Assembly: GCF_000025705.1 (NCBI RefSeq)
Contig: NC_013959.1
Coordinates: forward strand, 2,240,001-2,304,000
DNA from: Sideroxydans lithotrophicus ES-1
GTDB lineage: Bacteria; Pseudomonadota; Gammaproteobacteria; Burkholderiales; Gallionellaceae
Reading direction: 5' to 3'
DNA: 64,000 nucleotides
The translations under genes were made by a program, and so were the position numbers. This document shows positions 1 through 64,000 of this stretch, piece after piece. Under the pieces are notes generated by a model. That model was not told the origin of the DNA. It saw only the letters and a program-made list of their open reading frames with translations, and did no database searches. The stretch's first letter is position 1, and the number at the start of each line of letters is the position of its first letter.

Positions 1-519
1 GTTGAACTGGGCGTGTTCCCATTCCGGGTACAAGCCAACCAGACGCCTGTTATTGTCCAATGCGTCTTGCAGTCGTCCCAGTCTGATCAGCATGCTGCCA
101 CGATTCAGCAGTGCAGACGCAAATTCCGGATGATGCCTGAGCGCCAGATCGTACCGCTCAAGTGCCGCGTTTTGATCGCCCATCCGCTCCAGCACGATAC
201 CCATATTCAACAGCAATTGCGCATCCGCCGGAGCCAGATGCAGGGCCTTGCGGTAGACACTCAACGCCTCCTGCGACCGCCCAAGGTCACACAGTACTGC
301 CCCCTTGGCACATCTGGCCTGGATATGACGCGGCTCTATGGAAAGTGCGCGTTCCAGCGCCTGCAATGCGGCTTCCAATCTATTGGCCTGGTGATTGCAT
401 GCACCTAGCAGAAACCAGGCATGTGCATCGCGGGGAGTTTTTTCACACTGCTCGACAAGCAGCGGCAATGCCTGTTGTGCATTGCCCCGTTCCAGCAGAA
501 GTTCGGCATGACTCAGCAT
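1..519 (-). CDS. TPR-repeat protein, 3' part outside the window
   Basis: Open on the minus strand from an ATG at 519 to the window edge (173 codons seen, no stop). The translation is a run of tetratricopeptide units, with typical helix pairs such as AWFLLGACNHQANRLEAAL and LLNMGIVLERMGDQNAALE, so it is a protein-interaction scaffold. Which partner it binds cannot be told. It lies 38 bp downstream of the FecR-domain gene on the same strand and is probably the third gene of that operon. The ribosome site is weak (a GGGGG run about 9 nt upstream). The C-terminal part is missing, so an extra domain such as a glycosyltransferase or sulfotransferase cannot be excluded. Confidence 0.75.
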   Translation of the reverse strand, partial: MLSHAELLLERGNAQQALPLLVEQCEKTPRDAHAWFLLGACNHQANRLEAALQALERALSIEPRHIQARCAKGAVLCDLGRSQEALSVYRKALHLAPADAQLLLNMGIVLERMGDQNAALERYDLALRHHPEFASALLNRGSMLIRLGRLQDALDNNRRLVGLYPEWEHAQFN

Positions 520-557
520 GCTGTGAGCACCCCCGAGTTAAATGAAGAATCGGGAAG

Positions 558-1928
558 TTAATTCTTCGCGAAAGCCGCCACACCCTGAATGTGATTAGCT
601 GTGAGGTTATTGGTGATCGAGTAGGACAGCCCGGCTCGCGACGCGCTGGCTCCGGCAAAGAACCCGTTGACTGACGTGGAACATCCTGCTGTGCAATTGG
701 TCAGGTTGGTGTAATTGGTGACCCCGGCAAAAGTCGCAGTGCCCGGTGTTATTGTCAGTGCGCCATTGATCCCGTATGTATTGGTTGAACTGTTCGCCAC
801 TGTCATGTTCACGCCGACCTGTCCTGAGGTCGCAGCGAAATTAACCGCGAGAGTTCCATTCACACTATACCCGGTCGATCCATCCGTAGCTGTCGGACTG
901 GTATAGCCCATCAGGCTGTAGGTTGCCGTGCCTGTTGTCGGCATGGCTGCGGTGGGAATACCGATCACGTAGTCGAAGACGCCGGTCAAAGGGTTCGGTG
1001 CTGCGGTTCCTGCCGTAGTGCCGACCCAGCGCCCCCAGCCGATGATGCCGTCAGTCGCGGAAAAGGAGACCGCGGCTCCGCCAAGCGATCCGGTTTGCGG
1101 CGCTCCGTTAACATCGATCCAGTTATATTGGGTCAACTGGCTGGCGCCACTGAAAAGGGCGGTGACGCCGGTCAGCAGATTGGTACCGAAGGCAGCAGCC
1201 GTTGTCGTATACGCATCGGCCATCGCATAGCCAGGCCCCGACGGCAGACTGATCAAAGCCAGGCTCCCCGAGTTGTCGCGCTGGTCAGCCACCGTGAAAG
1301 TCGGCTCCTGCAACCCGTTCGGCGGCGTAAGCGGCTGCTCGGTAGTGGGCACCGGTGCAGTATTGAAGTTCGCCACATAGGCCGCATTGCCGGCCGTGAC
1401 CACCAGCAGCCCGCCGTTATTGTTCAGCGAAATCGCTCCTTCTCCGACGTTCACGAACAGGCCGTCATCACGCAGCGCCATGTTGTATCCGGTACCGCGG
1501 ATGCCGAGGGTGGCCGCCGGTGTCTTGACCCGGTAAGTGTCCTTGTTGAGATGGCCGATCACGCCGGTGATCGCCCTGAACCCGCCTTTCAGCAGGCTGA
1601 AGAAACCCTTTTCCTCGCCATCCGCCTTGCCCTTGTAGTTGAATTCATCCACCCGGAATACGGTACCGGGTTGCAGCGAAACGAAACCGCCGTCGGCAAA
1701 ACGCACCTGTGCTCGCGCACCCGCCGCAGTGTTGATCGTCTCGCCGGAATTGATCTCGGTGCCTTTGTAGACCGGATGCCGGCTGCCATTTGCTGCGATC
1801 GCCTCCACATTGCCGATCGTGAAATCCACACGACCGGCAGCACAATATGCCGTCACCGGAAAAGCCGCCGAGATCGTGGCCAGCAACATCGCCTGCCGGG
1901 TCAATTTGAAACGCTCTTGAGGGGTCAT
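558..1928 (-). CDS. FecR-domain secreted protein
   Basis: 456 aa. Residues 1-30 form a Sec signal peptide ending near AYCAAG. Residues ~35-190 are a FecR domain: a beta-rich module with GETINTAAGARAQVRFADG, a VFRVDEF segment, TPAATLGIRGTGY and then GLFVNVGEGAISL. This arrangement is typical of stand-alone periplasmic or outer-membrane FecR-like proteins, not of the anti-sigma FecR of iron-citrate uptake. The C-terminal ~250 residues are Gly/Thr/Ser-rich beta-strand sequence resembling surface or lipocalin-like barrels, and I cannot name a family. It starts 27 bp after the TPR/beta-barrel gene upstream and is followed by a TPR gene. The three probably act together at the envelope; the ligand is unknown. 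Confidence 0.75.
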   Translation of the reverse strand: MTPQERFKLTRQAMLLATISAAFPVTAYCAAGRVDFTIGNVEAIAANGSRHPVYKGTEINSGETINTAAGARAQVRFADGGFVSLQPGTVFRVDEFNYKGKADGEEKGFFSLLKGGFRAITGVIGHLNKDTYRVKTPAATLGIRGTGYNMALRDDGLFVNVGEGAISLNNNGGLLVVTAGNAAYVANFNTAPVPTTEQPLTPPNGLQEPTFTVADQRDNSGSLALISLPSGPGYAMADAYTTTAAAFGTNLLTGVTALFSGASQLTQYNWIDVNGAPQTGSLGGAAVSFSATDGIIGWGRWVGTTAGTAAPNPLTGVFDYVIGIPTAAMPTTGTATYSLMGYTSPTATDGSTGYSVNGTLAVNFAATSGQVGVNMTVANSSTNTYGINGALTITPGTATFAGVTNYTNLTNCTAGCSTSVNGFFAGASASRAGLSYSITNNLTANHIQGVAAFAKN

Positions 1929-1955
1929 GTCTTCTCTCCTCTATGCCGACACAGG

Positions 1956-3374
1956 TTAATTGAAGTCGCGGCGCAGACCGACACTGAATATGGTGCGCTT
2001 GTAGTCATTGATGACGATGTTGGATTTGTTCTTGGTGTAGCTGATCTGGGGGGTGAGCGTCCAGAGTTTGGCCATCTCATAGTTGACGCCCACTTTCAGG
2101 TCTGCCTGGGTGTCTTTGCGCGTGACCAGGAACAACGGGTCATCACCGCCGTAATTGCGCGATTCGGCGCTCAAAGAGCCGAACAGTTTAGCCTGCGCAT
2201 AGATATTCATTTCGCCGCCGACTCTCATGCCGAAGAGCTTATGGCCGAGATAGGGTACGCCGGATTGTTTCTCCTTTTCCGTGCCCGCATAGGCGCCGAA
2301 ATAGACGGCTGGCGTATATTCGCCGCCCAGCACGCTGGCATAGGCCACACCAAGCACATAGCGGTTGGCATCGCGAACCGACTGCCCGGGATACTTCAGG
2401 TTGGTGTACTGGAAATAGCCGCTGGCCTGGCTGCTTCTCTGGCTCAGGTCATGCTGCCACTGCAGGGTCATGCCGGTGCCATTCCGGTAACGCTTGTTGT
2501 CGACATCGAAGCTCTGCAACTGCAGGGCGGCGGAATAGCTGTCTTCCGCCTTGGTCAGATTGAAGCCGACATTGCCGTCCAGGCCACGCGTGTTGAAAAC
2601 GGACTGTTTCGAGTTCAGGCGCTGGTTGACGTTCGCACCGCCGAATATCGACCATTCGGCATCCAGGGCATGACGGACATTGGCGCCACCGCTGACATTC
2701 GCAAAGGTGGCCCTGGTCTCAATGCCGCTCGCATTCAATGTCGCGACCGCACCGCCAAAAGCGGGGATCGCAACCTGGTTGCTGCCGGTCGCACTGTTGA
2801 CGTTGCTGTCGCTACCCACGTCCGCTTCGAGATAACCGCTCAGCATCGTGGCTTCACCGCCCTGCCCCTGATTGATGGCATCAAGGAACCGCTGGATGGT
2901 GGCATTCACTTCTTTGGGCGGATTCTGGCTCTGGACCGTTTCGAATTCCTGCTTCGCGGCTGCCTTTTCGCCGACGGCCAGATATGCCCGGGCGATCTCG
3001 GCGCGCGCCTGCAAGTGGTTGGGTCTTACCGCAAGCACGCGCTCCAGCGCAAATATCGCCTCGTTCGGTTTGCCGCTGTCCAGGGCGGCGATACCCAGCA
3101 AATAGTCGTAATCCGGATCCCCGGCGCGTATGGATTGTTCCGGCTCCAGCAACAGGTAGGCGTCTTTCGACTTGCCGGATTTGATCAGATTGGCTGCGTC
3201 CTGCAGCAACTTCTGCCGTTCGATGGCTGCCGACTGCTGCGTCGATTCGGCAGTTCCCGCCGCGGCGGCGGTCTTGATTCTTTCATTCTGATTGATGGCG
3301 TCTTGAGCATGTGCCATGCCCGCCGCCAGCACCAGCCCAGACAACGCCCAACATGGCAATCTTGCGAATCTCAT
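1956..3374 (-). CDS. TPR plus outer-membrane beta-barrel protein (Slam/DUF560-like)
   Basis: 472 aa from the ATG at 3374, preceded by a GGGGGGG run; the open frame extends further upstream, but a clear signal peptide (WALSGLVLAAGMAHA) starts here. Residues ~50-180 hold tetratricopeptide repeats (YDYLLGIAALDSGKPNEAI, NHLQARAEIARAYLAVGEK). Residues ~200-472 are alternating beta-strands ending in a charged-aromatic tail (VGLRRDFN), as in outer-membrane barrels. The TPR-then-barrel order matches surface lipoprotein assembly modulators and DUF560 proteins. It is the first gene of a short operon with the FecR-domain gene. Whether it exports a surface protein or is a plain porin-like sensor is inference. 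Confidence 0.65.
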   Translation of the reverse strand: MRFARLPCWALSGLVLAAGMAHAQDAINQNERIKTAAAAGTAESTQQSAAIERQKLLQDAANLIKSGKSKDAYLLLEPEQSIRAGDPDYDYLLGIAALDSGKPNEAIFALERVLAVRPNHLQARAEIARAYLAVGEKAAAKQEFETVQSQNPPKEVNATIQRFLDAINQGQGGEATMLSGYLEADVGSDSNVNSATGSNQVAIPAFGGAVATLNASGIETRATFANVSGGANVRHALDAEWSIFGGANVNQRLNSKQSVFNTRGLDGNVGFNLTKAEDSYSAALQLQSFDVDNKRYRNGTGMTLQWQHDLSQRSSQASGYFQYTNLKYPGQSVRDANRYVLGVAYASVLGGEYTPAVYFGAYAGTEKEKQSGVPYLGHKLFGMRVGGEMNIYAQAKLFGSLSAESRNYGGDDPLFLVTRKDTQADLKVGVNYEMAKLWTLTPQISYTKNKSNIVINDYKRTIFSVGLRRDFN

Positions 3375-3580
3375 ATCCCCCCCGCCCAATATCACAGCAC
3401 ATTGCAGCATGCGAGTACCACCAATCCAGGGCAAGCCGCTCCAGTTACGATGGAACCACTTGATAGAAAGACCAATCACGTGGCAGAGATTACATCCATC
3501 TTTCCCAACTATCAAACACGATCGATTACAAGGGAAAACGCAATTCCAGTGAATATGGATTGATTCTGACTCATTTGCGG

Positions 3581-4333
3581 TCAGGCATGTTTGATCACTA
3601 TGCCCTGGCCCGTCGGGATTTCCAGGATGGAATGTCCGCGTTTTTCCATGAATGCCAGTTCGGCCTTCATTTGATTGACATTGCAAGTCCAGCCAAAGTC
3701 GTCCAGCACGATCATGCCTCCGGGAACCACTTTGTCGAACAGATGTTCCAGCGCCAGCATCTCGGCCTGCTCGGAGTTCATGTCGATATGCAGGAAAGCG
3801 ATCTTCTCTGGAGCTGCCACTGAAAAAGAGTCCGGCACGATGCCACGGACGATCTTCACGTTGGCATATCTGGAGAACTTTTTTTGGACCTCGCCATAGA
3901 TTGCTTCCGAGTCATATTGCGTATAGTCCCAGGTCCGCCGCTCCTGCTCGGTCGAAGTTTTCTCCGGCAGTCCCGCGAACGTGTCATAGAGGTATGCCTG
4001 GCGGGGCAGATTCCCGAAGTCGAGATACTTCAGCAACACTTCCGAGCAAAACCCCTTAAATACTCCGCATTCGACGAAATCTCCGGCGACATTCAAGGCA
4101 TTCTTTGCCGCCCAGACCAGCGTATGCAGACGCCATACCAGGCTGCTCTCCTGTTCGTTCGTGACGGAATCATAGAAACTCGACATGAACCTCTGGTCAT
4201 TCCGGAACGACAGATTCCGCCACAGGCATACGATCATGTCATTGCAATAGAATTGCCCTTTATAGATATCCTCTATTGTGGCGAGTGCCTGCTGCAAGTC
4301 CCTTTCTCTGCCCTTTGGGATTCCATAGAACAT
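3581..4333 (-). CDS. TylF/MycF-family O-methyltransferase
   Basis: 250 aa, Rossmann-fold SAM-dependent methyltransferase of the macrocin O-methyltransferase (TylF) family. Visible motifs are FVECGVFKGFCSEVLL for SAM binding (residues ~87-102), YDTFAGLPE, the metal/SAM acidic segment LHIDMNS (~182) and GGMIVLDDFGW (~206). In bacteria these enzymes often methylate sugars of glycans or secondary metabolites; the substrate here cannot be read. It has no biosynthetic neighbours: a NarL-type regulator lies 35 bp upstream on the same strand and the envelope cluster lies downstream. The ATG at 4333 is the natural start. Confidence 0.8.
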   Translation of the reverse strand: MFYGIPKGRERDLQQALATIEDIYKGQFYCNDMIVCLWRNLSFRNDQRFMSSFYDSVTNEQESSLVWRLHTLVWAAKNALNVAGDFVECGVFKGFCSEVLLKYLDFGNLPRQAYLYDTFAGLPEKTSTEQERRTWDYTQYDSEAIYGEVQKKFSRYANVKIVRGIVPDSFSVAAPEKIAFLHIDMNSEQAEMLALEHLFDKVVPGGMIVLDDFGWTCNVNQMKAELAFMEKRGHSILEIPTGQGIVIKHA

Positions 4334-4368
4334 GGTTCATACCTCTTAATGTCAGGCGACAATCCAGG

Positions 4369-5037
4369 TTAACTTACGCGCGATGAGACCAGATTGATGG
4401 CAAACAGGGTGAGCTGGTTGCCGCTATCCAGATTGAGCTTCTTCTTGATATTGGCCTTGTGCGATTCGATGGTCTTGATGCTGCGCACCAGTTTGGCGGC
4501 GATCTCGCTGGTTCCCATCCCCAGTCCGACCAGGTGCAAGACCTCGAGCTCCGTGGGCGACAGATTGGCCACCGGCGAATCGCTCTTCTGGTTACCCATC
4601 ATCTTTTTCAGCATGCGCGAATGCATCTGGTCGCTCAAGTACAGGTCGCCCTGCAGTATCTTGCGCATCGCATGCAGCAGCACATCGGTCGCCATCTGCT
4701 TCATCAGATAGCCGCGCGCACCGGCCTTCAGCGCCGCTTCCGCATAGATGGACTCATCATGCATCGACAATATCAGGATCGGCAGATCCGGAAACAGGAA
4801 CTGGAATCGCCGCACCAGTTCCAGACCGGATGCATTGTCCAGCGAAATGTCCACGATGGCGATGTCATGCTTGCAGGCACGATTGACTTCAACCGCCTGT
4901 TCGATGTTCGCCGCCTCGCAACAGGCATGAAGGTCCGGCTCCCGATTGATCAGCATGAACATGCCTTGCCGGATGATGGCGTGGTCGTCCACCACCATCA
5001 CTTTGGCTTTTCGATCTGCACTGAATGGGTATTGCAT
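4369..5037 (-). CDS. NarL/FixJ-type response regulator
   Basis: 222 aa. Residues 10-125 are a receiver domain with acidic pocket D17/D18, phospho-acceptor D63 (IAIVDISLD) and the conserved Lys near GARGYLMKQ. Residues ~155-220 are a LuxR-type helix-turn-helix (LSPTELEVLHLVGLGMGTSE, TIESHKANIKKKL). It binds DNA when phosphorylated, presumably by the histidine kinase encoded 13 bp upstream on the same strand. The target genes are unknown; the adjacent methyltransferase and envelope operon are candidates only by position. Confidence 0.9.
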   Translation of the reverse strand: MQYPFSADRKAKVMVVDDHAIIRQGMFMLINREPDLHACCEAANIEQAVEVNRACKHDIAIVDISLDNASGLELVRRFQFLFPDLPILILSMHDESIYAEAALKAGARGYLMKQMATDVLLHAMRKILQGDLYLSDQMHSRMLKKMMGNQKSDSPVANLSPTELEVLHLVGLGMGTSEIAAKLVRSIKTIESHKANIKKKLNLDSGNQLTLFAINLVSSRVS

Positions 5038-5050
5038 ATACTCCTCGTCT

Positions 5051-6508
5051 CTAATGTAGTACCGGCAGGGTCACTGCCACTCTCGTTCCGCCACTATCGC
5101 GCGCACCGACCTCGAGCGCCGCGCCGAGCAATTCCGCCCGATAACGCATCGTGCGCATGCCCAGACCGGCACTTTCGCTTGCCTTTGCGTCCGTTATGCC
5201 GCAACCATCGTCCAGGATCTCCACCATCATCCGGTTGGAGGGTGAATTCACGACCCTTAATTCGACATGTTTGGCATGCCCGTGCTTGACTGCGTTGCTG
5301 ACGGCTTCCTGGGTGATACGGAACAGATTGATCGCAACATCGGAACCTTCGATCTGGCAACCCGGCTGGCAGTAAAAATCGCAATCTATGCGATAGATAC
5401 CCTCTACATATCCGGCGAACTTTTCCATCATTCGGCACAGTCCCTTTTCACCCAATTCCGCCGGATACAAGCCATGCGCCAGTAAACGGGTCCGTGACAT
5501 CGCCTCGTTCACCAGCATGGTGATCTTGGATGCGTCCCGCATCTCTTCGATGCCGGCATCCTTCAATTTCTGGAACAGGACTTCCGACATGAAGGCCACC
5601 CCCGTCAACAGCTGCCCCAGATCGTCGTGCAGTTCGCGACCGATACGCTGTTGCGTTTCTTCGCTGATGCTGAGCAGTTTGCGTTCCGCCACGCCGGCGC
5701 GCGCAAGTGCGACTGCCGTTTCCTTGTCGGCACGCTGCCGCGCATCCTCCGACTCCTTGTATGCCGAAATATCAGTGAACACCATGAGCATGTACGAGGT
5801 GTCTGCGCGCTTGATCTGCCGTATCGAAGTAGCGCACCACACGTCACGACCGGCAACCGTGCAGAGTTTTGCGGTGAATTTCCGCTCTTCGCCGGAGCGC
5901 ATCGCTTCTCGTCCGGCCGCCAGCAACCTCTGCATAAACCAGGTTGCATCGTCTTTATAGTTCAAGCCATATAACCGATCCAAAGGACAACCGAGTATCC
6001 TCGCGGCTGCATAGTTGGCGATGAGGCACTCGCCATCATCCCTGAACACCATGATGCCGGAATCCGCATTGGTGATGATGGCCTCGTTCAGTTTCGACAG
6101 TTTGTCCAGCGCTTCTTCCGCATGCCTGCGTCCGCTAAGTTGCGCATTCATCAAATAACAGAACAGGGTATATATCGACAGGGTTGAGACGAACTGCCAC
6201 TGCGCGTGCCACCAGAGTGCATCGTCCGGATAGAAACCGACCTTGATCAATGTCTTGCCGGTTGCCGCAACGAAAGCGAGGATGAACGAAAAACGCGCCC
6301 CCAGGTACTTGGCTGCAAAATACAGATTCAGCAGGTAAAAGATCCCCAGTGGAACCCACACGCCGGAGATCGAATAGGCATAAAACAGCAACGCCTGAAT
6401 GGAAAGTATCCCCGCTGCCAGGTAAGTGCGCGGAAGGGAAAATAGTACTTGATCTATTCTTTTAACCAAGCCGTTACCGACTTTTGTAACCGTCAGGCTG
6501 CCAGTCAT
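5051..6508 (-). CDS. Membrane sensor histidine kinase (NarX-type, PAS domain)
   Basis: About 485 aa from the ATG at 6508, which has GGAG five bases upstream; a tandem ATG lies at 6511, and the frame is open to 6547. The N-terminus has about four hydrophobic segments (for example YLAAGILSIQALLFYAYSI). A PAS domain follows (~145-260, GIMVFRDDGECLIANYAAA). Next comes a HisKA_3 dimerisation helix with the phospho-accepting His in RIGRELHDDLGQLL, then an HATPase domain with N, G1 (DDGCGI) and G2 (GLGMRTMRYRAELLG) boxes. It is the cognate kinase of the NarL-type regulator just downstream. The signal is unknown. Confidence 0.88.
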   Translation of the reverse strand: MTGSLTVTKVGNGLVKRIDQVLFSLPRTYLAAGILSIQALLFYAYSISGVWVPLGIFYLLNLYFAAKYLGARFSFILAFVAATGKTLIKVGFYPDDALWWHAQWQFVSTLSIYTLFCYLMNAQLSGRRHAEEALDKLSKLNEAIITNADSGIMVFRDDGECLIANYAAARILGCPLDRLYGLNYKDDATWFMQRLLAAGREAMRSGEERKFTAKLCTVAGRDVWCATSIRQIKRADTSYMLMVFTDISAYKESEDARQRADKETAVALARAGVAERKLLSISEETQQRIGRELHDDLGQLLTGVAFMSEVLFQKLKDAGIEEMRDASKITMLVNEAMSRTRLLAHGLYPAELGEKGLCRMMEKFAGYVEGIYRIDCDFYCQPGCQIEGSDVAINLFRITQEAVSNAVKHGHAKHVELRVVNSPSNRMMVEILDDGCGITDAKASESAGLGMRTMRYRAELLGAALEVGARDSGGTRVAVTLPVLH

Positions 6509-6710
6509 CATCGCTCCACATGCCCGGAAAACCGCCGAGCATCTCATCGGCGCGCATTTTGAACGAGCGAACGAAGCCTAGCAACTTCAACTAGTGGATT
6601 CCCTTATCCGGTGTTGCGGCAAGATACATTCCATTTCCAGCTACCCCCCTACAGCCCTCACTCGTCGGCATCGTTAACATTCGCGCACATCTTTCGATCA
6701 CTGCGCAGAT

Positions 6711-7745
6711 ATGCCGACGACTCACCCAGAACATGTCCTTGCCAAATCGACACAGATCTTCCTCAGCCAATTCCAGCAATGCGGTTTCGTCTATGCATTC
6801 CGGAAGTTTCTGGCGATCACCTTTCTGCGCAAACTTTCCGCCCATATTGAAGTTGCCCATGCGCTTTCCCTGCCGCACACCAGAGAGTTGGCACGACAGC
6901 ATCCAAGATCCGCTTTCAAATATCTGCGCAAATACCTGGCTCGTTCTTTTGATATCCATACACGCTCTGCCATCCTGTCCAACCATTATCGCTTCCTGAA
7001 TAACTGGATCCGGCCGGACTTCATCGGCCGGATCTGCCGCGGAAAGATCATGCTCTGGGAGTGCACGACCGACGAACACCGCTATGGGATCAGCCTGAGT
7101 TACCCCAAGAACGAAGAGGGAGAACTGTTTCTGGAGTTCAGCGAAGATGATGCCGTCATCTTCACTCTGTCATTTACTTTTGCACCGGGGAAAGCATTGG
7201 GGCTGCGGGATAAGCAGGTCTCTTTCATTGGCAGGGTTCAAGGTGTCAACAACTGCTGGGAATCCATCAGGCGCGCCACCAAGTCGTGCCAGGATATTGC
7301 GCCCGCCACCTTGCTGCTCGATGCGGTCCGCGCAATTTCCTTATCGATGAACATAACGGGCATCGTCGGTGTCAGCGCCAGCAACCAGGTCTGTCTTTGC
7401 GGCAGCCGCAAAGGCACAGCGCTCTCTTCCTACGACGAATTCTGGGTGTCCGCTGGCGCCAGCGCGATCAACGACCTGGGATACTATCTGCCGACCATCA
7501 CGGAAGAAAAACCGCTAAGCGAAATCAAGAACAATCACCGGTCTCGCGTCAAGCGCAAACGCCAATTCAGGAACGCACTGACAGAAAAGATAAGCACGGT
7601 GTTCGAAAGCCAGTGCACAGCCCCGACCTTGCAAGTAAGCTCATCCCGCCTCACCGGGATGAGGTTCGGGAATTACAGCGGTACGCTTGTAGCGATGAAC
7701 GACTTGAGTTTCGCCACATCCGCATCCATCACTTCGCAGCGCTGA
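6711..7745 (+). CDS. VirK/YbjX family protein (DUF535)
   Basis: 344 aa. It resembles the DUF535 family (Shigella VirK, E. coli YbjX), with conserved stretches such as RSAILSNHYRFLN, FTLSFTF, GRVQG and DEFWVSAGA. The biochemical function of the family is unsettled; links to envelope or peptide resistance come from enteric bacteria. The last ~24 codons run antisense into the 3' end of thrC (7673-7745). That tail does not look like the family, which normally ends near the Arg/Lys-rich QFRNALTEKI segment. The ATG at 6711 lacks an obvious ribosome site. It is divergent from the kinase gene across a 200-bp gap. Confidence 0.7.
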   Translation: MPTTHPEHVLAKSTQIFLSQFQQCGFVYAFRKFLAITFLRKLSAHIEVAHALSLPHTRELARQHPRSAFKYLRKYLARSFDIHTRSAILSNHYRFLNNWIRPDFIGRICRGKIMLWECTTDEHRYGISLSYPKNEEGELFLEFSEDDAVIFTLSFTFAPGKALGLRDKQVSFIGRVQGVNNCWESIRRATKSCQDIAPATLLLDAVRAISLSMNITGIVGVSASNQVCLCGSRKGTALSSYDEFWVSAGASAINDLGYYLPTITEEKPLSEIKNNHRSRVKRKRQFRNALTEKISTVFESQCTAPTLQVSSSRLTGMRFGNYSGTLVAMNDLSFATSASITSQR

Positions 7746-9106
7746 GGCAGATCCTCGATACCTTCCAGACCGGCAGGACGTTCCGGCTCGCACCCGAGCG
7801 CTTCCCGGATCGTTTCGGCGAACTTGGCCGGTAGCGCAGTCTCCAGGCAGATCAGCGGCAGGCTGGGGCGACGCTGTTCCAGACCGACTTTCAGGCCATC
7901 GGCGGTATGCGTATCCACCATCACGCCGTATTCCTGCCACACTTCGCGGATCGTCTTGAGGCGATCCTGGTGCGTGCTCTTGCCGGAAGCGAAGTCGAAC
8001 TTCGGCAGATCGTTCCAGTATGAAGTGCCCTTGATGTCGAACGAGCCGCCCTTGTCCACCTTGCTCCAGAATTCGCGCACCTTGGCACCGTCGCGACCGA
8101 CCAGGTCGAACACGAAGCGCTCGAAGTTGCTGGCCTTGCTGATATCCATCGACGGGCTGCTGGTCTCGTAGGTGTGGTCGGTACCGCGCGGACGGTACAC
8201 GCCGGTGCGGAAAAACTCATCCAGCACGTCGTTTTCGTTGGTCGCCAGGATGAGTTGGCCGATGGGCAGGCCCATCATGCGCGCGATGTGGCCGGCGCAG
8301 ATGTTGCCGAAGTTGCCGGACGGCACCGAGAACGCGACCTGCTCGTCGTTGGATTTCGTCGCGGCGAAATAGCCCTTGAAGTAATACACGATTTGCGCCG
8401 ACACGCGCGCCCAGTTGATCGAGTTGACGGTGCCGATCTTGTATTTGGCCTTGAACGCGTGATCGTTGGACACCGCCTTCACCATGTCCTGCGCGTCGTC
8501 GAACATGCCGTTGATGGCGATGTTGTGGATGTTCGGGTCCTGCAGCGAGTACATCTGCGCGCGCTGAAACGCGGACATCTTGCCATTCGGCGACAGCATG
8601 AACACACGGATGCCGCGCTTGCCGCGCATGGCGTATTCGGCAGCGGAACCGGTGTCACCGGAAGTCGCACCCAAGATGTTCAGCTCTTCATGCTGCTTCG
8701 CCAACGCATATTCGAACAGGTTGCCGAGCAGCTGCATCGCCATGTCCTTGAACGCCAGCGTCGGGCCGTTGGAGAGTTCGAGGATGTAAACGTTATCGGC
8801 GAGTTTGCGCAGCGGGGTAATGTCGGCAGCGTTGCTGTCGCTGCGGCCGTTGCTGTAGACCTGCGCGGTATAGGTTTTGCTGACGATGGCCTTGAGGTCG
8901 GCCGCCGGGATGTCGGTGGCGAACTTGGACAAGACGGCAAAGGCCAGATCGGCATACGACAGCTTGCGCCAGGCATCCAGCTCGGCGCGCGTCACCTGCG
9001 GGTACTGCTCGGGCAGGTACAGGCCACCGTCCGGTGCCAGGCCGCCCAGCAGGATATCGGTGAAGGTCTTGGCGGGCGCGTTGCCGCGGGTGGAGATGTA
9101 TTTCAT
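7673..9106 (-). CDS. thrC: Threonine synthase
   Basis: 477 aa, the long proteobacterial form of threonine synthase, a PLP enzyme that converts O-phosphohomoserine to threonine. It starts with the typical MKYISTRG. The PLP lysine lies in NGPTLAFKDMAMQ. The glycine-rich cofactor segments LGATSGDTGSAAEYAM and VPSGNFGNICAGHIARMMG are intact. It is the last gene of alaA-hom-thrC, separated from hom by a REP-like repeat, so the pathway from aspartate semialdehyde to threonine is nearly contiguous. Its 3' end overlaps the convergent VirK-like gene by 73 bp. Confidence 0.97.
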   Translation of the reverse strand: MKYISTRGNAPAKTFTDILLGGLAPDGGLYLPEQYPQVTRAELDAWRKLSYADLAFAVLSKFATDIPAADLKAIVSKTYTAQVYSNGRSDSNAADITPLRKLADNVYILELSNGPTLAFKDMAMQLLGNLFEYALAKQHEELNILGATSGDTGSAAEYAMRGKRGIRVFMLSPNGKMSAFQRAQMYSLQDPNIHNIAINGMFDDAQDMVKAVSNDHAFKAKYKIGTVNSINWARVSAQIVYYFKGYFAATKSNDEQVAFSVPSGNFGNICAGHIARMMGLPIGQLILATNENDVLDEFFRTGVYRPRGTDHTYETSSPSMDISKASNFERFVFDLVGRDGAKVREFWSKVDKGGSFDIKGTSYWNDLPKFDFASGKSTHQDRLKTIREVWQEYGVMVDTHTADGLKVGLEQRRPSLPLICLETALPAKFAETIREALGCEPERPAGLEGIEDLPQRCEVMDADVAKLKSFIATSVPL

Positions 9107-9125
9107 CGTTCGCTCTCTTTAATCC

Positions 9126-9245
9126 GTCATTCCGGCGCAGGCCGGAATCCAGTGAAACATAGAATCCGGCGAAGCCGACAACTAGCATTTGTCCCGCTGC
9201 GCGGGACTATTGAATCAACTGGATTCCGGCCTGCGCCGGAATGAC
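9126..9245. repeat. Inverted pair of 28-bp REP-like palindromes between hom and thrC
   Basis: A 28-bp unit at 9126-9153 (core TTCCGGCGCAGGCCGGAA, itself a 7-bp-stem hairpin) recurs as an exact inverted copy at 9218-9245. Between them is a third hairpin, GTCCCGC-TGC-GCGGGAC (9191-9207). The whole block lies in the 142-bp gap between two co-directional genes. The layout is that of a bacterial interspersed mosaic element built from REP units. It could slow transcription or protect the hom mRNA from 3' degradation. No transposase is nearby. Confidence 0.85.
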
Positions 9246-9248
9246 AGC

Positions 9249-10568
9249 CTATTTCCCCAGCTCTTCCAGTCGCAGCTTGGTCACCTTCCCTGCCACCACG
9301 CCCAAGGCTTCGATCTTGGTAATCGCCGCATTGATACGCTTCTCGCGCGTCTGGTGGGTCAGCATGATGAGGTCGGTCTGGTCTTCGCCTTCGCCCGGTT
9401 CCTTCTGGATCACGGCGTCGATGGATATCTGCTCGTCGGCCAGGATGCGCGTGATGTCGGCCAGCACGCCGGGTTTGTCCTGCACGCGCAGGCGCAGGTA
9501 ATAACTGGTGATGACATCGTCCATCGGCAGCACCTTCAGATCAGCCATCGCGTTCGGCTGGAACGCCAAGTGCGGCACGCGGTTCTGCGGGTCGGAAGTC
9601 GCCATGCGTGTCACATCCACCAGGTCGGCGATCACCGCACTGGCGGTCGGTTCGGCACCGGCGCCCTTGCCGTAATACAAGGTCGCTCCAACGGCGTCGC
9701 CCTGCACCACCACCGCATTCATTGCGCCTTCGACATTGGCGATCAGACGCTTGGTCGGGATCAGCGTGGGATGCACGCGCAGCTCCACACCTTCCGCTGT
9801 GCGTTTGGTGATGCCCAGCAGTTTGATGCGGTAGCCGAGTTGTTCGGCGTACTTGATGTCGGTCGCATCGAGCTTGGAGATACCTTCGATGTAGGCTTTT
9901 TCGAACTGCATGGGGATGCCGAATGCCAGCGAAGCCAGGATAGTGATCTTGTGCGCCGCATCCACGCCTTCGATGTCGAAGGTCGGGTCGGCTTCGGCAT
10001 AACCCAGACGCTGTGCTTCCTTCAGCACCGTGTCGAAGGAAAGGCCCTTGTCGCGCATCTCGGACAGGATGAAGTTGGTGGTGCCGTTGATGATCCCGGC
10101 GATCCATTCGATGCGGTTGGCGGAAAGTCCTTCGCGCAGCGCCTTGATGATGGGGATGCCGCCGGCCACTGCCGCCTCGAACGCGACCATCACGCCCTTG
10201 TCCTGCGCGGCCTTGAAGATCTCGTTGCCGTGCGTAGCCAGCAATGCCTTGTTGGCGGTGACCACATGCTTGCCATTCGCGATCGCTTTCAGCACGAGTT
10301 CCTTCGCCACGCCGTAACCGCCGATGAGTTCGACGACGATATCGACTTCCGGATCGGCCACCACGGAGAATGCATCGTCAGTGACCCGGCATTTGCCGCC
10401 GGTGACATTTCTGGCCAGGGCCAGATTCTTGTCTGCCACCACCGTGATACGGATGGGGCGACCGGCTCGGCGCGTGATCTCTTCTGCGTTGCGCTGCAGC
10501 ACGGTGAAGGTACCGCCGCCGACTGTACCGATGCCCAACAGACCTACATTGATTGGTTTGATGCTCAT
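9249..10568 (-). CDS. hom: Homoserine dehydrogenase
   Basis: 439 aa. The N-terminal NAD(P)-binding fold has GLLGIGTVGGGTF (residues ~9-21). The catalytic homoserine dehydrogenase domain follows (GGIPIIKALREGL, NGTTNFILSEM, EADPTFDIEG). The C-terminal ACT domain (~350-430, VQDKPGVLADITRIL) mediates feedback by threonine in this family. The enzyme reduces aspartate semialdehyde to homoserine, feeding thrC downstream. It lies 12 bp after alaA and shares its strand, so co-transcription is likely. Confidence 0.97.
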   Translation of the reverse strand: MSIKPINVGLLGIGTVGGGTFTVLQRNAEEITRRAGRPIRITVVADKNLALARNVTGGKCRVTDDAFSVVADPEVDIVVELIGGYGVAKELVLKAIANGKHVVTANKALLATHGNEIFKAAQDKGVMVAFEAAVAGGIPIIKALREGLSANRIEWIAGIINGTTNFILSEMRDKGLSFDTVLKEAQRLGYAEADPTFDIEGVDAAHKITILASLAFGIPMQFEKAYIEGISKLDATDIKYAEQLGYRIKLLGITKRTAEGVELRVHPTLIPTKRLIANVEGAMNAVVVQGDAVGATLYYGKGAGAEPTASAVIADLVDVTRMATSDPQNRVPHLAFQPNAMADLKVLPMDDVITSYYLRLRVQDKPGVLADITRILADEQISIDAVIQKEPGEGEDQTDLIMLTHQTREKRINAAITKIEALGVVAGKVTKLRLEELGK

Positions 10569-10580
10569 GACTCTCTTTCG

Positions 10581-11831
10581 TTAATTGGTGCCGTGCTGCT
10601 TGCGATAGTTCTCGAGGAAACGTGCGATGCGTGCGATGGCTTCCGTCAGGTCGTCGGAATTGGGCAGGAACACCACACGGAAGTGGTCGGTATGCGGCCA
10701 GTTGAAACCGCTGCCCTGCACGATCAACACCTTCTCCTGTTCCAGCAGTTCGAGGATGAATTTCTGGTCGTCCTCGATCGGGTACATCCTGGGATCAAGC
10801 TTCGGAAACAGGTACAGCGCAGCCTTGGGCTTGACGCAGGTCACCCCGGGAATGGCAGTGAGCAGCTTCCAGGCGAGTTCGCGTTGCTTGTACAACCTGC
10901 CTCCGGGTGCGACCAGGTCATTGATGCTCTGGTAGCCGCCGAGCGCGGTCTGGATCGCGTATTGGCCCGGCACGTTGGAACACAGGCGCATCGAGGCGAG
11001 GATGTTCAACCCATCCAGATAGTCCTGCGCCGATTTCTTCGCACCGGAGACCACCATCCAGCCGGAGCGGTAACCGCAGGCGCGGTAGTTCTTGGACAAG
11101 CCGTTGAGTGTGACGAACAACACGTCGTCGGCCAGTGAAGCGATGGAAGTATGCGTCACCCCGTCATACAGCACCTTGTCGTAGATCTCGTCGGCGAAGA
11201 TGATGAGGTTGTGCTCGCGCGCCAGTTGGATGATCTCTTTCAGTATTTCGTCCGAGTACACCGCACCGGTCGGATTGTTCGGGTTGATGACGACGATGGC
11301 GCGCGTGTTTTTCGTGATCTTGCTGCGCATGTCGGCCAGATCCGGATTCCATTCATTGGCCTCGTCGCAGATGTAATGGCGCGGCGTGCCGCCCGCCAGC
11401 GTGACCGCCGCCGTCCACAACGGATAGTCGGGCGCCGGCACCAGCACCTCGTCGCCCGGGTTGAGCAGGCCCTGCATGCACATGACGATGAGTTCGGAAG
11501 CGCCGTTGCCGATGTAGATGTCGTCGATGGTGACGCCCGCGATCTTCTTCAGCTGGGTGTAATGCATGATCGCCTTGCGCGCGGCGAACAGGCCCTTGGA
11601 ATCCGAATAGCCGGACGAGTTCGGCAGGTTGAGGATCACGTCCTGCTGCACCTCTTCCGGCGCGTCAAAGCCGAACGGTGCCAGGTTGCCGATGTTCAGC
11701 TTGATGATGCGCTGCCCCTCTTCTTCCATCTGCTTGGAACGCGCCATCACCGGGCCGCGGATGTCATAGCAGACATTGGCCAGCTTGGCGGATTTCAATA
11801 CGGGTTTGGGCGTGTCTTTTTCGGATTTCAC
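10581..11831 (-). CDS. alaA: Glutamate-pyruvate aminotransferase (AlaA type)
   Basis: 416 aa, fold-type I PLP aminotransferase very close to E. coli AlaA along its whole length (LNIGNLAPFGFDAP, DEVLVPAPDYPLWTAAV, INPNNPTGAVYS, DEIYDKVLYD). The Schiff-base lysine is in NGLSKNYRACGYRSGW. It makes alanine from pyruvate and glutamate. The start is GTG at 11831 with AGGAAG seven bases upstream. In many beta-proteobacteria this gene precedes hom, as here. Confidence 0.92.
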   Translation of the reverse strand: MKSEKDTPKPVLKSAKLANVCYDIRGPVMARSKQMEEEGQRIIKLNIGNLAPFGFDAPEEVQQDVILNLPNSSGYSDSKGLFAARKAIMHYTQLKKIAGVTIDDIYIGNGASELIVMCMQGLLNPGDEVLVPAPDYPLWTAAVTLAGGTPRHYICDEANEWNPDLADMRSKITKNTRAIVVINPNNPTGAVYSDEILKEIIQLAREHNLIIFADEIYDKVLYDGVTHTSIASLADDVLFVTLNGLSKNYRACGYRSGWMVVSGAKKSAQDYLDGLNILASMRLCSNVPGQYAIQTALGGYQSINDLVAPGGRLYKQRELAWKLLTAIPGVTCVKPKAALYLFPKLDPRMYPIEDDQKFILELLEQEKVLIVQGSGFNWPHTDHFRVVFLPNSDDLTEAIARIARFLENYRKQHGTN

Positions 11832-11866
11832 GTGAGCGCTTCCTAATCTGCCGAACCTGCGCCAAT

Positions 11867-11917
11867 GGTAGAATCATCGACATCAAGGCCAGGCGTTGCA
11901 AAGGTCGCGATTCTACC
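11867..11917. promoter_or_regulatory. Opposed -10-like elements in the alaA/Mth938 divergent gap
   Basis: The gap holds an exact 9-bp inverted repeat, GGTAGAATC (11867-11875) and GATTCTACC (11909-11917). Each arm contains TAGAAT, an acceptable sigma-70 -10 box, one reading right toward the Mth938-like gene and one reading left toward alaA. The two start sites would cross each other. No good -35 boxes were found 16-18 bp away, so the call is tentative. Confidence 0.35.
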
Positions 11918-11953
11918 GCGCCGCCGCCATGTGCCGCAAATGGAGACACCGCT

Positions 11954-12322
11954 TTGTCACTGCAACTTCAAACAGACTCAGGCCAGAAACTGTTCACCGG
12001 GCACGGCGAAGGCTATGTCTCGGTCAATACCCATCGCTACCGGCAGCCCATCGTGGTGATGGCCGCAGAAGTCCGCACCGACTGGCCTGCCACGGACTTT
12101 GCCGCGCTGACTTCAGCGCATTTCGAGTATTTCCTCGCGCTTCAGCCGGAAGTGCTGCTGCTCGGCACCGGCGCCAGACAGCAGTTCGCCCATCCCGAGC
12201 TGTACCGGGAACTCATCAAGGCCCGCATCGGCATCGAATTCATGGATACCCCTGCCGCCTGCCGCACTTACAACATTCTCGTCGCCGAAGACCGCAAAGT
12301 GGTCGCAGCTGTCCTGATCTAA
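11954..12322 (+). CDS. Mth938-like domain protein (NDUFAF3/DUF498 family)
   Basis: 122 aa from a TTG codon with GGAGA eight bases upstream; no ATG fits. It is a single Mth938-like domain (YRQPIVVMAAEVRTDWPA, PEVLLLGTGARQQF, IEFMDTPAACRTYNILVAE). Relatives include the mitochondrial complex I assembly factor NDUFAF3, but the bacterial role is unknown. It lies 8 bp before moxR, so it is the first gene of that operon. Confidence 0.85.
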   Translation: MSLQLQTDSGQKLFTGHGEGYVSVNTHRYRQPIVVMAAEVRTDWPATDFAALTSAHFEYFLALQPEVLLLGTGARQQFAHPELYRELIKARIGIEFMDTPAACRTYNILVAEDRKVVAAVLI

Positions 12323-12330
12323 GGAGTCGT

Positions 12331-13248
12331 ATGACCCACCCACTGCACAATGTCATCGCCCAGACCGAGCAGGTCATCCTCGGCAAGCCCCGCCAGATCA
12401 GGTTGGCGCTCACTTGCCTGCTGGCACGCGGGCATCTGTTGATCGAAGACCTGCCCGGCGTCGGCAAGACCATGCTGGCGCATGCACTGGCCAAGACGCT
12501 CGGCCTGCAGTTCCAGCGCATCCAGTTCACCAGCGACATGCTGCCCGCCGACATCCTCGGCGTCTCGATCTACCAGCGCGACAGCGGCGAATTCAAGTTC
12601 CACGCCGGCCCGATCTTCGCACAGATGATCCTCGCCGACGAAGTGAACCGCGCCACGCCCAAGACGCAAAGCGCACTGCTGGAAGCGATGGAAGAACACC
12701 AGGTCACCAGCGAGGGCGAGACGCGCCCGCTGCCGGTGCCGTTCTTCGTCATCGCCACACAGAACCCGACCAACCAGATCGGCACCTTCCCGCTGCCGGA
12801 ATCCCAGCTCGACCGCTTCCTGATGCGCATCCAGCTAGGCTACCCGGACAAACAGGCAGAACGCGGACTGCTGGCCGGCGTCGAGCGCCGCGACCTCATT
12901 GCCAAGCTCACACCGCAAATGGAGATCGCCGAACTGATGGATCTGCAACAGCAGGTCAAACAGGTGTTCACCTCTCCGGCGCTGCTCGATTACGTGCAGG
13001 CCATCCTGCGTCACAGCCGCGAATCGGCCCGTTATGTGCACGGTCTGTCGCCGCGTGCCGGGCTTTCGCTGCTCGCCGCCGCCCGCGCCTGGGCGCTTCT
13101 TGATGGGCGTAATGCCGTCATTCCAGAGGACATCCAGGCGGTACTGCCGGGTGTGGCCAGCCATCGACTGCAGAGCGTACAGGACATCCAGGCCTCCGAC
13201 GGCGACAAACTGGCGCGCGACCTGGTCGAGGCGGTCGCCATTCCCTGA
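12331..13248 (+). CDS. MoxR-family AAA+ ATPase
   Basis: 305 aa from an ATG with AAGGAG seven bases upstream. Walker A is LPGVGKTMLAHAL (residues ~40-52), Walker B/sensor is ILADEVNRATPKTQ, and the arginine-finger segment is PLPESQLDRFLMR. The AAA lid is at ~230-300. MoxR ATPases are chaperone-like and often act on von Willebrand factor or DUF58 proteins. Here a DUF58 gene and a transglutaminase gene follow, the standard MoxR-DUF58-TgpA arrangement. Confidence 0.93.
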   Translation: MTHPLHNVIAQTEQVILGKPRQIRLALTCLLARGHLLIEDLPGVGKTMLAHALAKTLGLQFQRIQFTSDMLPADILGVSIYQRDSGEFKFHAGPIFAQMILADEVNRATPKTQSALLEAMEEHQVTSEGETRPLPVPFFVIATQNPTNQIGTFPLPESQLDRFLMRIQLGYPDKQAERGLLAGVERRDLIAKLTPQMEIAELMDLQQQVKQVFTSPALLDYVQAILRHSRESARYVHGLSPRAGLSLLAAARAWALLDGRNAVIPEDIQAVLPGVASHRLQSVQDIQASDGDKLARDLVEAVAIP

Positions 13249-13342
13249 CGGGCAGGGCATTCAGCTGTCTTTGAATATGAAAATCGCCGCGCCCGTCCCC
13301 TCACCACAATCCCCTGGTAGAACTACTAGCCAATCGACTACG

Positions 13343-13381
13343 CCCGCAAGCGGGCAAGTCGCTGGTTATCCCGCTTGCGGG
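13343..13381. repeat. Palindromic repeat pair in the moxR-DUF58 gap
   Basis: CCCGCAAGCGGG (13343-13354) and CCCGCTTGCGGG (13370-13381) are inverted copies, and each is nearly self-complementary. The 197-bp gap (13249-13445) also holds GAGAGCGAAGCGAG beside them. The same CCCGCAAGCGGG core sits inside mfd at 26400-26411, so it belongs to a dispersed family. The gap has no other gene. Confidence 0.7.
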
Positions 13382-13445
13382 GAGAGCGAAGCGAGGGGGG
13401 CGGAGCCAGGCGATCGAACCGCTGCGCGGGACTCTCGTTAAAGCC

Positions 13446-14399
13446 GTGTTCACCACACTCAAACAAGGCTTCCGCAACTGGGCATTCCGCCGCGCTGTCG
13501 AAAGCGGCACGCTGGTGCTCAACCAGCGCCGCATCTACATCATCCCTTCCCGCCAGGGATTCGGCTTTGCCTTTGTGCTGGCGCTGATGCTGCTGGGCGA
13601 CATCAACTACAACCTGAGCCTAGGTTATGTGCTCACCTTCCTGCTCGCCACGACGGCCGGCATGACCATGCTGCATGCATTCCGCAACATGGCGCAGCTG
13701 GAGATACGCGCCGGCCATGTCGACCCGGTGTTTGCCGGGGAGCAGGCCCGCTTCGTATTCCATTTCAACAATCCCGGCACACTGCCCCGTTACCAACTCC
13801 ATCTGCATGACGACGATGGGCGCCACACAGTGTTCGACCTGGATGCGCAGCGCTCCACCCCTATCGAACTCGCCATCCCGTCGACGCAGCGCGGCTGGCT
13901 GGACAGCGGACGGCTGACGCTGTACACCCATTACCCGCTGGGGCTGTTCCATGCGTGGACGTATATCCATTTCGACGTGCGCTGCCTGGTCTACCCCAGA
14001 CCTGCGGCGCCGCAGCCCCTGCCCGCCGCCTCCGTGCGGGATGGCACCGGCAAATACCTTGCCGCAGGCGACGAAGACTTCTCCGGCCTGCGCAACTATG
14101 TCGCGGGCGATGCGATGCCGCGCATCGCCTGGAAGGCACTGGCGCGCGAGCAAGGATTGCAGGTCAAGCAATTCTCCGCGCAACAAGGTCAGGAGCTGTG
14201 GCTGGACTGGTCGCTGCTGCCGAACATCGCGCAAGAGATGAAGCTGCAACTGCTTACGCGCTGGGTGCTGGATGCCGACGCGCAAGGACTGCTATACGGG
14301 CTGCGCCTGCCGGATAGCGAAATCGCTCCGCAACACAATGCCGGGCATCGAGCGGAATGTCTGCGCAGGCTGGCTTTGTATGGGCTGGTTGAAACATGA
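13446..14399 (+). CDS. DUF58 domain protein
   Basis: 317 aa from a GTG; the start is uncertain because a repeat lies just upstream and the ribosome site is poor. Two N-terminal membrane segments (FGFAFVLALMLLGDINYN and the following YVLTFLLATTAGMTMLHAF) anchor it. The DUF58 signature follows (GDEDFSGLRNYVAGDAMPRI with AWKALAREQGLQVKQF, residues ~205-240). The role is unknown but linked to MoxR. Its stop overlaps the tgpA ATG (ATGA at 14396-14399), indicating translational coupling. Confidence 0.88.
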   Translation: MFTTLKQGFRNWAFRRAVESGTLVLNQRRIYIIPSRQGFGFAFVLALMLLGDINYNLSLGYVLTFLLATTAGMTMLHAFRNMAQLEIRAGHVDPVFAGEQARFVFHFNNPGTLPRYQLHLHDDDGRHTVFDLDAQRSTPIELAIPSTQRGWLDSGRLTLYTHYPLGLFHAWTYIHFDVRCLVYPRPAAPQPLPAASVRDGTGKYLAAGDEDFSGLRNYVAGDAMPRIAWKALAREQGLQVKQFSAQQGQELWLDWSLLPNIAQEMKLQLLTRWVLDADAQGLLYGLRLPDSEIAPQHNAGHRAECLRRLALYGLVET

Positions 14400-16330
14400 A
14401 GCTCTCCGCCCAACTCGTCTACGGCCTCATCGCCTGCATCCTGATGGTGAGCGCCCCGCACGCCGAGCACCTGCCGCTGTGGGTCAGCGCGGTCTGTGCG
14501 GCGTTGCTGGCCTGGCGCGGCTACCTGAACTACAGCGGCAACCCGCTGCCGGCGCGCTGGCTGCTGCTCGCCGTCACCGTCGCCTGCGTGCTGGCCATTG
14601 CCGTCAATTTCCACACCCTGTTCGGGCGCGAGGTCGGCGTCACGCTGCTGATCATGCTGGCCACGCTCAAGCTGCTTGAACTGCGTGCGGTACGCGACGT
14701 CACGATAGTGGTCTATCTTTCCTGCTTCATCATCATCACCAATTTCTTCTACTCGCAGAGCATCCCCACCGCGCTGTACATGCTGCTCACGCTGCTGGTC
14801 ATCATGGCCACATGGGTGCACATGCAGACCGGCGCGCTCGCACTCAAACCGCGCCTGCGCATCGCCGGCATATTGCTGCTGCAGGCCATCCCGCTGTCGC
14901 TCATCATCTTCGTGCTGTTCCCGCGCGTACAGGGGCCGCTGTGGGGATTGCCGCAGGACGCCTATGCCAGCAGCGGCCTGACCGACCGGATGGCGCCGGG
15001 CAGCATGAGCAAGCTGTCGCTCTCCGATGCGGTGGCGTTCCGCGTCACCTTCAGCGGCAAGGTACCGACACGCGAACAGATGTACTGGCGCGGGCCGGTG
15101 TTATGGGACTTCGACGGCACGACCTGGACGCGCGGCCACAACGCCACCCTGCAACGCCCGACCCTCGCCGATGCCGGCATGCCCGTGGATTACACCGTGA
15201 CGCTGGAGCCGCACAACAGGCGCTGGCTGTTCGCACTGGACATGCCGGCCAGGATCTCCATCCCTGCCGATTTCGCACCGGACTTCCAATTGCTCAACCG
15301 GACGCCGGTGAATGCGCGTATCCGCTATAACGCCACCTCGGAGCTCTCCTATCGCGCCAATCCCGGCGAGCCGCCGCAGCAATTGCGGCGCGCCCTCGCC
15401 CTGCCGCCAGGTTATGACCCGCAGGCCAGGAAACTTGCTGCAGACTGGCGCGCGCGCAGCGACAGTGATATCGCATTGATACGCACCGCGCTCAACTATT
15501 TCAACCAGAACGGTTTCGAATACACGCTGGAACCGCCGCTGCTCGGTTTCAATAGCGTGGACGATTTCCTGTTCAACTCGAAAAAAGGCTTCTGCGAACA
15601 CTATGCCGGCAGCTTCGTTTTCCTGATGCGCGCGGCGGGGTTACCGGCACGCGTGGTGACCGGCTACCAGGGCGGCGAATACAACGAACTGGGCGGCTAT
15701 TACATCCTGCGCCAGTCCGATGCGCATGCCTGGGCTGAGGTATGGCTGCAGGATCGCGGCTGGGTACGCATCGATCCCACTGCCGCCATCTCCCCGGCAC
15801 GGATACAGAACGGCCTTAACGCCGCCTTGCCGAATGACGCAGCCTTGCCGTTCCTTGCCCGCACGCAATCGCCGTTGCTGCTCAAGCTGAGGTTCAACCT
15901 CGACGCTCTGACCAATCAGTGGAACCAGTGGGTGCTGGGCTACGACACCGAGCGTCAGTTCGCATTCCTGACCCGCCTGGGCATGGAAGACATCACCTGG
16001 CAGAAGCTGGCGATCGACATGCTGGCCGGCGTCGCCCTGCTCGTGGGCATCTTCACGCTGATCATGTTGCGCCGCCTGACCGCACACCAGATCGACGCGG
16101 TGCAGGCCGCATGGCTGAAGGTCTGCCGCAAACTGGGGAAGGCCGGACTACCGCGTGCGCCGCATGAAGGAGCGATGGATTATGCGGCGCGCATCGCCGC
16201 CATGCGTCCAGACATTGCGGAAGGCATCCGCGACATCGCCGCGCGTTACGCATCGCTGCGCTATGGCGGCGAGACCGAGCAGGAAGTGTTGGCAGCTTTC
16301 AGGACGGCGGTGCGAGCGTTCAAGCTATAA
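14396..16330 (+). CDS. tgpA: TgpA-type transmembrane transglutaminase-like protein
   Basis: 644 aa. Residues 1-180 hold about six membrane segments (DUF3488). A periplasmic transglutaminase core at ~330-470 has Cys in KKGFCEHYAGSF, His in SDAHAWAEVW and Asp in VRIDPTAAI, so the catalytic triad is complete. One further membrane helix (~545-565, MLAGVALLVGIFTLIMLR) precedes a C-terminal DUF4129-like domain. The Pseudomonas homologue is essential and envelope-associated; its substrate is not established. It is the last gene of the moxR operon. Confidence 0.9.
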   Translation: MKLSAQLVYGLIACILMVSAPHAEHLPLWVSAVCAALLAWRGYLNYSGNPLPARWLLLAVTVACVLAIAVNFHTLFGREVGVTLLIMLATLKLLELRAVRDVTIVVYLSCFIIITNFFYSQSIPTALYMLLTLLVIMATWVHMQTGALALKPRLRIAGILLLQAIPLSLIIFVLFPRVQGPLWGLPQDAYASSGLTDRMAPGSMSKLSLSDAVAFRVTFSGKVPTREQMYWRGPVLWDFDGTTWTRGHNATLQRPTLADAGMPVDYTVTLEPHNRRWLFALDMPARISIPADFAPDFQLLNRTPVNARIRYNATSELSYRANPGEPPQQLRRALALPPGYDPQARKLAADWRARSDSDIALIRTALNYFNQNGFEYTLEPPLLGFNSVDDFLFNSKKGFCEHYAGSFVFLMRAAGLPARVVTGYQGGEYNELGGYYILRQSDAHAWAEVWLQDRGWVRIDPTAAISPARIQNGLNAALPNDAALPFLARTQSPLLLKLRFNLDALTNQWNQWVLGYDTERQFAFLTRLGMEDITWQKLAIDMLAGVALLVGIFTLIMLRRLTAHQIDAVQAAWLKVCRKLGKAGLPRAPHEGAMDYAARIAAMRPDIAEGIRDIAARYASLRYGGETEQEVLAAFRTAVRAFKL

Positions 16331-16331
16331 T
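16326..16331 (+). promoter_or_regulatory. -10 box for queD overlapping the tgpA stop codon
   Basis: A perfect TATAAT lies at 16326-16331, its first part inside the last codons of tgpA, 30 bp before the queD ATG. No convincing -35 lies 17 bp upstream, so this is a likely but weak promoter. Confidence 0.4.
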
Positions 16332-16360
16332 CCGCACCAATCCAACCGAAGCAAACCATC

Positions 16361-16801
16361 ATGCAGATCACCCGAAGACTGGAATTCGATGCCGGACACC
16401 GCATCCCCAACCACAACAGCCAGTGCAAACACCTGCACGGACATCGTTACGCCATCGAGATCACCTTGTCCGGCGACATCATCACCACAGAGGGCGTTTC
16501 GGAACAGGGTATGGTGATGGATTTCTCGGACGTGAAGCGCATCGCCAAGGAACAGGTGGTGGACAAGTGGGATCACGCGTTCCTGGTCTATCGCAACGAC
16601 AAGGTGGTGCTGGATTTCCTGGACACGCTGCCTGAGCACAAGACGGTGGTGATGGACGTCATCCCGACAGCCGAGAATCTGGCCAGGGTCGCATTCGACC
16701 TGCTGCGGGGAGCCTACCACGACACCTACGGCAACCATCTGCGCCTGGAGAGGGTGCGGCTTTTCGAGACGCCCAATAACTGGGCGGATCACACGCGCTG
16801 A
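16361..16801 (+). CDS. queD: 6-carboxytetrahydropterin synthase
   Basis: 146 aa. It turns dihydroneopterin triphosphate into 6-carboxytetrahydropterin, the first committed step to queuosine and other deazapurines. Zinc-binding His13, His26 and His28 and catalytic Cys22 are present in the CKHLHGH motif; DVIPTAENLARV and the substrate Glu in RLFET are also present. The other que genes are not in the window. It ends 3 bp before the convergent GGDEF regulator gene. Confidence 0.92.
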   Translation: MQITRRLEFDAGHRIPNHNSQCKHLHGHRYAIEITLSGDIITTEGVSEQGMVMDFSDVKRIAKEQVVDKWDHAFLVYRNDKVVLDFLDTLPEHKTVVMDVIPTAENLARVAFDLLRGAYHDTYGNHLRLERVRLFETPNNWADHTR

Positions 16802-16804
16802 ACT

Positions 16805-17773
16805 TCAGACCTCGCCGTAATCCCCAACCACGACCCGATCGCGTCCTTCGACCTTGGCCTGATACAGGGCACGGTCCGCGGAGCGCAACAAGACATCCAG
16901 TGAAAAACCGCTCTTGGGCTCGACCGAAGCAATGCCGCAGCTGATGGTGACGCGCCGCGATGGCGTGGCATGCGGGATGCCGAGTTCGGCCACATGCTGG
17001 CGGACGTTCTCTGCCACCCATTTTGCGCCGTCGGCATCGGTCTCGCCCAGTACCAGCACGAACTCTTCGCCGCCATAGCGTGCTGCCAAGTCGGCTGCGC
17101 GCGGTGCTGCACGCGCCACCTGCCCGGCGACTGCACGCAGGCATTCGTCGCCGGCCTGGTGGCCGAACTGGTCGTTGAAGAGTTTGAAACTGTCGATATC
17201 CAGCATCACCAGCGCGAGCGGTTTCTTCATGCGTTCGCAACGGCGCCACTCGCGCAGCGACAACTCGTCGAACATGCGGCGATTCGCGATGCCGGTCAGG
17301 CCGTCGGTGGTGGAAAGGCGTTGCAGCTCCTTGTTGGCCGCATTCAACTGGTGGCTGACATCGACCAGCGAACGCTGCATCTCGATCAGCCTGCGCATGG
17401 CGCGCACTTTGGCATGCAACACCACCTCGCTGATCGGCTTCATCAGGTAATCGTCGCCGCCGACTTCGATGCCGCGCGCGAGGTCCTCGTCCTTGGTCAT
17501 GCTGGTGAGGAAGATGATCGCCGTCCAGTCGTCTTTCTTCTCGGAGGAACGGATCTGCCTGGCGATCTCGAAGCCGTCGATATCGGGCAGCTGCGCGTCC
17601 AGCATGATGATATCGGGGCGTTCCTTGCGATAGATCTCGATGGCGGCGGCGCCCGTCTCGGCGGTCAAGGGTTGCTTGATATCCATGCGTTCGAGGAAAT
17701 TGCACAGGACCTTCAGGGTGACTTTGCTGTCTTCCACGACCAGCACTTTGAGCGCGTCTGTTCTTTTTTTCAT
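16805..17773 (-). CDS. Response regulator with GGDEF output (diguanylate cyclase)
   Basis: 322 aa. The receiver domain (8-125) has phospho-acceptor D59 (IIMLDAQLPDIDG). A coiled linker (~130-160) follows. The GGDEF domain (165-318) has the active site RYGGEEFVLVLGE and an RxxD inhibitory site (RAAD) five residues before it. Phosphorylation should drive dimerisation and cyclic-di-GMP synthesis, as in PleD/WspR. No partner kinase is adjacent; the next gene upstream on the strand is a membrane diguanylate cyclase 80 bp away. Confidence 0.92.
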   Translation of the reverse strand: MKKRTDALKVLVVEDSKVTLKVLCNFLERMDIKQPLTAETGAAAIEIYRKERPDIIMLDAQLPDIDGFEIARQIRSSEKKDDWTAIIFLTSMTKDEDLARGIEVGGDDYLMKPISEVVLHAKVRAMRRLIEMQRSLVDVSHQLNAANKELQRLSTTDGLTGIANRRMFDELSLREWRRCERMKKPLALVMLDIDSFKLFNDQFGHQAGDECLRAVAGQVARAAPRAADLAARYGGEEFVLVLGETDADGAKWVAENVRQHVAELGIPHATPSRRVTISCGIASVEPKSGFSLDVLLRSADRALYQAKVEGRDRVVVGDYGEV

Positions 17774-17853
17774 ATGGCGGCGGTTGAGGTTTTGCCGCCA
17801 TTATAAGGCCGAAATGCAAAATTACCGCCTTTTGTCAGTCACATAGCGTGAAA

Positions 17854-20800
17854 TTATTCGTTCCCTTCGTGTGACTGTTCCATCAGCTCCGACTCCCAAT
17901 GCGATTGCATCTCCGGGTCGTAGAAGCGCACATTATTGCGCCCGGCGTCCTTGGCCTGATACATCGCGGCATCGGCATACTTGAGCAATACATCCATGCT
18001 GTCGTCGTTGCCGTGATACAGGCTGATGCCGATGCTGGGCGAACAGCGATATTCGAGCTCTTTGAGCCGGTAGGGCCGGGACAAGGCATCGCGTATTTTC
18101 TCCGCCACCACGCCGGACTTGTGTGCGGCCTCTTCCCTGTCGCTGCTGATGCTTTCGAGCAGCACCACGAACTCGTCGCCGCCGAAACGCGCTACCGTAT
18201 CGATCTCGCGCACGCATGCCTTGATGCGCGACGCCACTTCGACCAGCAGCAGATCGCCGTAATCGTGGCCGAACTTGTCGTTCAGCAGCTTGAAACGGTC
18301 CAGGTCGAGGAACAGGATGGAACCGAAATCGCCATAGCGCGCAGACGCTGCCAGCGCCGTATGGAATCGCTCCAGGAACAAACGACGATTGGGCAGCAGC
18401 GTCAACGGATCGTAGAAGGCCAGGTTGCGTATCTCATCCTCTGCCTTCTTGCGCTCGGTGATGTCGCTGAAGATGGAGACATACTGCGTCGTCTCGCCGC
18501 GATCGTTCTTCACCACGGTGATGTTCATCCATTTCGGATATATCTCGCCGCTCTTGCGCCTGTCCCATATCTCGCCCGCCCAGGTACCTGTCTCCAGGAT
18601 CTGCTGCCACATCGCCGCATAGTATTCCCGGTCATGACGCCCGGAGCTCATGAAGCGCGGGTTCTTGCCCATTGCCTCTTCCGGGGTGTAGCCGGTGATA
18701 TCGGTGAACGCCTTGTTGACGCGAATGATGTTGACCTGCGCATCGGTGATGAGGATCGCTTCGTGCGTTTCGAATGCCGCCGCGGCTATGCGCAACGCCT
18801 GTTCGGCCTGCTTGCGCTGGGTGATGTTGTGGCTGAACACGAAGAATTTCCCGGTTTCGACCAGGAAGGTGACCGCAACCTCCACATCGATCACGCGCCC
18901 ATCCTTGCGCCTGTGCCTGGTCTCGAAGCGGCCATACCCCTGCGCCATGAGCTTTTCCATGTGAGCTTTGACAGCTTCCTCGCTCTCATTGGCCTCAAGC
19001 TCGCTGATATGCATGCCCACCAGTTCCTTCATCGTGTAACCGGACATCTTCACATAGGCCTCGTTCGCATCCTCCAGGAAGCCATTTGCATCGGCCATCC
19101 AGAAGCCGTCCATCGCCGTTTCGAGCACCAGCATATACCGCCGGTACACGGACAGCAGTTTCTTGCGCTCGGTGATGTCGCGGCTGGAAGCGAACATGTA
19201 ACCCTTGCCGTCGATCTCCACGCCAGTGGCGCATATCTCGACATCCAGCAGGGTCCCGTCCTTGCGCTGATGCACGGTCTCGAACGTCTCGCTCTTGCCG
19301 ATGCGCGACTGCATCCTTGACCGCAACTCCCCCGCAGAGAACTGTTTGTTCCAGTCAGTCACATGGAGATGCATCATTTCTTCGCGGGCATAGCCCAGCA
19401 TGTTGCAGAAGGCTTCGTTGGCTTCGAGCAGATTGCCATCCACATCCATCACGTGGATCCCCTCCATCGAGTTGCGCATCAGCGCCTCGTTGCGCCGCAA
19501 CATCGCTTCGCTCAAGCGGCTATCTTCACGCTGTTTCGAGATATCCAATCCCAGGCCGACCAGGATCGGCATCCCTTCGTGCATCACGCGCTTGCCGGTG
19601 AAATGAAATGGCGTCTTGCTGCCGTCCTTTGCGACCAGCTCCGCTTCCACCGACGCGTCACCCGCCTCGAACACCTGGCGTATCGCTTTCTCGATATTGA
19701 CCTTGTCCTCGCCCTCGAAGAAGTCCAGCGGGTGGCTGGACGCCATCTCTTCCGGACTGCGTTGCACCACCTGCTCCAGGTTGTGGTTCCACATCATGAA
19801 CCGCCCCTGGGCGTCGATCATGTAGAAGACACCGGGCAAAGCCTCGATCAGCGCCTTGCGAAACGTATTCTCCCGTTCGATCAGGTCGCTGCCCGACAAT
19901 CTGTCCAGCATCATGTTCAACGCATCGGCAAGTTTGCCGATCTCTCCTTTGCCGGTTTCCGTCAGACGGATATCCCGATTCCCGGCGGCGATCTCTTTCG
20001 CTGCCGCGGTGATGCGCTTGAGCGGGGAAAAGGTATGACGCAGGATCAGCATGAACAGGCTGCTCACCAGCAACATCCCCAGCAGCGTATATGCCAGATT
20101 CGGCGGGGATATCGCATCGAACCGGTGTGCTTTCGAACTCGCCGGGAGATCGTTGGCCAGCAGCAGGAATCGCGACGGATCGCTGGGATCGAAGAACATG
20201 CGCTCGAACGCCAGGTATCCCCCCTTCCCGTCATTCATGGTCTGGACGGACTCGTCCTGCATGCTCTGGACTGCGAATGCCGGCTTCAACACCGGAAAGT
20301 CATCGGCAATATTCCCCCTGTTTCCTTCTGCCGGAACAGATGCCGGCCCAGCTTCAGGACGGAGCAGATAATGCCCGTATTGATCGGAGACATAACTCCG
20401 GACATCAGCTTGCAACCCATTTGACACCAGATCAAACAGCGAACGCACATCCTTGTTGATCACCACCATGCCGAACACGTTCCCGTTCGCATCGAACACG
20501 GTCGTCACTGCATACAAGGTCGGACGATGAGGTTCCTCGACCTTGCCATGCTCCTGATTGAGCGTGAACTCGGACAGATGCACACGACCGGCAGTCAGCA
20601 CCAGACCCGCCTTGAAGAATGCCTGGTCGCCTTTTGCCTGCAACGCCTCGCGGGGAATCACTTCGATACGGCCACCGCTGTTGTCGACGCGCACCAATTC
20701 CCTGCCCTCGCCTGCCGCAGCGATGTAGCTCAATTGGTGATATTCCGGATGCGCCTGCAGAAAAGCGGCAAATATCTCCTGCAGACGTTCCTGCCAGACT

Positions 20801-21096
20801 GCCATGCTCGTCTTGTCGCGCAGGTCGATGCCGCCATTCGCGCTGGCACGCACGATGCCGGAGATCGGTGGCACTGAAGCAAGGAACAGCAAGTCCTTGC
20901 GTAGCGCACTGATGGACTGTGCCAGACGAGCCTGCTCCAGATGAATATCCGTTTTCAGATCGGCACTACGCTCGCTGAGGTAGCTCTCCTGATCCCGTTT
21001 CATGTCCTGGTTTATCCACAGCAATCCGCCGGCCACCACGAACAGCAATGCCCATAGAGTGATACGCGTGGACAGGCCGATATCTCCGAATCTCAC
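17854..21096 (-). CDS. Membrane multi-PAS diguanylate cyclase
   Basis: 1080 aa from a GTG at 21096 that overlaps the udg stop as GTGA; a second in-frame GTG at 21123 would add nine residues. One membrane helix (LWALLFVVAGGLLWI) precedes a ~300-residue periplasmic sensor of the double-Cache type. A second helix (NLAYTLLGMLLVSSLFMLIL), a HAMP domain (~360-410) and four PAS/PAC units (~425-915) follow. The GGDEF domain carries ARFGGDEFVVLLE and an I-site REID. It makes cyclic-di-GMP in response to an unknown periplasmic and/or redox signal. It ends the tsaB-rimI-udg operon, an unusual place for such a sensor. Confidence 0.92.
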   Translation of the reverse strand: MRFGDIGLSTRITLWALLFVVAGGLLWINQDMKRDQESYLSERSADLKTDIHLEQARLAQSISALRKDLLFLASVPPISGIVRASANGGIDLRDKTSMAVWQERLQEIFAAFLQAHPEYHQLSYIAAAGEGRELVRVDNSGGRIEVIPREALQAKGDQAFFKAGLVLTAGRVHLSEFTLNQEHGKVEEPHRPTLYAVTTVFDANGNVFGMVVINKDVRSLFDLVSNGLQADVRSYVSDQYGHYLLRPEAGPASVPAEGNRGNIADDFPVLKPAFAVQSMQDESVQTMNDGKGGYLAFERMFFDPSDPSRFLLLANDLPASSKAHRFDAISPPNLAYTLLGMLLVSSLFMLILRHTFSPLKRITAAAKEIAAGNRDIRLTETGKGEIGKLADALNMMLDRLSGSDLIERENTFRKALIEALPGVFYMIDAQGRFMMWNHNLEQVVQRSPEEMASSHPLDFFEGEDKVNIEKAIRQVFEAGDASVEAELVAKDGSKTPFHFTGKRVMHEGMPILVGLGLDISKQREDSRLSEAMLRRNEALMRNSMEGIHVMDVDGNLLEANEAFCNMLGYAREEMMHLHVTDWNKQFSAGELRSRMQSRIGKSETFETVHQRKDGTLLDVEICATGVEIDGKGYMFASSRDITERKKLLSVYRRYMLVLETAMDGFWMADANGFLEDANEAYVKMSGYTMKELVGMHISELEANESEEAVKAHMEKLMAQGYGRFETRHRRKDGRVIDVEVAVTFLVETGKFFVFSHNITQRKQAEQALRIAAAAFETHEAILITDAQVNIIRVNKAFTDITGYTPEEAMGKNPRFMSSGRHDREYYAAMWQQILETGTWAGEIWDRRKSGEIYPKWMNITVVKNDRGETTQYVSIFSDITERKKAEDEIRNLAFYDPLTLLPNRRLFLERFHTALAASARYGDFGSILFLDLDRFKLLNDKFGHDYGDLLLVEVASRIKACVREIDTVARFGGDEFVVLLESISSDREEAAHKSGVVAEKIRDALSRPYRLKELEYRCSPSIGISLYHGNDDSMDVLLKYADAAMYQAKDAGRNNVRFYDPEMQSHWESELMEQSHEGNE

Positions 21097-21830
21097 GGCA
21101 GCATCCTCTGTCGGGCGAAGCACAGGTCCTGCCAGGCCTTGGCTTTCTCGGCCGGACTGCGCAGCAGATAAGCGGGGTGATAGGTGACGATAAGCGGCGT
21201 ACCGTGGTAGTCATGCACGGTGCCGCGCAGCGAGCCGAGCGTTGCATCGCGCCCGAGCAAAGACGTCGCCGCGGTCTTGCCCAGCGCCACGATGAGTTTG
21301 GGCTTGATCAGTTCGATCTGCTGCTGCAGATACGGCATGCAGGTGGCGATCTCGTCCGGCTCCGGCGTGCGGTTGTTGGGCGGGCGGCATTTGACGATAT
21401 TGGCGATGTAGACCTTATCGCCGCGCTTCAGCCTGAGCGCCGCCAGCATGTTGTCGAGCAGCTTGCCGGCCTGCCCCACGAACGGTTCGCCTTGAGCATC
21501 TTCGTCTGCACCCGGCCCCTCGCCGACGAACAGCCATTCAGCCTTTTCGTCGCCCACGCCGAACACGGTCTGCGTGCAGCCGGAGCGCAGTTTGCAGGCG
21601 CTGCAGTCGCGCACCACCCGCTTGAGGTCGGTCCAATTCAATGTTGACGCCGGGGGGGGCTCAGTCTGTTGCCGCAACATCGGCTGCTCGGCAACCGGTA
21701 AAGCTGGTTGCGACGTCTCGGCATGAGCTGCGGGCAAAGACGCAACATCGGCCTCTGCAGGTACGCCGCGCCGCACCCATAACGGGTAAAGATTGAGTTC
21801 GCGCAGAACGGTCTCGTCTCGAATATTCAC
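21093..21830 (-). CDS. Uracil-DNA glycosylase, family 4 (iron-sulfur)
   Basis: 245 aa. An N-terminal ~65-residue variable tail is followed by the family 4 UDG core. Cys76 and Cys79 (DCSACKLRSGC) plus two later Cys (IVKCRPPNN, EIATCMPYL) should bind a 4Fe-4S cluster. Motif 1 is GEGPGADEDAQGEPFVGQAG and motif 2 is TYHPAYLLR. It removes uracil from DNA after cytosine deamination. It overlaps rimI (ATGA) and the downstream cyclase (GTGA) by 4 nt each, so translation is coupled. The overlap with the cyclase is unusual; the order tsaB-rimI-udg is common. Confidence 0.93.
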   Translation of the reverse strand: MNIRDETVLRELNLYPLWVRRGVPAEADVASLPAAHAETSQPALPVAEQPMLRQQTEPPPASTLNWTDLKRVVRDCSACKLRSGCTQTVFGVGDEKAEWLFVGEGPGADEDAQGEPFVGQAGKLLDNMLAALRLKRGDKVYIANIVKCRPPNNRTPEPDEIATCMPYLQQQIELIKPKLIVALGKTAATSLLGRDATLGSLRGTVHDYHGTPLIVTYHPAYLLRSPAEKAKAWQDLCFARQRMLP

Positions 21831-22264
21831 AGCTCTCGCCCCATCAGGATCGCATCTTCGCGCCCATTCTCCGCCTGATAGTAGTCCCGGCGCAATCCGA
21901 TATCGGAGAATCCGGCCTGGCGGTACAACGCGATCGCCGCCGCATTGGATGCCCGCACTTCCAGCACGACACGGCGCATGCCCTGCCGGCGCGCCACGGC
22001 CATCATCTCGTCCAGCAATCTGCGCCCCCAGCCATGGCGCTGGTGCTGCGCGGCGATCGCGATATCGAGCAGTTCGGCTTCGTCCACGGCCAGCATCAGC
22101 ACCGCATACCCCAATATGTCGTGCTTGTCCTCATAGATCTTGCACACATACTTGCTGCGCAAGGCATCGCTGAAGTTTCCCTGCGTCCATGGATGGGTGT
22201 GAACCTCGCGTTCGATGCGCAGCACCGCATCCAGATCGGCTCCGGTCATGTCGCGCAGGATCAT
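21827..22264 (-). CDS. rimI: Ribosomal protein S18 alanine N-acetyltransferase
   Basis: 145 aa from the ATG at 22264, which overlaps the tsaB stop (ATGA). The GNAT fold has the acetyl-CoA loop QRHGWGRRLLDEM and the RimI-typical LEVRASNAAAIALYRQAGF. It acetylates the N-terminus of ribosomal protein S18. The frame stays open further upstream inside tsaB, but homology starts here. Confidence 0.92.
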   Translation of the reverse strand: MILRDMTGADLDAVLRIEREVHTHPWTQGNFSDALRSKYVCKIYEDKHDILGYAVLMLAVDEAELLDIAIAAQHQRHGWGRRLLDEMMAVARRQGMRRVVLEVRASNAAAIALYRQAGFSDIGLRRDYYQAENGREDAILMGREL

Positions 22265-22938
22265 GATGCCCGTTCGCTGGTCTTCAATGCGACCTTGTCG
22301 CGCAGATAGAGCGGCAAAGCCTGTGCGGCATCCAGCGCATTCCCCTTGACGAATTCGCCTGCTGCCAGTGCAGCGACTGCACTGGCCAGCGGCGCGGCAC
22401 TGCCATCCACTCCCGCCAACTGTTGGCCGTAATGCGCCTGCAGCACACCAGTGTTCACTGCAAACCCGCTGCCTGCACCGAACCAGCCGTTTCCTGCAAC
22501 ATCCGGGGCCATGTCCGCTTTGCACAGGCAGGGTTCGATCACTGTCAGCCAGCTGCCATCGCGTTTCTCATAAGCGGCGAGATACAGCTCGCCCATGCGC
22601 GCATCCAGCGCCGCGATGACCTTGTCGCGGCCGGACGCCTGCGCCAATGCCTGCAACGTGCAAACGCCGACCACGCCCACATCGGCACCCAATGCCAATC
22701 CCTGGGCTACGCCGCAGGCGATGCGCACGCCGGTAAAGGAGCCCGGGCCTTCGCCGAACGCGATGCCGTCGACCTGGCCGATCCTGATGCCTGCATCCTT
22801 GAGCACTCCATCCAGCATCGCCATCAGCACTTCGGAATGTTTCTGCCCGACCAGTTCGCAGCGTTCGCTCACCGTGCCATCCTGCCACAGCGCGACCGAG
22901 CAATACTCGGTGGAAGTCTCTACCGCCAGGATGCGCAT
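22261..22938 (-). CDS. tsaB: tRNA threonylcarbamoyladenosine biosynthesis protein TsaB
   Basis: 225 aa from the ATG at 22938 (AGAGG eight bases upstream). It has the ASKHA fold start RILAVETSTEYCSVAL and the signature GEGPGSFTGVRIACGVAQG. It partners TsaD and TsaE in making t6A37 in tRNA. An open frame extends 23 codons upstream into the dispersed repeat and should not be annotated as protein. It is the first gene of tsaB-rimI-udg-cyclase. Confidence 0.94.
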   Translation of the reverse strand: MRILAVETSTEYCSVALWQDGTVSERCELVGQKHSEVLMAMLDGVLKDAGIRIGQVDGIAFGEGPGSFTGVRIACGVAQGLALGADVGVVGVCTLQALAQASGRDKVIAALDARMGELYLAAYEKRDGSWLTVIEPCLCKADMAPDVAGNGWFGAGSGFAVNTGVLQAHYGQQLAGVDGSAAPLASAVAALAAGEFVKGNALDAAQALPLYLRDKVALKTSERAS

Positions 22939-22960
22939 GTGGAAACCTCTGGCAATCGTA

Positions 22961-23066
22961 GCGAGCAATTCGAGAGCAAGGCGCACGGAGCGCAGCGACC
23001 GAAACATACCTGTGGGTAGGCGAGGGAGTGAGCACCGCGCAACGCCGCTATCGAATTGCGCAGTAG
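22961..23066. repeat. Structured dispersed element, copy 1 (ispF-tsaB gap)
   Basis: The sequence between ispF and tsaB matches elements at 42217-42376 and 49422-49587. Shared blocks are GCAAGGCGCACGGAGCGCAG (22975-22994) and GAGCACCGCGCAACGC (around 23030-23045). An outer helix pairs GCAATTCGA (22965-22973) with TCGAATTGC (23051-23059). An inner hairpin pairs TACC (23007-23010) with GGTA (23015-23018). The arms differ between copies but stay complementary. Confidence 0.8.
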
Positions 23067-23083
23067 ATTGAAAGAGGTTTCCA

Positions 23084-23563
23084 TCAGGCCACCAGCAACA
23101 ACGCCACCGCCTGCGCCGCGATGCCTTCGCCGCGGCCGGTATAGCCGAGATGTTCGGTGGTGGTGGCCTTCACGTTCACGGCGTGGTGCGCGATGCCGAG
23201 GTCGGCGGCGATGTTGGTGACCATCTGCGGGATGTGCGGCGCCATCTTCGGCGCTTGCGCGATGATGGTGGCGTCCACGTTGCCGATGCGATAACCGGCG
23301 GCCTCGATCTTCTTCGCCACGTCGCGCAACAGCAGGCGGCTGTCGATGTCCTTGTATTTCGCATCGGTGTCGGCGAAGTGTTTGCCGATATCGCCCAGCG
23401 CCGCCGCCCCCAGCAATGCGTCGCAGATCGCATGCAGCAGCACGTCCGCATCGGAATGACCGAGCAGGCCTTTGCTGAACGGAATATCCACTCCTCCAAT
23501 GATCAGCTTGCGTCCCGCCACCAGTTGGTGAACGTCGAAACCTTGTCCGATACGCATGGTCAT
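23084..23563 (-). CDS. ispF: 2-C-methyl-D-erythritol 2,4-cyclodiphosphate synthase
   Basis: 159 aa from the ATG at 23563, overlapping the ispD stop (ATGA). The zinc-site motifs GFDVHQL and [18 protein letters not shown] are intact, as is [18 protein letters not shown]. It makes the cyclodiphosphate in the MEP isoprenoid pathway. The open frame runs further upstream inside ispD, but that is not part of the protein. The ispD-ispF pair is separate, not fused. Confidence 0.96.
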
Positions 23564-24240
23564 TTTCCTTGTTGAAGCAACAGTTCGGCCAGCACGATGT
23601 CCTGCGGATAGGTCACCTTGAAGTTGCTGGTGTCGCTGGCCACCAGTTTCGGTTGCAGCCCCAGCGCTTCGATGGCTCCGGCATCGTCGGTGATGTTGCT
23701 GGAACGGGCCAATGCTTCCGCCAGCAATCCGGCACGAAACATCTGCGGCGTCTGCGCCTGCCACAATCCTTCGCGCGGCTCGGTATGGGCGATGCGCTGC
23801 TGGGCGTCGGCACGCTTCAGGGTATCCGCCACCGGCACCGCCAGAATGCCGCCCACCGGATCGTCGCGCAGTTCGGCGATCATGCGCGCCAGCAGGTGCG
23901 CACTCAGGCAAGGCCGTGCCGCATCGTGCACCAGCACCCAGTCGTCCGGCTCCAGCTCGGATGCCAGCAGGCCGTTCTCCACGCTCTCGGCTCGCGTCTT
24001 GCCGCCGCAATACAGCGGTGCCAGCTTGTCCTTGCAATGCGACCAGTCGTAGCGCGCGAAATACTCGTCTTCCGGCGCCAGCACCACGAACACGGTCTTG
24101 ATATTGGAATTGGCACAAAGGGTGGAAAGCGCGTGCCAGATCATCGGCCGGCCGGCCAGATCGAGATATTGCTTGGGCAACTCGTTGCCCATGCGTGCGC
24201 CGAAACCGGCGGCGGGGACTAAAGCGTAGAAATCGGACAT
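23560..24240 (-). CDS. ispD: 2-C-methyl-D-erythritol 4-phosphate cytidylyltransferase
   Basis: 226 aa from the ATG at 24240; a TTG nine codons upstream is a weaker alternative, and no clear ribosome site is seen for either. The nucleotidyltransferase loop is [19 protein letters not shown], with [10 protein letters not shown] and [14 protein letters not shown] further on. It couples CTP to methylerythritol phosphate in the MEP pathway. It lies 48 bp downstream of the HD-GYP gene on the same strand. Confidence 0.95.
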
Positions 24241-24288
24241 GGGCAGGAGTTTACCAAACTCCCGCAATCCGAACGCGGGATTGAGCGA

Positions 24289-25920
24289 TCAGGCGAACGC
24301 GAATCCCGCCTCGATCACCTGGCAGCAGGCATCGACCACCAGCGCATCATAGCTCACACCGCGGTTGGCAACGATCTCTTCCAGTGCTGCCTGCATACCC
24401 AGTCCGGGGCGATAGGGACGGTAGGAAGCCATGGCTTCAACCACATCGGCCACCGCGATGATGCGCGTTTCGAGCAGTATCTCCTCGCCCTTCAACCCGT
24501 CCGGATAGCCGGAGCCATCCTGCCGTTCATGATGAGAGCGCACCATCTGCGCGATGGGCCAGGGGAAATCGACGTCCTTGAGAATCTCATAGCCGACTCC
24601 CGGGTGCCGTTTGATCAAGTTGAACTCGGTACCGTCAAGCGTCCCGGGCTTGCTCAGGATCTCCGCCGGCACGCCGATCTTGCCGACATCGTGCACCGTC
24701 CCGGCGAGGCGGATGCCGTGGATGCGTTCCGGTGCCAGCCCCATGCGGGTGGCGATCGCTACGGCAAGCTGCGCCACGCGCCGCTGATGTCCTGCAGTGT
24801 AGGGGTCGCGCATCTCCACAGTTGCTGCGATCGCCTGGATCGCATCTTCCAGTCCCTTGCGCAGTTGCGCAGCACTGCGCAGATTGATGATGCCGTAAGC
24901 GAGATCGCTGGCAAGTTCGCGCAGCAGGCGGATCTCCTCTTCGTCGAAGGCATTCGTTTCGGCGGCATCGATGGTGATGGCGCCAAAAGCATGCCCCTCG
25001 CTATCCATCAGCGGCAACGCAAGTATGGAGGCACACTTGCACGCGATCGCTTCCGCGCGCCAGGGGGCAAAGCGCGGATCCGTATAGGCATCCTTTACCT
25101 CCTGCAGTTCGCCGCTGCGGATGGCCGCGCCTGTCGGCCCGCGCCCGAACTCGTCATCAGCCCAGGTGTGACGCAGGTTCGCAAAGGTATCCGCCGCGAC
25201 CCCATACTGCGCCATGGGACGCACCGACTTTTGCTCATCCTGCTGGGCATAGCCGACCCAGGCGACCTGATAGCCGCCGATCTTGACCACCACGCGGCAC
25301 ATTTCCCGCAGCAGCATGGTCTCGTCCTTGGCCCGCACCAGGACCTCATTGCCCGAGCTCAGCGTCGTCAGCACACGATTGGCCTTGCGCAGGCTTTCCA
25401 GGGCTGCATCGCGCTCGGTGATCAGCCCTGCGCTATAGGCATCAAATTGCCGGCATAGCAGTATCGCCTTGGCCAGATTCGCCATCACCGGCTGGAAGAT
25501 GCGCGTGAACGGCAGCTCGCTTTCCGGAAGGTTTTGCCCAAGCAACAGGATCACGCCATTGCCATCGATGGGGAGGCGCAGAAAAACAGAATAAGAATTC
25601 CCCCCGCCATGCAGCGATCCAAGCAAGTCCGGGTCCTTGCGCAACTCGGGGCCGCCGCGCAGCAATGCCGAGGGCAGCGTCAATATGCGACCGACGCTTT
25701 CGACCAGCTCGAAGTCCCCGACAACCGCCTCAAGGCGGGCTTCGACTGACGCCGCACCGGTTGCGGGCGGCAGATCGAGGAACACCAGGCCCGCCGGGAA
25801 CGATGTATGGTAAAGCAGCTGCTGCAAGGTTTTGGTCAACAGCGGCTTCACGCTCACCTCGCCACCGATGGCCAGGGTGATCTCGTAAAGCACAGTCAGG
25901 ATTTGCTGTTCGTTGCGCAT
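24289..25920 (-). CDS. GAF-domain HD-GYP phosphodiesterase
   Basis: 543 aa, no membrane segment. Residues ~1-170 look like a degenerate GAF domain, ~195-345 form a clear GAF domain (EMCRVVVKIGGYQVAWVGYA, ASILALPLMDSEGHAFGAIT) and ~355-540 an HD-GYP domain. The latter has RDPYTAGHQRRVA, the HD pair in GTVHDVGKIGVP, RSHHERQDGSGYPDGLKG and AVADVVEAM. HD-GYP enzymes hydrolyse cyclic-di-GMP to GMP, so this probably opposes the cyclases nearby. It is divergent from mfd. Confidence 0.92.
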   Translation of the reverse strand: MRNEQQILTVLYEITLAIGGEVSVKPLLTKTLQQLLYHTSFPAGLVFLDLPPATGAASVEARLEAVVGDFELVESVGRILTLPSALLRGGPELRKDPDLLGSLHGGGNSYSVFLRLPIDGNGVILLLGQNLPESELPFTRIFQPVMANLAKAILLCRQFDAYSAGLITERDAALESLRKANRVLTTLSSGNEVLVRAKDETMLLREMCRVVVKIGGYQVAWVGYAQQDEQKSVRPMAQYGVAADTFANLRHTWADDEFGRGPTGAAIRSGELQEVKDAYTDPRFAPWRAEAIACKCASILALPLMDSEGHAFGAITIDAAETNAFDEEEIRLLRELASDLAYGIINLRSAAQLRKGLEDAIQAIAATVEMRDPYTAGHQRRVAQLAVAIATRMGLAPERIHGIRLAGTVHDVGKIGVPAEILSKPGTLDGTEFNLIKRHPGVGYEILKDVDFPWPIAQMVRSHHERQDGSGYPDGLKGEEILLETRIIAVADVVEAMASYRPYRPGLGMQAALEEIVANRGVSYDALVVDACCQVIEAGFAFA

Positions 25921-26012
25921 GGCTCACTTCGTTCCGGTAGTACGCAACCAGAATATGATCATGCGACGGATGATAGCCCCATTGGTCGGGAATTCCCATG
26001 GGCCGGCGCAAC

Positions 26013-26053
26013 CATTGGGCGCTGTCATCAGCGCCCAATGTCGAGAGTATAAT
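26013..26053 (+). promoter_or_regulatory. mfd promoter region with a perfect 12-bp dyad
   Basis: CATTGGGCGCTG (26013-26024) and CAGCGCCCAATG (26029-26040) form a perfect dyad with a 4-nt centre. A consensus -10 box, TATAAT (26048-26053), starts 8 bp later, 28 bp before the mfd GTG. The dyad covers the position of the -35 box. The flanking genes diverge, so it is not their terminator; an operator is the simplest reading. Confidence 0.6.
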
Positions 26054-26080
26054 GCGCGCCTTTGTTTCAGGTTGTCCGCC

Positions 26081-29000
26081 GTGCTTTTCTCGTCCAAACA
26101 TTCCCGTCCGCGCTATTCGAACCTGCAGGGTTCGTCCGACGCACTGGCCCTGGCGCAATACGCCGTACAACACTCTCCGCTGGTGATCATCGCCGCCAAT
26201 GCGCTGGAGGCGCAGCGACTGGTGGAAGAAATCCCGTTTTTCGACCCCAAGCTCAGGGTTCATTTATTACCCGACTGGGAAACGCTGCCTTACGATCACT
26301 TCTCGCCGCACCAGGACCTGATCTCAGAGCGCTTGGCCACGCTGCACCATATCCGCAGCATCGGGCAACAAACCGCCCGCCCCTCTCCTCAATCCTCTCC
26401 CGCAAGCGGGAGAGGAAGCGAACGAGAGAATCAATCTTCAACCTCCGCCTGCGATGTCATCGTGGTGCCGATAACCACTGCGCTGTACCCGCTGCCGCCG
26501 GTTTCATACTTGGCCGCCTACACCTTCTTCCTGAAAAAGGGCGAACGCCTCGACCTCGACGCCTTCCGCCAGCAAATGACGCTGGCCGGCTACAACCACG
26601 TGCAGCAGGTACTCACCCCCGGCGAATACTGCGTGCGCGGCGGCATCATCGACCTGTTCGCCATGGGCAGCGTGCTGCCCTACCGCATCGACCTGTTCGA
26701 CGACGAGATCGAGACCATCGCCACTTTCGACGTCGATACCCAGCGCACCCTGTATCCGGTACCGGAGATACGCCTGCTGCCCGCGCGCGAGTTTCCGCTG
26801 GACGAGAAAGGCCAGGCCACCTTCCGCCAGAACTTCCGCGACCGCTTCGAGGGCGACCCGTCCAAATCCCGCATCTACAAGGATGTGAGCAAGGGCATCG
26901 CCCCGGCGGGCATCGAGTACTACCTGCCGCTGTTCTTCGACCAGACCGCGACGCTGTTCGACTACCTGCCGAAGATCGCCACACTGTGCCTGCATCACAA
27001 CGTGGACGAGGCTATCACCAGTTTCGGCAAGGATGCCGCCTCGCGTTACAACCTGCTGCGCGGCGACCCGCAGCATCCGCTGCTGGAGACGAAGGAGCTA
27101 TTCCTGGATGGGGAGCAGTTCTTCATCCGGGCGAAAGAGTTCGCGCGGATAGATGTGATTGCCGCGAGCGCTCCCTCACCCCTAGCCCCTCTCCCAGAGG
27201 GCGAGGGGAATTTAAGCTCCCTCTCCCCCGGGGAGGGGGTTGGGGTGAGGGAAGACTCTAAAAACACCACCCGCTGCTCGACCGCCGCAATCCCACCCAT
27301 CGCCGTGGATCGCCGCGCCGAAGTCCCCACGCAGAAGTTCGCCGACTTCCTGCGTGCTTATGCCGGACGCGTGCTGCTGCTCGCCGAAAGCCTCGGCCGC
27401 CGCGAGATCATGTCCGGCTACCTGAAGGAATACGGCCTCACGCCTGCCGTGTGCGAAGACTATGCTTCATTCCTCGCCGGCCAAGACAAGTTCATGCTCG
27501 GCGTCGGCCCGGTGCAGATCGGCTTCAGCCTTCCGGATGAACAGCTCGCCATCGTCACCGAGACCGAACTCTATGCCGCGCAACCCAGAAGCAGAGCCAA
27601 TCGCGCCGCCAGGAAGAGCAACGTCGAAGGCATGCTGCGCGACCTGTCCGAACTCAAGCCGGGCGACCCGGTGGTGCACGAGCAGCACGGCATCGCGCGC
27701 TACCGGGGGCTGGTGAACCTCGACCTCGGCGAAGGCGAGAACGAGTTCCTGCTGCTGGAATATGCGGGCGAGGATAAACTGTACGTGCCGGTCTCACAGC
27801 TGCACGTGATCAGCCGTTACAGCGGCGGCGCGGCGGAAGCCGCACCGCTGCACAAGCTGGGCAGCGGTGCGTGGGACAAGGCCAAGCGCCGCGCCATGCA
27901 GCAGGTGCGCGACACCGCCGCCGAACTGCTCAACATCTATGCCCAGCGCGCCACGCGCAAGGGCCATGCGTTCAAGCTCACCTACCACGACTATGAGGCG
28001 TTCGCCGCCGGCTTCGGCTTCGAGGAGACCGCCGACCAGGCCGCCGCCATCGAAGCCGTGCTGCTCGACCTGCAATCGGGAAAACCGATGGACCGCCTCA
28101 TTTGCGGCGATGTCGGTTTCGGCAAGACCGAGGTCGCGTTGCGTGCCGCCTTCGTTGCGGCCAGCGAAGGCAAGCAGGTAGCGGTACTGGTACCGACTAC
28201 GCTGCTGGCCGAACAGCATTTCCAGAACTTCTCCACCCGTTTCGCCGACTGGCCGATCAGGATCGCCGAACTGTCGCGCTTCCGCTCGGCCAAAGAGGTG
28301 ACGCAGGCACTGAAGGACTTGGCGGACGGCAAACTGGACATCGTCATCGGAACGCACAAGCTGATCCAGAAGGACGTGAAGTTCCACAACCTCGGCCTGG
28401 TCATCCTGGACGAGGAACACCGCTTCGGCGTACAGCAGAAAGAAAAACTGAAGGCATTGCGCGCCGAGGTCGACGTGCTCACGCTCACCGCCACGCCGAT
28501 CCCGCGCACGCTGGCGATGTCGCTGGAAGGCCTGCGTGACTTCTCGGTGATCGCCACTGCGCCGCAGCGCCGCCTTTCCATCAAGACCTTCGTCAGCGGC
28601 TTCAGCCAGGGTGTGATCCGCGAAGCCGTGCTGCGCGAACTCAAGCGCGGCGGACAGGTGTACTTCCTGCACAACGAGGTCGACACCATCGCCAACATGC
28701 TGGAGAAGCTGGAGACGCTGCTGCCGGAAGCGCGCATCCGCGTGGCCCACGGCCAGATGGGCGAACGCGACCTGGAAGCGGTGATGCGCGACTTCCACCA
28801 CCAGCGCTTCAACGTATTGCTGTGCTCCACCATCATCGAAACCGGCATCGACGTGCCCACCGCCAACACCATCATCATGAACCGCGCCGATCGCTTCGGC
28901 CTCGCGCAACTGCACCAGCTGCGCGGCCGCGTCGGTCGTTCGCACCACCAGGCCTATGCCTACCTGCTGGTGGACAGCATGGACGGCCTCACTGCACAGG

Positions 29001-29653
29001 CGAAAAAACGCCTCGAAGCGATCCAGGCCATGGAACAACTGGGCAGCGGCTTCTTCCTCGCCATGCACGACCTGGAGATACGCGGTGCCGGCGAAGTGCT
29101 GGGCGAATCGCAGAGCGGCGAGATGCAGGAGATCGGTTTCAGTTTGTATAACGACATGCTCGCTGCCGCCATCGCTTCGCTCAAGCAAGGCAAAGAACCA
29201 GACATGACACACCCGCTGGGCGTGACCACCGAGATCAACCTGCACACGCCCGCATTGCTGCCCAACGACTACTGCGGCGACATCCACCAGCGCCTGATCA
29301 TCTACAAGCGGCTGGCGAACTGCGACACACAGGAAGACCTGGACGACATGCAGCAGGAACTCATCGACCGCTTCGGCCTGCTGCCCGAACCCGCGCAGAC
29401 CCTGCTCGACAGCCACCGCCTGCGCATCCTCGCCAAGCCGCTCGGCATCAGCAAGGTGGACGCTTCAAGTGAAGCCATCGTGATCCAGTTCGTGCCGAAC
29501 CCGCCCATCGACCCGATGAAGGTCATCACCATGATCCAGAGCAAGCGGCATATCAAGATGGCGGGGCAGGACAAGCTGCGAATCGAGTTGAAGTATGGGG
29601 ATCTGCAGCAGCGGGTGTTGGCGGTCAGGAATTTCTTTGGGGAATTGAAGTAA
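26081..29653 (+). CDS. mfd: Transcription-repair coupling factor, with two in-frame repeat insertions
   Basis: 1190 aa from a GTG; E. coli Mfd has 1148. The UvrB-like module, RNA-polymerase-interacting segment (GDPVVHEQHGIARYRGL) and RecG-like motor (GDVGFGKTEVALRAAF, LDEEHRFG, TATPIPRTLAMS, QLRGRVGRS) are complete. Mfd removes stalled RNA polymerase and recruits UvrAB. Two segments look foreign: residues ~98-124 (Ser/Arg/Gly-rich, encoded by a palindrome at 26394-26415) and ~361-405 (around [15 protein letters not shown], encoded by the 79-bp inverted repeat at 27173-27251). Both keep the frame and sit at points where relatives have short loops. Confidence 0.95.
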   Translation: MLFSSKHSRPRYSNLQGSSDALALAQYAVQHSPLVIIAANALEAQRLVEEIPFFDPKLRVHLLPDWETLPYDHFSPHQDLISERLATLHHIRSIGQQTARPSPQSSPASGRGSERENQSSTSACDVIVVPITTALYPLPPVSYLAAYTFFLKKGERLDLDAFRQQMTLAGYNHVQQVLTPGEYCVRGGIIDLFAMGSVLPYRIDLFDDEIETIATFDVDTQRTLYPVPEIRLLPAREFPLDEKGQATFRQNFRDRFEGDPSKSRIYKDVSKGIAPAGIEYYLPLFFDQTATLFDYLPKIATLCLHHNVDEAITSFGKDAASRYNLLRGDPQHPLLETKELFLDGEQFFIRAKEFARIDVIAASAPSPLAPLPEGEGNLSSLSPGEGVGVREDSKNTTRCSTAAIPPIAVDRRAEVPTQKFADFLRAYAGRVLLLAESLGRREIMSGYLKEYGLTPAVCEDYASFLAGQDKFMLGVGPVQIGFSLPDEQLAIVTETELYAAQPRSRANRAARKSNVEGMLRDLSELKPGDPVVHEQHGIARYRGLVNLDLGEGENEFLLLEYAGEDKLYVPVSQLHVISRYSGGAAEAAPLHKLGSGAWDKAKRRAMQQVRDTAAELLNIYAQRATRKGHAFKLTYHDYEAFAAGFGFEETADQAAAIEAVLLDLQSGKPMDRLICGDVGFGKTEVALRAAFVAASEGKQVAVLVPTTLLAEQHFQNFSTRFADWPIRIAELSRFRSAKEVTQALKDLADGKLDIVIGTHKLIQKDVKFHNLGLVILDEEHRFGVQQKEKLKALRAEVDVLTLTATPIPRTLAMSLEGLRDFSVIATAPQRRLSIKTFVSGFSQGVIREAVLRELKRGGQVYFLHNEVDTIANMLEKLETLLPEARIRVAHGQMGERDLEAVMRDFHHQRFNVLLCSTIIETGIDVPTANTIIMNRADRFGLAQLHQLRGRVGRSHHQAYAYLLVDSMDGLTAQAKKRLEAIQAMEQLGSGFFLAMHDLEIRGAGEVLGESQSGEMQEIGFSLYNDMLAAAIASLKQGKEPDMTHPLGVTTEINLHTPALLPNDYCGDIHQRLIIYKRLANCDTQEDLDDMQQELIDRFGLLPEPAQTLLDSHRLRILAKPLGISKVDASSEAIVIQFVPNPPIDPMKVITMIQSKRHIKMAGQDKLRIELKYGDLQQRVLAVRNFFGELK
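26394..26415. repeat. Palindromic repeat inserted in frame in mfd (first)
   Basis: Two 10-bp arms, CCTCTCCCGC and GCGGGAGAGG, flank a 2-nt AA centre. The arms lie in a low-complexity CT/GA stretch (26380-26431) that encodes a tract unlike Mfd. The core CCCGCAAGCGGG recurs in the moxR-DUF58 gap (13343). Confidence 0.85.
27173..27251. repeat. 79-bp inverted repeat inserted in frame in mfd (second)
   Basis: The left arm, starting CCCTCACCCCTAGCCCCTC (27173-27195), is complementary to the right arm ending GGGGTTGGGGTGAGGG (27230-27251). Shorter palindromes lie inside. The same family occurs twice in mutS (53141-53178 and 53208-53242). It is a MITE-like or REP-like element by structure; no transposase is seen. 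Confidence 0.88.
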
Positions 29654-29659
29654 GTATTC

Positions 29660-29694
29660 AGCCCGTTCGGGCTGAGCCTGTCGAAGTATGAACG
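29660..29694. repeat. REP-like repeat directly after mfd
   Basis: The hairpin AGCCCG-TT-CGGGCT (29660-29673) is followed by GAGCCTGTCGAAG and a TGAACG end. This motif (TTCGGGCTGAGCCTGTCGAA) is widespread in proteobacterial intergenic regions. It begins 7 bp after the mfd stop and may also end transcription, though there is no T-run. Confidence 0.65.
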
Positions 29695-29814
29695 TTCCGC
29701 AAAACCAACACCGCCGGGGATTGCAGCGCCATATATCGAGCTAGTGATAAACGCTATCAGAAATATCCGCTAAAATGGCGCATCATCAGCCTCAACTGAG
29801 GAGTGTCGCCTGAT

Positions 29815-30066
29815 ATGTTCAGCCAACGCTTTCAACGTCCCGTTGTCGTTTCTGCCCATGCGCGAATACGCATGGAGGAACGAGAAATCAGCGATACGAT
29901 GCTGCTTGAGGTGATTGATTCGGGCGAAACGCGATACAAGGACACAACCCACTTGTGGGCGTTCAAGGAATTCCCGGCACGGCACGATAATTTGTTGTGC
30001 GCCATTCTGGTATTGGAAGATTGCGTGGTCGTTAAAACGGTCATGCACCATTTCACGGTTTTGTAG
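29815..30066 (+). CDS. DUF4258 small protein (possible toxin)
   Basis: 83 aa from the ATG at 29815 (GAGGAG 11 bases upstream); a GTG at 29803 is less likely. The DUF4258 pattern is visible: SAHARIRMEEREIS near the start and HDNLLCAILVLEDCVVVKTVMHHF at the end, an RNase-like alpha/beta fold resembling RelE/BrnT relatives. It is followed after 9 bp by a DUF2283 gene, a pairing repeatedly seen in predicted toxin-antitoxin modules. Activity is not established. Confidence 0.65.
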   Translation: MFSQRFQRPVVVSAHARIRMEEREISDTMLLEVIDSGETRYKDTTHLWAFKEFPARHDNLLCAILVLEDCVVVKTVMHHFTVL

Positions 30067-30075
30067 GAGGTTGCC

Positions 30076-30273
30076 ATGCACACTACTTATTTCGACGAAG
30101 ACGACATTCTCGTTATCCGACTTTCGGACAAACCGATCGTGCGCGAAGTTTCGCAAAACTGGAATACACACATCAGTTATGCCGAAGACGGTTCCACTGT
30201 TGAAGTGGTGCTGCTGGAGGCGCGCGCCAATGGTGCGTATCCGCTGGATGTTCAACACGCACGTGCAGCCTGA
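30076..30273 (+). CDS. DUF2283 small protein (possible antitoxin)
   Basis: 65 aa, ATG with TAGGAGG five bases upstream. It matches DUF2283 (YFDEDDILVIRLSDKP, REVSQNWNTHISYAEDGSTV, EVVLLEARA). Residues 1-50 form the small beta-domain, and the short C-terminal tail may contact the partner. It is translated right after the DUF4258 gene, so the two are probably co-regulated. Confidence 0.65.
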   Translation: MHTTYFDEDDILVIRLSDKPIVREVSQNWNTHISYAEDGSTVEVVLLEARANGAYPLDVQHARAA

Positions 30274-30378
30274 ATATTTCAGAATAAAACGCGATATACC
30301 TCAAATCGCCAGCATTATCCGGTTTGCTCAGTTTATTCATCATTCAATCAGGGGCAGGCTAAGGCCCGCCCCCTCTTC

Positions 30379-31227
30379 TTACATCGCCACTTTTACTGCT
30401 ACAGCCAACGGTGTCGTCGGCCTGCCGATGAGCTTGCTCAATTGATGGCTGTCGTCGAATAGCCCACCTTTGGATACGCCCGTGTCCGAATCGGAAAGCA
30501 AGTCGGCGACCGGTTCCGGCAACCCCACCTTGATCAGCACATTCTTGTACTCGGCTTCCAGCAGGTTCACGTAGCCGATGTCTTTTCCGGACTGACGCGA
30601 TATCTCTGCCGCCAGCTCAGCCAGCGTGTAAGCGCTATCGCCTGCCAGTTCATAGACTTTCCCGGATTGTCCATCTGCCGCGATCACAGCAACGTCGGCT
30701 TCCGCATAGTCGGCACGCGCGGCCGATGAGATGCGGCCATTGCCGGCGCAGCCATACACGGCGCCATGCGCCAGTGCGCCGGGGATACCTGCGGTGTAGT
30801 TCTCCGTGTACCAGCCATGGCGCAGCAATACGAAAGGCACGCCGGAGGCGCGGATATAAGCCTCGGTCTCCCTGTGTTCGGCGGCAAGCCCAAGCGGGGA
30901 AGTGTCGGCGCGCAACACGCTGGTATAAGCCAGCAGTTTCACACCTGCCTTTTTGGCTGCATCGATGACGGCTTTGTGCTGTTTCGCACGCTGACCGATC
31001 TCGCTGGACGAGATCAGCAGCACTTTGTCCGCGCCTTTCAGCGCTGCGTCCCAGCTTGCGGGCTGGTTGTAATCGGCAAAGCGCACTTGCACGCCCAATG
31101 CTGCAAGGTCTTTGGCCTTGTCCACATTGCGCACAGCGGCAACGATGCCCGAAGCCGGGACCTTCTTCAGCAATGCCTTGATAACCAGATGACCCAGTTG
31201 TCCGGTGGCTCCAGTGACGACGATCAT
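30379..31227 (-). CDS. qorB: NAD(P)H:quinone oxidoreductase, QorB/YtfG type
   Basis: 282 aa, NmrA-like atypical short-chain dehydrogenase. The nucleotide loop VTGATGQLGHLVI is at the N-terminus. The sequence follows E. coli YtfG (AAVRNVDKAKDLAALGVQVR, LLISSSEIGQRAKQH, LLRHGWYTENY). It reduces quinones with NADPH. It is divergent from an HxlR-family regulator with a palindrome in the gap, the same layout as the ytfG-ytfH pair of enterics. Confidence 0.88.
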   Translation of the reverse strand: MIVVTGATGQLGHLVIKALLKKVPASGIVAAVRNVDKAKDLAALGVQVRFADYNQPASWDAALKGADKVLLISSSEIGQRAKQHKAVIDAAKKAGVKLLAYTSVLRADTSPLGLAAEHRETEAYIRASGVPFVLLRHGWYTENYTAGIPGALAHGAVYGCAGNGRISSAARADYAEADVAVIAADGQSGKVYELAGDSAYTLAELAAEISRQSGKDIGYVNLLEAEYKNVLIKVGLPEPVADLLSDSDTGVSKGGLFDDSHQLSKLIGRPTTPLAVAVKVAM

Positions 31228-31285
31228 GATGTTTCCTTTCGTGATTTATAGTTAATGGATTGGTGAGCCGAAGCTTATCCTGTAC

Positions 31286-31302
31286 ACTTACTTTATGTAA
31301 GT
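31286..31302. promoter_or_regulatory. Candidate operator between qorB and the HxlR regulator
   Basis: ACTTAC-TTTAT-GTAAGT (31286-31302) is a perfect 6-bp inverted repeat in the 96-bp divergent gap. GTAC steps flank it (31282-31285 and 31302-31309). Further GTAAGT sits at 31315. HxlR proteins bind such AT-rich dyads as dimers; the assignment rests on position. Confidence 0.6.
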
Positions 31303-31323
31303 ACGTACAAAAAGGTAAGTGTC

Positions 31324-31713
31324 ATGCCACAAGTCAATTCGCGCATCTCGAAGATCGCCCAACGGCGGGGTGAGGTGTTTTCCGCCGCCTGCCCCTCGCG
31401 GGAGATACTCAATCACGTCACCAGCCGCTGGGGCGTGCTGGTACTGGTCGCATTGATGGAGGGAACCCACCGCTTCAGCGATCTGCGGCGCAAGATCGAC
31501 GGGGTGAGCGAGAAGATGCTGGCACAAACCCTGCAGCAACTCGAAAAGGACGGTTTCATCGACCGCGTATCCCTGCCGGTCGTGCCGCCGCATGTCGAGT
31601 ATTCGCTGACTCCATTGGGGGAGGCGATCGGCCGCCAGGTCGATTCGCTGATCGACTGGATCGAGACCAATCTGCCGAAGATCATGAAGGCGCAACAGGC
31701 ACGCCAGCAATGA
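31324..31713 (+). CDS. HxlR-family transcriptional regulator
   Basis: 129 aa, single HxlR winged helix. The signature Cys-Pro at CPSREILNHVTSRWGVLVL (residues ~22-40) is followed by RFSDLRRKIDGVSEKMLAQT and LEKDGFIDR, then the wing PHVEYSLTPLG. The single Cys22 is the residue used for redox or electrophile sensing in QorR/HypR relatives. It is divergent from qorB, which it probably represses. It starts 9 bp after a GGTAAG sequence. Confidence 0.9.
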   Translation: MPQVNSRISKIAQRRGEVFSAACPSREILNHVTSRWGVLVLVALMEGTHRFSDLRRKIDGVSEKMLAQTLQQLEKDGFIDRVSLPVVPPHVEYSLTPLGEAIGRQVDSLIDWIETNLPKIMKAQQARQQ

Positions 31714-31823
31714 GCGGGCGACCAATGCCCCGAGCGCAACTTCTTGCCGTGTTTGTCTGCCGTTGCATTAAAATGCAGCGCTTTTTTTGACTTTGGCGCG
31801 AATGCCCTCGCCGCAACAAAATA

Positions 31824-32660
31824 ATGAACCTGATCCTCCAAGCCACCCACGACATCCCCTCCGCCCAGGTCGAGCATCTTGCCCGGCTTTCCAGCGCGGC
31901 ACGTATCGAACAGGTCGCGACTCATCTGTATCGACTGACCGAAGCAAAGTTGCACGCCGAGATCGCCGCCTACTGTTTCGAACACCGGATCGATTACGGC
32001 TTTGTACCCCGCAACAAACGCCTTTCCGATTTCGGCCTGGTGGTGATGGACATGGATTCGACGCTGATCAGCATCGAGTGCATCGACGAGATCGCCGACA
32101 TGCAGGGGTTGAAGCCACAGGTGGCAGCGATCACCGAATCTGCGATGCGCGGCGAGATCGAGTTCGCCGAGAGCCTGCGCCGCCGCGTGGCATTGCTGGA
32201 AGGGCTGGACGAAGCCGCATTGCAGCGCGTGTATGACGAGCGCCTGCAGCTCAACCCCGGCGCGGAGATCATGCTGGCACAGTTGAAGCAGCATGGCGTC
32301 AGAACATTGCTGGTATCGGGCGGTTTCGTGTTCTTCACCGACCGGCTGAAGACGCGCCTCGGCCTCGATTTCACCCATGCCAACACGCTGGAGATCGTGG
32401 ATGGCAAGCTCACCGGAAAGGTGTCCGGCAAGATCGTCGATGCGCAAGGCAAGGCGGATTGGCTGAACCATGTGCGCGAAGAACTGGGACTGAAGCCCGA
32501 GCAAGTCATCGCGATGGGCGACGGCGCGAACGACCTGAAGATGATGGCTCAGGCCGGCGTGAGCATCGCCTATCACGCCAAACCGGTGGTGCGCGAGCAG
32601 GCCAGTTATGCGCTGAATTTCGTCGGCCTGGACGGTCTGGTGAATCTGTTGGGTAATTGA
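31824..32660 (+). CDS. serB: Phosphoserine phosphatase
   Basis: 278 aa. An N-terminal ~65-residue regulatory region is followed by the HAD core. Motif I is VVMDMDSTLI, the substrate Glu is in CIDEIADMQG, motif II is LLVSGGFVFFTDRL and motif IV is AMGDGANDLKMM. It makes serine from phosphoserine. It is preceded by a TGCATT-AA-AATGCA dyad (31764-31777). No other serine genes are nearby. Confidence 0.95.
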   Translation: MNLILQATHDIPSAQVEHLARLSSAARIEQVATHLYRLTEAKLHAEIAAYCFEHRIDYGFVPRNKRLSDFGLVVMDMDSTLISIECIDEIADMQGLKPQVAAITESAMRGEIEFAESLRRRVALLEGLDEAALQRVYDERLQLNPGAEIMLAQLKQHGVRTLLVSGGFVFFTDRLKTRLGLDFTHANTLEIVDGKLTGKVSGKIVDAQGKADWLNHVREELGLKPEQVIAMGDGANDLKMMAQAGVSIAYHAKPVVREQASYALNFVGLDGLVNLLGN

Positions 32661-32747
32661 AGCGCCCGGCCGCCACGTGCGGCTCAATCCCGTTTCGGTG
32701 TGATACAGTGCCTGCGCTCTTTCGCGAGCTAGCCCGGAAGGATATCC

Positions 32748-33314
32748 ATGCAGAACGTCATCTTGAGGTTGGTGGACGTACCTATCGCACGCATGTTCGT
32801 GCTGGCCGGCTTCATTTTCATGATGATCGCCGTGCTGGGCAAGATCGAGGGCAAGATCGAACCCGGCAGCTTTGGGCGCATAGGCGCCGCCATCCTGGGA
32901 GCCATCCTGATCGCGATCGGCATCTCCATGCAGTCTGACGAATCTCGCGACATATATGCCAAGGTCCCGCAGAGCGTGATCAGCGCCATACCAACCCGGA
33001 ACGTAGTCGCGATCACCCCTGCCAGCACAGCCTCGAACACCGAATCGAGCCTTATCAAGGTAACCTCTGCGACCTACGGGCGCAACTGCAATGCCAAACC
33101 GGGCAATGCCACGGCCCAGGTCGCCAAGGAATGCGATGGACACAACAATTGCGACTTCACCATCGACACGGCAGCACTGGAAGACCCGGCACCGAGCTGC
33201 AGCAAGGACTTCGCAGCAGAGTGGAAATGCGGCAATGGCAATGCGATCTATTCCGCTGCGCTGACCAGCCTCACCGGCAAGAATGACAAGCTGCACCTGA
33301 ACTGCGCCAACTGA
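32748..33314 (+). CDS. Membrane-anchored protein with a lectin-like Cys-rich domain
   Basis: 188 aa. Two N-terminal hydrophobic helices (RMFVLAGFIFMMIAVLG and IGAAILGAILIAIGISM) are followed by a Ser/Thr linker and a C-terminal domain (~105-188). That domain starts IKVTSATYGRNC, contains GHNNCDFTID, DPAPSCSKDF and EWKCGNGNAIYSA, and has six Cys. The spacing resembles the galactose-binding (SUEL-type) lectin domain and its bacterial relatives. It would face the periplasm, and a glycan ligand is inference. It lies 87 bp after serB. Confidence 0.6.
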   Translation: MQNVILRLVDVPIARMFVLAGFIFMMIAVLGKIEGKIEPGSFGRIGAAILGAILIAIGISMQSDESRDIYAKVPQSVISAIPTRNVVAITPASTASNTESSLIKVTSATYGRNCNAKPGNATAQVAKECDGHNNCDFTIDTAALEDPAPSCSKDFAAEWKCGNGNAIYSAALTSLTGKNDKLHLNCAN

Positions 33315-33486
33315 ACGTAGCTCCACCTGCACATCACCTTAATCCTGATCTTGGTGCAAGCGAAGTACCTGATAAAAATAACTTAAGTCCATATTTGCCA
33401 TTTTTATAATATGGTTATCAGATCTTTACTGATCCCGCTCCCGGCCAAAATCAGCCCTCAGCTCAATATTCCACTTAAGATTTCAC

Positions 33487-33515
33487 TTGAAATATATCTT
33501 TCGAGGTACTACAGT
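33487..33515 (+). promoter_or_regulatory. Predicted nrdJ promoter
   Basis: TTGAAA (33487-33492) and TACAGT (33510-33515) are separated by 17 bp, a plausible sigma-70 promoter. The -10 is overlapped by the first NrdR-like box. The 291-bp leader (33315-33605) also has a consensus TATAAT at 33415-33420 without a good -35. Confidence 0.5.
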
Positions 33516-33553
33516 TAGTCGCAAATCAGATGTCCGACCACTAGATATAGTGG
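33506..33553. promoter_or_regulatory. Pair of NrdR boxes upstream of nrdJ
   Basis: Box 2 (33538-33553, CCACTAGATATAGTGG) fits the 16-bp NrdR consensus core CwAtATaTwG at all but one position. Box 1 (33506-33521, GTACTACAGTTAGTCG) keeps the ACTA/TAGT half-sites. The starts are 32 bp apart, about three helical turns, as known for NrdR pairs. NrdR represses ribonucleotide reductase genes when dATP is high. The nrdR gene itself is not in the window. Confidence 0.75.
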
Positions 33554-33605
33554 TTTTTTGCTTTTCCGGCTGAAGCAAGCTGCGCGATCAAAGGGAGGTA
33601 CTATA

Positions 33606-36551
33606 ATGTTCGATACCGAAAGTGTTTCGCCTTCAACCTCATCCAGTAGCGACTCCGAACACCAGACGTCAAGTAACCATCATCCGGACCGACACAAGAA
33701 CAAACCCGCCTTAGAAGGAAACAATGCAATGACGCAAGAGATCAGCACCGAAGTGCTGCTGGAAAAATATGCGGAAGCGGATGAGAAGTCTGTGCAGGAC
33801 GTACGTCGCCGGGTCGCGCGCGGCCTGGCCCAGGCCGAGACACCGGAACAGCGCGCAAAATGGGAGGAGGCTTTCTTCCTCGCCCAGGAGAACGGTTTCG
33901 TACCCGCCGGCCGGATCAACTCCGCCGCCGGGTTGAAGATACAGGCGACACTGATCAACTGTTTCGTGCAGCCGGTAGGCGATGCCATCTCCGGTACCAA
34001 TGACGGCAAGCCCGGCATCTACGACGCATTGCAGCAAGCCGCCGAAACCATGCGGCGCGGCGGCGGTGTCGGTTATGACTTTTCTTCCATCCGCCCGGAA
34101 GGCGCGCATGTGAAAGGCACCAATTCTCGCGCCAGCGGCCCGATCTCCTACATGCGCGTGTTCGACCGCTCCTGCGAGACCGTGGAATCCGCCGGTGCCC
34201 GGCGCGGTGCACAGATGGGCGTGCTGCGCTGCGACCATCCCGACATCGAGAAATTCATCAGCGCCAAGGACCAGGGCGACCTGCGCAATTTCAATATCTC
34301 GGTCGGGGTTACCGATGCGCTGATGCAGGCGGTGGAGAAGGACGAAGAGTTCGAACTGGTGCATTCTGCTGAACCCTCTACGGCCATCAAGGAAGCCGGT
34401 GCAACGCGGCGCGAAGACGGCAAGTGGATCTATCGCAAGGTGCGCGCGACCGACCTGTGGAAACAGATCATCGCCAGCACCTACGACCATGCCGAGCCGG
34501 GCGTGCTGTTCATCGACCTGATGAACCGCGACAACAACTTGTCCTATTGCGAGATCATCGAGGCGACCAATCCCTGCGCCGAGCAACCGCTGCCGCCCTA
34601 CGGCTGCTGCTGCCTCGGCTCCATCGACCTCACGCGCATGGTGAAGAATCCGTTCTCGAAACATGCCGGTTTCGACTACGAGCCTTTCAAGCAACTGGTG
34701 CGCGTCGCCGTGCGCATGCTGGACAACGTGCTGGACGTGACCGCATGGCCGCTGCCGGAACAGCAACAGGAAGCGAAGAACAAACGCCGCATCGGTCTGG
34801 GCTTCACCGGACTGGGCGATGCGCTGGTGATGATGGGACTGCGTTACGACACCGATGCGGCGCGCGCCTTTGCCAGCGACATCACGCGCATCATGCGCGA
34901 CGAGGCTTATCTCGCCTCTGTTGACTTGGCCGTCGAGCGCGGCAAGTTTCCGCTGCTGGATGCCGACAAATACCTGTCCGCGCCGCGCTTCGCATCGCGC
35001 CTGCCGGACGAGATCAAGGACAAGATACGCAAGCACGGCATCCGCAACAGCCACCTGCTTTCCATCGCGCCCACCGGCACCATCTCGCTGGCCTTTGCCG
35101 ACAACGCCTCCAACGGCATCGAGCCGGCTTTCTCGTGGTTCTACACGCGCAAGAAGCGCATGATGGACGGCACCACCAAGGATTACCCGGTGGAAGACCA
35201 CGCCTGGCGCGTGTTCAAACAACAGGGCGGCGACGTGAGTCATTTGCCGCCCTCCTTCGTCACTGCGTTGGAGATCAGCGCCATCGATCACATGAAAATG
35301 GTCGCTGCAGTCGCGCCGTACATCGACACCTCGATCAGCAAGACCGTCAACGTTCCCGCCGATTATCCGTATGAGGATTTCAAGGATCTTTACACCGAAG
35401 CCTGGAAGGCAGGACTGAAGGGACTGGCGACCTATCGCCCGAACAGCGTGCTGGGCTCGGTGTTGTCGGTGACCACGGAAAAGAAGGAAGACCAGCCGCA
35501 GGATTTCGTGTTCGACCAGGACCGCCGCATCGTACTGGAAGCCACGCCCAATCCTGCCCTCGCCTCGTTGCGCTGGCCGGGACGCCCCAAGCTCACCGCC
35601 GGCAGCGAGGGCTGGGTATCGCAAGTGGTGAAGCATCCGCTCGGCAGTTTCGTCACCTTCGTGTCGCATACCACCAACGGGCACAACCATCCGTTCGAGG
35701 TCTGGGTGAATGGTGCAGAACAACCGCGCGGACTTGGCGCGCTGGCTAAATCGCTATCGATGGACATGCGCACGCGCGACCCGGTATGGGTGCGCATGAA
35801 GCTGGAGATGCTGATGAAGACCGCTGGCGACGATGCATTCGACATGCCGATGCCGCCGGACGGCGAAGTGAAGCGTATGCCCAGCCTGGTGGCCGCATTC
35901 GCACATCTGCTGAAATACCGCATCGAGCAACTGGGCGCACTGGAAGTCACCGAGGGCGTCACCACGCCGATGATGGATGCACTGTTCGCCAGGAAGGAAC
36001 CGAAGACCGGCACCGACGGCACCATGAGCTGGACGGTGGACATCTCCAACGCGGGCACCGGTGACGACTTCGTGCTGGGCCTGAAAGAGCTGGTGCTGCC
36101 GGACGGGCAGCGCCGCCCCTACTCGATGTGGCTATCCGGAGTGTATCCTCGCGCCCTCGACGGCCTGTGCAAGGTGCTGAGCCTGGACATGCGTGTGATC
36201 GACCCGGCATGGATCGGCATGAAGCTGCGCAAGCTGCTCAACTTCGGCGAGCCGCTGGGCGATTTCATGGCCCGCGTGCCGGGCGGCAACAAGATGGAGA
36301 GCTACCCTTCGACCGTCTCCTATGTCGCCAAGCTGATCATCCACCGCTACGCCATGCTCGGTATCCTCGACGAACACGGCTACCCAGTGCAACAGATGGG
36401 CGTGCTGGAGATCCCGGAAGGTCATATCAAGCCCACCGGCATCAAGACCATCGTCGGCAAACAGTGCAAGGAATGCGGCAACGCCACGCTGATCAAGAAG
36501 GACGGCTGCGAGTTCTGCACCAGTTGCGGCGCGATCGGCGCGTGCGGCTAG
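33606..36551 (+). CDS. nrdJ: Adenosylcobalamin-dependent ribonucleotide reductase (class II)
   Basis: 981 aa from the ATG at 33606 (GGGAGG before it); a second good start, ATG 33729 with AAGGA, would drop a 41-residue Ser/His-rich tail. The class II core has [23 protein letters not shown] and the active-site segment [36 protein letters not shown] and [19 protein letters not shown] are also present. Two copies of a TSCPD-like domain follow (~650-760 and ~800-920). A C-terminal Cys tail ([23 protein letters not shown]) serves redox recycling. It makes dNDPs without oxygen. Regulation by NrdR is predicted from the boxes upstream. Confidence 0.93.
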
Positions 36552-36604
36552 TGCTGTAACGATCGGTTGCGGCATCTGTGAGCAAGGATCAGCGCCGCCC
36601 TTGC

Positions 36605-37501
36605 TCACAAACCCATCAGCAACAACCAGAACGGTAGCGTCAGCGCGGCAAGCAAGGTGCTCAGCATCACTTGCGCCGCGATGGTATTGCCGTCCCCGCC
36701 CATGCGCTTGGCCAGCACATAAGACACGGTGGACACCGGCAATGCCGCCATCAGCACGGCGATATGGAAATACACGCCGCTCAAACCGAATGCCACAGCC
36801 AGTCCCCAGGCAATGGCCGGCAGCACCAGCAGTTTGACCGTCACTCCATACCACAGCGTCCCCCGCTCCTTGTGCAGTCCTTGCATGTGCAGCCCGGCGC
36901 CGACGGCGATCAGCCCCATCGGCAACGAAGCTTGTGACAGCAGCCCCAGCGTCGCGTTGATTGTCGTCGGCAACGCAAGCCCGGCAAGACTGAAGGCGAT
37001 GCCGCCGGCCGTGGCCATGATCAGCGGATTCAGCAAAATCTCCTTGAGCCAGTGGCTCTCGCTGTGGCGCGCCAGCATCAGCACTGCAGCGACGTTGGCC
37101 ACCGGCACCATGAAGCCCATCAGCAAGCCGATGGCAGCAAGCCCGTATTGTCCGTGCAAACCGCCGGCGATGGCCAAGCCGACATAACTGTTGAAACGGA
37201 AAGATGCCTGGAAGGTAGCGGCATATACCTTGGGCGGAGCGCGGAAGAAATATTTAGCGATGTAGCCCAGCGCGATACCGGCAAGCATGTACAACATGGC
37301 CACGACCAGCATCGGCATCGCCGCACCCACATCGATCTTGAAATGAGAGAGCGAGTTGAACAGCAGTGCCGGGAAGAACACGTAGTAGATCAGCCGATCC
37401 AGCTGCGGCCAGAAGTCTTCGCGCAAGCCGAACCAATGGCGCATGGCTACGCCAAGCAGGATCAGCAGGAAGATCGGAATGATGGTTTGCGCGACGAACA
37501 T
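36605..37501 (-). CDS. AEC family transporter (auxin efflux carrier type)
   Basis: 298 aa from the ATG at 37501; a TTG three codons upstream is possible. About ten hydrophobic segments cover the whole length (IPIFLLILLGVAMRHWFGL, YYVFFPALLFNSLSHF, MLVVAMLYMLAGIALGYIA). FRFNSYVGLAI and the central NPLIMATAGGIAFSL are typical of the family. AEC proteins move organic anions such as malate; the substrate here is unknown. It lies 15 bp after rhlE on the same strand without an evident ribosome site. Confidence 0.85.
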   Translation of the reverse strand: MFVAQTIIPIFLLILLGVAMRHWFGLREDFWPQLDRLIYYVFFPALLFNSLSHFKIDVGAAMPMLVVAMLYMLAGIALGYIAKYFFRAPPKVYAATFQASFRFNSYVGLAIAGGLHGQYGLAAIGLLMGFMVPVANVAAVLMLARHSESHWLKEILLNPLIMATAGGIAFSLAGLALPTTINATLGLLSQASLPMGLIAVGAGLHMQGLHKERGTLWYGVTVKLLVLPAIAWGLAVAFGLSGVYFHIAVLMAALPVSTVSYVLAKRMGGDGNTIAAQVMLSTLLAALTLPFWLLLMGL

Positions 37502-37516
37502 GCCGTGCAAACAGGA

Positions 37517-38869
37517 TCAGTTGGTGCGGCGCACGAACAGCGCGGGGATTTGCGCTTTGGGTTTGTTCACTACCGGCTCAGGCTTCTTGACCGGCGCTTC
37601 CGCACTGATGTTCGGCACATAAGGTTTGTCGAACCAGGGATCGTGACTTGGTTTCTTCGGTGCGGGAGCGTGGTATTCGCGGTTGCGTTCACGAGGTTCG
37701 GCGCGATGCGGCCGGGCGTCGGGTGCGGGCATATCCACCCGTTCTTTCTGGATCTCCTTCTTGATCAGCTTCTCGATCTCCAGCAGATATTTCTCTTCTT
37801 CCGGCGACACCAGCGAGATCGCCGTACCCGAAGCCCCGGCCCGGCCGGTGCGACCGATGCGGTGCACATAATCCTCCGCGGCATGCGGTATCTCGTAGTT
37901 GATGACCATCGGCAGGCTGTCGATGTCCAGTCCACGCGCTGCCACATCGGTGGCGATCAGCACGGCGACCCTGCCCTGCTTGAACGCATCCAGCGCCTGC
38001 ATACGTTCCAGCTGGCTCTTGTCGCCGTGGATGGCATCGGCCGAAACACCTTCGCGCTGCAGCTGTTTGGCCAGCCGGCTGGCGGTCAATTTGGTCTTTG
38101 TGAACACGATGACCTGTTTCGCGTCGTCGCCGCGCAGCAGTTGTGCCAGCAGCTGATGCTTGCCGGACTGTTCGACCAGGTAGACCTTCTGCGTGATGTT
38201 CTCGGCCGACGCGTTGCTGCGCGCGACCTCGATCAGCGTCGGGTAGTTCATGAAATCCTCGGAGAGTTTCTTGATCTCGTTCGAGAATGTCGCGGAGAAC
38301 ATCAGGCTTTGCCGCTGCCTGGGCAACAAGGCCAGAATGCGTTTCAGCGCCGGCATGAAGCCCATGTCCAGCATGCGGTCGGCCTCGTCCAGCACCAACA
38401 TCTGCACCTGGTTCAACAGCACCGTTTTCTGTTCGATATGGTCCAGCAAGCGGCCCGGCGTCGCCACCAGTATCTCCACGCCGGTCTTCAGGTGCGGAGT
38501 CTGCGTCTTGATATCCACACCACCGTACACCACCAGCGAACGCAGGTTCGTGTGTTTGGCATAAGCCTTGACGCTCTCTTCCACCTGCACCGCCAGTTCC
38601 CGCGTCGGCACCAGAATCAGCGCCCGCACCGGATGCTTTGCCGGCGAAGTGCTGGCGCTGGCATGCGGCAACAGCTTTTGCAGCATGGGCAAGGCAAAGG
38701 CCGCGGTCTTGCCCGTACCGGTCTGCGCACCCGCCATCAGGTCGTGCCCCTCCAGCGCCAGCGGGATGGCTTGCGCCTGGATCGGGGTGGGGGTGACGTA
38801 ACCGGCTTCGGTGAGTGCCTTGAGGATTGGCGGGGCCAGCTTCAGATCGACAAAACTAACTGTGTTCAA
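37517..38869 (-). CDS. rhlE: DEAD-box RNA helicase, RhlE type
   Basis: 450 aa from a TTG at 38869 with AGAGAAG upstream; no ATG fits the N-terminal Q-motif region (PTPIQAQAIP). Motifs: AGAQTGTGKTAAF, PTRELAVQ, TPGRLLDHIEQ, VLDEADRMLDMGF, SATFS, TDVAARGLDID and YVHRIGRTGRAG. The basic, Pro-rich C-terminal tail (~370-450, ending IPALFVRRTN) is typical of RhlE-like helicases in RNA remodelling and ribosome assembly. It is divergent from the flavoprotein gene. Confidence 0.93.
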   Translation of the reverse strand: MNTVSFVDLKLAPPILKALTEAGYVTPTPIQAQAIPLALEGHDLMAGAQTGTGKTAAFALPMLQKLLPHASASTSPAKHPVRALILVPTRELAVQVEESVKAYAKHTNLRSLVVYGGVDIKTQTPHLKTGVEILVATPGRLLDHIEQKTVLLNQVQMLVLDEADRMLDMGFMPALKRILALLPRQRQSLMFSATFSNEIKKLSEDFMNYPTLIEVARSNASAENITQKVYLVEQSGKHQLLAQLLRGDDAKQVIVFTKTKLTASRLAKQLQREGVSADAIHGDKSQLERMQALDAFKQGRVAVLIATDVAARGLDIDSLPMVINYEIPHAAEDYVHRIGRTGRAGASGTAISLVSPEEEKYLLEIEKLIKKEIQKERVDMPAPDARPHRAEPRERNREYHAPAPKKPSHDPWFDKPYVPNISAEAPVKKPEPVVNKPKAQIPALFVRRTN

Positions 38870-38953
38870 TTATCTTCTCTTCGTAGTATTCAGGCTTGAG
38901 TGCACACATTATACGCTCCTCCACCAATACCGGCCGGAACTGCCGTTAAGCCC

Positions 38954-38959
38954 TATAAT
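38954..38959 (+). promoter_or_regulatory. -10 box for the flavoprotein gene
   Basis: A perfect TATAAT lies at 38954-38959, 29 bp before the ATG at 38988. No recognisable -35 is 16-18 bp upstream. Confidence 0.4.
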
Positions 38960-38987
38960 CGCCCGCCTCGACAAGACCTTACCGCAC

Positions 38988-40238
38988 ATGCCCGCAAGCA
39001 CCCAATCTTCTTACCCTGTCGTTGCCATCATCGGCGGCGGCCCCGCCGGACTGATGGCTGCAGAAGTGCTCGCAGAAAACGGCGTGTGTGTGGAGGTATA
39101 TGACGCGATGCCCAGTGTGGGGCGGAAATTCCTGATGGCAGGCAAGGGTGGCATGAACATCACCCATGCCGAGCCGTTTGAAGATTTTCTTGCACGCTAC
39201 GGTTCCCGGCATGATCGCATCGAGCCGCTGCTGCGCGGTTTTCCGCCCGAGGTTTTGCGTGCATGGATACATGGCCTCGGCATCGAGACGTTCGTCGGAA
39301 CTTCAGGCCGCGTCTTCCCCACCGACATGAAGGCTGCGCCGCTGCTGCGTGCCTGGCTGCATCGCCTGCGCGAGAACGGAGTGCATTTCCATGTGCGCCA
39401 TCGCTGGCTCGGATTCGGCGAGAATGGGGCTTTGCGCTTCGCCACACCCGAAGGCGAACGCACCATGATCGCAAGCGCGACAGTGCTGGCATTGGGCGGC
39501 GGCAGCTGGCCGCAACTCGGCTCGGATGGCGCGTGGGTGTCGCTGCTGGCACAGTGCGGTATCGACATCGCACCGTTGCGCCCTGCCAACTGCGGTTTCG
39601 ATGTGCGCTGGAGCGATCACTTCCGCGAGCATTTTGCCGGCGAACCGCTGAAATCCATTGCAGCCACATTGGGCACCGTTCGCAAACAGGGTGAATGCGT
39701 CATCACCGAACACGGCATCGAAGGCGGGGTGGTCTATGCTTTCTCAGCCGCCTTGCGCGACGAGATCGAGCGCAACGGCAGCGCGACACTCTATCTCGAC
39801 CTGTTGCCGGACTGGACTGCGCAACGCGTGCAAAAGGAAGTTTCGCATCCGCGTGGTTCGCGCTCGCTTTCCACCCATCTGCAAAGCCGCCTGGGTTTGA
39901 AAGGTGCCAAGGCCAATCTGCTGCGCGAAGTGCTGAATACGGAACAAATGCACGACAGTACGGTACTGGCGCACGCCATCAAGTCCTTGCCACTTCGACT
40001 CCTGGCAGCGCGCCCATTAAGCGAGGCGATCAGCTCGGCAGGCGGCATCACATTTGAAGCATTGAATGACGATCTGATGCTGCAAGATTTGCCGGGCATG
40101 TTCTGCGCAGGCGAGATGCTGGATTGGGAAGCGCCGACCGGCGGTTACCTGCTCACCGCCTGCCTTGCCAGTGGCCGTACCGCAGGAGCCGGTGCGTTGA
40201 ACTGGTTGCAGCACACCAGGGACTTGCATGACTCGTGA
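38988..40238 (+). CDS. HI0933/TIGR03862-type NAD(P)/FAD-dependent oxidoreductase
   Basis: 416 aa from the ATG at 38988; the frame is open further upstream, but the FAD-binding loop begins at residue ~12 (VAIIGGGPAGLMAAEVL). FLMAGKGGMNITHAEPFEDF, GTSGRVFPTDMKAAPLLRAW and the C-terminal GEMLDWEAPTGGYLLTACLA are characteristic of the HI0933-like flavoprotein family, TIGR03862 branch. Its substrate is unknown. The neighbouring cytochrome b561-like gene suggests, but does not show, a redox link. Confidence 0.88.
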   Translation: MPASTQSSYPVVAIIGGGPAGLMAAEVLAENGVCVEVYDAMPSVGRKFLMAGKGGMNITHAEPFEDFLARYGSRHDRIEPLLRGFPPEVLRAWIHGLGIETFVGTSGRVFPTDMKAAPLLRAWLHRLRENGVHFHVRHRWLGFGENGALRFATPEGERTMIASATVLALGGGSWPQLGSDGAWVSLLAQCGIDIAPLRPANCGFDVRWSDHFREHFAGEPLKSIAATLGTVRKQGECVITEHGIEGGVVYAFSAALRDEIERNGSATLYLDLLPDWTAQRVQKEVSHPRGSRSLSTHLQSRLGLKGAKANLLREVLNTEQMHDSTVLAHAIKSLPLRLLAARPLSEAISSAGGITFEALNDDLMLQDLPGMFCAGEMLDWEAPTGGYLLTACLASGRTAGAGALNWLQHTRDLHDS

Positions 40239-40250
40239 CCGTCATGCAAT

Positions 40251-40278
40251 TTGGCAAGCCGTACCCATGCGCTACAAT
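40251..40278 (+). promoter_or_regulatory. Promoter of the cytochrome b561-like gene
   Basis: TTGGCA (40251-40256) and TACAAT (40273-40278) are 16 bp apart, giving a start near 40285 and a ~25-nt leader before the ATG at 40311. Confidence 0.6.
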
Positions 40279-40310
40279 GCGGAAAATTCATTTACCGAAA
40301 GGACAAGATC

Positions 40311-40826
40311 ATGAAGCAGTACAGCAAACGCACCGCAGTTCTCCACTGGCTGATCTTCCTGCTGGTCATCGCGGCGTTCTTCCTCGGGCACGAACTGGAT
40401 GAAAGCAAGAACACAGCACAAAAGTTTCCCATGTTTCTGGTGCATTTCCTGATTGGCGACACCATCCTGCTGCTGACCGTGTTGCGTATCTATTTCAGGA
40501 AAAAAGACGGCGAACCTGCTCCGGCCAACGCCAATCCCTTACTGAACAAGCTCGCCGCAGCCACGCACGGACTGCTGAATCTTTCCGTCATCGGCGTGAC
40601 CATTGCCGGCGGCGTTACCGCCCTGACCTCAGGCGTGCTCGATGCATTGAAGAAAGGCGACCCGAATCTCATTCCGGATTTCGACAAGGTCAAATCCTTT
40701 GAATTCCATCAATTGTTCATCGCATTGATGCTGTTACTGGTTGCGTTCCATATTGCGGCAGCGCTTTATCACCAGTTCATCGTCAAGGACAGCCTGCTGC
40801 GACGCATCATGATCAAGCGCTTCTAA
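40311..40826 (+). CDS. Cytochrome b561-type membrane protein
   Basis: 171 aa, ATG with AAAGGA eight bases upstream. Four hydrophobic helices carry His in VLHWLIFLL, LVHFLIGD, ATHGLLNL, EFHQLFIAL and AFHIAAALYHQF, a pattern for two b-type hemes across the membrane. Such proteins shuttle electrons between the quinone pool and periplasmic partners; the partner is not visible here. It is the first of three small membrane genes on this strand. Confidence 0.85.
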   Translation: MKQYSKRTAVLHWLIFLLVIAAFFLGHELDESKNTAQKFPMFLVHFLIGDTILLLTVLRIYFRKKDGEPAPANANPLLNKLAAATHGLLNLSVIGVTIAGGVTALTSGVLDALKKGDPNLIPDFDKVKSFEFHQLFIALMLLLVAFHIAAALYHQFIVKDSLLRRIMIKRF

Positions 40827-40841
40827 GACCACGTTGACCGC

Positions 40842-41261
40842 ATGTTGGCGGATCGATATCTGCCCCATTTCATCCTGGATATGCCCTTACTCAAACTTGT
40901 CCACATCGGCTGTGTGATCCTCAGCTATTCGCTGTTCTTCCTGAGAGGGGTGTGGATGCTTCGCGACTCTTCATCGCTGCAGCAGCATTGGGTGAAAGTC
41001 GCGCCGCATATCGTGGACACCGCACTGATCCTTAGTGCGATCACACTGGCCTGGCAACTCGGCATCTCGCCGCTTGCAGCGCCATGGCTTGCAGCCAAGA
41101 TCGTTGCATTACTGCTATATATCGCCGTCGGTATGATGGCATTGAAGCTGGGCAAGACAAAACGGGTCCGACTCATCTCTTGGCTGATGGCGCAACTGCT
41201 GTTCTTTTACATGGTGAGCGTGGCCGTGACTCATGACCCGCTGCCTTGGCAAATTCTATAA
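40842..41261 (+). CDS. SirB2-family membrane protein
   Basis: 139 aa. Four membrane helices (LVHIGCVILSYSLFFLRGVW, IVDTALILSAITLAWQLG, LAAKIVALLLYIAVGMMALK, LISWLMAQLLFFYMVSVAV) and the family pattern LKLVHIG near the start and RGVWML after helix 1. SirB2 was named as an invasion-gene regulator in Salmonella, but its molecular role is unknown. The ATG 40842 lacks a strong ribosome site; an internal ATG at 40881 (MPLLKLVHIG) is a credible alternative. Confidence 0.8.
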   Translation: MLADRYLPHFILDMPLLKLVHIGCVILSYSLFFLRGVWMLRDSSSLQQHWVKVAPHIVDTALILSAITLAWQLGISPLAAPWLAAKIVALLLYIAVGMMALKLGKTKRVRLISWLMAQLLFFYMVSVAVTHDPLPWQIL

Positions 41262-41271
41262 GAGGCCAATA

Positions 41272-41496
41272 ATGAAGATACCGGCGAGATACAGCCATGT
41301 GCTTTTCGGAGGCATGCTCTCCGTCATCATGGTCACCATCATCTCGGGCACGGTGGTGCTGATCAACCAGGGTTACGACCAGGAATTCTTCAGGCGCTGG
41401 CTACGGGGATTCATCACGGCATGGCCTGTCGCCTTCCCTTCCGTACTGGTGGTCGCACCGTTCGTGCGGCGCGTCGTATCCAGGATCACTGAGTGA
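41272..41496 (+). CDS. DUF2798 small membrane protein
   Basis: 74 aa from the ATG at 41272 with AGAGG upstream. Two membrane helices (VLFGGMLSVIMVTIISGTVV and WPVAFPSVLVVAPFVRRVV) make it a DUF2798 protein of unknown role. It follows the SirB2 gene by 10 bp and its stop abuts that of dsbB on the other strand. Confidence 0.82.
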   Translation: MKIPARYSHVLFGGMLSVIMVTIISGTVVLINQGYDQEFFRRWLRGFITAWPVAFPSVLVVAPFVRRVVSRITE

Positions 41497-42009
41497 TCAG
41501 CGTTTCTTCCAGCCGACGAACAGCGCAAACACGCCCAGCAGGATGTACCAGATCAAAGACCACTCCGGAATGCCGAGTGTCAGGAACGTCCACCCCTTGG
41601 CGGCGCATTCGCCGGAGCCGTGCATCAGCTCCTGCAACACATCGGACATCGGGAAATGCTTCAGCATGAAATCGAGTCCGGGACCGCAGGCAGGAATCTG
41701 ATCCTTGGGCAGATGCTGTATCCAGATATGGCGTCCGGCGACGGCTATGCCACCTGCAGCGAAGAGGGCGATCAGGGCCGAGTAGATCCGGCTACCGACC
41801 CTGCCGGCATTGAACAAGGCGGCGATGAAGAACAGCACGCCGATGACGATGAAGATCACCCGCTGTATCATGCACAGCGGACAGGGTTCCTGACGCAATA
41901 CGTATTGCAGATACAGTGCCGAGCAGAACAAGGCCCCCACCACCAGCGCACCGGCGAGGTACAGCCAGCGTTTTGACATGCTATCCCAATATTTCAGCAT
42001 GCCACTCAT
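41497..42009 (-). CDS. dsbB: Disulfide bond formation protein DsbB
   Basis: 170 aa. Four membrane helices with the quinone-facing Cys43-Pro-Leu-Cys46 (EPCPLCMIQR) and a second periplasmic Cys pair (in PACGPGLDF and GSGECAAKGW). DsbB reoxidises DsbA and passes electrons to quinone. The ATG at 42009 overlaps the iscX stop (ATGA), so it is translated from the isc-operon tail, an unusual setting. Confidence 0.93.
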   Translation of the reverse strand: MSGMLKYWDSMSKRWLYLAGALVVGALFCSALYLQYVLRQEPCPLCMIQRVIFIVIGVLFFIAALFNAGRVGSRIYSALIALFAAGGIAVAGRHIWIQHLPKDQIPACGPGLDFMLKHFPMSDVLQELMHGSGECAAKGWTFLTLGIPEWSLIWYILLGVFALFVGWKKR

Positions 42010-42197
42010 GCCTCATCCATCCATGCAGTCTGAATAGCCTCCAGCACCTTCTCGCCGCCGCGGCTGTGGTCGTCATCGAAACCATCAAGATCGACCACGT
42101 AATTGTGCAGATCGACGAAGCGCACCTTGCTCGGGTCGATGTCGGGATATTTTTCGGCCAATGCGATCGCGATATCGCGGACGTCTATCCATTTCAT
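42006..42197 (-). CDS. iscX: Fe-S cluster assembly protein IscX
   Basis: 63 aa from the ATG at 42197. Small acidic IscX fold (KWIDVRDIAIALAEKYPDID, VRFVDLHNYVVDLDGF). It binds IscS and iron and tunes cluster assembly. It is separated from fdx by a 193-bp gap filled by the structured element, whose antisense frame gives a false N-terminal extension. It is coupled to dsbB by a 4-nt overlap. Confidence 0.92.
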   Translation of the reverse strand: MKWIDVRDIAIALAEKYPDIDPSKVRFVDLHNYVVDLDGFDDDHSRGGEKVLEAIQTAWMDEA

Positions 42198-42216
42198 ATG
42201 AGAGCCCCAGTAAATT

Positions 42217-42376
42217 GTAGCGAGCAGTTCGAAAGCAAGGCGCACGGAGCGCAGAAACCGGAATGTACAGCTAGTACATGAGGATTTCGAGCACCGCGCA
42301 GACAATTCCGCATCTGGCTTGCCAGATAGCGGATTGCGTACCGTTGGTGCAACGCAGTTTTCAAATTGCGCAGTAA
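42217..42376. repeat. Structured dispersed element, copy 2 (fdx-iscX gap)
   Basis: Shares GCAAGGCGCACGGAGCGCAG (42235-42254) and GAGCACCGCGCA (42290-42300) with copies 1 and 3. The outer helix pairs GCAGTTCGAAA (42224-42234) with TTTCAAATTGC (42359-42369), 10 of 11 positions counting one G-T. The inner hairpin is ATGTAC-AGCTA-GTACAT (42263-42279). An extra hairpin, ATCTGGC-TT-GCCAGAT (42312-42327), is unique to this copy. Confidence 0.8.
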
Positions 42377-42390
42377 ATTTATGGGGACTC

Positions 42391-42735
42391 TCATTTTGAG
42401 TGACCTTCCTTCGCCATGTTGATGGTGTACTTGGGTATCTCGACCACCAGATCCTGTTTGCCGACGATGGTCTGACAGCTCAGGCGCGAGTTGGATTCCA
42501 GCCCCCACGCCTTGTCCAGCAGATCCTCTTCCTGCTCAGTCGCTTCCTCCAGGCTGTCAAACCCTTCGCGCACGATGACGTGGCAAGTCGTGCAGGCGCA
42601 GGATTTTTCGCAGGCATGCTCGATCTCGATGTCGTGCTCCAGCAGCGCATCGCAGATGGAAATACCGGGCTCGACCTCGAACAGTGCACCTTTCGGGCAC
42701 AACTCCACATGCGGCAAAACGATGATCTGAGTCAT
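42391..42735 (-). CDS. fdx: ISC-type [2Fe-2S] ferredoxin
   Basis: 114 aa. Cluster ligands are in HACEKSCACTTCHV (Cys42, 48, 51) and SRLSCQTI (Cys88). It supplies electrons for cluster assembly on IscU. It lies 1 bp after hscA in the isc operon. Confidence 0.96.
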   Translation of the reverse strand: MTQIIVLPHVELCPKGALFEVEPGISICDALLEHDIEIEHACEKSCACTTCHVIVREGFDSLEEATEQEEDLLDKAWGLESNSRLSCQTIVGKQDLVVEIPKYTINMAKEGHSK

Positions 42736-42736
42736 G

Positions 42737-44605
42737 TCACCTCTCCAAGTCGGCCAGTCTATGTCCGGTCAGCGCATGTTTCACACTTTGATCCATGCGG
42801 CGCTGGGCGAACTCGGTCGTCGCCATGTTCAACGCCTCGACGGCCCGTTTGATCGCCTGATGGTCACTGCCGCCGAGTACCACCCTCAAGGCATCCATGC
42901 TGCGGCGGATGCGCACCTGCGCTTCAGCATCCAGCAACGCATCGCCATCCTGCTGCAGCGCATTATCCACCGCCTCGAGCAATTGCGCTGCCTCGGTCTG
43001 CTGCTCGCGCAAAGCTCGTGCCTTCATGTCATCGTGTGCGTGGCGGGTGGAATCCTGCAGCATGCGGGCGATCTCCTCATCGCTCAGACCGTAGGAGGGT
43101 TTGACCGTGATGTTCGCTTCGGTGCCGCTGGCCATCTCGCGCGCCGAAACGCTGAGCAGGCCATCGGCATCCACCTGGAAAGTAACGCGGATGCGCGCAG
43201 AGCCGGCCACCATCGGCGGAATGCCGCGCAGCTCGAATTTCGCCAGCGAGCGGCAATCGCTCACCAATTCGCGTTCGCCCTGCACCACGTGGATGCTCAT
43301 GGCGGTCTGTCCATCCTTGTAGGTCGTGAATTCCTGCGCACGCGCATTGGGTATCGTGCTGTTGCGCGGAATGATCTTCTCGACCAACCCGCCCATGGTC
43401 TCGATGCCCAGGCTCAGCGGAATCACATCCAGCAGCAGCCAGTCGTCCCCGCCGCGATTGCCAGCCAGCACATTGGCCTGGATCGCGGCCCCCAGGGCAA
43501 CGACCTTGTCCGGGTCGAGATTGTTCAGCGGAACCTGTTTGAAGAACTCCCCTACCGCGTGCTGCACTTGCGGCATGCGGGTCGAGCCGCCAACCATCAC
43601 GACGCCCTTGATGTCTTCCACTTTCAGCCTGGCATCGCGCAAGGCGCGGCGCGTAGCCTGCAAGGTGCGCGCCACCAGGTTCTGCGTCATTTCGTAAAAG
43701 TCATCGCGTTTGAGCGTCAGATCGACCAGCTCGCCCTGGCCCATCACCGCGGTGATCTGTGTCTGCGGCAGTTCGGTAAGCTGCTCCTTGGCACCGCGCG
43801 CATGCGTCAGCAGCAAGCGCGTGTCATGCGCACTCAGGGCGGACATGCCGGCCTTCTCCAGCATCCAGCAATAGATGCGATGGTCGAAATCGTCGCCGCC
43901 CAGGGCCGAATCGCCGTTGGTGGACAGCACTTCGAACACCCCCTTGGAAAGCCTCAGGATCGATATGTCGAAGGTGCCGCCGCCGAGGTCGAACACTGCA
44001 TACACGCCTTCGGCAGCGTTATCCAGCCCATAGGCGATGGCAGCGGCAGTGGGCTCGTTGAGGAGCCTCAGCACGTTGAGCCCCGCCAGTCTGGCTGCAT
44101 CCTTGGTGGCCTGGCGCTGGGCATCGTCGAAGTAGGCTGGCACAGTGATCACCGCGCCGACCAACTCCCCACCCAGCGATAGCTCGGCCCGCTCGCGCAA
44201 CACCTTGAGTATCTCGGCCGAAACTTCTACGGGACTCTTGATGCCGGCAACGGTGCGCAATTGCAGCATGCCGGGCGCGTCGACGAAGCGATACGGCAGG
44301 TTGCCGACTTCGCCCACGTCCTTGAGGCTGCGCCCCATGAAGCGCTTGACCGAAACGATGGTGTTTTGCGGATCTTCGCTCTGCACGGCCTGGGCTTCCT
44401 GGCCGACTTGGACACTGCCATCCGGCGCATAACGCACCACCGAAGGCAGCAACGCACAGCCGTGAATGTCATTCAGCACCGTGCTGATGCCGTTGCGCAC
44501 GGTCGCCACAAGTGAATTGGTCGTACCGAGGTCGATGCCGACCGCCAGCCGATGCTGATGGGGAGCGGCGCTGAGGCCGGGTTCTGCGATTTGCAACAGT
44601 GCCAT
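42737..44605 (-). CDS. hscA: Fe-S cluster chaperone HscA
   Basis: 622 aa, Hsp70 family. ATPase domain (~20-385: [40 protein letters not shown]). Substrate-binding beta domain (~390-510) and helical lid, with no DnaK-type EEVD end. It takes clusters from IscU by binding its LPPVK motif, which is present in the iscU product here. It lies 9 bp after hscB. Confidence 0.96.
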
Positions 44606-44614
44606 TATTGTTGT

Positions 44615-45157
44615 TTAAGAATCTAATTCGTCGAACGCGGAACCGATCTCTTCCGCCAGTTTCTCTAGAAATCTGAGCTTGCGAACTATACCGGAAGCTG
44701 CGGTGTAATCGCGAGTCTCGTCCATATCGATAGCGAGTTGCTGTTGCAGATTCCGCACCTCATGCTGCATGCGCTGTTCCAGCTCTTCCAGTGCCGAATT
44801 GTCTTTCGCCTGCCTTGCTGCTTCCAGCGCTTCGCGCCATTCCATCTGCTGCATCAGGAAATCGGTCGGCATCGCCGTGTTGCTCTCCTCCTGCGTGTCC
44901 ACGCCATGCAGCGACAACAAATAGCGCGCGCGGCTCTGCGGATTGCGGAGAGTCTGGTATCCCTCGTTGACACGGGTCGCCCATTGCATGGAAAGGCGGC
45001 GCTCCGCCTCGGAAAGATGAGCAAATTTATCGGGGTGGACTTGCGCCTGCAGCTCAAGGAAGCTTCTCTCCAGCGCGGCACTGTCGATCTTGAATAATGA
45101 AGGTAAGTTGAAGAGCTGGAAGTGATCCTGCTGGAAATCCAACGTCAGAATATTCAT
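44615..45157 (-). CDS. hscB: Co-chaperone HscB
   Basis: 180 aa from the ATG at 45157, overlapping the iscA stop by one base (TGATG). N-terminal J domain (~10-80) with HPD in QVHPDKFAH, and a C-terminal three-helix bundle that binds IscU. It delivers IscU to HscA and stimulates its ATPase. The open frame extends ten codons into iscA, which is not coding. Confidence 0.94.
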   Translation of the reverse strand: MNILTLDFQQDHFQLFNLPSLFKIDSAALERSFLELQAQVHPDKFAHLSEAERRLSMQWATRVNEGYQTLRNPQSRARYLLSLHGVDTQEESNTAMPTDFLMQQMEWREALEAARQAKDNSALEELEQRMQHEVRNLQQQLAIDMDETRDYTAASGIVRKLRFLEKLAEEIGSAFDELDS

Positions 45158-45480
45158 CAAACCTTGAAGCTTTCCCCGCAGCCGCACTGATCCTTCACGT
45201 TCGGATTGTTGAACTTGAACCCCTCGTTCAACCCCTCGCGCGTGTAATCGAGTTCCATGCCGTCGATATAGGGCAGGCTGTGCTGGTCGACCAGCACGGT
45301 CACACCGTTGCTGACGAACTGCAGGTCTTCGCTATCGACCGCATCGGCGAACTCCAGCTTGTAGGCCATGCCGGAACAACCGCTGGTGCGCACGCCGAGA
45401 CGCAGACCGACGCCCTTGCCGCGTTTGGCCAGGAAATTCTGCACATGTTTCGCCGCATTTTCAGTCAACGAGATGGTCAT
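45157..45480 (-). CDS. iscA: A-type Fe-S carrier IscA
   Basis: 107 aa. The three ligand Cys are present: Cys35 ([10 protein letters not shown]) and Cys99/Cys101 ([11 protein letters not shown]). It carries Fe-S clusters or iron to apo-proteins. It lies 12 bp after iscU and one base into hscB. Confidence 0.96.
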
Positions 45481-45492
45481 GCTGAGCTCCAG

Positions 45493-45909
45493 TCATTTAT
45501 TGCCGTTACAGGCTGCTGTCTCCAGCGTTGCGCCATTCTTTGCCTTGTAATCCGCCACTGCCGCCTTGATCGCATCTTCCGCCAGGATCGAACAGTGTAT
45601 CTTCACCGGCGGCAATGCCAGCTCTTCGGCGATGTGGGTGTTCTTGATCGCCAGCGCCTGATCGACTGTCTTGCCTTTGACCCACTCGGTGACGAGCGAG
45701 CTGGATGCGATAGCCGACCCGCAACCGTAAGTCTTGAATTTGGCATCTTCGATGAGACCGTCCTTGCCGACCTTGATCTGCAGCTTCATCACATCGCCGC
45801 ATGCCGGCGCACCGACCATGCCGGTGCCGACATATGCGTCGTCCTTATCCAGGGAACCGACGTTGCGCGGATGTTCGTAGTGATCCAGTACTTTTTCGCT
45901 GTAAGCCAT
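45493..45909 (-). CDS. iscU: Fe-S scaffold IscU
   Basis: 138 aa. The cluster site is Cys37, Asp39 (GAPACGDVMK), Cys63 (YGCGSAIASSS) and Cys106 (HCSILAED). LPPVKIHC is the HscA-binding motif. It is the scaffold on which clusters are built. It lies 10 bp after iscS. Confidence 0.97.
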   Translation of the reverse strand: MAYSEKVLDHYEHPRNVGSLDKDDAYVGTGMVGAPACGDVMKLQIKVGKDGLIEDAKFKTYGCGSAIASSSLVTEWVKGKTVDQALAIKNTHIAEELALPPVKIHCSILAEDAIKAAVADYKAKNGATLETAACNGNK

Positions 45910-45919
45910 TATGTCCTCC

Positions 45920-47134
45920 TTAATGTGCAGCCCACTGCACAGTATTCATATCTATGCCATCCTTGTACATATCCCATAAGGGGGATAAGTCACGAAGTTT
46001 GGCAATCTTTTCCTGCAGCAGTTTCACTGTGTAATCAACCTCTTCCACCGTGGTGAAACGTCCGACCGTGAAACGGATCGAGCTGTGCGCCAATTCATCG
46101 TTGCGCCCCAGAGCACGCAGCACGTAGGAAGGCTCCAGGCTGGCCGAGGTACAGGCGGAGCCGCTGGAAACCGCGACATCCTTGACCGCCATGATGAGCG
46201 ACTCACCCTCGACGAAGTTGAAGCTCACATTCAGATTGTGCGGCACGCGGTGTTCCATATCGCCATTGAGGTAGACCTCTTCCATGCCGGACAACCCCTT
46301 CCACAAGCGGTCGCGCAACATGCGGATGCGCTCGTTCTCGCTTGCCATCTCTTCTTTGGCGATGCGGAACGCCTCGCCCATGCCGACGATCTGGTGCGTC
46401 GGCAATGTGCCGGAACGGAAACCGCGCTCATGTCCGCCGCCATGCATCTGCGCTTCCAGACGCACACGCGGTTTGCGCCGCACATACAGAGCACCGATGC
46501 CTTTCGGGCCGTAGGTCTTGTGCGCCGAGAACGACATCAGGTCGATTTTGAGCTTTTGCAGATCGATACCCACCTTGCCGGTCCCCTGCGCCGCATCGAC
46601 GTGGAACAGGATGCCGCGCTCGCGGCATATCTCGCCGATGGTGGCAACATCCTGGATCACTCCGATCTCGTTGTTCACCAGCATCACCGACACCAGCGTG
46701 GTATCCGGACGCAGCGAAGCCTTGAACTTGTCCAGGTCGAGCAAACCATTCGGCTCGGGATCCAGATAAGTGGCAGCGAATCCCTGCCGTTCCAGTTCGC
46801 GCACGGTATCCAGCACGGCCTTGTGCTCGGTCTGCACGGTGACGATATGCTTGCCCTTGTCCGCGTAAAAATGCGCCGCGCCCTTCAGGGCAAGATTGTT
46901 CGATTCGGTCGCACCCGAGGTCCACACGATCTCTTTCGGATCGGCATTGACCAAAGCAGCAACCTGCTCGCGCGCACGCTCCACCGCTTCATCCGCCGCC
47001 CAGCCGAAAGAATGCGAACGAGAGGCGGGATTACCGAATTTCTCGGTGAGATACGGGATCATCGCCTCGGCCACGCGCGGATCGACCGGTGTGGTTGCGG
47101 AATAATCCATATAGATCGGCAAATGCAGCTTCAT
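45920..47134 (-). CDS. iscS: Cysteine desulfurase IscS
   Basis: 404 aa from the ATG at 47134 with a strong AGGAGG site; the frame is open 12 codons upstream. The PLP lysine is in [12 protein letters not shown] and the catalytic Cys in [14 protein letters not shown]. It supplies sulfur for clusters and for tRNA thiolation. The leader before it contains a doubled hairpin. Confidence 0.97.
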
Positions 47135-47148
47135 TACATTCCTCCTGT

Positions 47149-47254
47149 AACCAATGAGTTGACCCGGCATCTTTGCCGGTCAAGCCAGCTGCCTATAACC
47201 AACGACTCGCCCGGCGTGTTTTGCCGGGACAGTCAGAAGGCAGTAGTCAATCAG
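47149..47254 (-). repeat. Tandem hairpin leader between iscR and iscS
   Basis: Two similar ~50-bp units each hold TAACCAA, a stem-loop and a CTGCC/GGCAG edge. Hairpin A is CCGGCA-TCTT-TGCCGG (47164-47179). Hairpin B is CCCGGC-GTGTTTT-GCCGGG (47210-47228). They sit where enteric iscR-iscS leaders carry the RyhB-controlled mRNA structure. No T-run follows, so attenuation by termination is unlikely; mRNA stability control is possible. Confidence 0.6.
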
Positions 47255-47261
47255 TTTTATA

Positions 47262-47744
47262 TCAAGCAGGCACTCGTGCAGCAGTGTCGGCCTTCGTCGC
47301 CATCGTGATGGGAGCGATCTCGGAAACGCCAGCCTTGCTCTGAATCTGACCGTCGACCAGTTGCTGAAGATTGATCTTGCTCAGATATTCGTGGATCGCC
47401 TCATTCAGGCCAAACCACAGATCATGGGTCAGACAAGGTTTGCCGTCTGCACAATTGCCTCGCGTCCCGCATTGCGTTGCGTCCAGCGCCTCATCCACGG
47501 CAGTGATGATATCTACCATCGATATCTTGTTCGCAGGGCGCGCCAGACAATAGCCGCCACCCGGACCGCGCACGCTGGCCACCACATTGTTGCGGCGCAA
47601 CTTGCCGAACAACTGCTCCAGATAAGACAGCGAGATCTTCTGCCGCTCGCTGATTCCTGCCAGCGTCACGGGGCCCTTGCCGCCGCGCATCGCCAGATCC
47701 ACCATTGCCGTTACTGCAAACCGCCCTTTCGTCGTGAGTCGCAT
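47262..47744 (-). CDS. iscR: Fe-S sensing transcriptional regulator IscR
   Basis: 160 aa from the ATG at 47744 with AAGGGGA upstream. Rrf2-family winged helix (MRLTTKGRFAVTAMVDLA, SLSYLEQLFGKLR, VRGPGGGYCLAR). The [2Fe-2S] ligands Cys92, Cys98, Cys104 and His107 match E. coli IscR numbering. It represses the isc operon when clusters are plentiful. It heads the operon, with its own promoter just behind cysE. Confidence 0.96.
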   Translation of the reverse strand: MRLTTKGRFAVTAMVDLAMRGGKGPVTLAGISERQKISLSYLEQLFGKLRRNNVVASVRGPGGGYCLARPANKISMVDIITAVDEALDATQCGTRGNCADGKPCLTHDLWFGLNEAIHEYLSKINLQQLVDGQIQSKAGVSEIAPITMATKADTAARVPA

Positions 47745-47839
47745 AACATTCCCCTTCTTCAAATTAAACCAGATGCGGCGAACTGCCGCCCGTTACCCAT
47801 TCGCATTTTGAGGGCGTTATCCCTCTAACTTCTGAGGGC

Positions 47840-47868
47840 ATCATAGAATACCTGATTCTTTTAATCAA
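47840..47868 (-). promoter_or_regulatory. isc operon promoter
   Basis: On the minus strand, TTGATT (47863-47868) and TATGAT (47840-47845) are exactly 17 bp apart, giving a ~90-nt leader to iscR. It overlaps the end of cysE closely. I could not find a convincing type 1 IscR site, though autorepression is expected. Confidence 0.6.
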
Positions 47869-47874
47869 CTTCTT

Positions 47875-48606
47875 TTAATCGACTATCTTATTTAGATGGT
47901 TCGGATCGAATTTATCGGCGGTGGCACGCTCTTCTTCCACGCGCACGCCCATCTTTTCCAGCTGCTGCAGAATGAAGTCGATGCGCTGATCGACAGTGAC
48001 GCTATGCCCGATCAAACCGTGCAGGGTCTTGGCGACCGGATCGTTCTGGTCGTTGCCGATGGCATAGGCCTTGAAGCCATGGTCGGCCTTCTTCTCCTCA
48101 TCCAGGATGCGCGCGGGGATACCGGCAGCCGTCGCGCCCGCGGGCACGTCCTTCACCACCACGGCATTGGAACCGATCTTGGCGCCATCGCCGATATGGA
48201 TCGGGCCGAGCACCTTGGCGCCGGCGCCGATCACCACGCCGTTGCCCAGTGTCGGATGGCGCTTGCCCTCTTTCCACGAAGTACCGCCCAGCGTCACGCC
48301 GTGATACATGGTCACATCGTCGCCGATCTCGGCAGTCTCGCCGATCACCACGCCCATGCCATGGTCGATGAAGAAGCGCCGCCCGATGGTCGCCCCGGGA
48401 TGTATCTCGATGCCGGTGAACCAGCGCGCGAAGTGCGAGATGAAACGCGCCAGCCATTTCAGGCCGACGTGCCACAGCGTGTTGGACATGCGATGGAAGA
48501 TGCGCGCATGCAGCCCCGGATAGCAGGTCAGCACCTCGAAAGTATTGCGCGCCGCCGGATCGCGGTCGAATACGCTGGCGATGTCTTCGCGAATATTTTT
48601 AAACAT
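47875..48606 (-). CDS. cysE: Serine O-acetyltransferase
   Basis: 243 aa, short CysE form. N-terminal helices ([20 protein letters not shown]), then left-handed beta-helix hexapeptides with the catalytic His/Asp region ([20 protein letters not shown]) and [20 protein letters not shown]. It makes O-acetylserine for cysteine synthesis, upstream in purpose of IscS. It overlaps trmJ by 8 nt and precedes iscR, a grouping common in beta- and gamma-proteobacteria. Confidence 0.94.
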
Positions 48607-49363
48607 CTTTGTGCTCTTCCAGATAGCGTTTTCTCAGACGGGCATTGTACTCGGTTGCCACGGTCAGCATGCCGCGCAGGATATTGATCTCCTCATCCTC
48701 CAGCCGGGTACGCGAGTACAGGCGACGCAGACGCTGCATCAACCGCGCCGGATTCTGCGTGGTGAAGAAACCGATCTCGAACAGCGTCTTTTCGAGATGT
48801 GCATACAAACCTTCGACACGTTCATGCGTGGCAGGTTCGATCTGCGGGATGGCCGGGGTAAAGCTCTGTGCCGCCACGTTCAGCTCATAGGCCATCACTT
48901 GCACCGCCGCCGCGATATTGAGCGAAGAGAAATCGGGGTTCGCCGGAATGTTCACGCCCAGCTGCGCCTTGCCCATCTCTTCGTTGGTCAGGCCGGACAT
49001 CTCGGTGCCGAACAACAGGGCCACCGGATTGCTGGCAGCATGCTGCAACACTTCCGGCATCGCCTCGCGCGGCGCCTTCACCTCAATGGAGATGTCGCGC
49101 AGGCGCGCCGTCATCGCCACGGTGAACACCACGCCTTGCAGCGCCTCGTCGATGGAACTGCACACCACCGCACTCTGCAGGACATCGTCCGCACCGGCAG
49201 CCATCGCCGTCGCCTGTGCATCGGGGAAATAACGCGGATTGATCAAGTACAGATGCTGCAACCCCATGGTCTTCATCGCCCGCGCAGCCGCGCCGATGTT
49301 GCCAGGATGGGTGGTGTGGCTGAGCACCACACGGACATTCTCTAAAGGATTAGGTTTATTCAA
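48599..49363 (-). CDS. trmJ: tRNA (cytidine/uridine-2'-O-)-methyltransferase TrmJ
   Basis: About 254 aa from a TTG at 49363; no ATG or ribosome site lies near the true N-terminus ([20 protein letters not shown]). The frame runs to 49549 only through the repeat. SPOUT fold with [18 protein letters not shown] and [20 protein letters not shown]-like knot motifs, plus a C-terminal dimerisation tail (~165-254). It methylates position 32 of tRNAs. The poor start suggests that the inserted element upstream changed its translation signals. Confidence 0.85.
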
Positions 49364-49421
49364 AACGCAATACCAACTAAAATACGGGCTGGTTAAATCA
49401 ATCGGAACTTCGGGCAACCGT

Positions 49422-49587
49422 CGCGAGCGGCTTGAGTGCAAGGCGCGTGGAGCGCAGAACACGAGACATATCTGACAGATAGGCGAGTGTTTCGAGCACC
49501 GCGCAACGCAGCGAGCGGATGGGTGGCGATGTAACCGCCGGGCACCCACCGGCCTGCCCCTTGCGGGTAAATCAAGTCGCGCAGCAG
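49422..49587. repeat. Structured dispersed element, copy 3 (trmJ-suhB gap)
   Basis: Shares GCAAGGCGCGTGGAGCGCAG (49438-49457) and GAGCACCGCGCAACGC (49494-49509) with the other copies. The outer helix pairs GCGGCTTGA (49427-49435) with TCAAGTCGC (49572-49580), 9 of 9 counting one G-T. The inner hairpin is TATCT-GAC-AGATA (49469-49481). The 265-bp gap around it has no other gene. Confidence 0.78.
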
Positions 49588-49628
49588 GTTAACCAAAGTT
49601 CCGTGCTCATTAAAAAGGTCGTACATAT

Positions 49629-50426
49629 ATGCACCCCATGCTCAACATCGCGGTGAAGGCCGCCATTCGCGCAGGCAAACTGATCTACCGTGCCGCCGAC
49701 AACCTCGATCACCTCACCGTGACCAAGAAATCCCACGCGGATTACGTCAGCGAAGTCGACCGCGCCGCCGAGCGCATCATCATCGAAGCCTTGAAGGAAG
49801 CCTATCCCAGCCACGCGATTCTAGCAGAAGAGAGCGGCGCCCAAGGCGAGTCGGAATACGTGTGGATCATCGATCCGCTCGATGGCACCACCAATTTTCT
49901 GCATGGCGTGCCGCAGTATGCAGTCTCCATCGGCCTGCAGCACAACGGCATAATGACCCAGGCCGTGGTGTACGACCCGACCAAGAACGACCTGTTCACC
50001 GCCACCCGCGGTCGCGGCGCTTTCCTCAACGACAAACGTCTGCGCGTCAGCAAACGCAAAGAGATGGCGGACGCCCTGATCGGCACCGGTTTCCCGTATA
50101 GCAGCTTCGAACACATGGATGCCTATATGGGCATCGTCCGCGATGTCATGCAAAAAAGTTCGGGCATACGACGCCCCGGCGCCGCCTCGCTGGATCTCGC
50201 GTGGACAGCCGCCGGCCGTTACGATGGCTTCTTCGAGACTGGACTGAAACCCTGGGACATGGCTGCCGGATGCCTGCTCATCACCGAAGCGGGCGGCATG
50301 GTCAGCGACCTGCATGGATCGGACACATACCTCAAGAGCGGCCATATCTGTGCTGGCAACCCCGACATCCATCAGCACCTGCTGCATATCATCTCGCCGT
50401 ATCTGACACCCGGCCTGAAAGGCTAA
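49629..50426 (+). CDS. suhB: Inositol-1-monophosphatase family protein SuhB
   Basis: 265 aa. Lithium-sensitive phosphatase fold with metal sites [26 protein letters not shown] and [19 protein letters not shown]. In E. coli SuhB also joins the rRNA antitermination complex. The ATG at 49629 is used; ATG 49638 (three codons on) is possible. It is divergent from trmJ, a classic pairing. Confidence 0.94.
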
Positions 50427-50451
50427 CGCAGACGAGCTTACGACGGCCCCC

Positions 50452-51486
50452 ATGGATTCAACCATTCTCGTCCTCGCGATCTCGACCATCGCCATCGTGC
50501 TGATCTTCGAGTACACCAACGGATTCCATGACGCCGCCAACATCATCGCCACACTCATCGCCTCGCGCGCGATGACGCCGGTGCAGTCCGTGCTGCTGGT
50601 GGCCTTCTTCGAATTCCTCGGCCCCCTGCTCGGCGGCACTGCGGTAGCCGACACCATCGGCACATTCGTATCGCTGGGCGATATCGACCGCGTGCTTGCC
50701 CTGACCATCGTGCTGTGCGGCTTGATCGGCGCCATCGCGTGGAACCTGCTGACCTGGTGGTTCGGCATCCCCTCTTCTTCGTCACATGCACTCGTCGGCG
50801 GTCTGGCAGGCGTGGTCATGGTCGCCGCCGGATCGCACCATGTCGCCTGGGGCTTCAGCGACCTGCTGCACGGCCACCTGAGCGGTGTCGCCAAAGTGAT
50901 CGCCGCGCTGATCCTGTCGCCCATCATCGGCTTCGGCATCGGTTACCTGTTGCACAAGATCATGCTGCGCCTGTTGCGCGGCGCACATCCTTCCATCAAC
51001 CGCGACCTGCGCCATCTGCAATACGTGACCTCGGCCGGACTGGCCTTTTCGCACGGCGCCAACGACGGACAAAAGAGCATGGGCATCCTCACGCTCGTGC
51101 TGCTGCTGGGCGGCTTCATCCCCACCTTCGCCGTGCCGTTCTGGGTGATCGTCGCCTGCTCCCTGACCATCACGCTGGGCATCCTCTCCGGCGGCTGGCA
51201 GATCGTGCGCACACTGGGCTTTTCGATCTACAAGATCCGCCCCCTGCATGCACTGGATTCGCAGATGACCGCCGCCAGCGTGATCTTCAGTTCCTCGCTG
51301 TTCGGCGCCCCCGTCTCCACCACCCATGTGGTCGCATCCTCCATCATGGGCATCGGCGCTTCGGAACGCCCGAAGGCCGTGCGCTGGGGCAAGGCGACCG
51401 AGATCGCCACCACCTGGGTGATCACCATCCCCGGTGCGGCATTGATGTCGATTAGCTGCTATCTTGTCATCCGAGCATTCGTCTGA
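50452..51486 (+). CDS. pit: Inorganic phosphate transporter (PiT family)
   Basis: 344 aa, about ten membrane helices. The PiT signatures FEYTNGFHDAANIIATLIAS near the start and FSHGANDGQKSMGILTLVL in the second half are intact. It imports phosphate with protons or sodium, often as a metal-phosphate complex. It is followed after 9 bp by its DUF47 partner. Confidence 0.93.
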   Translation: MDSTILVLAISTIAIVLIFEYTNGFHDAANIIATLIASRAMTPVQSVLLVAFFEFLGPLLGGTAVADTIGTFVSLGDIDRVLALTIVLCGLIGAIAWNLLTWWFGIPSSSSHALVGGLAGVVMVAAGSHHVAWGFSDLLHGHLSGVAKVIAALILSPIIGFGIGYLLHKIMLRLLRGAHPSINRDLRHLQYVTSAGLAFSHGANDGQKSMGILTLVLLLGGFIPTFAVPFWVIVACSLTITLGILSGGWQIVRTLGFSIYKIRPLHALDSQMTAASVIFSSSLFGAPVSTTHVVASSIMGIGASERPKAVRWGKATEIATTWVITIPGAALMSISCYLVIRAFV

Positions 51487-51495
51487 GAACAACAA

Positions 51496-52146
51496 ATGAC
51501 CAAAGCCAATCCAGCCTCCAAATTCCTGCTTGCACGCATCCTCGACCGGGTATTCCCCAAGGTGCCGGATTTCTTCCAGATGCTCACCGAGCAAACGCTC
51601 AAGGTCGCGCACACCGTCAACCTGCTGGTCGAATACATGGAACACAACGACCCGACGGTCGCCGAAGCGCTCAAGCAGAACGTGCACGAAGCCGACCTGA
51701 TCAAGGTGCGCAACCTGCACGAACTCAATGATGCCTTCTCCACCCCGATCGACCGCGAGGATATCTACCGCGCCATCGTCGCGCTCGACGACATCGTGAT
51801 GTACTGCAAGACCACCGTGCACGAGATGGACGTGCTCGCCGTCACCTCGGACCAGTTCATGCGCGACATCTCGCACTGCATCAAGGAAGGCGTCGATGCG
51901 CTGTCCAAAGGCTACGCCAAGCTCGGCACCTCCCCCGCCTCCGCTGCAGCGGACGCTGACGCAGCGCGCAAAGCCGAACGCCATGCCGAAAAAAAATACC
52001 GTTTTGCCCTGTCGACCCTGTTCGAGGGCAGCGACTACGTCAACATGTTCAAGCGCCGCGAGATCTACCGCCACCTGACCAATGCCGCCCATCACATGGC
52101 GCAATGCGCCAACACACTGCACGACATCGTGGTCAAGATAAGCTGA
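51496..52146 (+). CDS. DUF47 (PhoU-like) regulator of the Pit transporter
   Basis: 216 aa, all-helical PhoU-like protein ([39 protein letters not shown]). DUF47 proteins regularly accompany Pit transporters and seem to modulate them. It sits after pit here; the reverse order is also common. A short Ala-rich stretch (~150-160) is probably a loop. Confidence 0.88.
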
Positions 52147-52156
52147 GTCTCGCCGC

Positions 52157-54799
52157 ATGAACGCCCCGGAAAAATCCAGCCATACACCCATGATGCAGCA
52201 GTATCTCCGCATCAAGGCCGAACACAACGACAAACTGCTGTTCTACCGCATGGGCGATTTCTACGAGCTGTTCCATGACGACGCCGTGCGCGCGGCCAAG
52301 CTGCTCGACATCACGCTGACGCAGCGCGGCGCCTCCAACGGATCGCCGATCAAGATGGCGGGCGTGCCCTACCACGCCGCCGAGCAATATCTGGCACGGC
52401 TGGTGAAGATGGGCGAGTCTGTGGCGATATGCGAGCAGATCGGCGACCCCGCCACCAGCAAAGGCCCGGTCGAACGCAAGGTGGTGCGCATCGTCACCCC
52501 CGGCACTGTCACCGACTCAGCCCTGCTGGAAGAGAAGCGCGACAACCTGCTGCTGGCGCTACACCAGCGCAGCGGCAAGCTGGGCCTGGCCTGGCTGAAC
52601 CTCGCCTCCGGCCAGTTCTTCGTGTGCGAGACCGCCACCGACAACCTCGCCGCCGAACTGGAACGCCTGCAGCCTTCCGAGATCCTGCACGCCGAAGATG
52701 CTGCCCTGCAAGCAAGTATTCATGCGGCTTTCAAGACATTGCCAGTCTGGCATTTCGACCTTGAAACGGCTCGCCGCGGCCTGTGCCAGCAATTCGCCAC
52801 CATCGACCTCGCCGGTTTCGGCTGCGACGATTACACGGTTGGACTGGAAGCTGCGGGCGCATTGCTGGGCTACGCCAAGCTCACCCAGGGCCAGAGCATC
52901 AGCCATATCCGCAGCGTGCAGGTCTACAGCGCAGACCGTTATGTGCGCATGGACGCCGCCACCCGGCGCAATCTGGAGATCACCCAGACACTGCGCGGCG
53001 AGCCTGCGCCCACCCTGCTCTCGCTGCTCGACACCTGCGCCACCAACATGGGCAGCAGATTGCTGGCGAACTGGCTGCATCATCCGCTGCGCGACCGAAA
53101 CGTGCTGGGAGCAAGGCTGGAAGCGGTCGAACAACTCTTACTCCCCTCGCCCTCAGGGAGAGGGGCTGGGGGTGAGGGAAGAAATGGTGAAGTACACACC
53201 GAGAGTTCCCTCACCCCAGCCCTCTCCCAAGGGGCGAGGGAGCTTTACCCCCAAGTCCACGACCAGCTCAAACCCAGCGTCGATGTAGAACGCATCACCG
53301 CACGCATCGCATTAAGATCGGCCCGTCCACGCGACCTGTCCGGCCTGCGCGACACGCTGCTCACCTTGCCGCAACTGCACGCCGCGCTGGCGCGGTGCGA
53401 TGCCGCGCTCATCCAGCAGCTGGCCGACGCCCTGGTTGCCGATCACACATTGGTTGAGTTGCTTCAGAAAACCATCAAACCCGAACCCTCTTCCGTGTTG
53501 CGCGAAGGCTCCGTCATCGCCGACGGCTTCGACCCCGAACTGGACGAACTACGTGGCATCCAGACCAACTGCGGCGATTTCCTGATGGAGCTGGAACTGC
53601 GCGAACGCGCCCGCACCGGCATCGACAAGCTGAAGGTGGAATACAACCGCGTGCACGGCTTCTACATCGAGGTGAGCTTCGCCAATGCAGACAAGGTGCC
53701 GGACGACTATCGCCGCCGCCAGACGCTGAAGAACGTCGAGCGCTACATCACGCCGGAATTGAAAGCCTTCGAGGACAAGGCGCTCTCTGCCAACGACCGC
53801 GCCCTGGCGCGCGAGAAATTCCTCTACGAACAACTGCTCGACCAACTCGCGCCGTTCATCCCGCAACTGCAGCGCATCGCTGCCGCCATCGCCGAACTGG
53901 ACGTGCTTGCCACATTCGCCGAGCGCGCTGCCACGCTGAATTTCAGCGCGCCGCAGTTCGCCGACGACGCGCAGATCAACATCGTCAAAGGCCGGCATCC
54001 GGTGGTGGAAGCACAGGTAGACCAGTTCACGCCCAACGACACCACGCTCAACGACGCGCGCCGCACTCTGCTCATCACCGGCCCCAACATGGGCGGTAAA
54101 TCCACTTACATGCGCCAGGTCGCCATCATCGCGCTGCTCGCGCATGTCGGCTGCTTCGTGCCCGCACAGGAAGCCGTGCTCGGCGAGATCGACCAGATCT
54201 TCACCCGCATCGGCGCATCGGACGACTTAGCCTCGGGACGCTCCACCTTCATGGTCGAGATGACCGAGGCCGCCAACATCCTGCACAACGCCACCGACAA
54301 GAGCCTGGTGCTGGTAGACGAGATCGGCCGCGGCACCAGCACCTTCGACGGTTTGGCTTTGGCCTACGCCATCGCCCGCCACCTGCTGGAACTCAACCGC
54401 AGCTACACCCTGTTCGCCACCCACTATTTCGAACTCACGCGCCTAGCCGAGGAATTCAAACAACTCGCCAACGTCCACCTCGCCGCCATCGAACACCAGC
54501 ACAGCATCGTCTTCCTGCACTCTGTCAACGAAGGCGCCGCCAGCCAAAGCTACGGCCTGCAAGTCGCCGCACTCGCAGGCGTGCCGAACAGCGTCATCCG
54601 CTCTGCAAAAAAACAACTGGTGAAACTGGAACAGAACAGTGCCGCGCAAAACCCGCAGGGCGACCTGTTCACCGCCGCACCCGAAGCACCGGAGCCGGAA
54701 GAACATCCGCTGCTGTCGGCGCTACGCGATTTGCAGCCGGATGAGATGAGTCCGAAGGAAGCGTTGGAGAGGATTTATCAGTTGAAAAAGATGGTGTAG
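52157..54799 (+). CDS. mutS: DNA mismatch repair protein MutS, with an in-frame repeat insertion
   Basis: 880 aa; E. coli MutS has 853. Mismatch-binding Phe35-x-Glu37 ([10 protein letters not shown]), connector, core ([20 protein letters not shown]), clamp ([11 protein letters not shown]) and ATPase domain ([38 protein letters not shown]) are all intact. Residues ~328-362 ([12 protein letters not shown] to [11 protein letters not shown]) are not MutS-like. They are encoded by two inverted copies of the palindromic family also found in mfd. The insert lies early in the core domain between EAVEQLL and the DVERI segment. The C-terminus ends in a normal dimerisation tail. Confidence 0.96.
53141..53242. 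repeat. Inverted repeat pair inserted in frame in mutS
   Basis: The unit at 53141-53178 (ending GGGCTGGGGGTGAGGG) is the inverse of the unit at 53208-53242 (starting CCCTCACCCCAGCCCTCTCC). A 29-bp spacer lies between. The same family is at 27173-27251 in mfd. The combined insertion preserves the mutS frame. Confidence 0.88.
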
Positions 54800-54863
54800 C
54801 AAAGCATCCCAAAAGAATTCAACTCCGGTAACATTGACCCCGCTGCTCCACCCGGGCACCCCT

Positions 54864-56582
54864 ATGCAATGTGTTAATTCATTCTTGGGCATCTGTTTTG
54901 TTCCCGTCACTTCGACGGCGAGCATATTCGGGTTCAAAGATTTCATCTCTGCACTTGCCTTACTCATTATCATCTACACGATATCCGATGTGCGATATCG
55001 GTTCCGCATAGCGGTCTCACCCACACCGCTATACAAGATCAGCTATTGGCTCATCGCACTAATTGGATTTGGTACATTGCTAACCGACATTTGGATTAGC
55101 GAGAAATGGCTCGTGCCAAACATCCTCATCAGCGCTGCGATCTGGCAAGGGATATTGGCTGCACTATTTCTCGGACTGGTTATCACATGGATGCACTACG
55201 CGTTCATCAAACCAACGATCTTCGGGCGCAATAACTACTACCAGTATGCACAAGAACTTTATCGTATTGTGTTGAAAGGATCGGAGACAGAACTTCCAAT
55301 CATCGCTCACGAACTCGCGTATTCTGCTGAATCACTGGTCACTTTCGCTGCAGGATTGAACAAGGCTAAAACTGAGGCAAAAGATAAGCTGAAACCATGC
55401 GCTGAAGGTTACGCAAACGATATGTTGTTACTTATCGCCAATCGAAAGCTCTGTAGACATATTGTGGCCTCATCTCCTATTACGGCTATCCGATTCCTCG
55501 ATGCTGTCGCCGAATCAAAGGCATTCCACGTTCCCATTGGCTTATTTGCTAAGAACGTATCTACCGAAGCGATTCAAAACAAAGACTCCAGTTTGTACCA
55601 TGAGGACGATGGATATAACTCGGGGCTGCTTGGTTACATCAAACCACTTAGTCAAGCTCTTTATGGGAACTACAAACTGGTGGAAGCCCTTCAGAATCAT
55701 TCCCCGCTCGATATCGATTACAAATCAGTTTGGGCTTGGAACGCTGATCAATTCGAGGCTTATTGTCGCGCTGTGCAGATGACACTCAAGAACTATTTGG
55801 ATGATGGACATTGGGGTCAACATTCCTACGTCTTGACTGGAGCTCTGGGCAATATTCACGAAACCTGCAATCGCGCTATCTGGGATATCAAAAAGTCTGA
55901 CGACGACTACGTTGGCGATGCATGGCATCGCCTCGATGCTGGCGTGGATTTCATAAAGAACAGCATAAATGCGATTGACCAACTGAAGCCTCAGCCGGAG
56001 GCGCGTACCTTGCGGATTCACCATCGAGAACGCAATCGACTTATGAATGAGGACTTCTACGACAGGCTCGCCGAGGCCATGTTTAAAATCATACATTCTG
56101 CGGCTTTAATCGACGGACCGTCAGACAAGGCATGGAGTATCCATCACAATTCCGTATGGGGTGATTTTTTCGGGCTCAGCAATGAAGGGCGAGCTTGGAA
56201 AATCGTTCAATTCAAGCTGCGCCGGCTGCTCTATGATGAAATACAGAGCATCGAATCTTCGCCAAACTACAAAAATGCACGCTTGCTGGGCATTTGTTTG
56301 AACGTCATGGGCCTGAAGATGGGAAAACGCTCAGGCTACGGTCGAGATTGTGCAGCCCTTAAAGCGGTAATACTGGCATTGACGCAGAGAAACTATCTGC
56401 ACTTGCGACAAGTAAACACAGAGATTGCAGATGCCTGCCTAATTGGAGGCATTACTTTCGATGCTGATCAATCACGGCTGGTCAAGACCTACGCAAAAGG
56501 GCTGCGACCAGAACCGGACAGAGAGTACTTACTACTTCAGCAACCGGCGGAGCTAAAAGGGTCAGCTTCGCATTTCCTTTAG
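54864..56582 (+). CDS. Unknown membrane-anchored protein of an accessory insert
   Basis: 572 aa from the ATG at 54864; a TTG ten codons upstream is also in frame and neither has a ribosome site. Three N-terminal membrane helices (FISALALLIIIYTISDVRY, ISYWLIALIGFGTLLTDIWI, AAIWQGILAALFLGLVITWM) are followed by a ~460-residue, mainly helical soluble part with no motif I recognise. The gene is visibly richer in A+T than its neighbours. Its last eight codons (to KGSASHFL) are made by an 18-bp direct repeat, so the original C-terminus may be lost. No function is assigned. Confidence 0.6.
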   Translation: MQCVNSFLGICFVPVTSTASIFGFKDFISALALLIIIYTISDVRYRFRIAVSPTPLYKISYWLIALIGFGTLLTDIWISEKWLVPNILISAAIWQGILAALFLGLVITWMHYAFIKPTIFGRNNYYQYAQELYRIVLKGSETELPIIAHELAYSAESLVTFAAGLNKAKTEAKDKLKPCAEGYANDMLLLIANRKLCRHIVASSPITAIRFLDAVAESKAFHVPIGLFAKNVSTEAIQNKDSSLYHEDDGYNSGLLGYIKPLSQALYGNYKLVEALQNHSPLDIDYKSVWAWNADQFEAYCRAVQMTLKNYLDDGHWGQHSYVLTGALGNIHETCNRAIWDIKKSDDDYVGDAWHRLDAGVDFIKNSINAIDQLKPQPEARTLRIHHRERNRLMNEDFYDRLAEAMFKIIHSAALIDGPSDKAWSIHHNSVWGDFFGLSNEGRAWKIVQFKLRRLLYDEIQSIESSPNYKNARLLGICLNVMGLKMGKRSGYGRDCAALKAVILALTQRNYLHLRQVNTEIADACLIGGITFDADQSRLVKTYAKGLRPEPDREYLLLQQPAELKGSASHFL

Positions 56583-56590
56583 CCAGCCCC

Positions 56591-56705
56591 TCACTCCACA
56601 ACCTGATACGGCTCCATAGCCACCCTTTCAACCCGCTCGCCGAGCATGACCACTTTCCCTTCCTGCCTACTGTCACCCGTTTCGCTGAATTCAAAACGAT
56701 AGACG
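56591..56705 (-). pseudogene. 3' remnant of a DUF3301 gene
   Basis: The minus-strand translation (YRFEFSETGDSRQEGKVVM ... MEPYQVVE, stop) matches the last ~38 residues of the intact DUF3301 gene at 59401-59718, with DNA similarity of roughly 80% by eye. The upstream two thirds are absent and the homology breaks at 56705. This marks a partial duplication of the locus beside the accessory insert. Confidence 0.8.
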
Positions 56706-56764
56706 CCTTCATGGCCGATATTCCGGTTATGCTCTTGGTCAAGCCAACCACGGAAGGTGAAAAT

Positions 56765-57601
56765 ATGATCGACTTATTTTCCGAACAATGGATGACCGCC
56801 CTGAAGAATGCATGGAACTCAGCTCCCCAGGTCTACGAGCCCTTGCAGAAGGCATTGTTTTCTTCCCGAGTCGGGTACGGTTTCATTGGGGAACCCCAGC
56901 CGCGGGGTGTACTCGTCATTGAAGACGGAATGGCGACTTCGACGCTTTCCGGTATCAACAGCGGCGAGGTCGATTGGGATCTGCGCGCAACAGAAGACAA
57001 CTGGAAGAGCTGGATCGAGAATGGTTTCTCGCTTTACAACCTGGGCATTGCATTCGCCACCCATCAGTTGCAGTTCCAAAAAGGCGATTACGCCCAGATG
57101 CTGAAGAACCCGCTGCTGAGCCGGCCCTTCGTAAGGCACTTTGAACTGTTCGAGAACATTCAGACCTATCAGACCAACTCGGGACTCCTGTACCGGCTAG
57201 GGCTGAAAAAGAAGAAGGGTGTGATCGAATCGGATAACTCCGGCCAGCGCTCCGGATTGGATCTGTTGGAAGCGATTCAGGCTCATATCAAATGGAAAGC
57301 GCGTTTCCAGAATGCTATCACTGGCGAATCGAAGGAGGTTTTCAATCCCGGAGATGTCTATGTTGATACGGCATGCGAGCTGGGTAAATGGATCCATAGC
57401 CCTTTTTCCGAGATCTTCCACGACCAACCTCATTTTGAAAACCTCAAGAACACCCACGCCGAGTTTCACAAGCACGCTGGCGACATCGTAATCAAGATTC
57501 AAAGCGGTTCGAGGGAAAGTCTGGATCAGTCGATAGACGAGTTCAATCGCATTTCTCGCAGTTTGATTCGTGATCTGCATGAGCTAGCCAAGTTCATGTA
57601 G
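56765..57601 (+). CDS. SCP2-like plus CZB zinc-binding domain protein
   Basis: 278 aa from the ATG at 56765 (GGAAGG eight bases upstream). Residues ~20-150 resemble an SCP2 sterol-carrier-like fold (GVLVIEDGMATSTLSGINSG, DWDLRATEDNWKSWIENG). Residues ~180-275 form a CZB domain with the 3His/Cys zinc site: His in QAHIKWKARFQNAI, Cys in DTACELGKWI, His in KNTHAEF and His in FHKHAGD. CZB domains usually sit on chemoreceptors or diguanylate cyclases and sense zinc or hypochlorite. Here no output domain is attached. The gene is flanked by 18-bp direct repeats. Confidence 0.7.
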   Translation: MIDLFSEQWMTALKNAWNSAPQVYEPLQKALFSSRVGYGFIGEPQPRGVLVIEDGMATSTLSGINSGEVDWDLRATEDNWKSWIENGFSLYNLGIAFATHQLQFQKGDYAQMLKNPLLSRPFVRHFELFENIQTYQTNSGLLYRLGLKKKKGVIESDNSGQRSGLDLLEAIQAHIKWKARFQNAITGESKEVFNPGDVYVDTACELGKWIHSPFSEIFHDQPHFENLKNTHAEFHKHAGDIVIKIQSGSRESLDQSIDEFNRISRSLIRDLHELAKFM

Positions 57602-57742
57602 GCTGTGCCATCCGCTGAGAGGCCATTAGGGTCAGCTTCGCATTTGATTTTCAGTAGAACAATCAGGAGCAGACCACAACTCCCCGCGCCACCCCTCCAA
57701 CCTCTCATCCAAACACCCCTACTACCCGTACCCATTTTTATT

Positions 57743-57756
57743 GCCTGAGCTCAGGC
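57743..57756. repeat. 14-bp perfect palindrome before selO
   Basis: GCCTGAGCTCAGGC is fully self-complementary and lies 87 bp before the selO ATG. It could be an operator or the edge of a repeat. The 241-bp gap (57602-57842) otherwise holds only the second 18-bp direct repeat and pyrimidine-rich sequence. Confidence 0.4.
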
Positions 57757-57842
57757 GTAGGATGTTTTCCACGGAGGGCATCAGCCCTGCCGTCCTTGGC
57801 GATGCATGCGCATCGCGCCCTATTCCATTACAGGCTGACACC

Positions 57843-59330
57843 ATGTCCACCATAGATAAACAGACCGGTTTGCGTCTGGATAACCAGTTCGCCCGAGAGG
57901 TGCAATGCATGTATGTGCGCTGGCAACCCGAGCCAGCGCCTGCGCCGCGCTGGCTGCAATTCAACGATGCACTTGCACAAGAGCTGGGGCTGGATGCGCA
58001 GGCATTGCGCAGTGATGCTGGGCTTGCGGTGTTTTCCGGGCAGCGCATCCCCGAGGGGGCAGAGCCGGTGGCGCAGGCTTATGCCGGTCACCAGTTCGGG
58101 CATTACTCGCCGCGTTTGGGTGATGGGCGTGCGTTGTTGCTGGGCGAGATCGTCAATGCCTCCAGACACCGCTTCGATCTTGCGCTGAAGGGTTCCGGCC
58201 CCACGCCTTTTGCACGCAATGGTGATGGCAAGGCGGCGGTGGGGCCGGTGCTGCGCGAGTTCCTGATCGCCGAAGCGATGCATGCGCTGGGTGTGCCGAC
58301 GACGCGGGTGCTGGCGGCGGTGGCGACGGGCGAATCGGTGCGCCGCGAAAGGGCCTTGCCCGGTGCGGTACTCGCGCGTGTGGCTGCCAGCCATCTGCGC
58401 GTGGGCAGTTTTGAATATGCGGCGCGCGCCGAGGATGCCGCGTTGCTGGGCCGCCTCGCCGAGCATGCCATCACGCGCCATGCGCCGCACTTGCAGGGCC
58501 AGCCGCAGCGCCATCTCGGCTTGCTGGAGCAGGTGGTGGAACGCCAGGCACAGTTGATCGCGCAATGGATGGGGTTGGGTTTCATCCACGGGGTGATGAA
58601 CACCGACAACATGACCATCTCCGGCCAGACCATCGACTACGGGCCTTGCGCGTTCATGGAGCATTTCGATCCCGAGGAGGTGTTCAGTTCGATCGACCAC
58701 GATGGGCGCTATGCCTGGGCCAACCAGCCTGCCATCGCGCACTGGAACCTTTCGCGTCTGGCCGAGACGCTGTTGACGCTGATCGACACCGATGCGGATC
58801 GCGCAGGCGCGCTGGCGATGGCGGCCATCGGGAAGTTTGAGAAGCAGTTGTCTGCGCACTGGTCGGCGTTGCTGCGCAGCAAGGTGGGGCTGCCGGATGG
58901 TGGCGAAGCGGCAGACCTCCTCGCCACCGAATTCATGCATCTGTTGCAACGCTATGAGGTGGACTTCACGCTGGGCTGGCGTCGGCTGGGCGATGCTGCC
59001 GCTGGCAACGAAGCGCCGCTGCGCGCATTGTTCGGTGCGCATGCTGCCGCGCTGGAAGATTGGTTTGCACGCTGGCGGGCGATGTTCGGCACCGTGCCGG
59101 GGGCCGAGCGCGCACAGGCAATGGCGAAGGTGAACCCCATGGTCATTCCGCGCAACCATCTGGTCGAGCAGGCGTTGGCGGCGGCTTCTGACTACGACGA
59201 CCTTGCTCCGTTCGAGCGCCTGCTGGACGCGGTGCGCCGACCGTTCGAGCCGCGCGATGACGATGATATCTACATCCAGCCCGCGTCGCGCGAAGAGACG
59301 GCGAGCTACCGCACGTTCTGCGGGACCTGA
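57843..59330 (+). CDS. selO: Protein adenylyltransferase SelO (YdiU)
   Basis: 495 aa from the ATG at 57843. Pseudokinase fold with YAGHQFGHYSPRLGDGRALL near residue 80, ALKGSGPTPFARNGDGKAAV, the metal region MNTDNMTISGQTIDYGPCAF and NPMVIPRNHLVEQAL near the C-terminus. SelO transfers AMP to Ser/Thr/Tyr of redox-related proteins. It lacks the C-terminal selenocysteine of eukaryotic forms; the end is YRTFCGT, with a Cys three from the end as in bacterial relatives. Confidence 0.94.
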   Translation: MSTIDKQTGLRLDNQFAREVQCMYVRWQPEPAPAPRWLQFNDALAQELGLDAQALRSDAGLAVFSGQRIPEGAEPVAQAYAGHQFGHYSPRLGDGRALLLGEIVNASRHRFDLALKGSGPTPFARNGDGKAAVGPVLREFLIAEAMHALGVPTTRVLAAVATGESVRRERALPGAVLARVAASHLRVGSFEYAARAEDAALLGRLAEHAITRHAPHLQGQPQRHLGLLEQVVERQAQLIAQWMGLGFIHGVMNTDNMTISGQTIDYGPCAFMEHFDPEEVFSSIDHDGRYAWANQPAIAHWNLSRLAETLLTLIDTDADRAGALAMAAIGKFEKQLSAHWSALLRSKVGLPDGGEAADLLATEFMHLLQRYEVDFTLGWRRLGDAAAGNEAPLRALFGAHAAALEDWFARWRAMFGTVPGAERAQAMAKVNPMVIPRNHLVEQALAAASDYDDLAPFERLLDAVRRPFEPRDDDDIYIQPASREETASYRTFCGT

Positions 59331-59400
59331 GGGTTGACTGTAGAATCGCCACCGCCGTCCCGACACCATGTGAGGTAGCTCCCCATTGCCTTGCGCGCCC

Positions 59401-59718
59401 TCACTCCAATATCTGATACGGCTCCATGGCAACCCTTTCAACCCGGTCGCCAAGCATCACCACCTTCCCCTCCCTCCGGCTATCGCCTGTTTCGCTGAAT
59501 TCGAAGCGATAGGTGCGACGCAATACCCGACGACCGTTCGCATCGCGCGCCAGCGCCAAGTGGCTGCTGGCAACGGTATCGTCCAGAAATTGAACGTCCA
59601 TCCTGTTGCAGGCTCGCCTGCCGGCTTCGCGTGCAAGCTCGAGGATGCGTATGCTGTGCAGCCAGAACCAGCCTCCCAGTCCCAATACTGTCAGTAGCAA
59701 CAAGCTCGCAAAGTCCAC
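59401..59718 (-). CDS. DUF3301 membrane-anchored protein
   Basis: 105 aa. One N-terminal membrane helix (FASLLLLTVLGLGGWFWLHS) then a small conserved domain (REAGRRACNRMDVQFLDDTV, LRRTYRFEFSETGDSRREG). Function unknown. It converges with selO. Its last third is duplicated as a remnant at 56591-56705. Confidence 0.85.
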   Translation of the reverse strand: MDFASLLLLTVLGLGGWFWLHSIRILELAREAGRRACNRMDVQFLDDTVASSHLALARDANGRRVLRRTYRFEFSETGDSRREGKVVMLGDRVERVAMEPYQILE

Positions 59719-59758
59719 CGTGAGTCCCGATATGAAATGTCGATCGAGAGGCCGCAGT

Positions 59759-59950
59759 TCAGCCCAGTGGGGCGAAGCGCGGTACGGTCTGCCCCTGGTG
59801 TTGCACTGTCTCGAAGAAGGCAGTCTTGGGGCGCGTCCAGATCATGCCTTCTTCAGACTTGTAGACCATCATGAAGATGTTCGGGTCGGCCTCCAGCTTC
59901 GCCTCGCAGACGATCTCGTAGATGCCGCCCTTGTAGTGCCGGTATTTCAT
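59759..59950 (-). CDS. DUF1653 small protein
   Basis: 63 aa. The DUF1653 pattern YRHYKGGIYEIVCEAKLEAD, MMVYKSEEGMIWTRPKTAFF and RFAPLG at the end is complete. The family is found as a stand-alone beta-barrel-like protein of unknown function. It lies 40 bp upstream of the DUF3301 gene on the same strand. Confidence 0.85.
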   Translation of the reverse strand: MKYRHYKGGIYEIVCEAKLEADPNIFMMVYKSEEGMIWTRPKTAFFETVQHQGQTVPRFAPLG

Positions 59951-60075
59951 TCAATCTTCTCCTCGCGCTGCAACTGCACCGATTCTGGCACAACTCCCGA
60001 ATCAAAGGATCAGGCTCGAATCGATTTTCGATAAACTATGCTCCTGACCATTACCGGTTCCCGATCTGGCAACCC

Positions 60076-60609
60076 ATGACCACACTCATCGCCCTGCTGC
60101 GCGGCATCAATGTCGGCGGCAACAACAAGTTGCCGATGAAGGAGCTGTCTGCTCTGCTGACGGAGATGGGATTGTGCGATGTGCAAACGTACATACAGAG
60201 CGGCAATGTGGTGTTCGGTTGCGACCTGAAGAACAAGGCAACGCTGGCGGCAAAGATCAGCGCGGCGATCAAGGCACAGCATGGCTTTGCGCCGCACATC
60301 CTGCTGCTGGATGCGGCGGAGTTGAAAAAGGCGATGGCGGGCAATCCTTACCCGGAAGCCGAGTCCGAACCCAAATCGCTGCACCTGTTCTTTCTGGATG
60401 AGGTACCGCAGCAGCCTGACCTGAAGTCACTGGAAGCCATCAAGACCCCCAGCGAACGCTTCAAGCTGGCGGGCAAGGTGTTCTATCTGCACGCCCCGGA
60501 TGGCGTCGGCAACTCCAAACTTGCAGCGCGAGCCGAAAGACTGCTTGGCGTGGCAGCCAGTGCGCGCAACTGGAACACGGTGTGCAAACTGGCGGAGATG
60601 GCTGCCTGA
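60076..60609 (+). CDS. DUF1697 family protein
   Basis: 177 aa. Family hallmarks ALLRGINVGGNNKLPMKEL, VQTYIQSGNVVF, LHLFFLDEVP and ARNWNTVCKLAEMAA at the C-terminus. DUF1697 proteins are small cytosolic alpha/beta proteins of unknown role, common as single genes. It diverges from the DUF1653 gene. Confidence 0.88.
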   Translation: MTTLIALLRGINVGGNNKLPMKELSALLTEMGLCDVQTYIQSGNVVFGCDLKNKATLAAKISAAIKAQHGFAPHILLLDAAELKKAMAGNPYPEAESEPKSLHLFFLDEVPQQPDLKSLEAIKTPSERFKLAGKVFYLHAPDGVGNSKLAARAERLLGVAASARNWNTVCKLAEMAA

Positions 60610-60983
60610 GCTTTCCTATCTGGCCTGGTATTAAAGGGGAAAACATCTCATCAGCTCCGCCAACGGATGCTCTGCACGACCAGAACGTGACACACCAGCT
60701 TGCCCGGAATGCCCGTCAATAGGCGATCTTCAGGCTATCGCCTGACGCAGCCTCCCCCAGGCCAAAGCCTGAAAAAGAAACCGGTTCGGGTATTTTTGTC
60801 TTGCCGCGTCATCCGCCATCGCCCCGAAAACGTTATTGGAAGTGCATTTGGCCGATCCTGGTCAGATGCGGCTACTGGTTCGGCCAGCGGTGAAATACCG
60901 GATATTGCTTATGTATTTCATCTGCCCGTTCCGCTAGTATGCAATCGGGGTGTGGTTTTGCTGCCCCAGCAAGGAGGTGTGTC
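60610..60983 (+). other. 374-bp gap with two hairpins
   Basis: No gene is supported here. Two stem-loops stand close together: AGGCGAT with ATCGCCT (60721-60743), and CAGGC-CAAA-GCCTG followed by GAAAAAGAAA (60758-60771). Between them is GACGCAGCCTCC. It may be the terminator of the DUF1697 gene or a leader of the small gene at 60984. A rough likeness to the c-di-GMP-I riboswitch core was considered and not accepted. Confidence 0.4.
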
Positions 60984-61193
60984 ATGGCTACCATTGTGCT
61001 GGATATGGATGGATGCGATATCGCACATGAGCAACTGATGCTTGAAGAGTATGGCGAGGAAGTGATGAGTGCGGGATGGATTCCGCCGCGTACGCTGAAG
61101 GGCGAAAACGAGGTTGCACTCGCTATCGCCCCGGTGGAGCCGGCCGATACCGGCGAGTTCTTCCTGTCCACTGCCTTCCCGCAATGCCCGTGA
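60984..61193 (+). CDS. Small acidic protein of unknown function
   Basis: 69 aa with an excellent ribosome site (AAGGAGG seven bases before the ATG at 60984), which argues that it is real although no family is recognised. The sequence is acidic (LMLEEYGEEVMSAGWIP), has no membrane segment and has two Cys. It starts MATIVLDMDGCDIAHE, superficially like a HAD motif I (DMDG) but far too short for that fold. Function unknown. Confidence 0.6.
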   Translation: MATIVLDMDGCDIAHEQLMLEEYGEEVMSAGWIPPRTLKGENEVALAIAPVEPADTGEFFLSTAFPQCP

Positions 61194-61412
61194 ACAGGCA
61201 TTCTATAGACTGCTAGCTGTTCAGCACCGCCTGGGCAGCTGGAGTATCTGTTTCAACGAACCTCGATCGACGAGGCCGGGTTCGAGTCACTTTCGATAAA
61301 ACACGGCCTTGGTCAATTCCATCCTTTCTCCCGAAAGCCGATGAACACTCTCATCGTCCTGCTGCACAGCAGCGATACCCAGCCTGCAGCAAACCGCCGG
61401 AACTGCATTTGC

Positions 61413-62684
61413 TCAATCAGCACTGACTCCCTGCAGGACAGGTGCCATCTGCACTTCCCCTTTGCGGATCGCGGCTTGCCAGCAGGCATGCAGATCCAGG
61501 TCGACCTTGCCGACCACATCGGCATCCAGTTTGCCTTTGGCGACCTGTTCCTTGAGGATGACCAGGATCTGTTCCGGCGGCAGCGGTTCGCGGTAAGGGC
61601 GGCGCTGCGCCAATGCCTGGAACACGTCGGCGACTTCGATGATGCGTGCTTCCAGCGACAGCCCGTCCTTGTCGAGATGGTAGGGATAGCCGCTGCCATC
61701 CACTCGCTCATGGTGATGCGCCGCCCATAGCGAGACTTGTTCCAGCCCGGTGATGTTCTTGAGGATGTTGTAGGTGTCGAAGCTGTGGCGGCGCATTAGG
61801 CCGATCTCCGCTTCGGTGAGCCTGCCCGGCTTTTCCAGCAACTCGTCGGGGATGCGCAGCTTGCCGATGTCGTGCAACAGGCCTGCCAGTTCGAGCATCT
61901 CGCAGTTGGTCTCCGCCAAGCCGAACAGTTCGCCCAGATGGCGCGACAGATTGGCCACGCCATCCGAATGCTCCCGGGTGAAGGCGCTTTTGGCATCGAC
62001 GATGCGCGAGAACACGCTGACCAGGCTGCGCAACTCCTCGAAGCTCATGCGCTGCGCGTGGGTCTCGCTCAGCCAGGTCGAGACATAGCCGTTGATGTTG
62101 TTGGCCTCAAGCGAGAACCAGAAGGCTTCGGAATACGATATTTCCATGAACGCATCGACCAGTTCCGGGCAGAACCATTCGTCGCGCCTGTCGGCGATGG
62201 TCTGGCGGATGGATTCCTTGCCCAGCAGGATGTCGGTATCGTTGACGAGATATTTGAGGGTGAGGATGTCGACGCGGTCCACCATGTAGATGCAGTTGGC
62301 ATTGAGTTTGACCTCGAGCGGCAGGTCCATCGACTTGAGCTCGTGCCAGTGGGTGTGATGGTGCCGCACGATGGGAGCGAAGCGTTGCAGCATGGGCGAC
62401 GAGCTCATCAATGCTGCTCCCAGATGGCAATGCTCACTCTCCTCTTCCCATTGCAACTGGGCCAGCTTGGCATGCACCGCAGTCTTGGAAACGCCGCTGT
62501 CGTGCAGGATGGCTGCCTGGAACAGTTCGTCGAGTTGCGTCTTGTTCCAACACAGATGCTTGCCGCACTCCGCAGCCATGTAGGCGACGCGCTTGCCGTG
62601 ATGGATGTGGGTCACACCGACCAGATCGAGCGCATCGGACAGGGAGTAGATCGCCTCATGCAGGTTGATGAGATAGTCGGACAC
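61413..62684 (-). CDS. HD-GYP protein with two HD domains
   Basis: 423 aa, soluble. The first HD-like domain (~20-185) has HIHHGKRVAYMAAECGK, AAILHDSGVSK and VRHHHTHWHELKSMDLP. The second (~220-400) is a canonical HD-GYP with SAFTREHSDGVANLSRHLG, GLLHDIGKLRIPDELLEKPG, HHERVDGSGYPYHLDKDG and EVADVFQALAQRRPYR. This double arrangement is known in proteobacterial HD-GYP proteins. The C-terminal domain should hydrolyse cyclic-di-GMP; the N-terminal one may be regulatory. It is divergent from the LuxR-GGDEF gene. Confidence 0.9.
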   Translation of the reverse strand: MSDYLINLHEAIYSLSDALDLVGVTHIHHGKRVAYMAAECGKHLCWNKTQLDELFQAAILHDSGVSKTAVHAKLAQLQWEEESEHCHLGAALMSSSPMLQRFAPIVRHHHTHWHELKSMDLPLEVKLNANCIYMVDRVDILTLKYLVNDTDILLGKESIRQTIADRRDEWFCPELVDAFMEISYSEAFWFSLEANNINGYVSTWLSETHAQRMSFEELRSLVSVFSRIVDAKSAFTREHSDGVANLSRHLGELFGLAETNCEMLELAGLLHDIGKLRIPDELLEKPGRLTEAEIGLMRRHSFDTYNILKNITGLEQVSLWAAHHHERVDGSGYPYHLDKDGLSLEARIIEVADVFQALAQRRPYREPLPPEQILVILKEQVAKGKLDADVVGKVDLDLHACWQAAIRKGEVQMAPVLQGVSAD

Positions 62685-63082
62685 AGAGCCTCCGCTCCGT
62701 CATTGAACGCTTGCAGTATACCCCTTGCCACGTGCCCCGGCGCTGTGCCGGTTCGAGTACTGGCACGCTTCGGTACAGTTATTGCGGCTGGCGCCATATC
62801 CTTTCACGCCAGTTTCGGAGCATCGAACCATTGAATTCGACTGACCGAAGACTAGGGGAAAACACTAGGATAAAAGCACCGTTGTCGCAGTGAAAAATGC
62901 TGGCAATGTTCGCTTGGCAACATATAGAATGCCGCCACCGGAATCTGCAATCAAACCAATAGCCGGAAAAAGATCCCTCAAGGAGGAAGTAAAATTTTCT
63001 GCCGCCCTGACACGCTTGCATCCTTCTTGGACCAGGCATCGTTTCCACATGTCTTCATAAGCTTGCAGCATTGCCGGCGCGG
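62685..63082. other. 398-bp divergent gap
   Basis: No gene is supported between the HD-GYP gene and the LuxR-GGDEF gene. It is AT-richer in 62830-63000. CTAG-GGGAAAACA-CTAG (62853-62869) is a short repeat. No clear dyad of the lux-box type (ACCTG...CAGGT) was found. Promoters for both genes should lie here. Confidence 0.4.
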
Positions 63083-64000
63083 ATGAGCCACGACGATTTC
63101 AAATCGCTGCTGGAAGTCAGGAACGAGGCCGAACTTCGGCAGCGGGCACAGGAAGTTGTGGTTGGTTTTGGCTTCGATTATTTCCTGTATGCCACCGGCC
63201 TCAAGATGGAGAACAGCACCACCAGCTTCACCAAAGTCATCACCACTTACCCAGCCGCATGGATCGAAAAGTATGTCAGCGCAGGCTATGCCTCGATCGA
63301 CCCGGCGGTGCGTCACAGCATGGAGCGGCGCACGCCTTATATCTGGAGCGCCGAGGCATTCGAAAGCGCAGGAGCAGGACTCATGTTCGAGGATGCTCGA
63401 CATCACGGCATCGTATCGGGCATGTCGGTGCCTTTGTTCGATAGCGCCAGCAACAGTATCGGCGGCATGGGACTGGCCTGCCGCAGCGAGACTTGCCGCG
63501 GGCTGGAGGATATCGGGCGCGTCGTCCTGTTCGCCCTGTATTTCCAGGAAGCCTATTCCCGCATCGCCGTGCCTTTTCTGCATGACGAGGATGGTGTGTT
63601 GTCGCGCCAGGAAGGCGCATGCCTGGGCTGGATCTCCGACGGCCTGGACGTGGCGCAGATCGCGCAAAGACTGGCCTTGCCCGAGGCGGAAGTGCAGCAG
63701 TTGCTGGAGCAGGTGTTGCACAAGCTGGATGCCAGTTCGCTGCCGCAGGCCGTGGCACACGCTTTCGCCGGCGGCTTGTTGACCTGCTTCCCCGGCCACC
63801 CGGTGCGGCCCGTGGCGGACGAAGAGGCCTCGCTTGCCGCTTCGCCGCACTATTGGGCGCTGCGCGAGATCGAACGGGAGATCGCGGAAGCACAAGCGCA
63901 ACAATACGGTTTCGCCGTCGCTGTGCTGGATCTGGATCACTTCCGGCGCGTCAACAATGCGCTGGGACATAACGCCGGCAATGTCCTGCTGGCCGAGGTC
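63083..64000 (+). CDS. LuxR-type autoinducer receptor fused to GGDEF (3' end outside the window)
   Basis: 306 codons from the ATG at 63083 to the window edge. Residues ~15-160 are an autoinducer-binding domain with all six key residues: Trp60, Tyr64, Asp73, Pro74, Trp88 and Gly113. The first five keep TraR spacing with a constant +3 shift. Residues ~172-234 are a LuxR helix-turn-helix (LSRQEGACLGWISDGLDVAQ, ending AVAHAFAGGLL). From ~275 a GGDEF domain begins (AVLDLDHFRRVNNALGHNAG), cut before the catalytic motif. It would link acyl-homoserine lactone sensing to cyclic-di-GMP. No luxI is in view. The ribosome site is weak; TTG at 63071 is an alternative start. Confidence 0.8.
   Translation, partial: MSHDDFKSLLEVRNEAELRQRAQEVVVGFGFDYFLYATGLKMENSTTSFTKVITTYPAAWIEKYVSAGYASIDPAVRHSMERRTPYIWSAEAFESAGAGLMFEDARHHGIVSGMSVPLFDSASNSIGGMGLACRSETCRGLEDIGRVVLFALYFQEAYSRIAVPFLHDEDGVLSRQEGACLGWISDGLDVAQIAQRLALPEAEVQQLLEQVLHKLDASSLPQAVAHAFAGGLLTCFPGHPVRPVADEEASLAASPHYWALREIEREIAEAQAQQYGFAVAVLDLDHFRRVNNALGHNAGNVLLAEV

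Follow-up and report, generated by a model that had tools for sequence, protein, structure and literature searches.

In the usual MITEs the ends are kept and the inside varies, and in integron attC sites and at the ends of IS200/IS605 elements structure is kept more than sequence, one strand is favoured and orientation is tied to replication. The element described here was found in three copies in a window of 64,000 nucleotides from Sideroxydans lithotrophicus ES-1 (NC_013959.1, positions 2,240,001 to 2,304,000), and can be compared with both kinds of system. Like the IS5-family MITEs it is short, gene-free, multicopy and intergenic, with inverted-repeat ends of IS5 type and, for one type of end, 4-base target duplications. 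Unlike the usual MITEs, it has a folded core that hardly varies between several types of end, whereas its ends and an inner arm change and stay complementary. It shares with attC sites and IS200/IS605 ends the upkeep of structure, the favouring of one strand and a replication-linked orientation, but its ends are of the DDE type, and it lies here without a linked integrase or HUH transposase. Like REP sequences and REPINs with their RAYT, it is a chromosomal, intergenic, imperfect palindrome, and GTAG or CGTC near one arm end is a further likeness, to the REP classes that the title of PMC3733652 names; unlike these sequences, it has IS5-type ends and duplications. The fourth comparison is with sX9, a Xanthomonas small RNA (Rfam RF02228) of the same sequence, whose model covers the element's left half on the minus strand. 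It differs in being, by definition, an RNA of 76 bases, whose model does not contain the whole-element fold, and the wobble pairs of the element favour the other strand. No description of the element was found in the literature, outside most subscription journals, under sX9, the core sequence, MITE/IS5 or REPIN.

By its parts the element is an IS5-type MITE. Three features are unusual: the core is conserved while the ends drift and still match each other, the fold of one strand is kept up once the element has inserted, and the sequence is that of sX9. The best explanation of the whole, which we hold to be probable, is an IS5-moved MITE that settled at gene borders and whose plus strand is kept folded as a single strand of its own.

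A sequence-only reading had placed the three copies at 22961-23066, 42217-42376 and 49422-49587, from shared motifs and from arms that differ and yet pair. The motif GCAAGGCGC..GGAGCGCAG is indeed present at 22976, 42235 and 49438; with up to three mismatches it gave three matches against 0.10 expected, and none of 100 shuffles reached three. The other shared motif, GAGCACCGCGCA, is found at 23030, 42289 and 49494, but is weak alone, 13 of 100 shuffles also reaching three matches with one mismatch allowed. Arms and inner hairpins of all three copies are as that reading wrote them. The outer arms are complementary in each copy, though some pairs are not Watson-Crick: the copy 3 arm GCGGCTTGA/TCAAGTCGC contains one G.T pair, and the copy 2 arm GCAGTTCGAAA/TTTCAAATTGC one G.T and one C.A. 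The three intervals lie inside the elements but are too short, the inverted repeats reaching further outward in every copy (GGAAACCTCT../..AGAGGTTTCC, GAGAGCCCC../..GGGGACTCTC and CGGAACTTCGG../..CCAAAGTTCCG), where each copy has a different sequence.

Element coordinates were read from the sequences of the three loci. Copy 1 extends from about 22941 to 23082 on the plus strand, as judged from its terminal inverted repeats and a model match, between two minus-strand genes, ispF (YgbB; PF02542), which ends at 23084, and a tsaB-like gene (PF00814), which starts at 22938. Its left terminal inverted repeat, GGAAACCTCTGGCAATC, is at 22941..22957, and the right one at 23066..23082, where the minus-strand reading starts GGAAACC. 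The two sides of the covarying inner arm (H2) are at 22963..22977 and 23047..23061, those of the nearly invariant core at 22976..22995 and, for GAGCACCGCGCAACGC, at 23030..23045, and the inner hairpin TACC/GGTA is at 23007..23018, all on the plus strand. Copy 2, also delimited by terminal inverted repeats and a model match, lies at about 42200..42392 (plus strand) between the minus-strand genes of a 2Fe-2S ferredoxin (PF00111) and iscX (PF04384); its inner hairpin ATGTAC/GTACAT is at 42263..42279 (plus strand) and an additional hairpin module at about 42300-42349. Orthologous copies exist in two other genomes (G024 and G027). Copy 3, delimited by its terminal inverted repeats, lies at about 49403..49603 (plus strand) between a SpoU-methylase gene (PF00588, minus strand) and an inositol-monophosphatase gene (PF00459, plus strand). 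Its inner hairpin TATCT/AGATA is at 49469..49481 (plus strand), its additional module, at about 49510-49566, is unlike that of copy 2, and orthologous copies exist in three genomes (G007, G008 and G032).

On the plus strand the element, of about 144 bases, would form one long imperfect hairpin that starts with the end repeats. Inward from these would come an internal loop carrying a conserved motif and the changing but paired inner arm, and innermost the nearly invariant core helix followed by the changing inner hairpin.

A covariance model, R1, was built on an alignment, A1, of 81 relatives; 146 candidates had been reduced to these 81 rows by an end filter (44 dropped), a motif filter (1) and the removal of near-duplicates (20). 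Elements found with R1 lean toward its structure, the model being built on A1. Gathering the genomic copies with such a model had been proposed from the window sequence, and gave 3 copies in the window (E ≤ 1) and 19 in the genome (E ≤ 0.001), 17 of which remained at E ≤ 1e-8. The genome thus has more copies than the three in the window. At copy 3 the right end of the R1 match is too short, because of the extra module of this copy.

The exact 20-base core pattern was found in at least 119 stretches. Among the 119 matches listed, 15 are labelled with groups other than beta- and gamma-proteobacteria, including Geobacteraceae, Sphingomonads and Chloroflexi, and two are labelled only Proteobacteria. 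The same exact pattern occurs in 19 of 61 genomes, and the model search at E ≤ 1e-8 found copies in 32 of the 34 genomes of the genus, the window's own being counted in both cases. Copy numbers of 19, 40 and 54 were obtained in three genomes, namely that of the window, G056, which has the most of ten genomes with 1 to 40 copies each at E ≤ 0.001, and the genome of L096, labelled Salinicola peritrichatus (E ≤ 1e-6). One query against plasmids returned two records, and one query against phages gave no match at its sensitivity. In these searches the element occurs in many beta- and gamma-proteobacteria.

Ends and insertion sites were analysed over these larger sets. Of 132 distinct elements, 79 have their best pair of ends between -39 and -32 on one side of the core and between +102 and +115 on the other. 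Longer, modular copies lie outside this range. With a loose search, 130 of the 132 have an end pair matching at 11/16 or better, and 64 of 78 genus representatives have one at 12/16 or better. Elements with GGAAACGCTGAA-type ends are flanked by identical 4-base sequences in 20 of 36 cases, compared to a mean of 3.9 and a maximum of 10 in 2000 shuffles; identity dropped to 0 at width 5 and to 1 at width 3. For CAGGCTGTTGAA-type ends, 5 of 17 have identical 4-base flanks (1.3 expected, shuffle maximum 6). Two open reading frames of IS5-family transposases (NF033581; 302 and 305 bits) are located between ends of the GGAAACGCTGAA/CAGGCTGTTGAA kinds. The insertion sequence at L151, from a congener, has TTAA on both sides, and the one at L154, from a genome of the same order, has no matching flanks. 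Finally, the ispF-tsaB site of copy 1 is empty in all seven relatives searched, where the flank matches are aligned and lie 11 bases apart or less. We conclude that the element is a MITE-type, non-autonomous transposable element. The shared ends, the duplications and the empty site are observed; from the likeness of its ends to those of IS5-family insertion sequences, it is most likely moved in trans by IS5-type transposases, which would make the 4-base duplications.

Within the genus of the window, 64 elements gave no detectable 4-base duplication, the number with identical flanks being 0 to 3 at each tested border and within the range of shuffles, and copy 1 has no exact target duplication at its borders. 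A search of the window's genome with PF01609 gave no match, so that the element may be immobile there; together with the lack of a detectable duplication in the genus, this suggests that the insertions in this genus are probably old. RAYT was also considered as a mobiliser and rejected, as the RAYT domain does not follow copy number: Y1_Tnp was counted 0 times in G056, with its 40 copies, 7 times in G011, which has no copy at E 1e-8, and 10 times in G021, which has three.

The sequence-only reading had taken the paired differences between the three copies as a mark of selection for structure, as opposed to a decaying repeat. Three copies alone are insufficient for this, and it is the larger sets that support it; structure is kept, but the alternative was drawn too simply, the element being a transposable repeat as well. 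Over the 81 elements of A1, 87.2% of cells were paired, compared to 69.4% in shuffled sets and 33-40% when the partner was slid, and 585 two-sided changes were counted versus 205, on the same 81-row alignment on which the structure had been chosen. These counts are built in favour of the end helix, the rows having been filtered on end complementarity (the 44 candidates dropped above), whereas the inner arm was unfiltered. In the inner arm, two-sided change affected 9 of the 12 pairs, and columns 38/117 take all four Watson-Crick types (33, 23, 16 and 5 of 81). The core helix, being nearly invariant, is uninformative either way on covariation. Some non-standard pairs were also seen to change together.

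To separate descent from repeated arrival, 120 copies from the genus, the first-listed ones of the E ≤ 1e-8 search together with others from it, were grouped by their flanking sequence. This left 53 elements on their own and placed the other 67 in 25 sets of two to five. Seven elements in which a motif was not found were dropped, leaving 113, and 52 more were dropped to keep the 61 with ungapped arms. The always-mismatched G.A position beside the core, unpaired in 53 of the 61, was excluded from pair counts, and so was the L223/L225 pair, in which a common flank goes with a different element. The arms are free of gaps in 15 ortholog sets, which comprise 39 elements and 420 cells; cells within a set share sequences and are thus not independent. 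In these sets, 31 two-sided changes were found in the inner arm versus 7.7 expected; 24 of them were Watson-Crick before and after, and they are spread over 8 of the 15 sets. As this excess is found in orthologous insertions, pairing was kept after insertion, and we conclude that the inner arm is maintained by compensatory change. The element is a single fold that nature has repeated many times, at insertion sites that are known. In an earlier count on all 113 elements, orthologs showed 40 two-sided changes versus 11.5, and G.U and A.C pairs were nearly equal in number (114 and 102), which we attribute to arms offset by one base.

One-sided changes indicate which strand is under selection. Among ortholog changes away from a Watson-Crick pair, 39 gave G.U on the plus strand and 5 gave A.C; nine ortholog sets favour G.U and none A.C. 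The 61 ungapped-arm elements contain 52 G.U pairs versus 6 A.C, plus strand read. This excess did not depend on the strand of the flanking genes, which was called by codon score with a margin and is still rough: G.U outnumbered A.C 23 to 4 in the 28 elements with both neighbours on the minus strand and 11 to 1 in the 13 with both on the plus strand, or 13 to 2 and 8 to 1, respectively, when one element was taken per set. Since the wobble excess is alike on either gene strand, what is kept is the folding of the plus strand of the element itself, be it single-stranded DNA or an RNA of its own, and not that of a read-through mRNA.

Folding calculations and orientation bear on the nature of this strand. 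Arm and core together fold better as the plus strand in 77 of 81 elements with DNA parameters and in 45 of 81 with RNA parameters; for the whole element these numbers are 76 and 53. Of the 78 copies in four genomes, 55 are oriented against the replication fork (p 0.0004), with dnaA taken as the origin and its antipode as the terminus; genome by genome the bias is significant in G000 alone (p 0.019), the others giving 0.08 to 0.38. On one side the adjacent genes show a similar leaning, with 38 left neighbours on the minus strand and 23 on the plus strand. Folding parameters and fork orientation point weakly to single-stranded DNA, and a plus-strand RNA of the element's own is possible; selection would act on the plus strand in single-stranded form, DNA being likelier than RNA. 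The folded plus strand is perhaps bound by a protein that recognises the invariant core. A fuller version of this reading, which we consider doubtful, is a mobile element that is recognised, or protected, in the form of a single folded DNA strand and is carried on interchangeable IS5-type ends, its invariant core hairpin bound single-stranded by a putative protein; it would be oriented relative to replication and spread through beta- and gamma-proteobacteria, with sX9 as a misread half.

The relation to sX9 came from the Rfam comparison suggested along with the initial description of the copies. At copy 2, RF02228 matched the left half on the minus strand (42209..42279, 37.9 bits against a gathering threshold of 44, E 1.4e-5); copy 1 had no RF02228 match, and Rfam at gathering thresholds gave no match over the window, copy 3 included. 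Three other matches, to a group II intron, HTT antisense and sucA, had E values from 0.9 to 6.9 and were regarded as fortuitous. Among the loci of 20 relatives, searched at E ≤ 0.01, four matched RF02228, one of them (L017) above gathering with 45.1 bits. In the family of L138, 7 of 60 genomes had sX9 matches, as many as 29 in a single genome, and in 3 of the 7 the cut-off was exceeded. The full element model matches 17 of the 20 sX9 loci listed. Where sX9 scores over the cut-off, at 11 loci, it matches 8, with 28 to 72 bits, and in those 11 the left half, the inner hairpin and the complementary right half are visible by eye. From these matches we conclude that the sX9 model appears to describe half of the repeat. 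In PMC9029176, sX9 ranks in the top 20 of bacterial small RNAs by prevalence and has no entry for expression or function. If a frequently annotated small RNA family is half of a transposable repeat, caution is called for in counting sX9 matches as regulators.

These matches could also be read in the opposite direction, the element making a small RNA of its own whose fold is the one selected and which regulates genes in trans, in line with the idea of sX9. The left half is covered by RF02228 on the minus strand, over-threshold sX9 loci are element copies, small RNAs derived from MITEs are reported for Coxiella (PMC10969869), and an RNA from the plus strand would also account for the wobble bias. 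Against this, the bias favours the plus strand, whereas Rfam puts sX9 on the minus strand, and no sigma-70-like promoter was recognised by consensus around copies 1 and 2. We regard such a small RNA as unlikely, though it is the likeliest of the rival readings.

Paired changes might also arise without selection, by template switching during replication, which copies one arm onto the other. The mechanism is known (PMC8794818), and in one ortholog, L281, three bases in a row are unlike those of its relatives on both arms. Copying of arms does not itself predict the strand bias of the one-sided states (39 to 5), however, and conserved mismatches such as the G.A position beside the core have persisted. 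Template switching may thus add to the paired changes, but as their general source it is improbable. With so many natural repeats of the fold, the old question of selection versus template switching can be put to the test through the strand bias of intermediates.

Were the element an ordinary MITE, the transposase would constrain its ends only and the inner pairing would be a leftover. Ends, duplications and copy number all fit, but two-sided change after insertion is in the inner arm and not in the ends. Moreover, the ends differ between copies of the same genome and yet match within a copy: in the same search, end-repeat identity was 0.74 within a copy versus 0.59 between the left end of one copy and the right end of another, and 3.2% of the between-copy comparisons reached 0.74. 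This explanation is more improbable still.

Least probable is a REP-like role in host mRNA, in which the hairpin would stabilise or terminate the transcript of the neighbouring operon and pairing would be selected for that reason: copies do lie between co-directional genes (ispF-tsaB, ferredoxin-iscX) and persist at orthologous places, and copy 2 contains one weak, 5-pair terminator-like match on the minus strand, but there is no such match at copy 1, and where both neighbours are on the minus strand, so that the mRNA carries the minus strand, it is still plus-strand G.U that prevails, 23 to 4.

The single-stranded, IS5-moved element that we prefer would often settle at gene borders, where one of its ends could provide the Shine-Dalgarno site for the gene that follows. 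In 24 of 78 genus representatives, a start codon followed by at least 85 open codons is found near an end, with a Shine-Dalgarno-like tetramer in reach. Random positions 60-300 bases away, a control that was not matched for closeness to gene starts, gave a mean of 5.8 and a maximum of 12 in 300 trials. The tetramer is often inside the end repeat. These counts are suggestive of ends that double as ribosome-binding sites; the sites themselves are observed, and their use would follow from their position. An element with such ends may split overlapping genes of an operon without silencing the second one. At copy 1, AGAGGTTTCCACATG lies ahead of the tsaB-like gene, whose ATG is preceded on the minus strand by AGAGG from the left repeat.

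Copy 2 of the element carries an additional hairpin module (window 42300-42349), which was found again in other copies of the same genome, at loci L169 and L325. Compared with the sucA RNA motif, this module scored below threshold (17 bits against a gathering score of 40, E 0.9). The module of copy 3 differs from that of copy 2, and resembles one seen at locus L026. In the copy-rich genome G056, the spacing of the end pairs (for example C1:950818-951089) takes discrete values of 143, 206 and 272 bases, which would fit a stepwise gain of hairpin modules. Five cores in tandem, 137-142 bases apart, were present among the matches listed for one contig of a proteobacterial MAG (L088, 1808-2390).

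At three loci, L239, L278 and L251, the element is inserted where a stop and a start codon overlap. TTGATG flanks it on either side at L239, as does TCAT (ATGA on the minus strand) at L251, offset by one base; with the stop-start sequence present on both sides of the insertion, the ends of both genes are kept.

Taking dnaA as the origin and its antipode as the terminus, the copies in genomes G000, G004, G024 and G056 together are biased in orientation, 55 of the 78 facing against the replication fork. No clear co-directional bias relative to gene strand was observed for these same 78 copies (23 minus pairs, 17 plus pairs). Close to one copy, at locus L006, lie a 6S RNA and a cobalamin riboswitch (408-586 and 1223-1422), which we judged ordinary.
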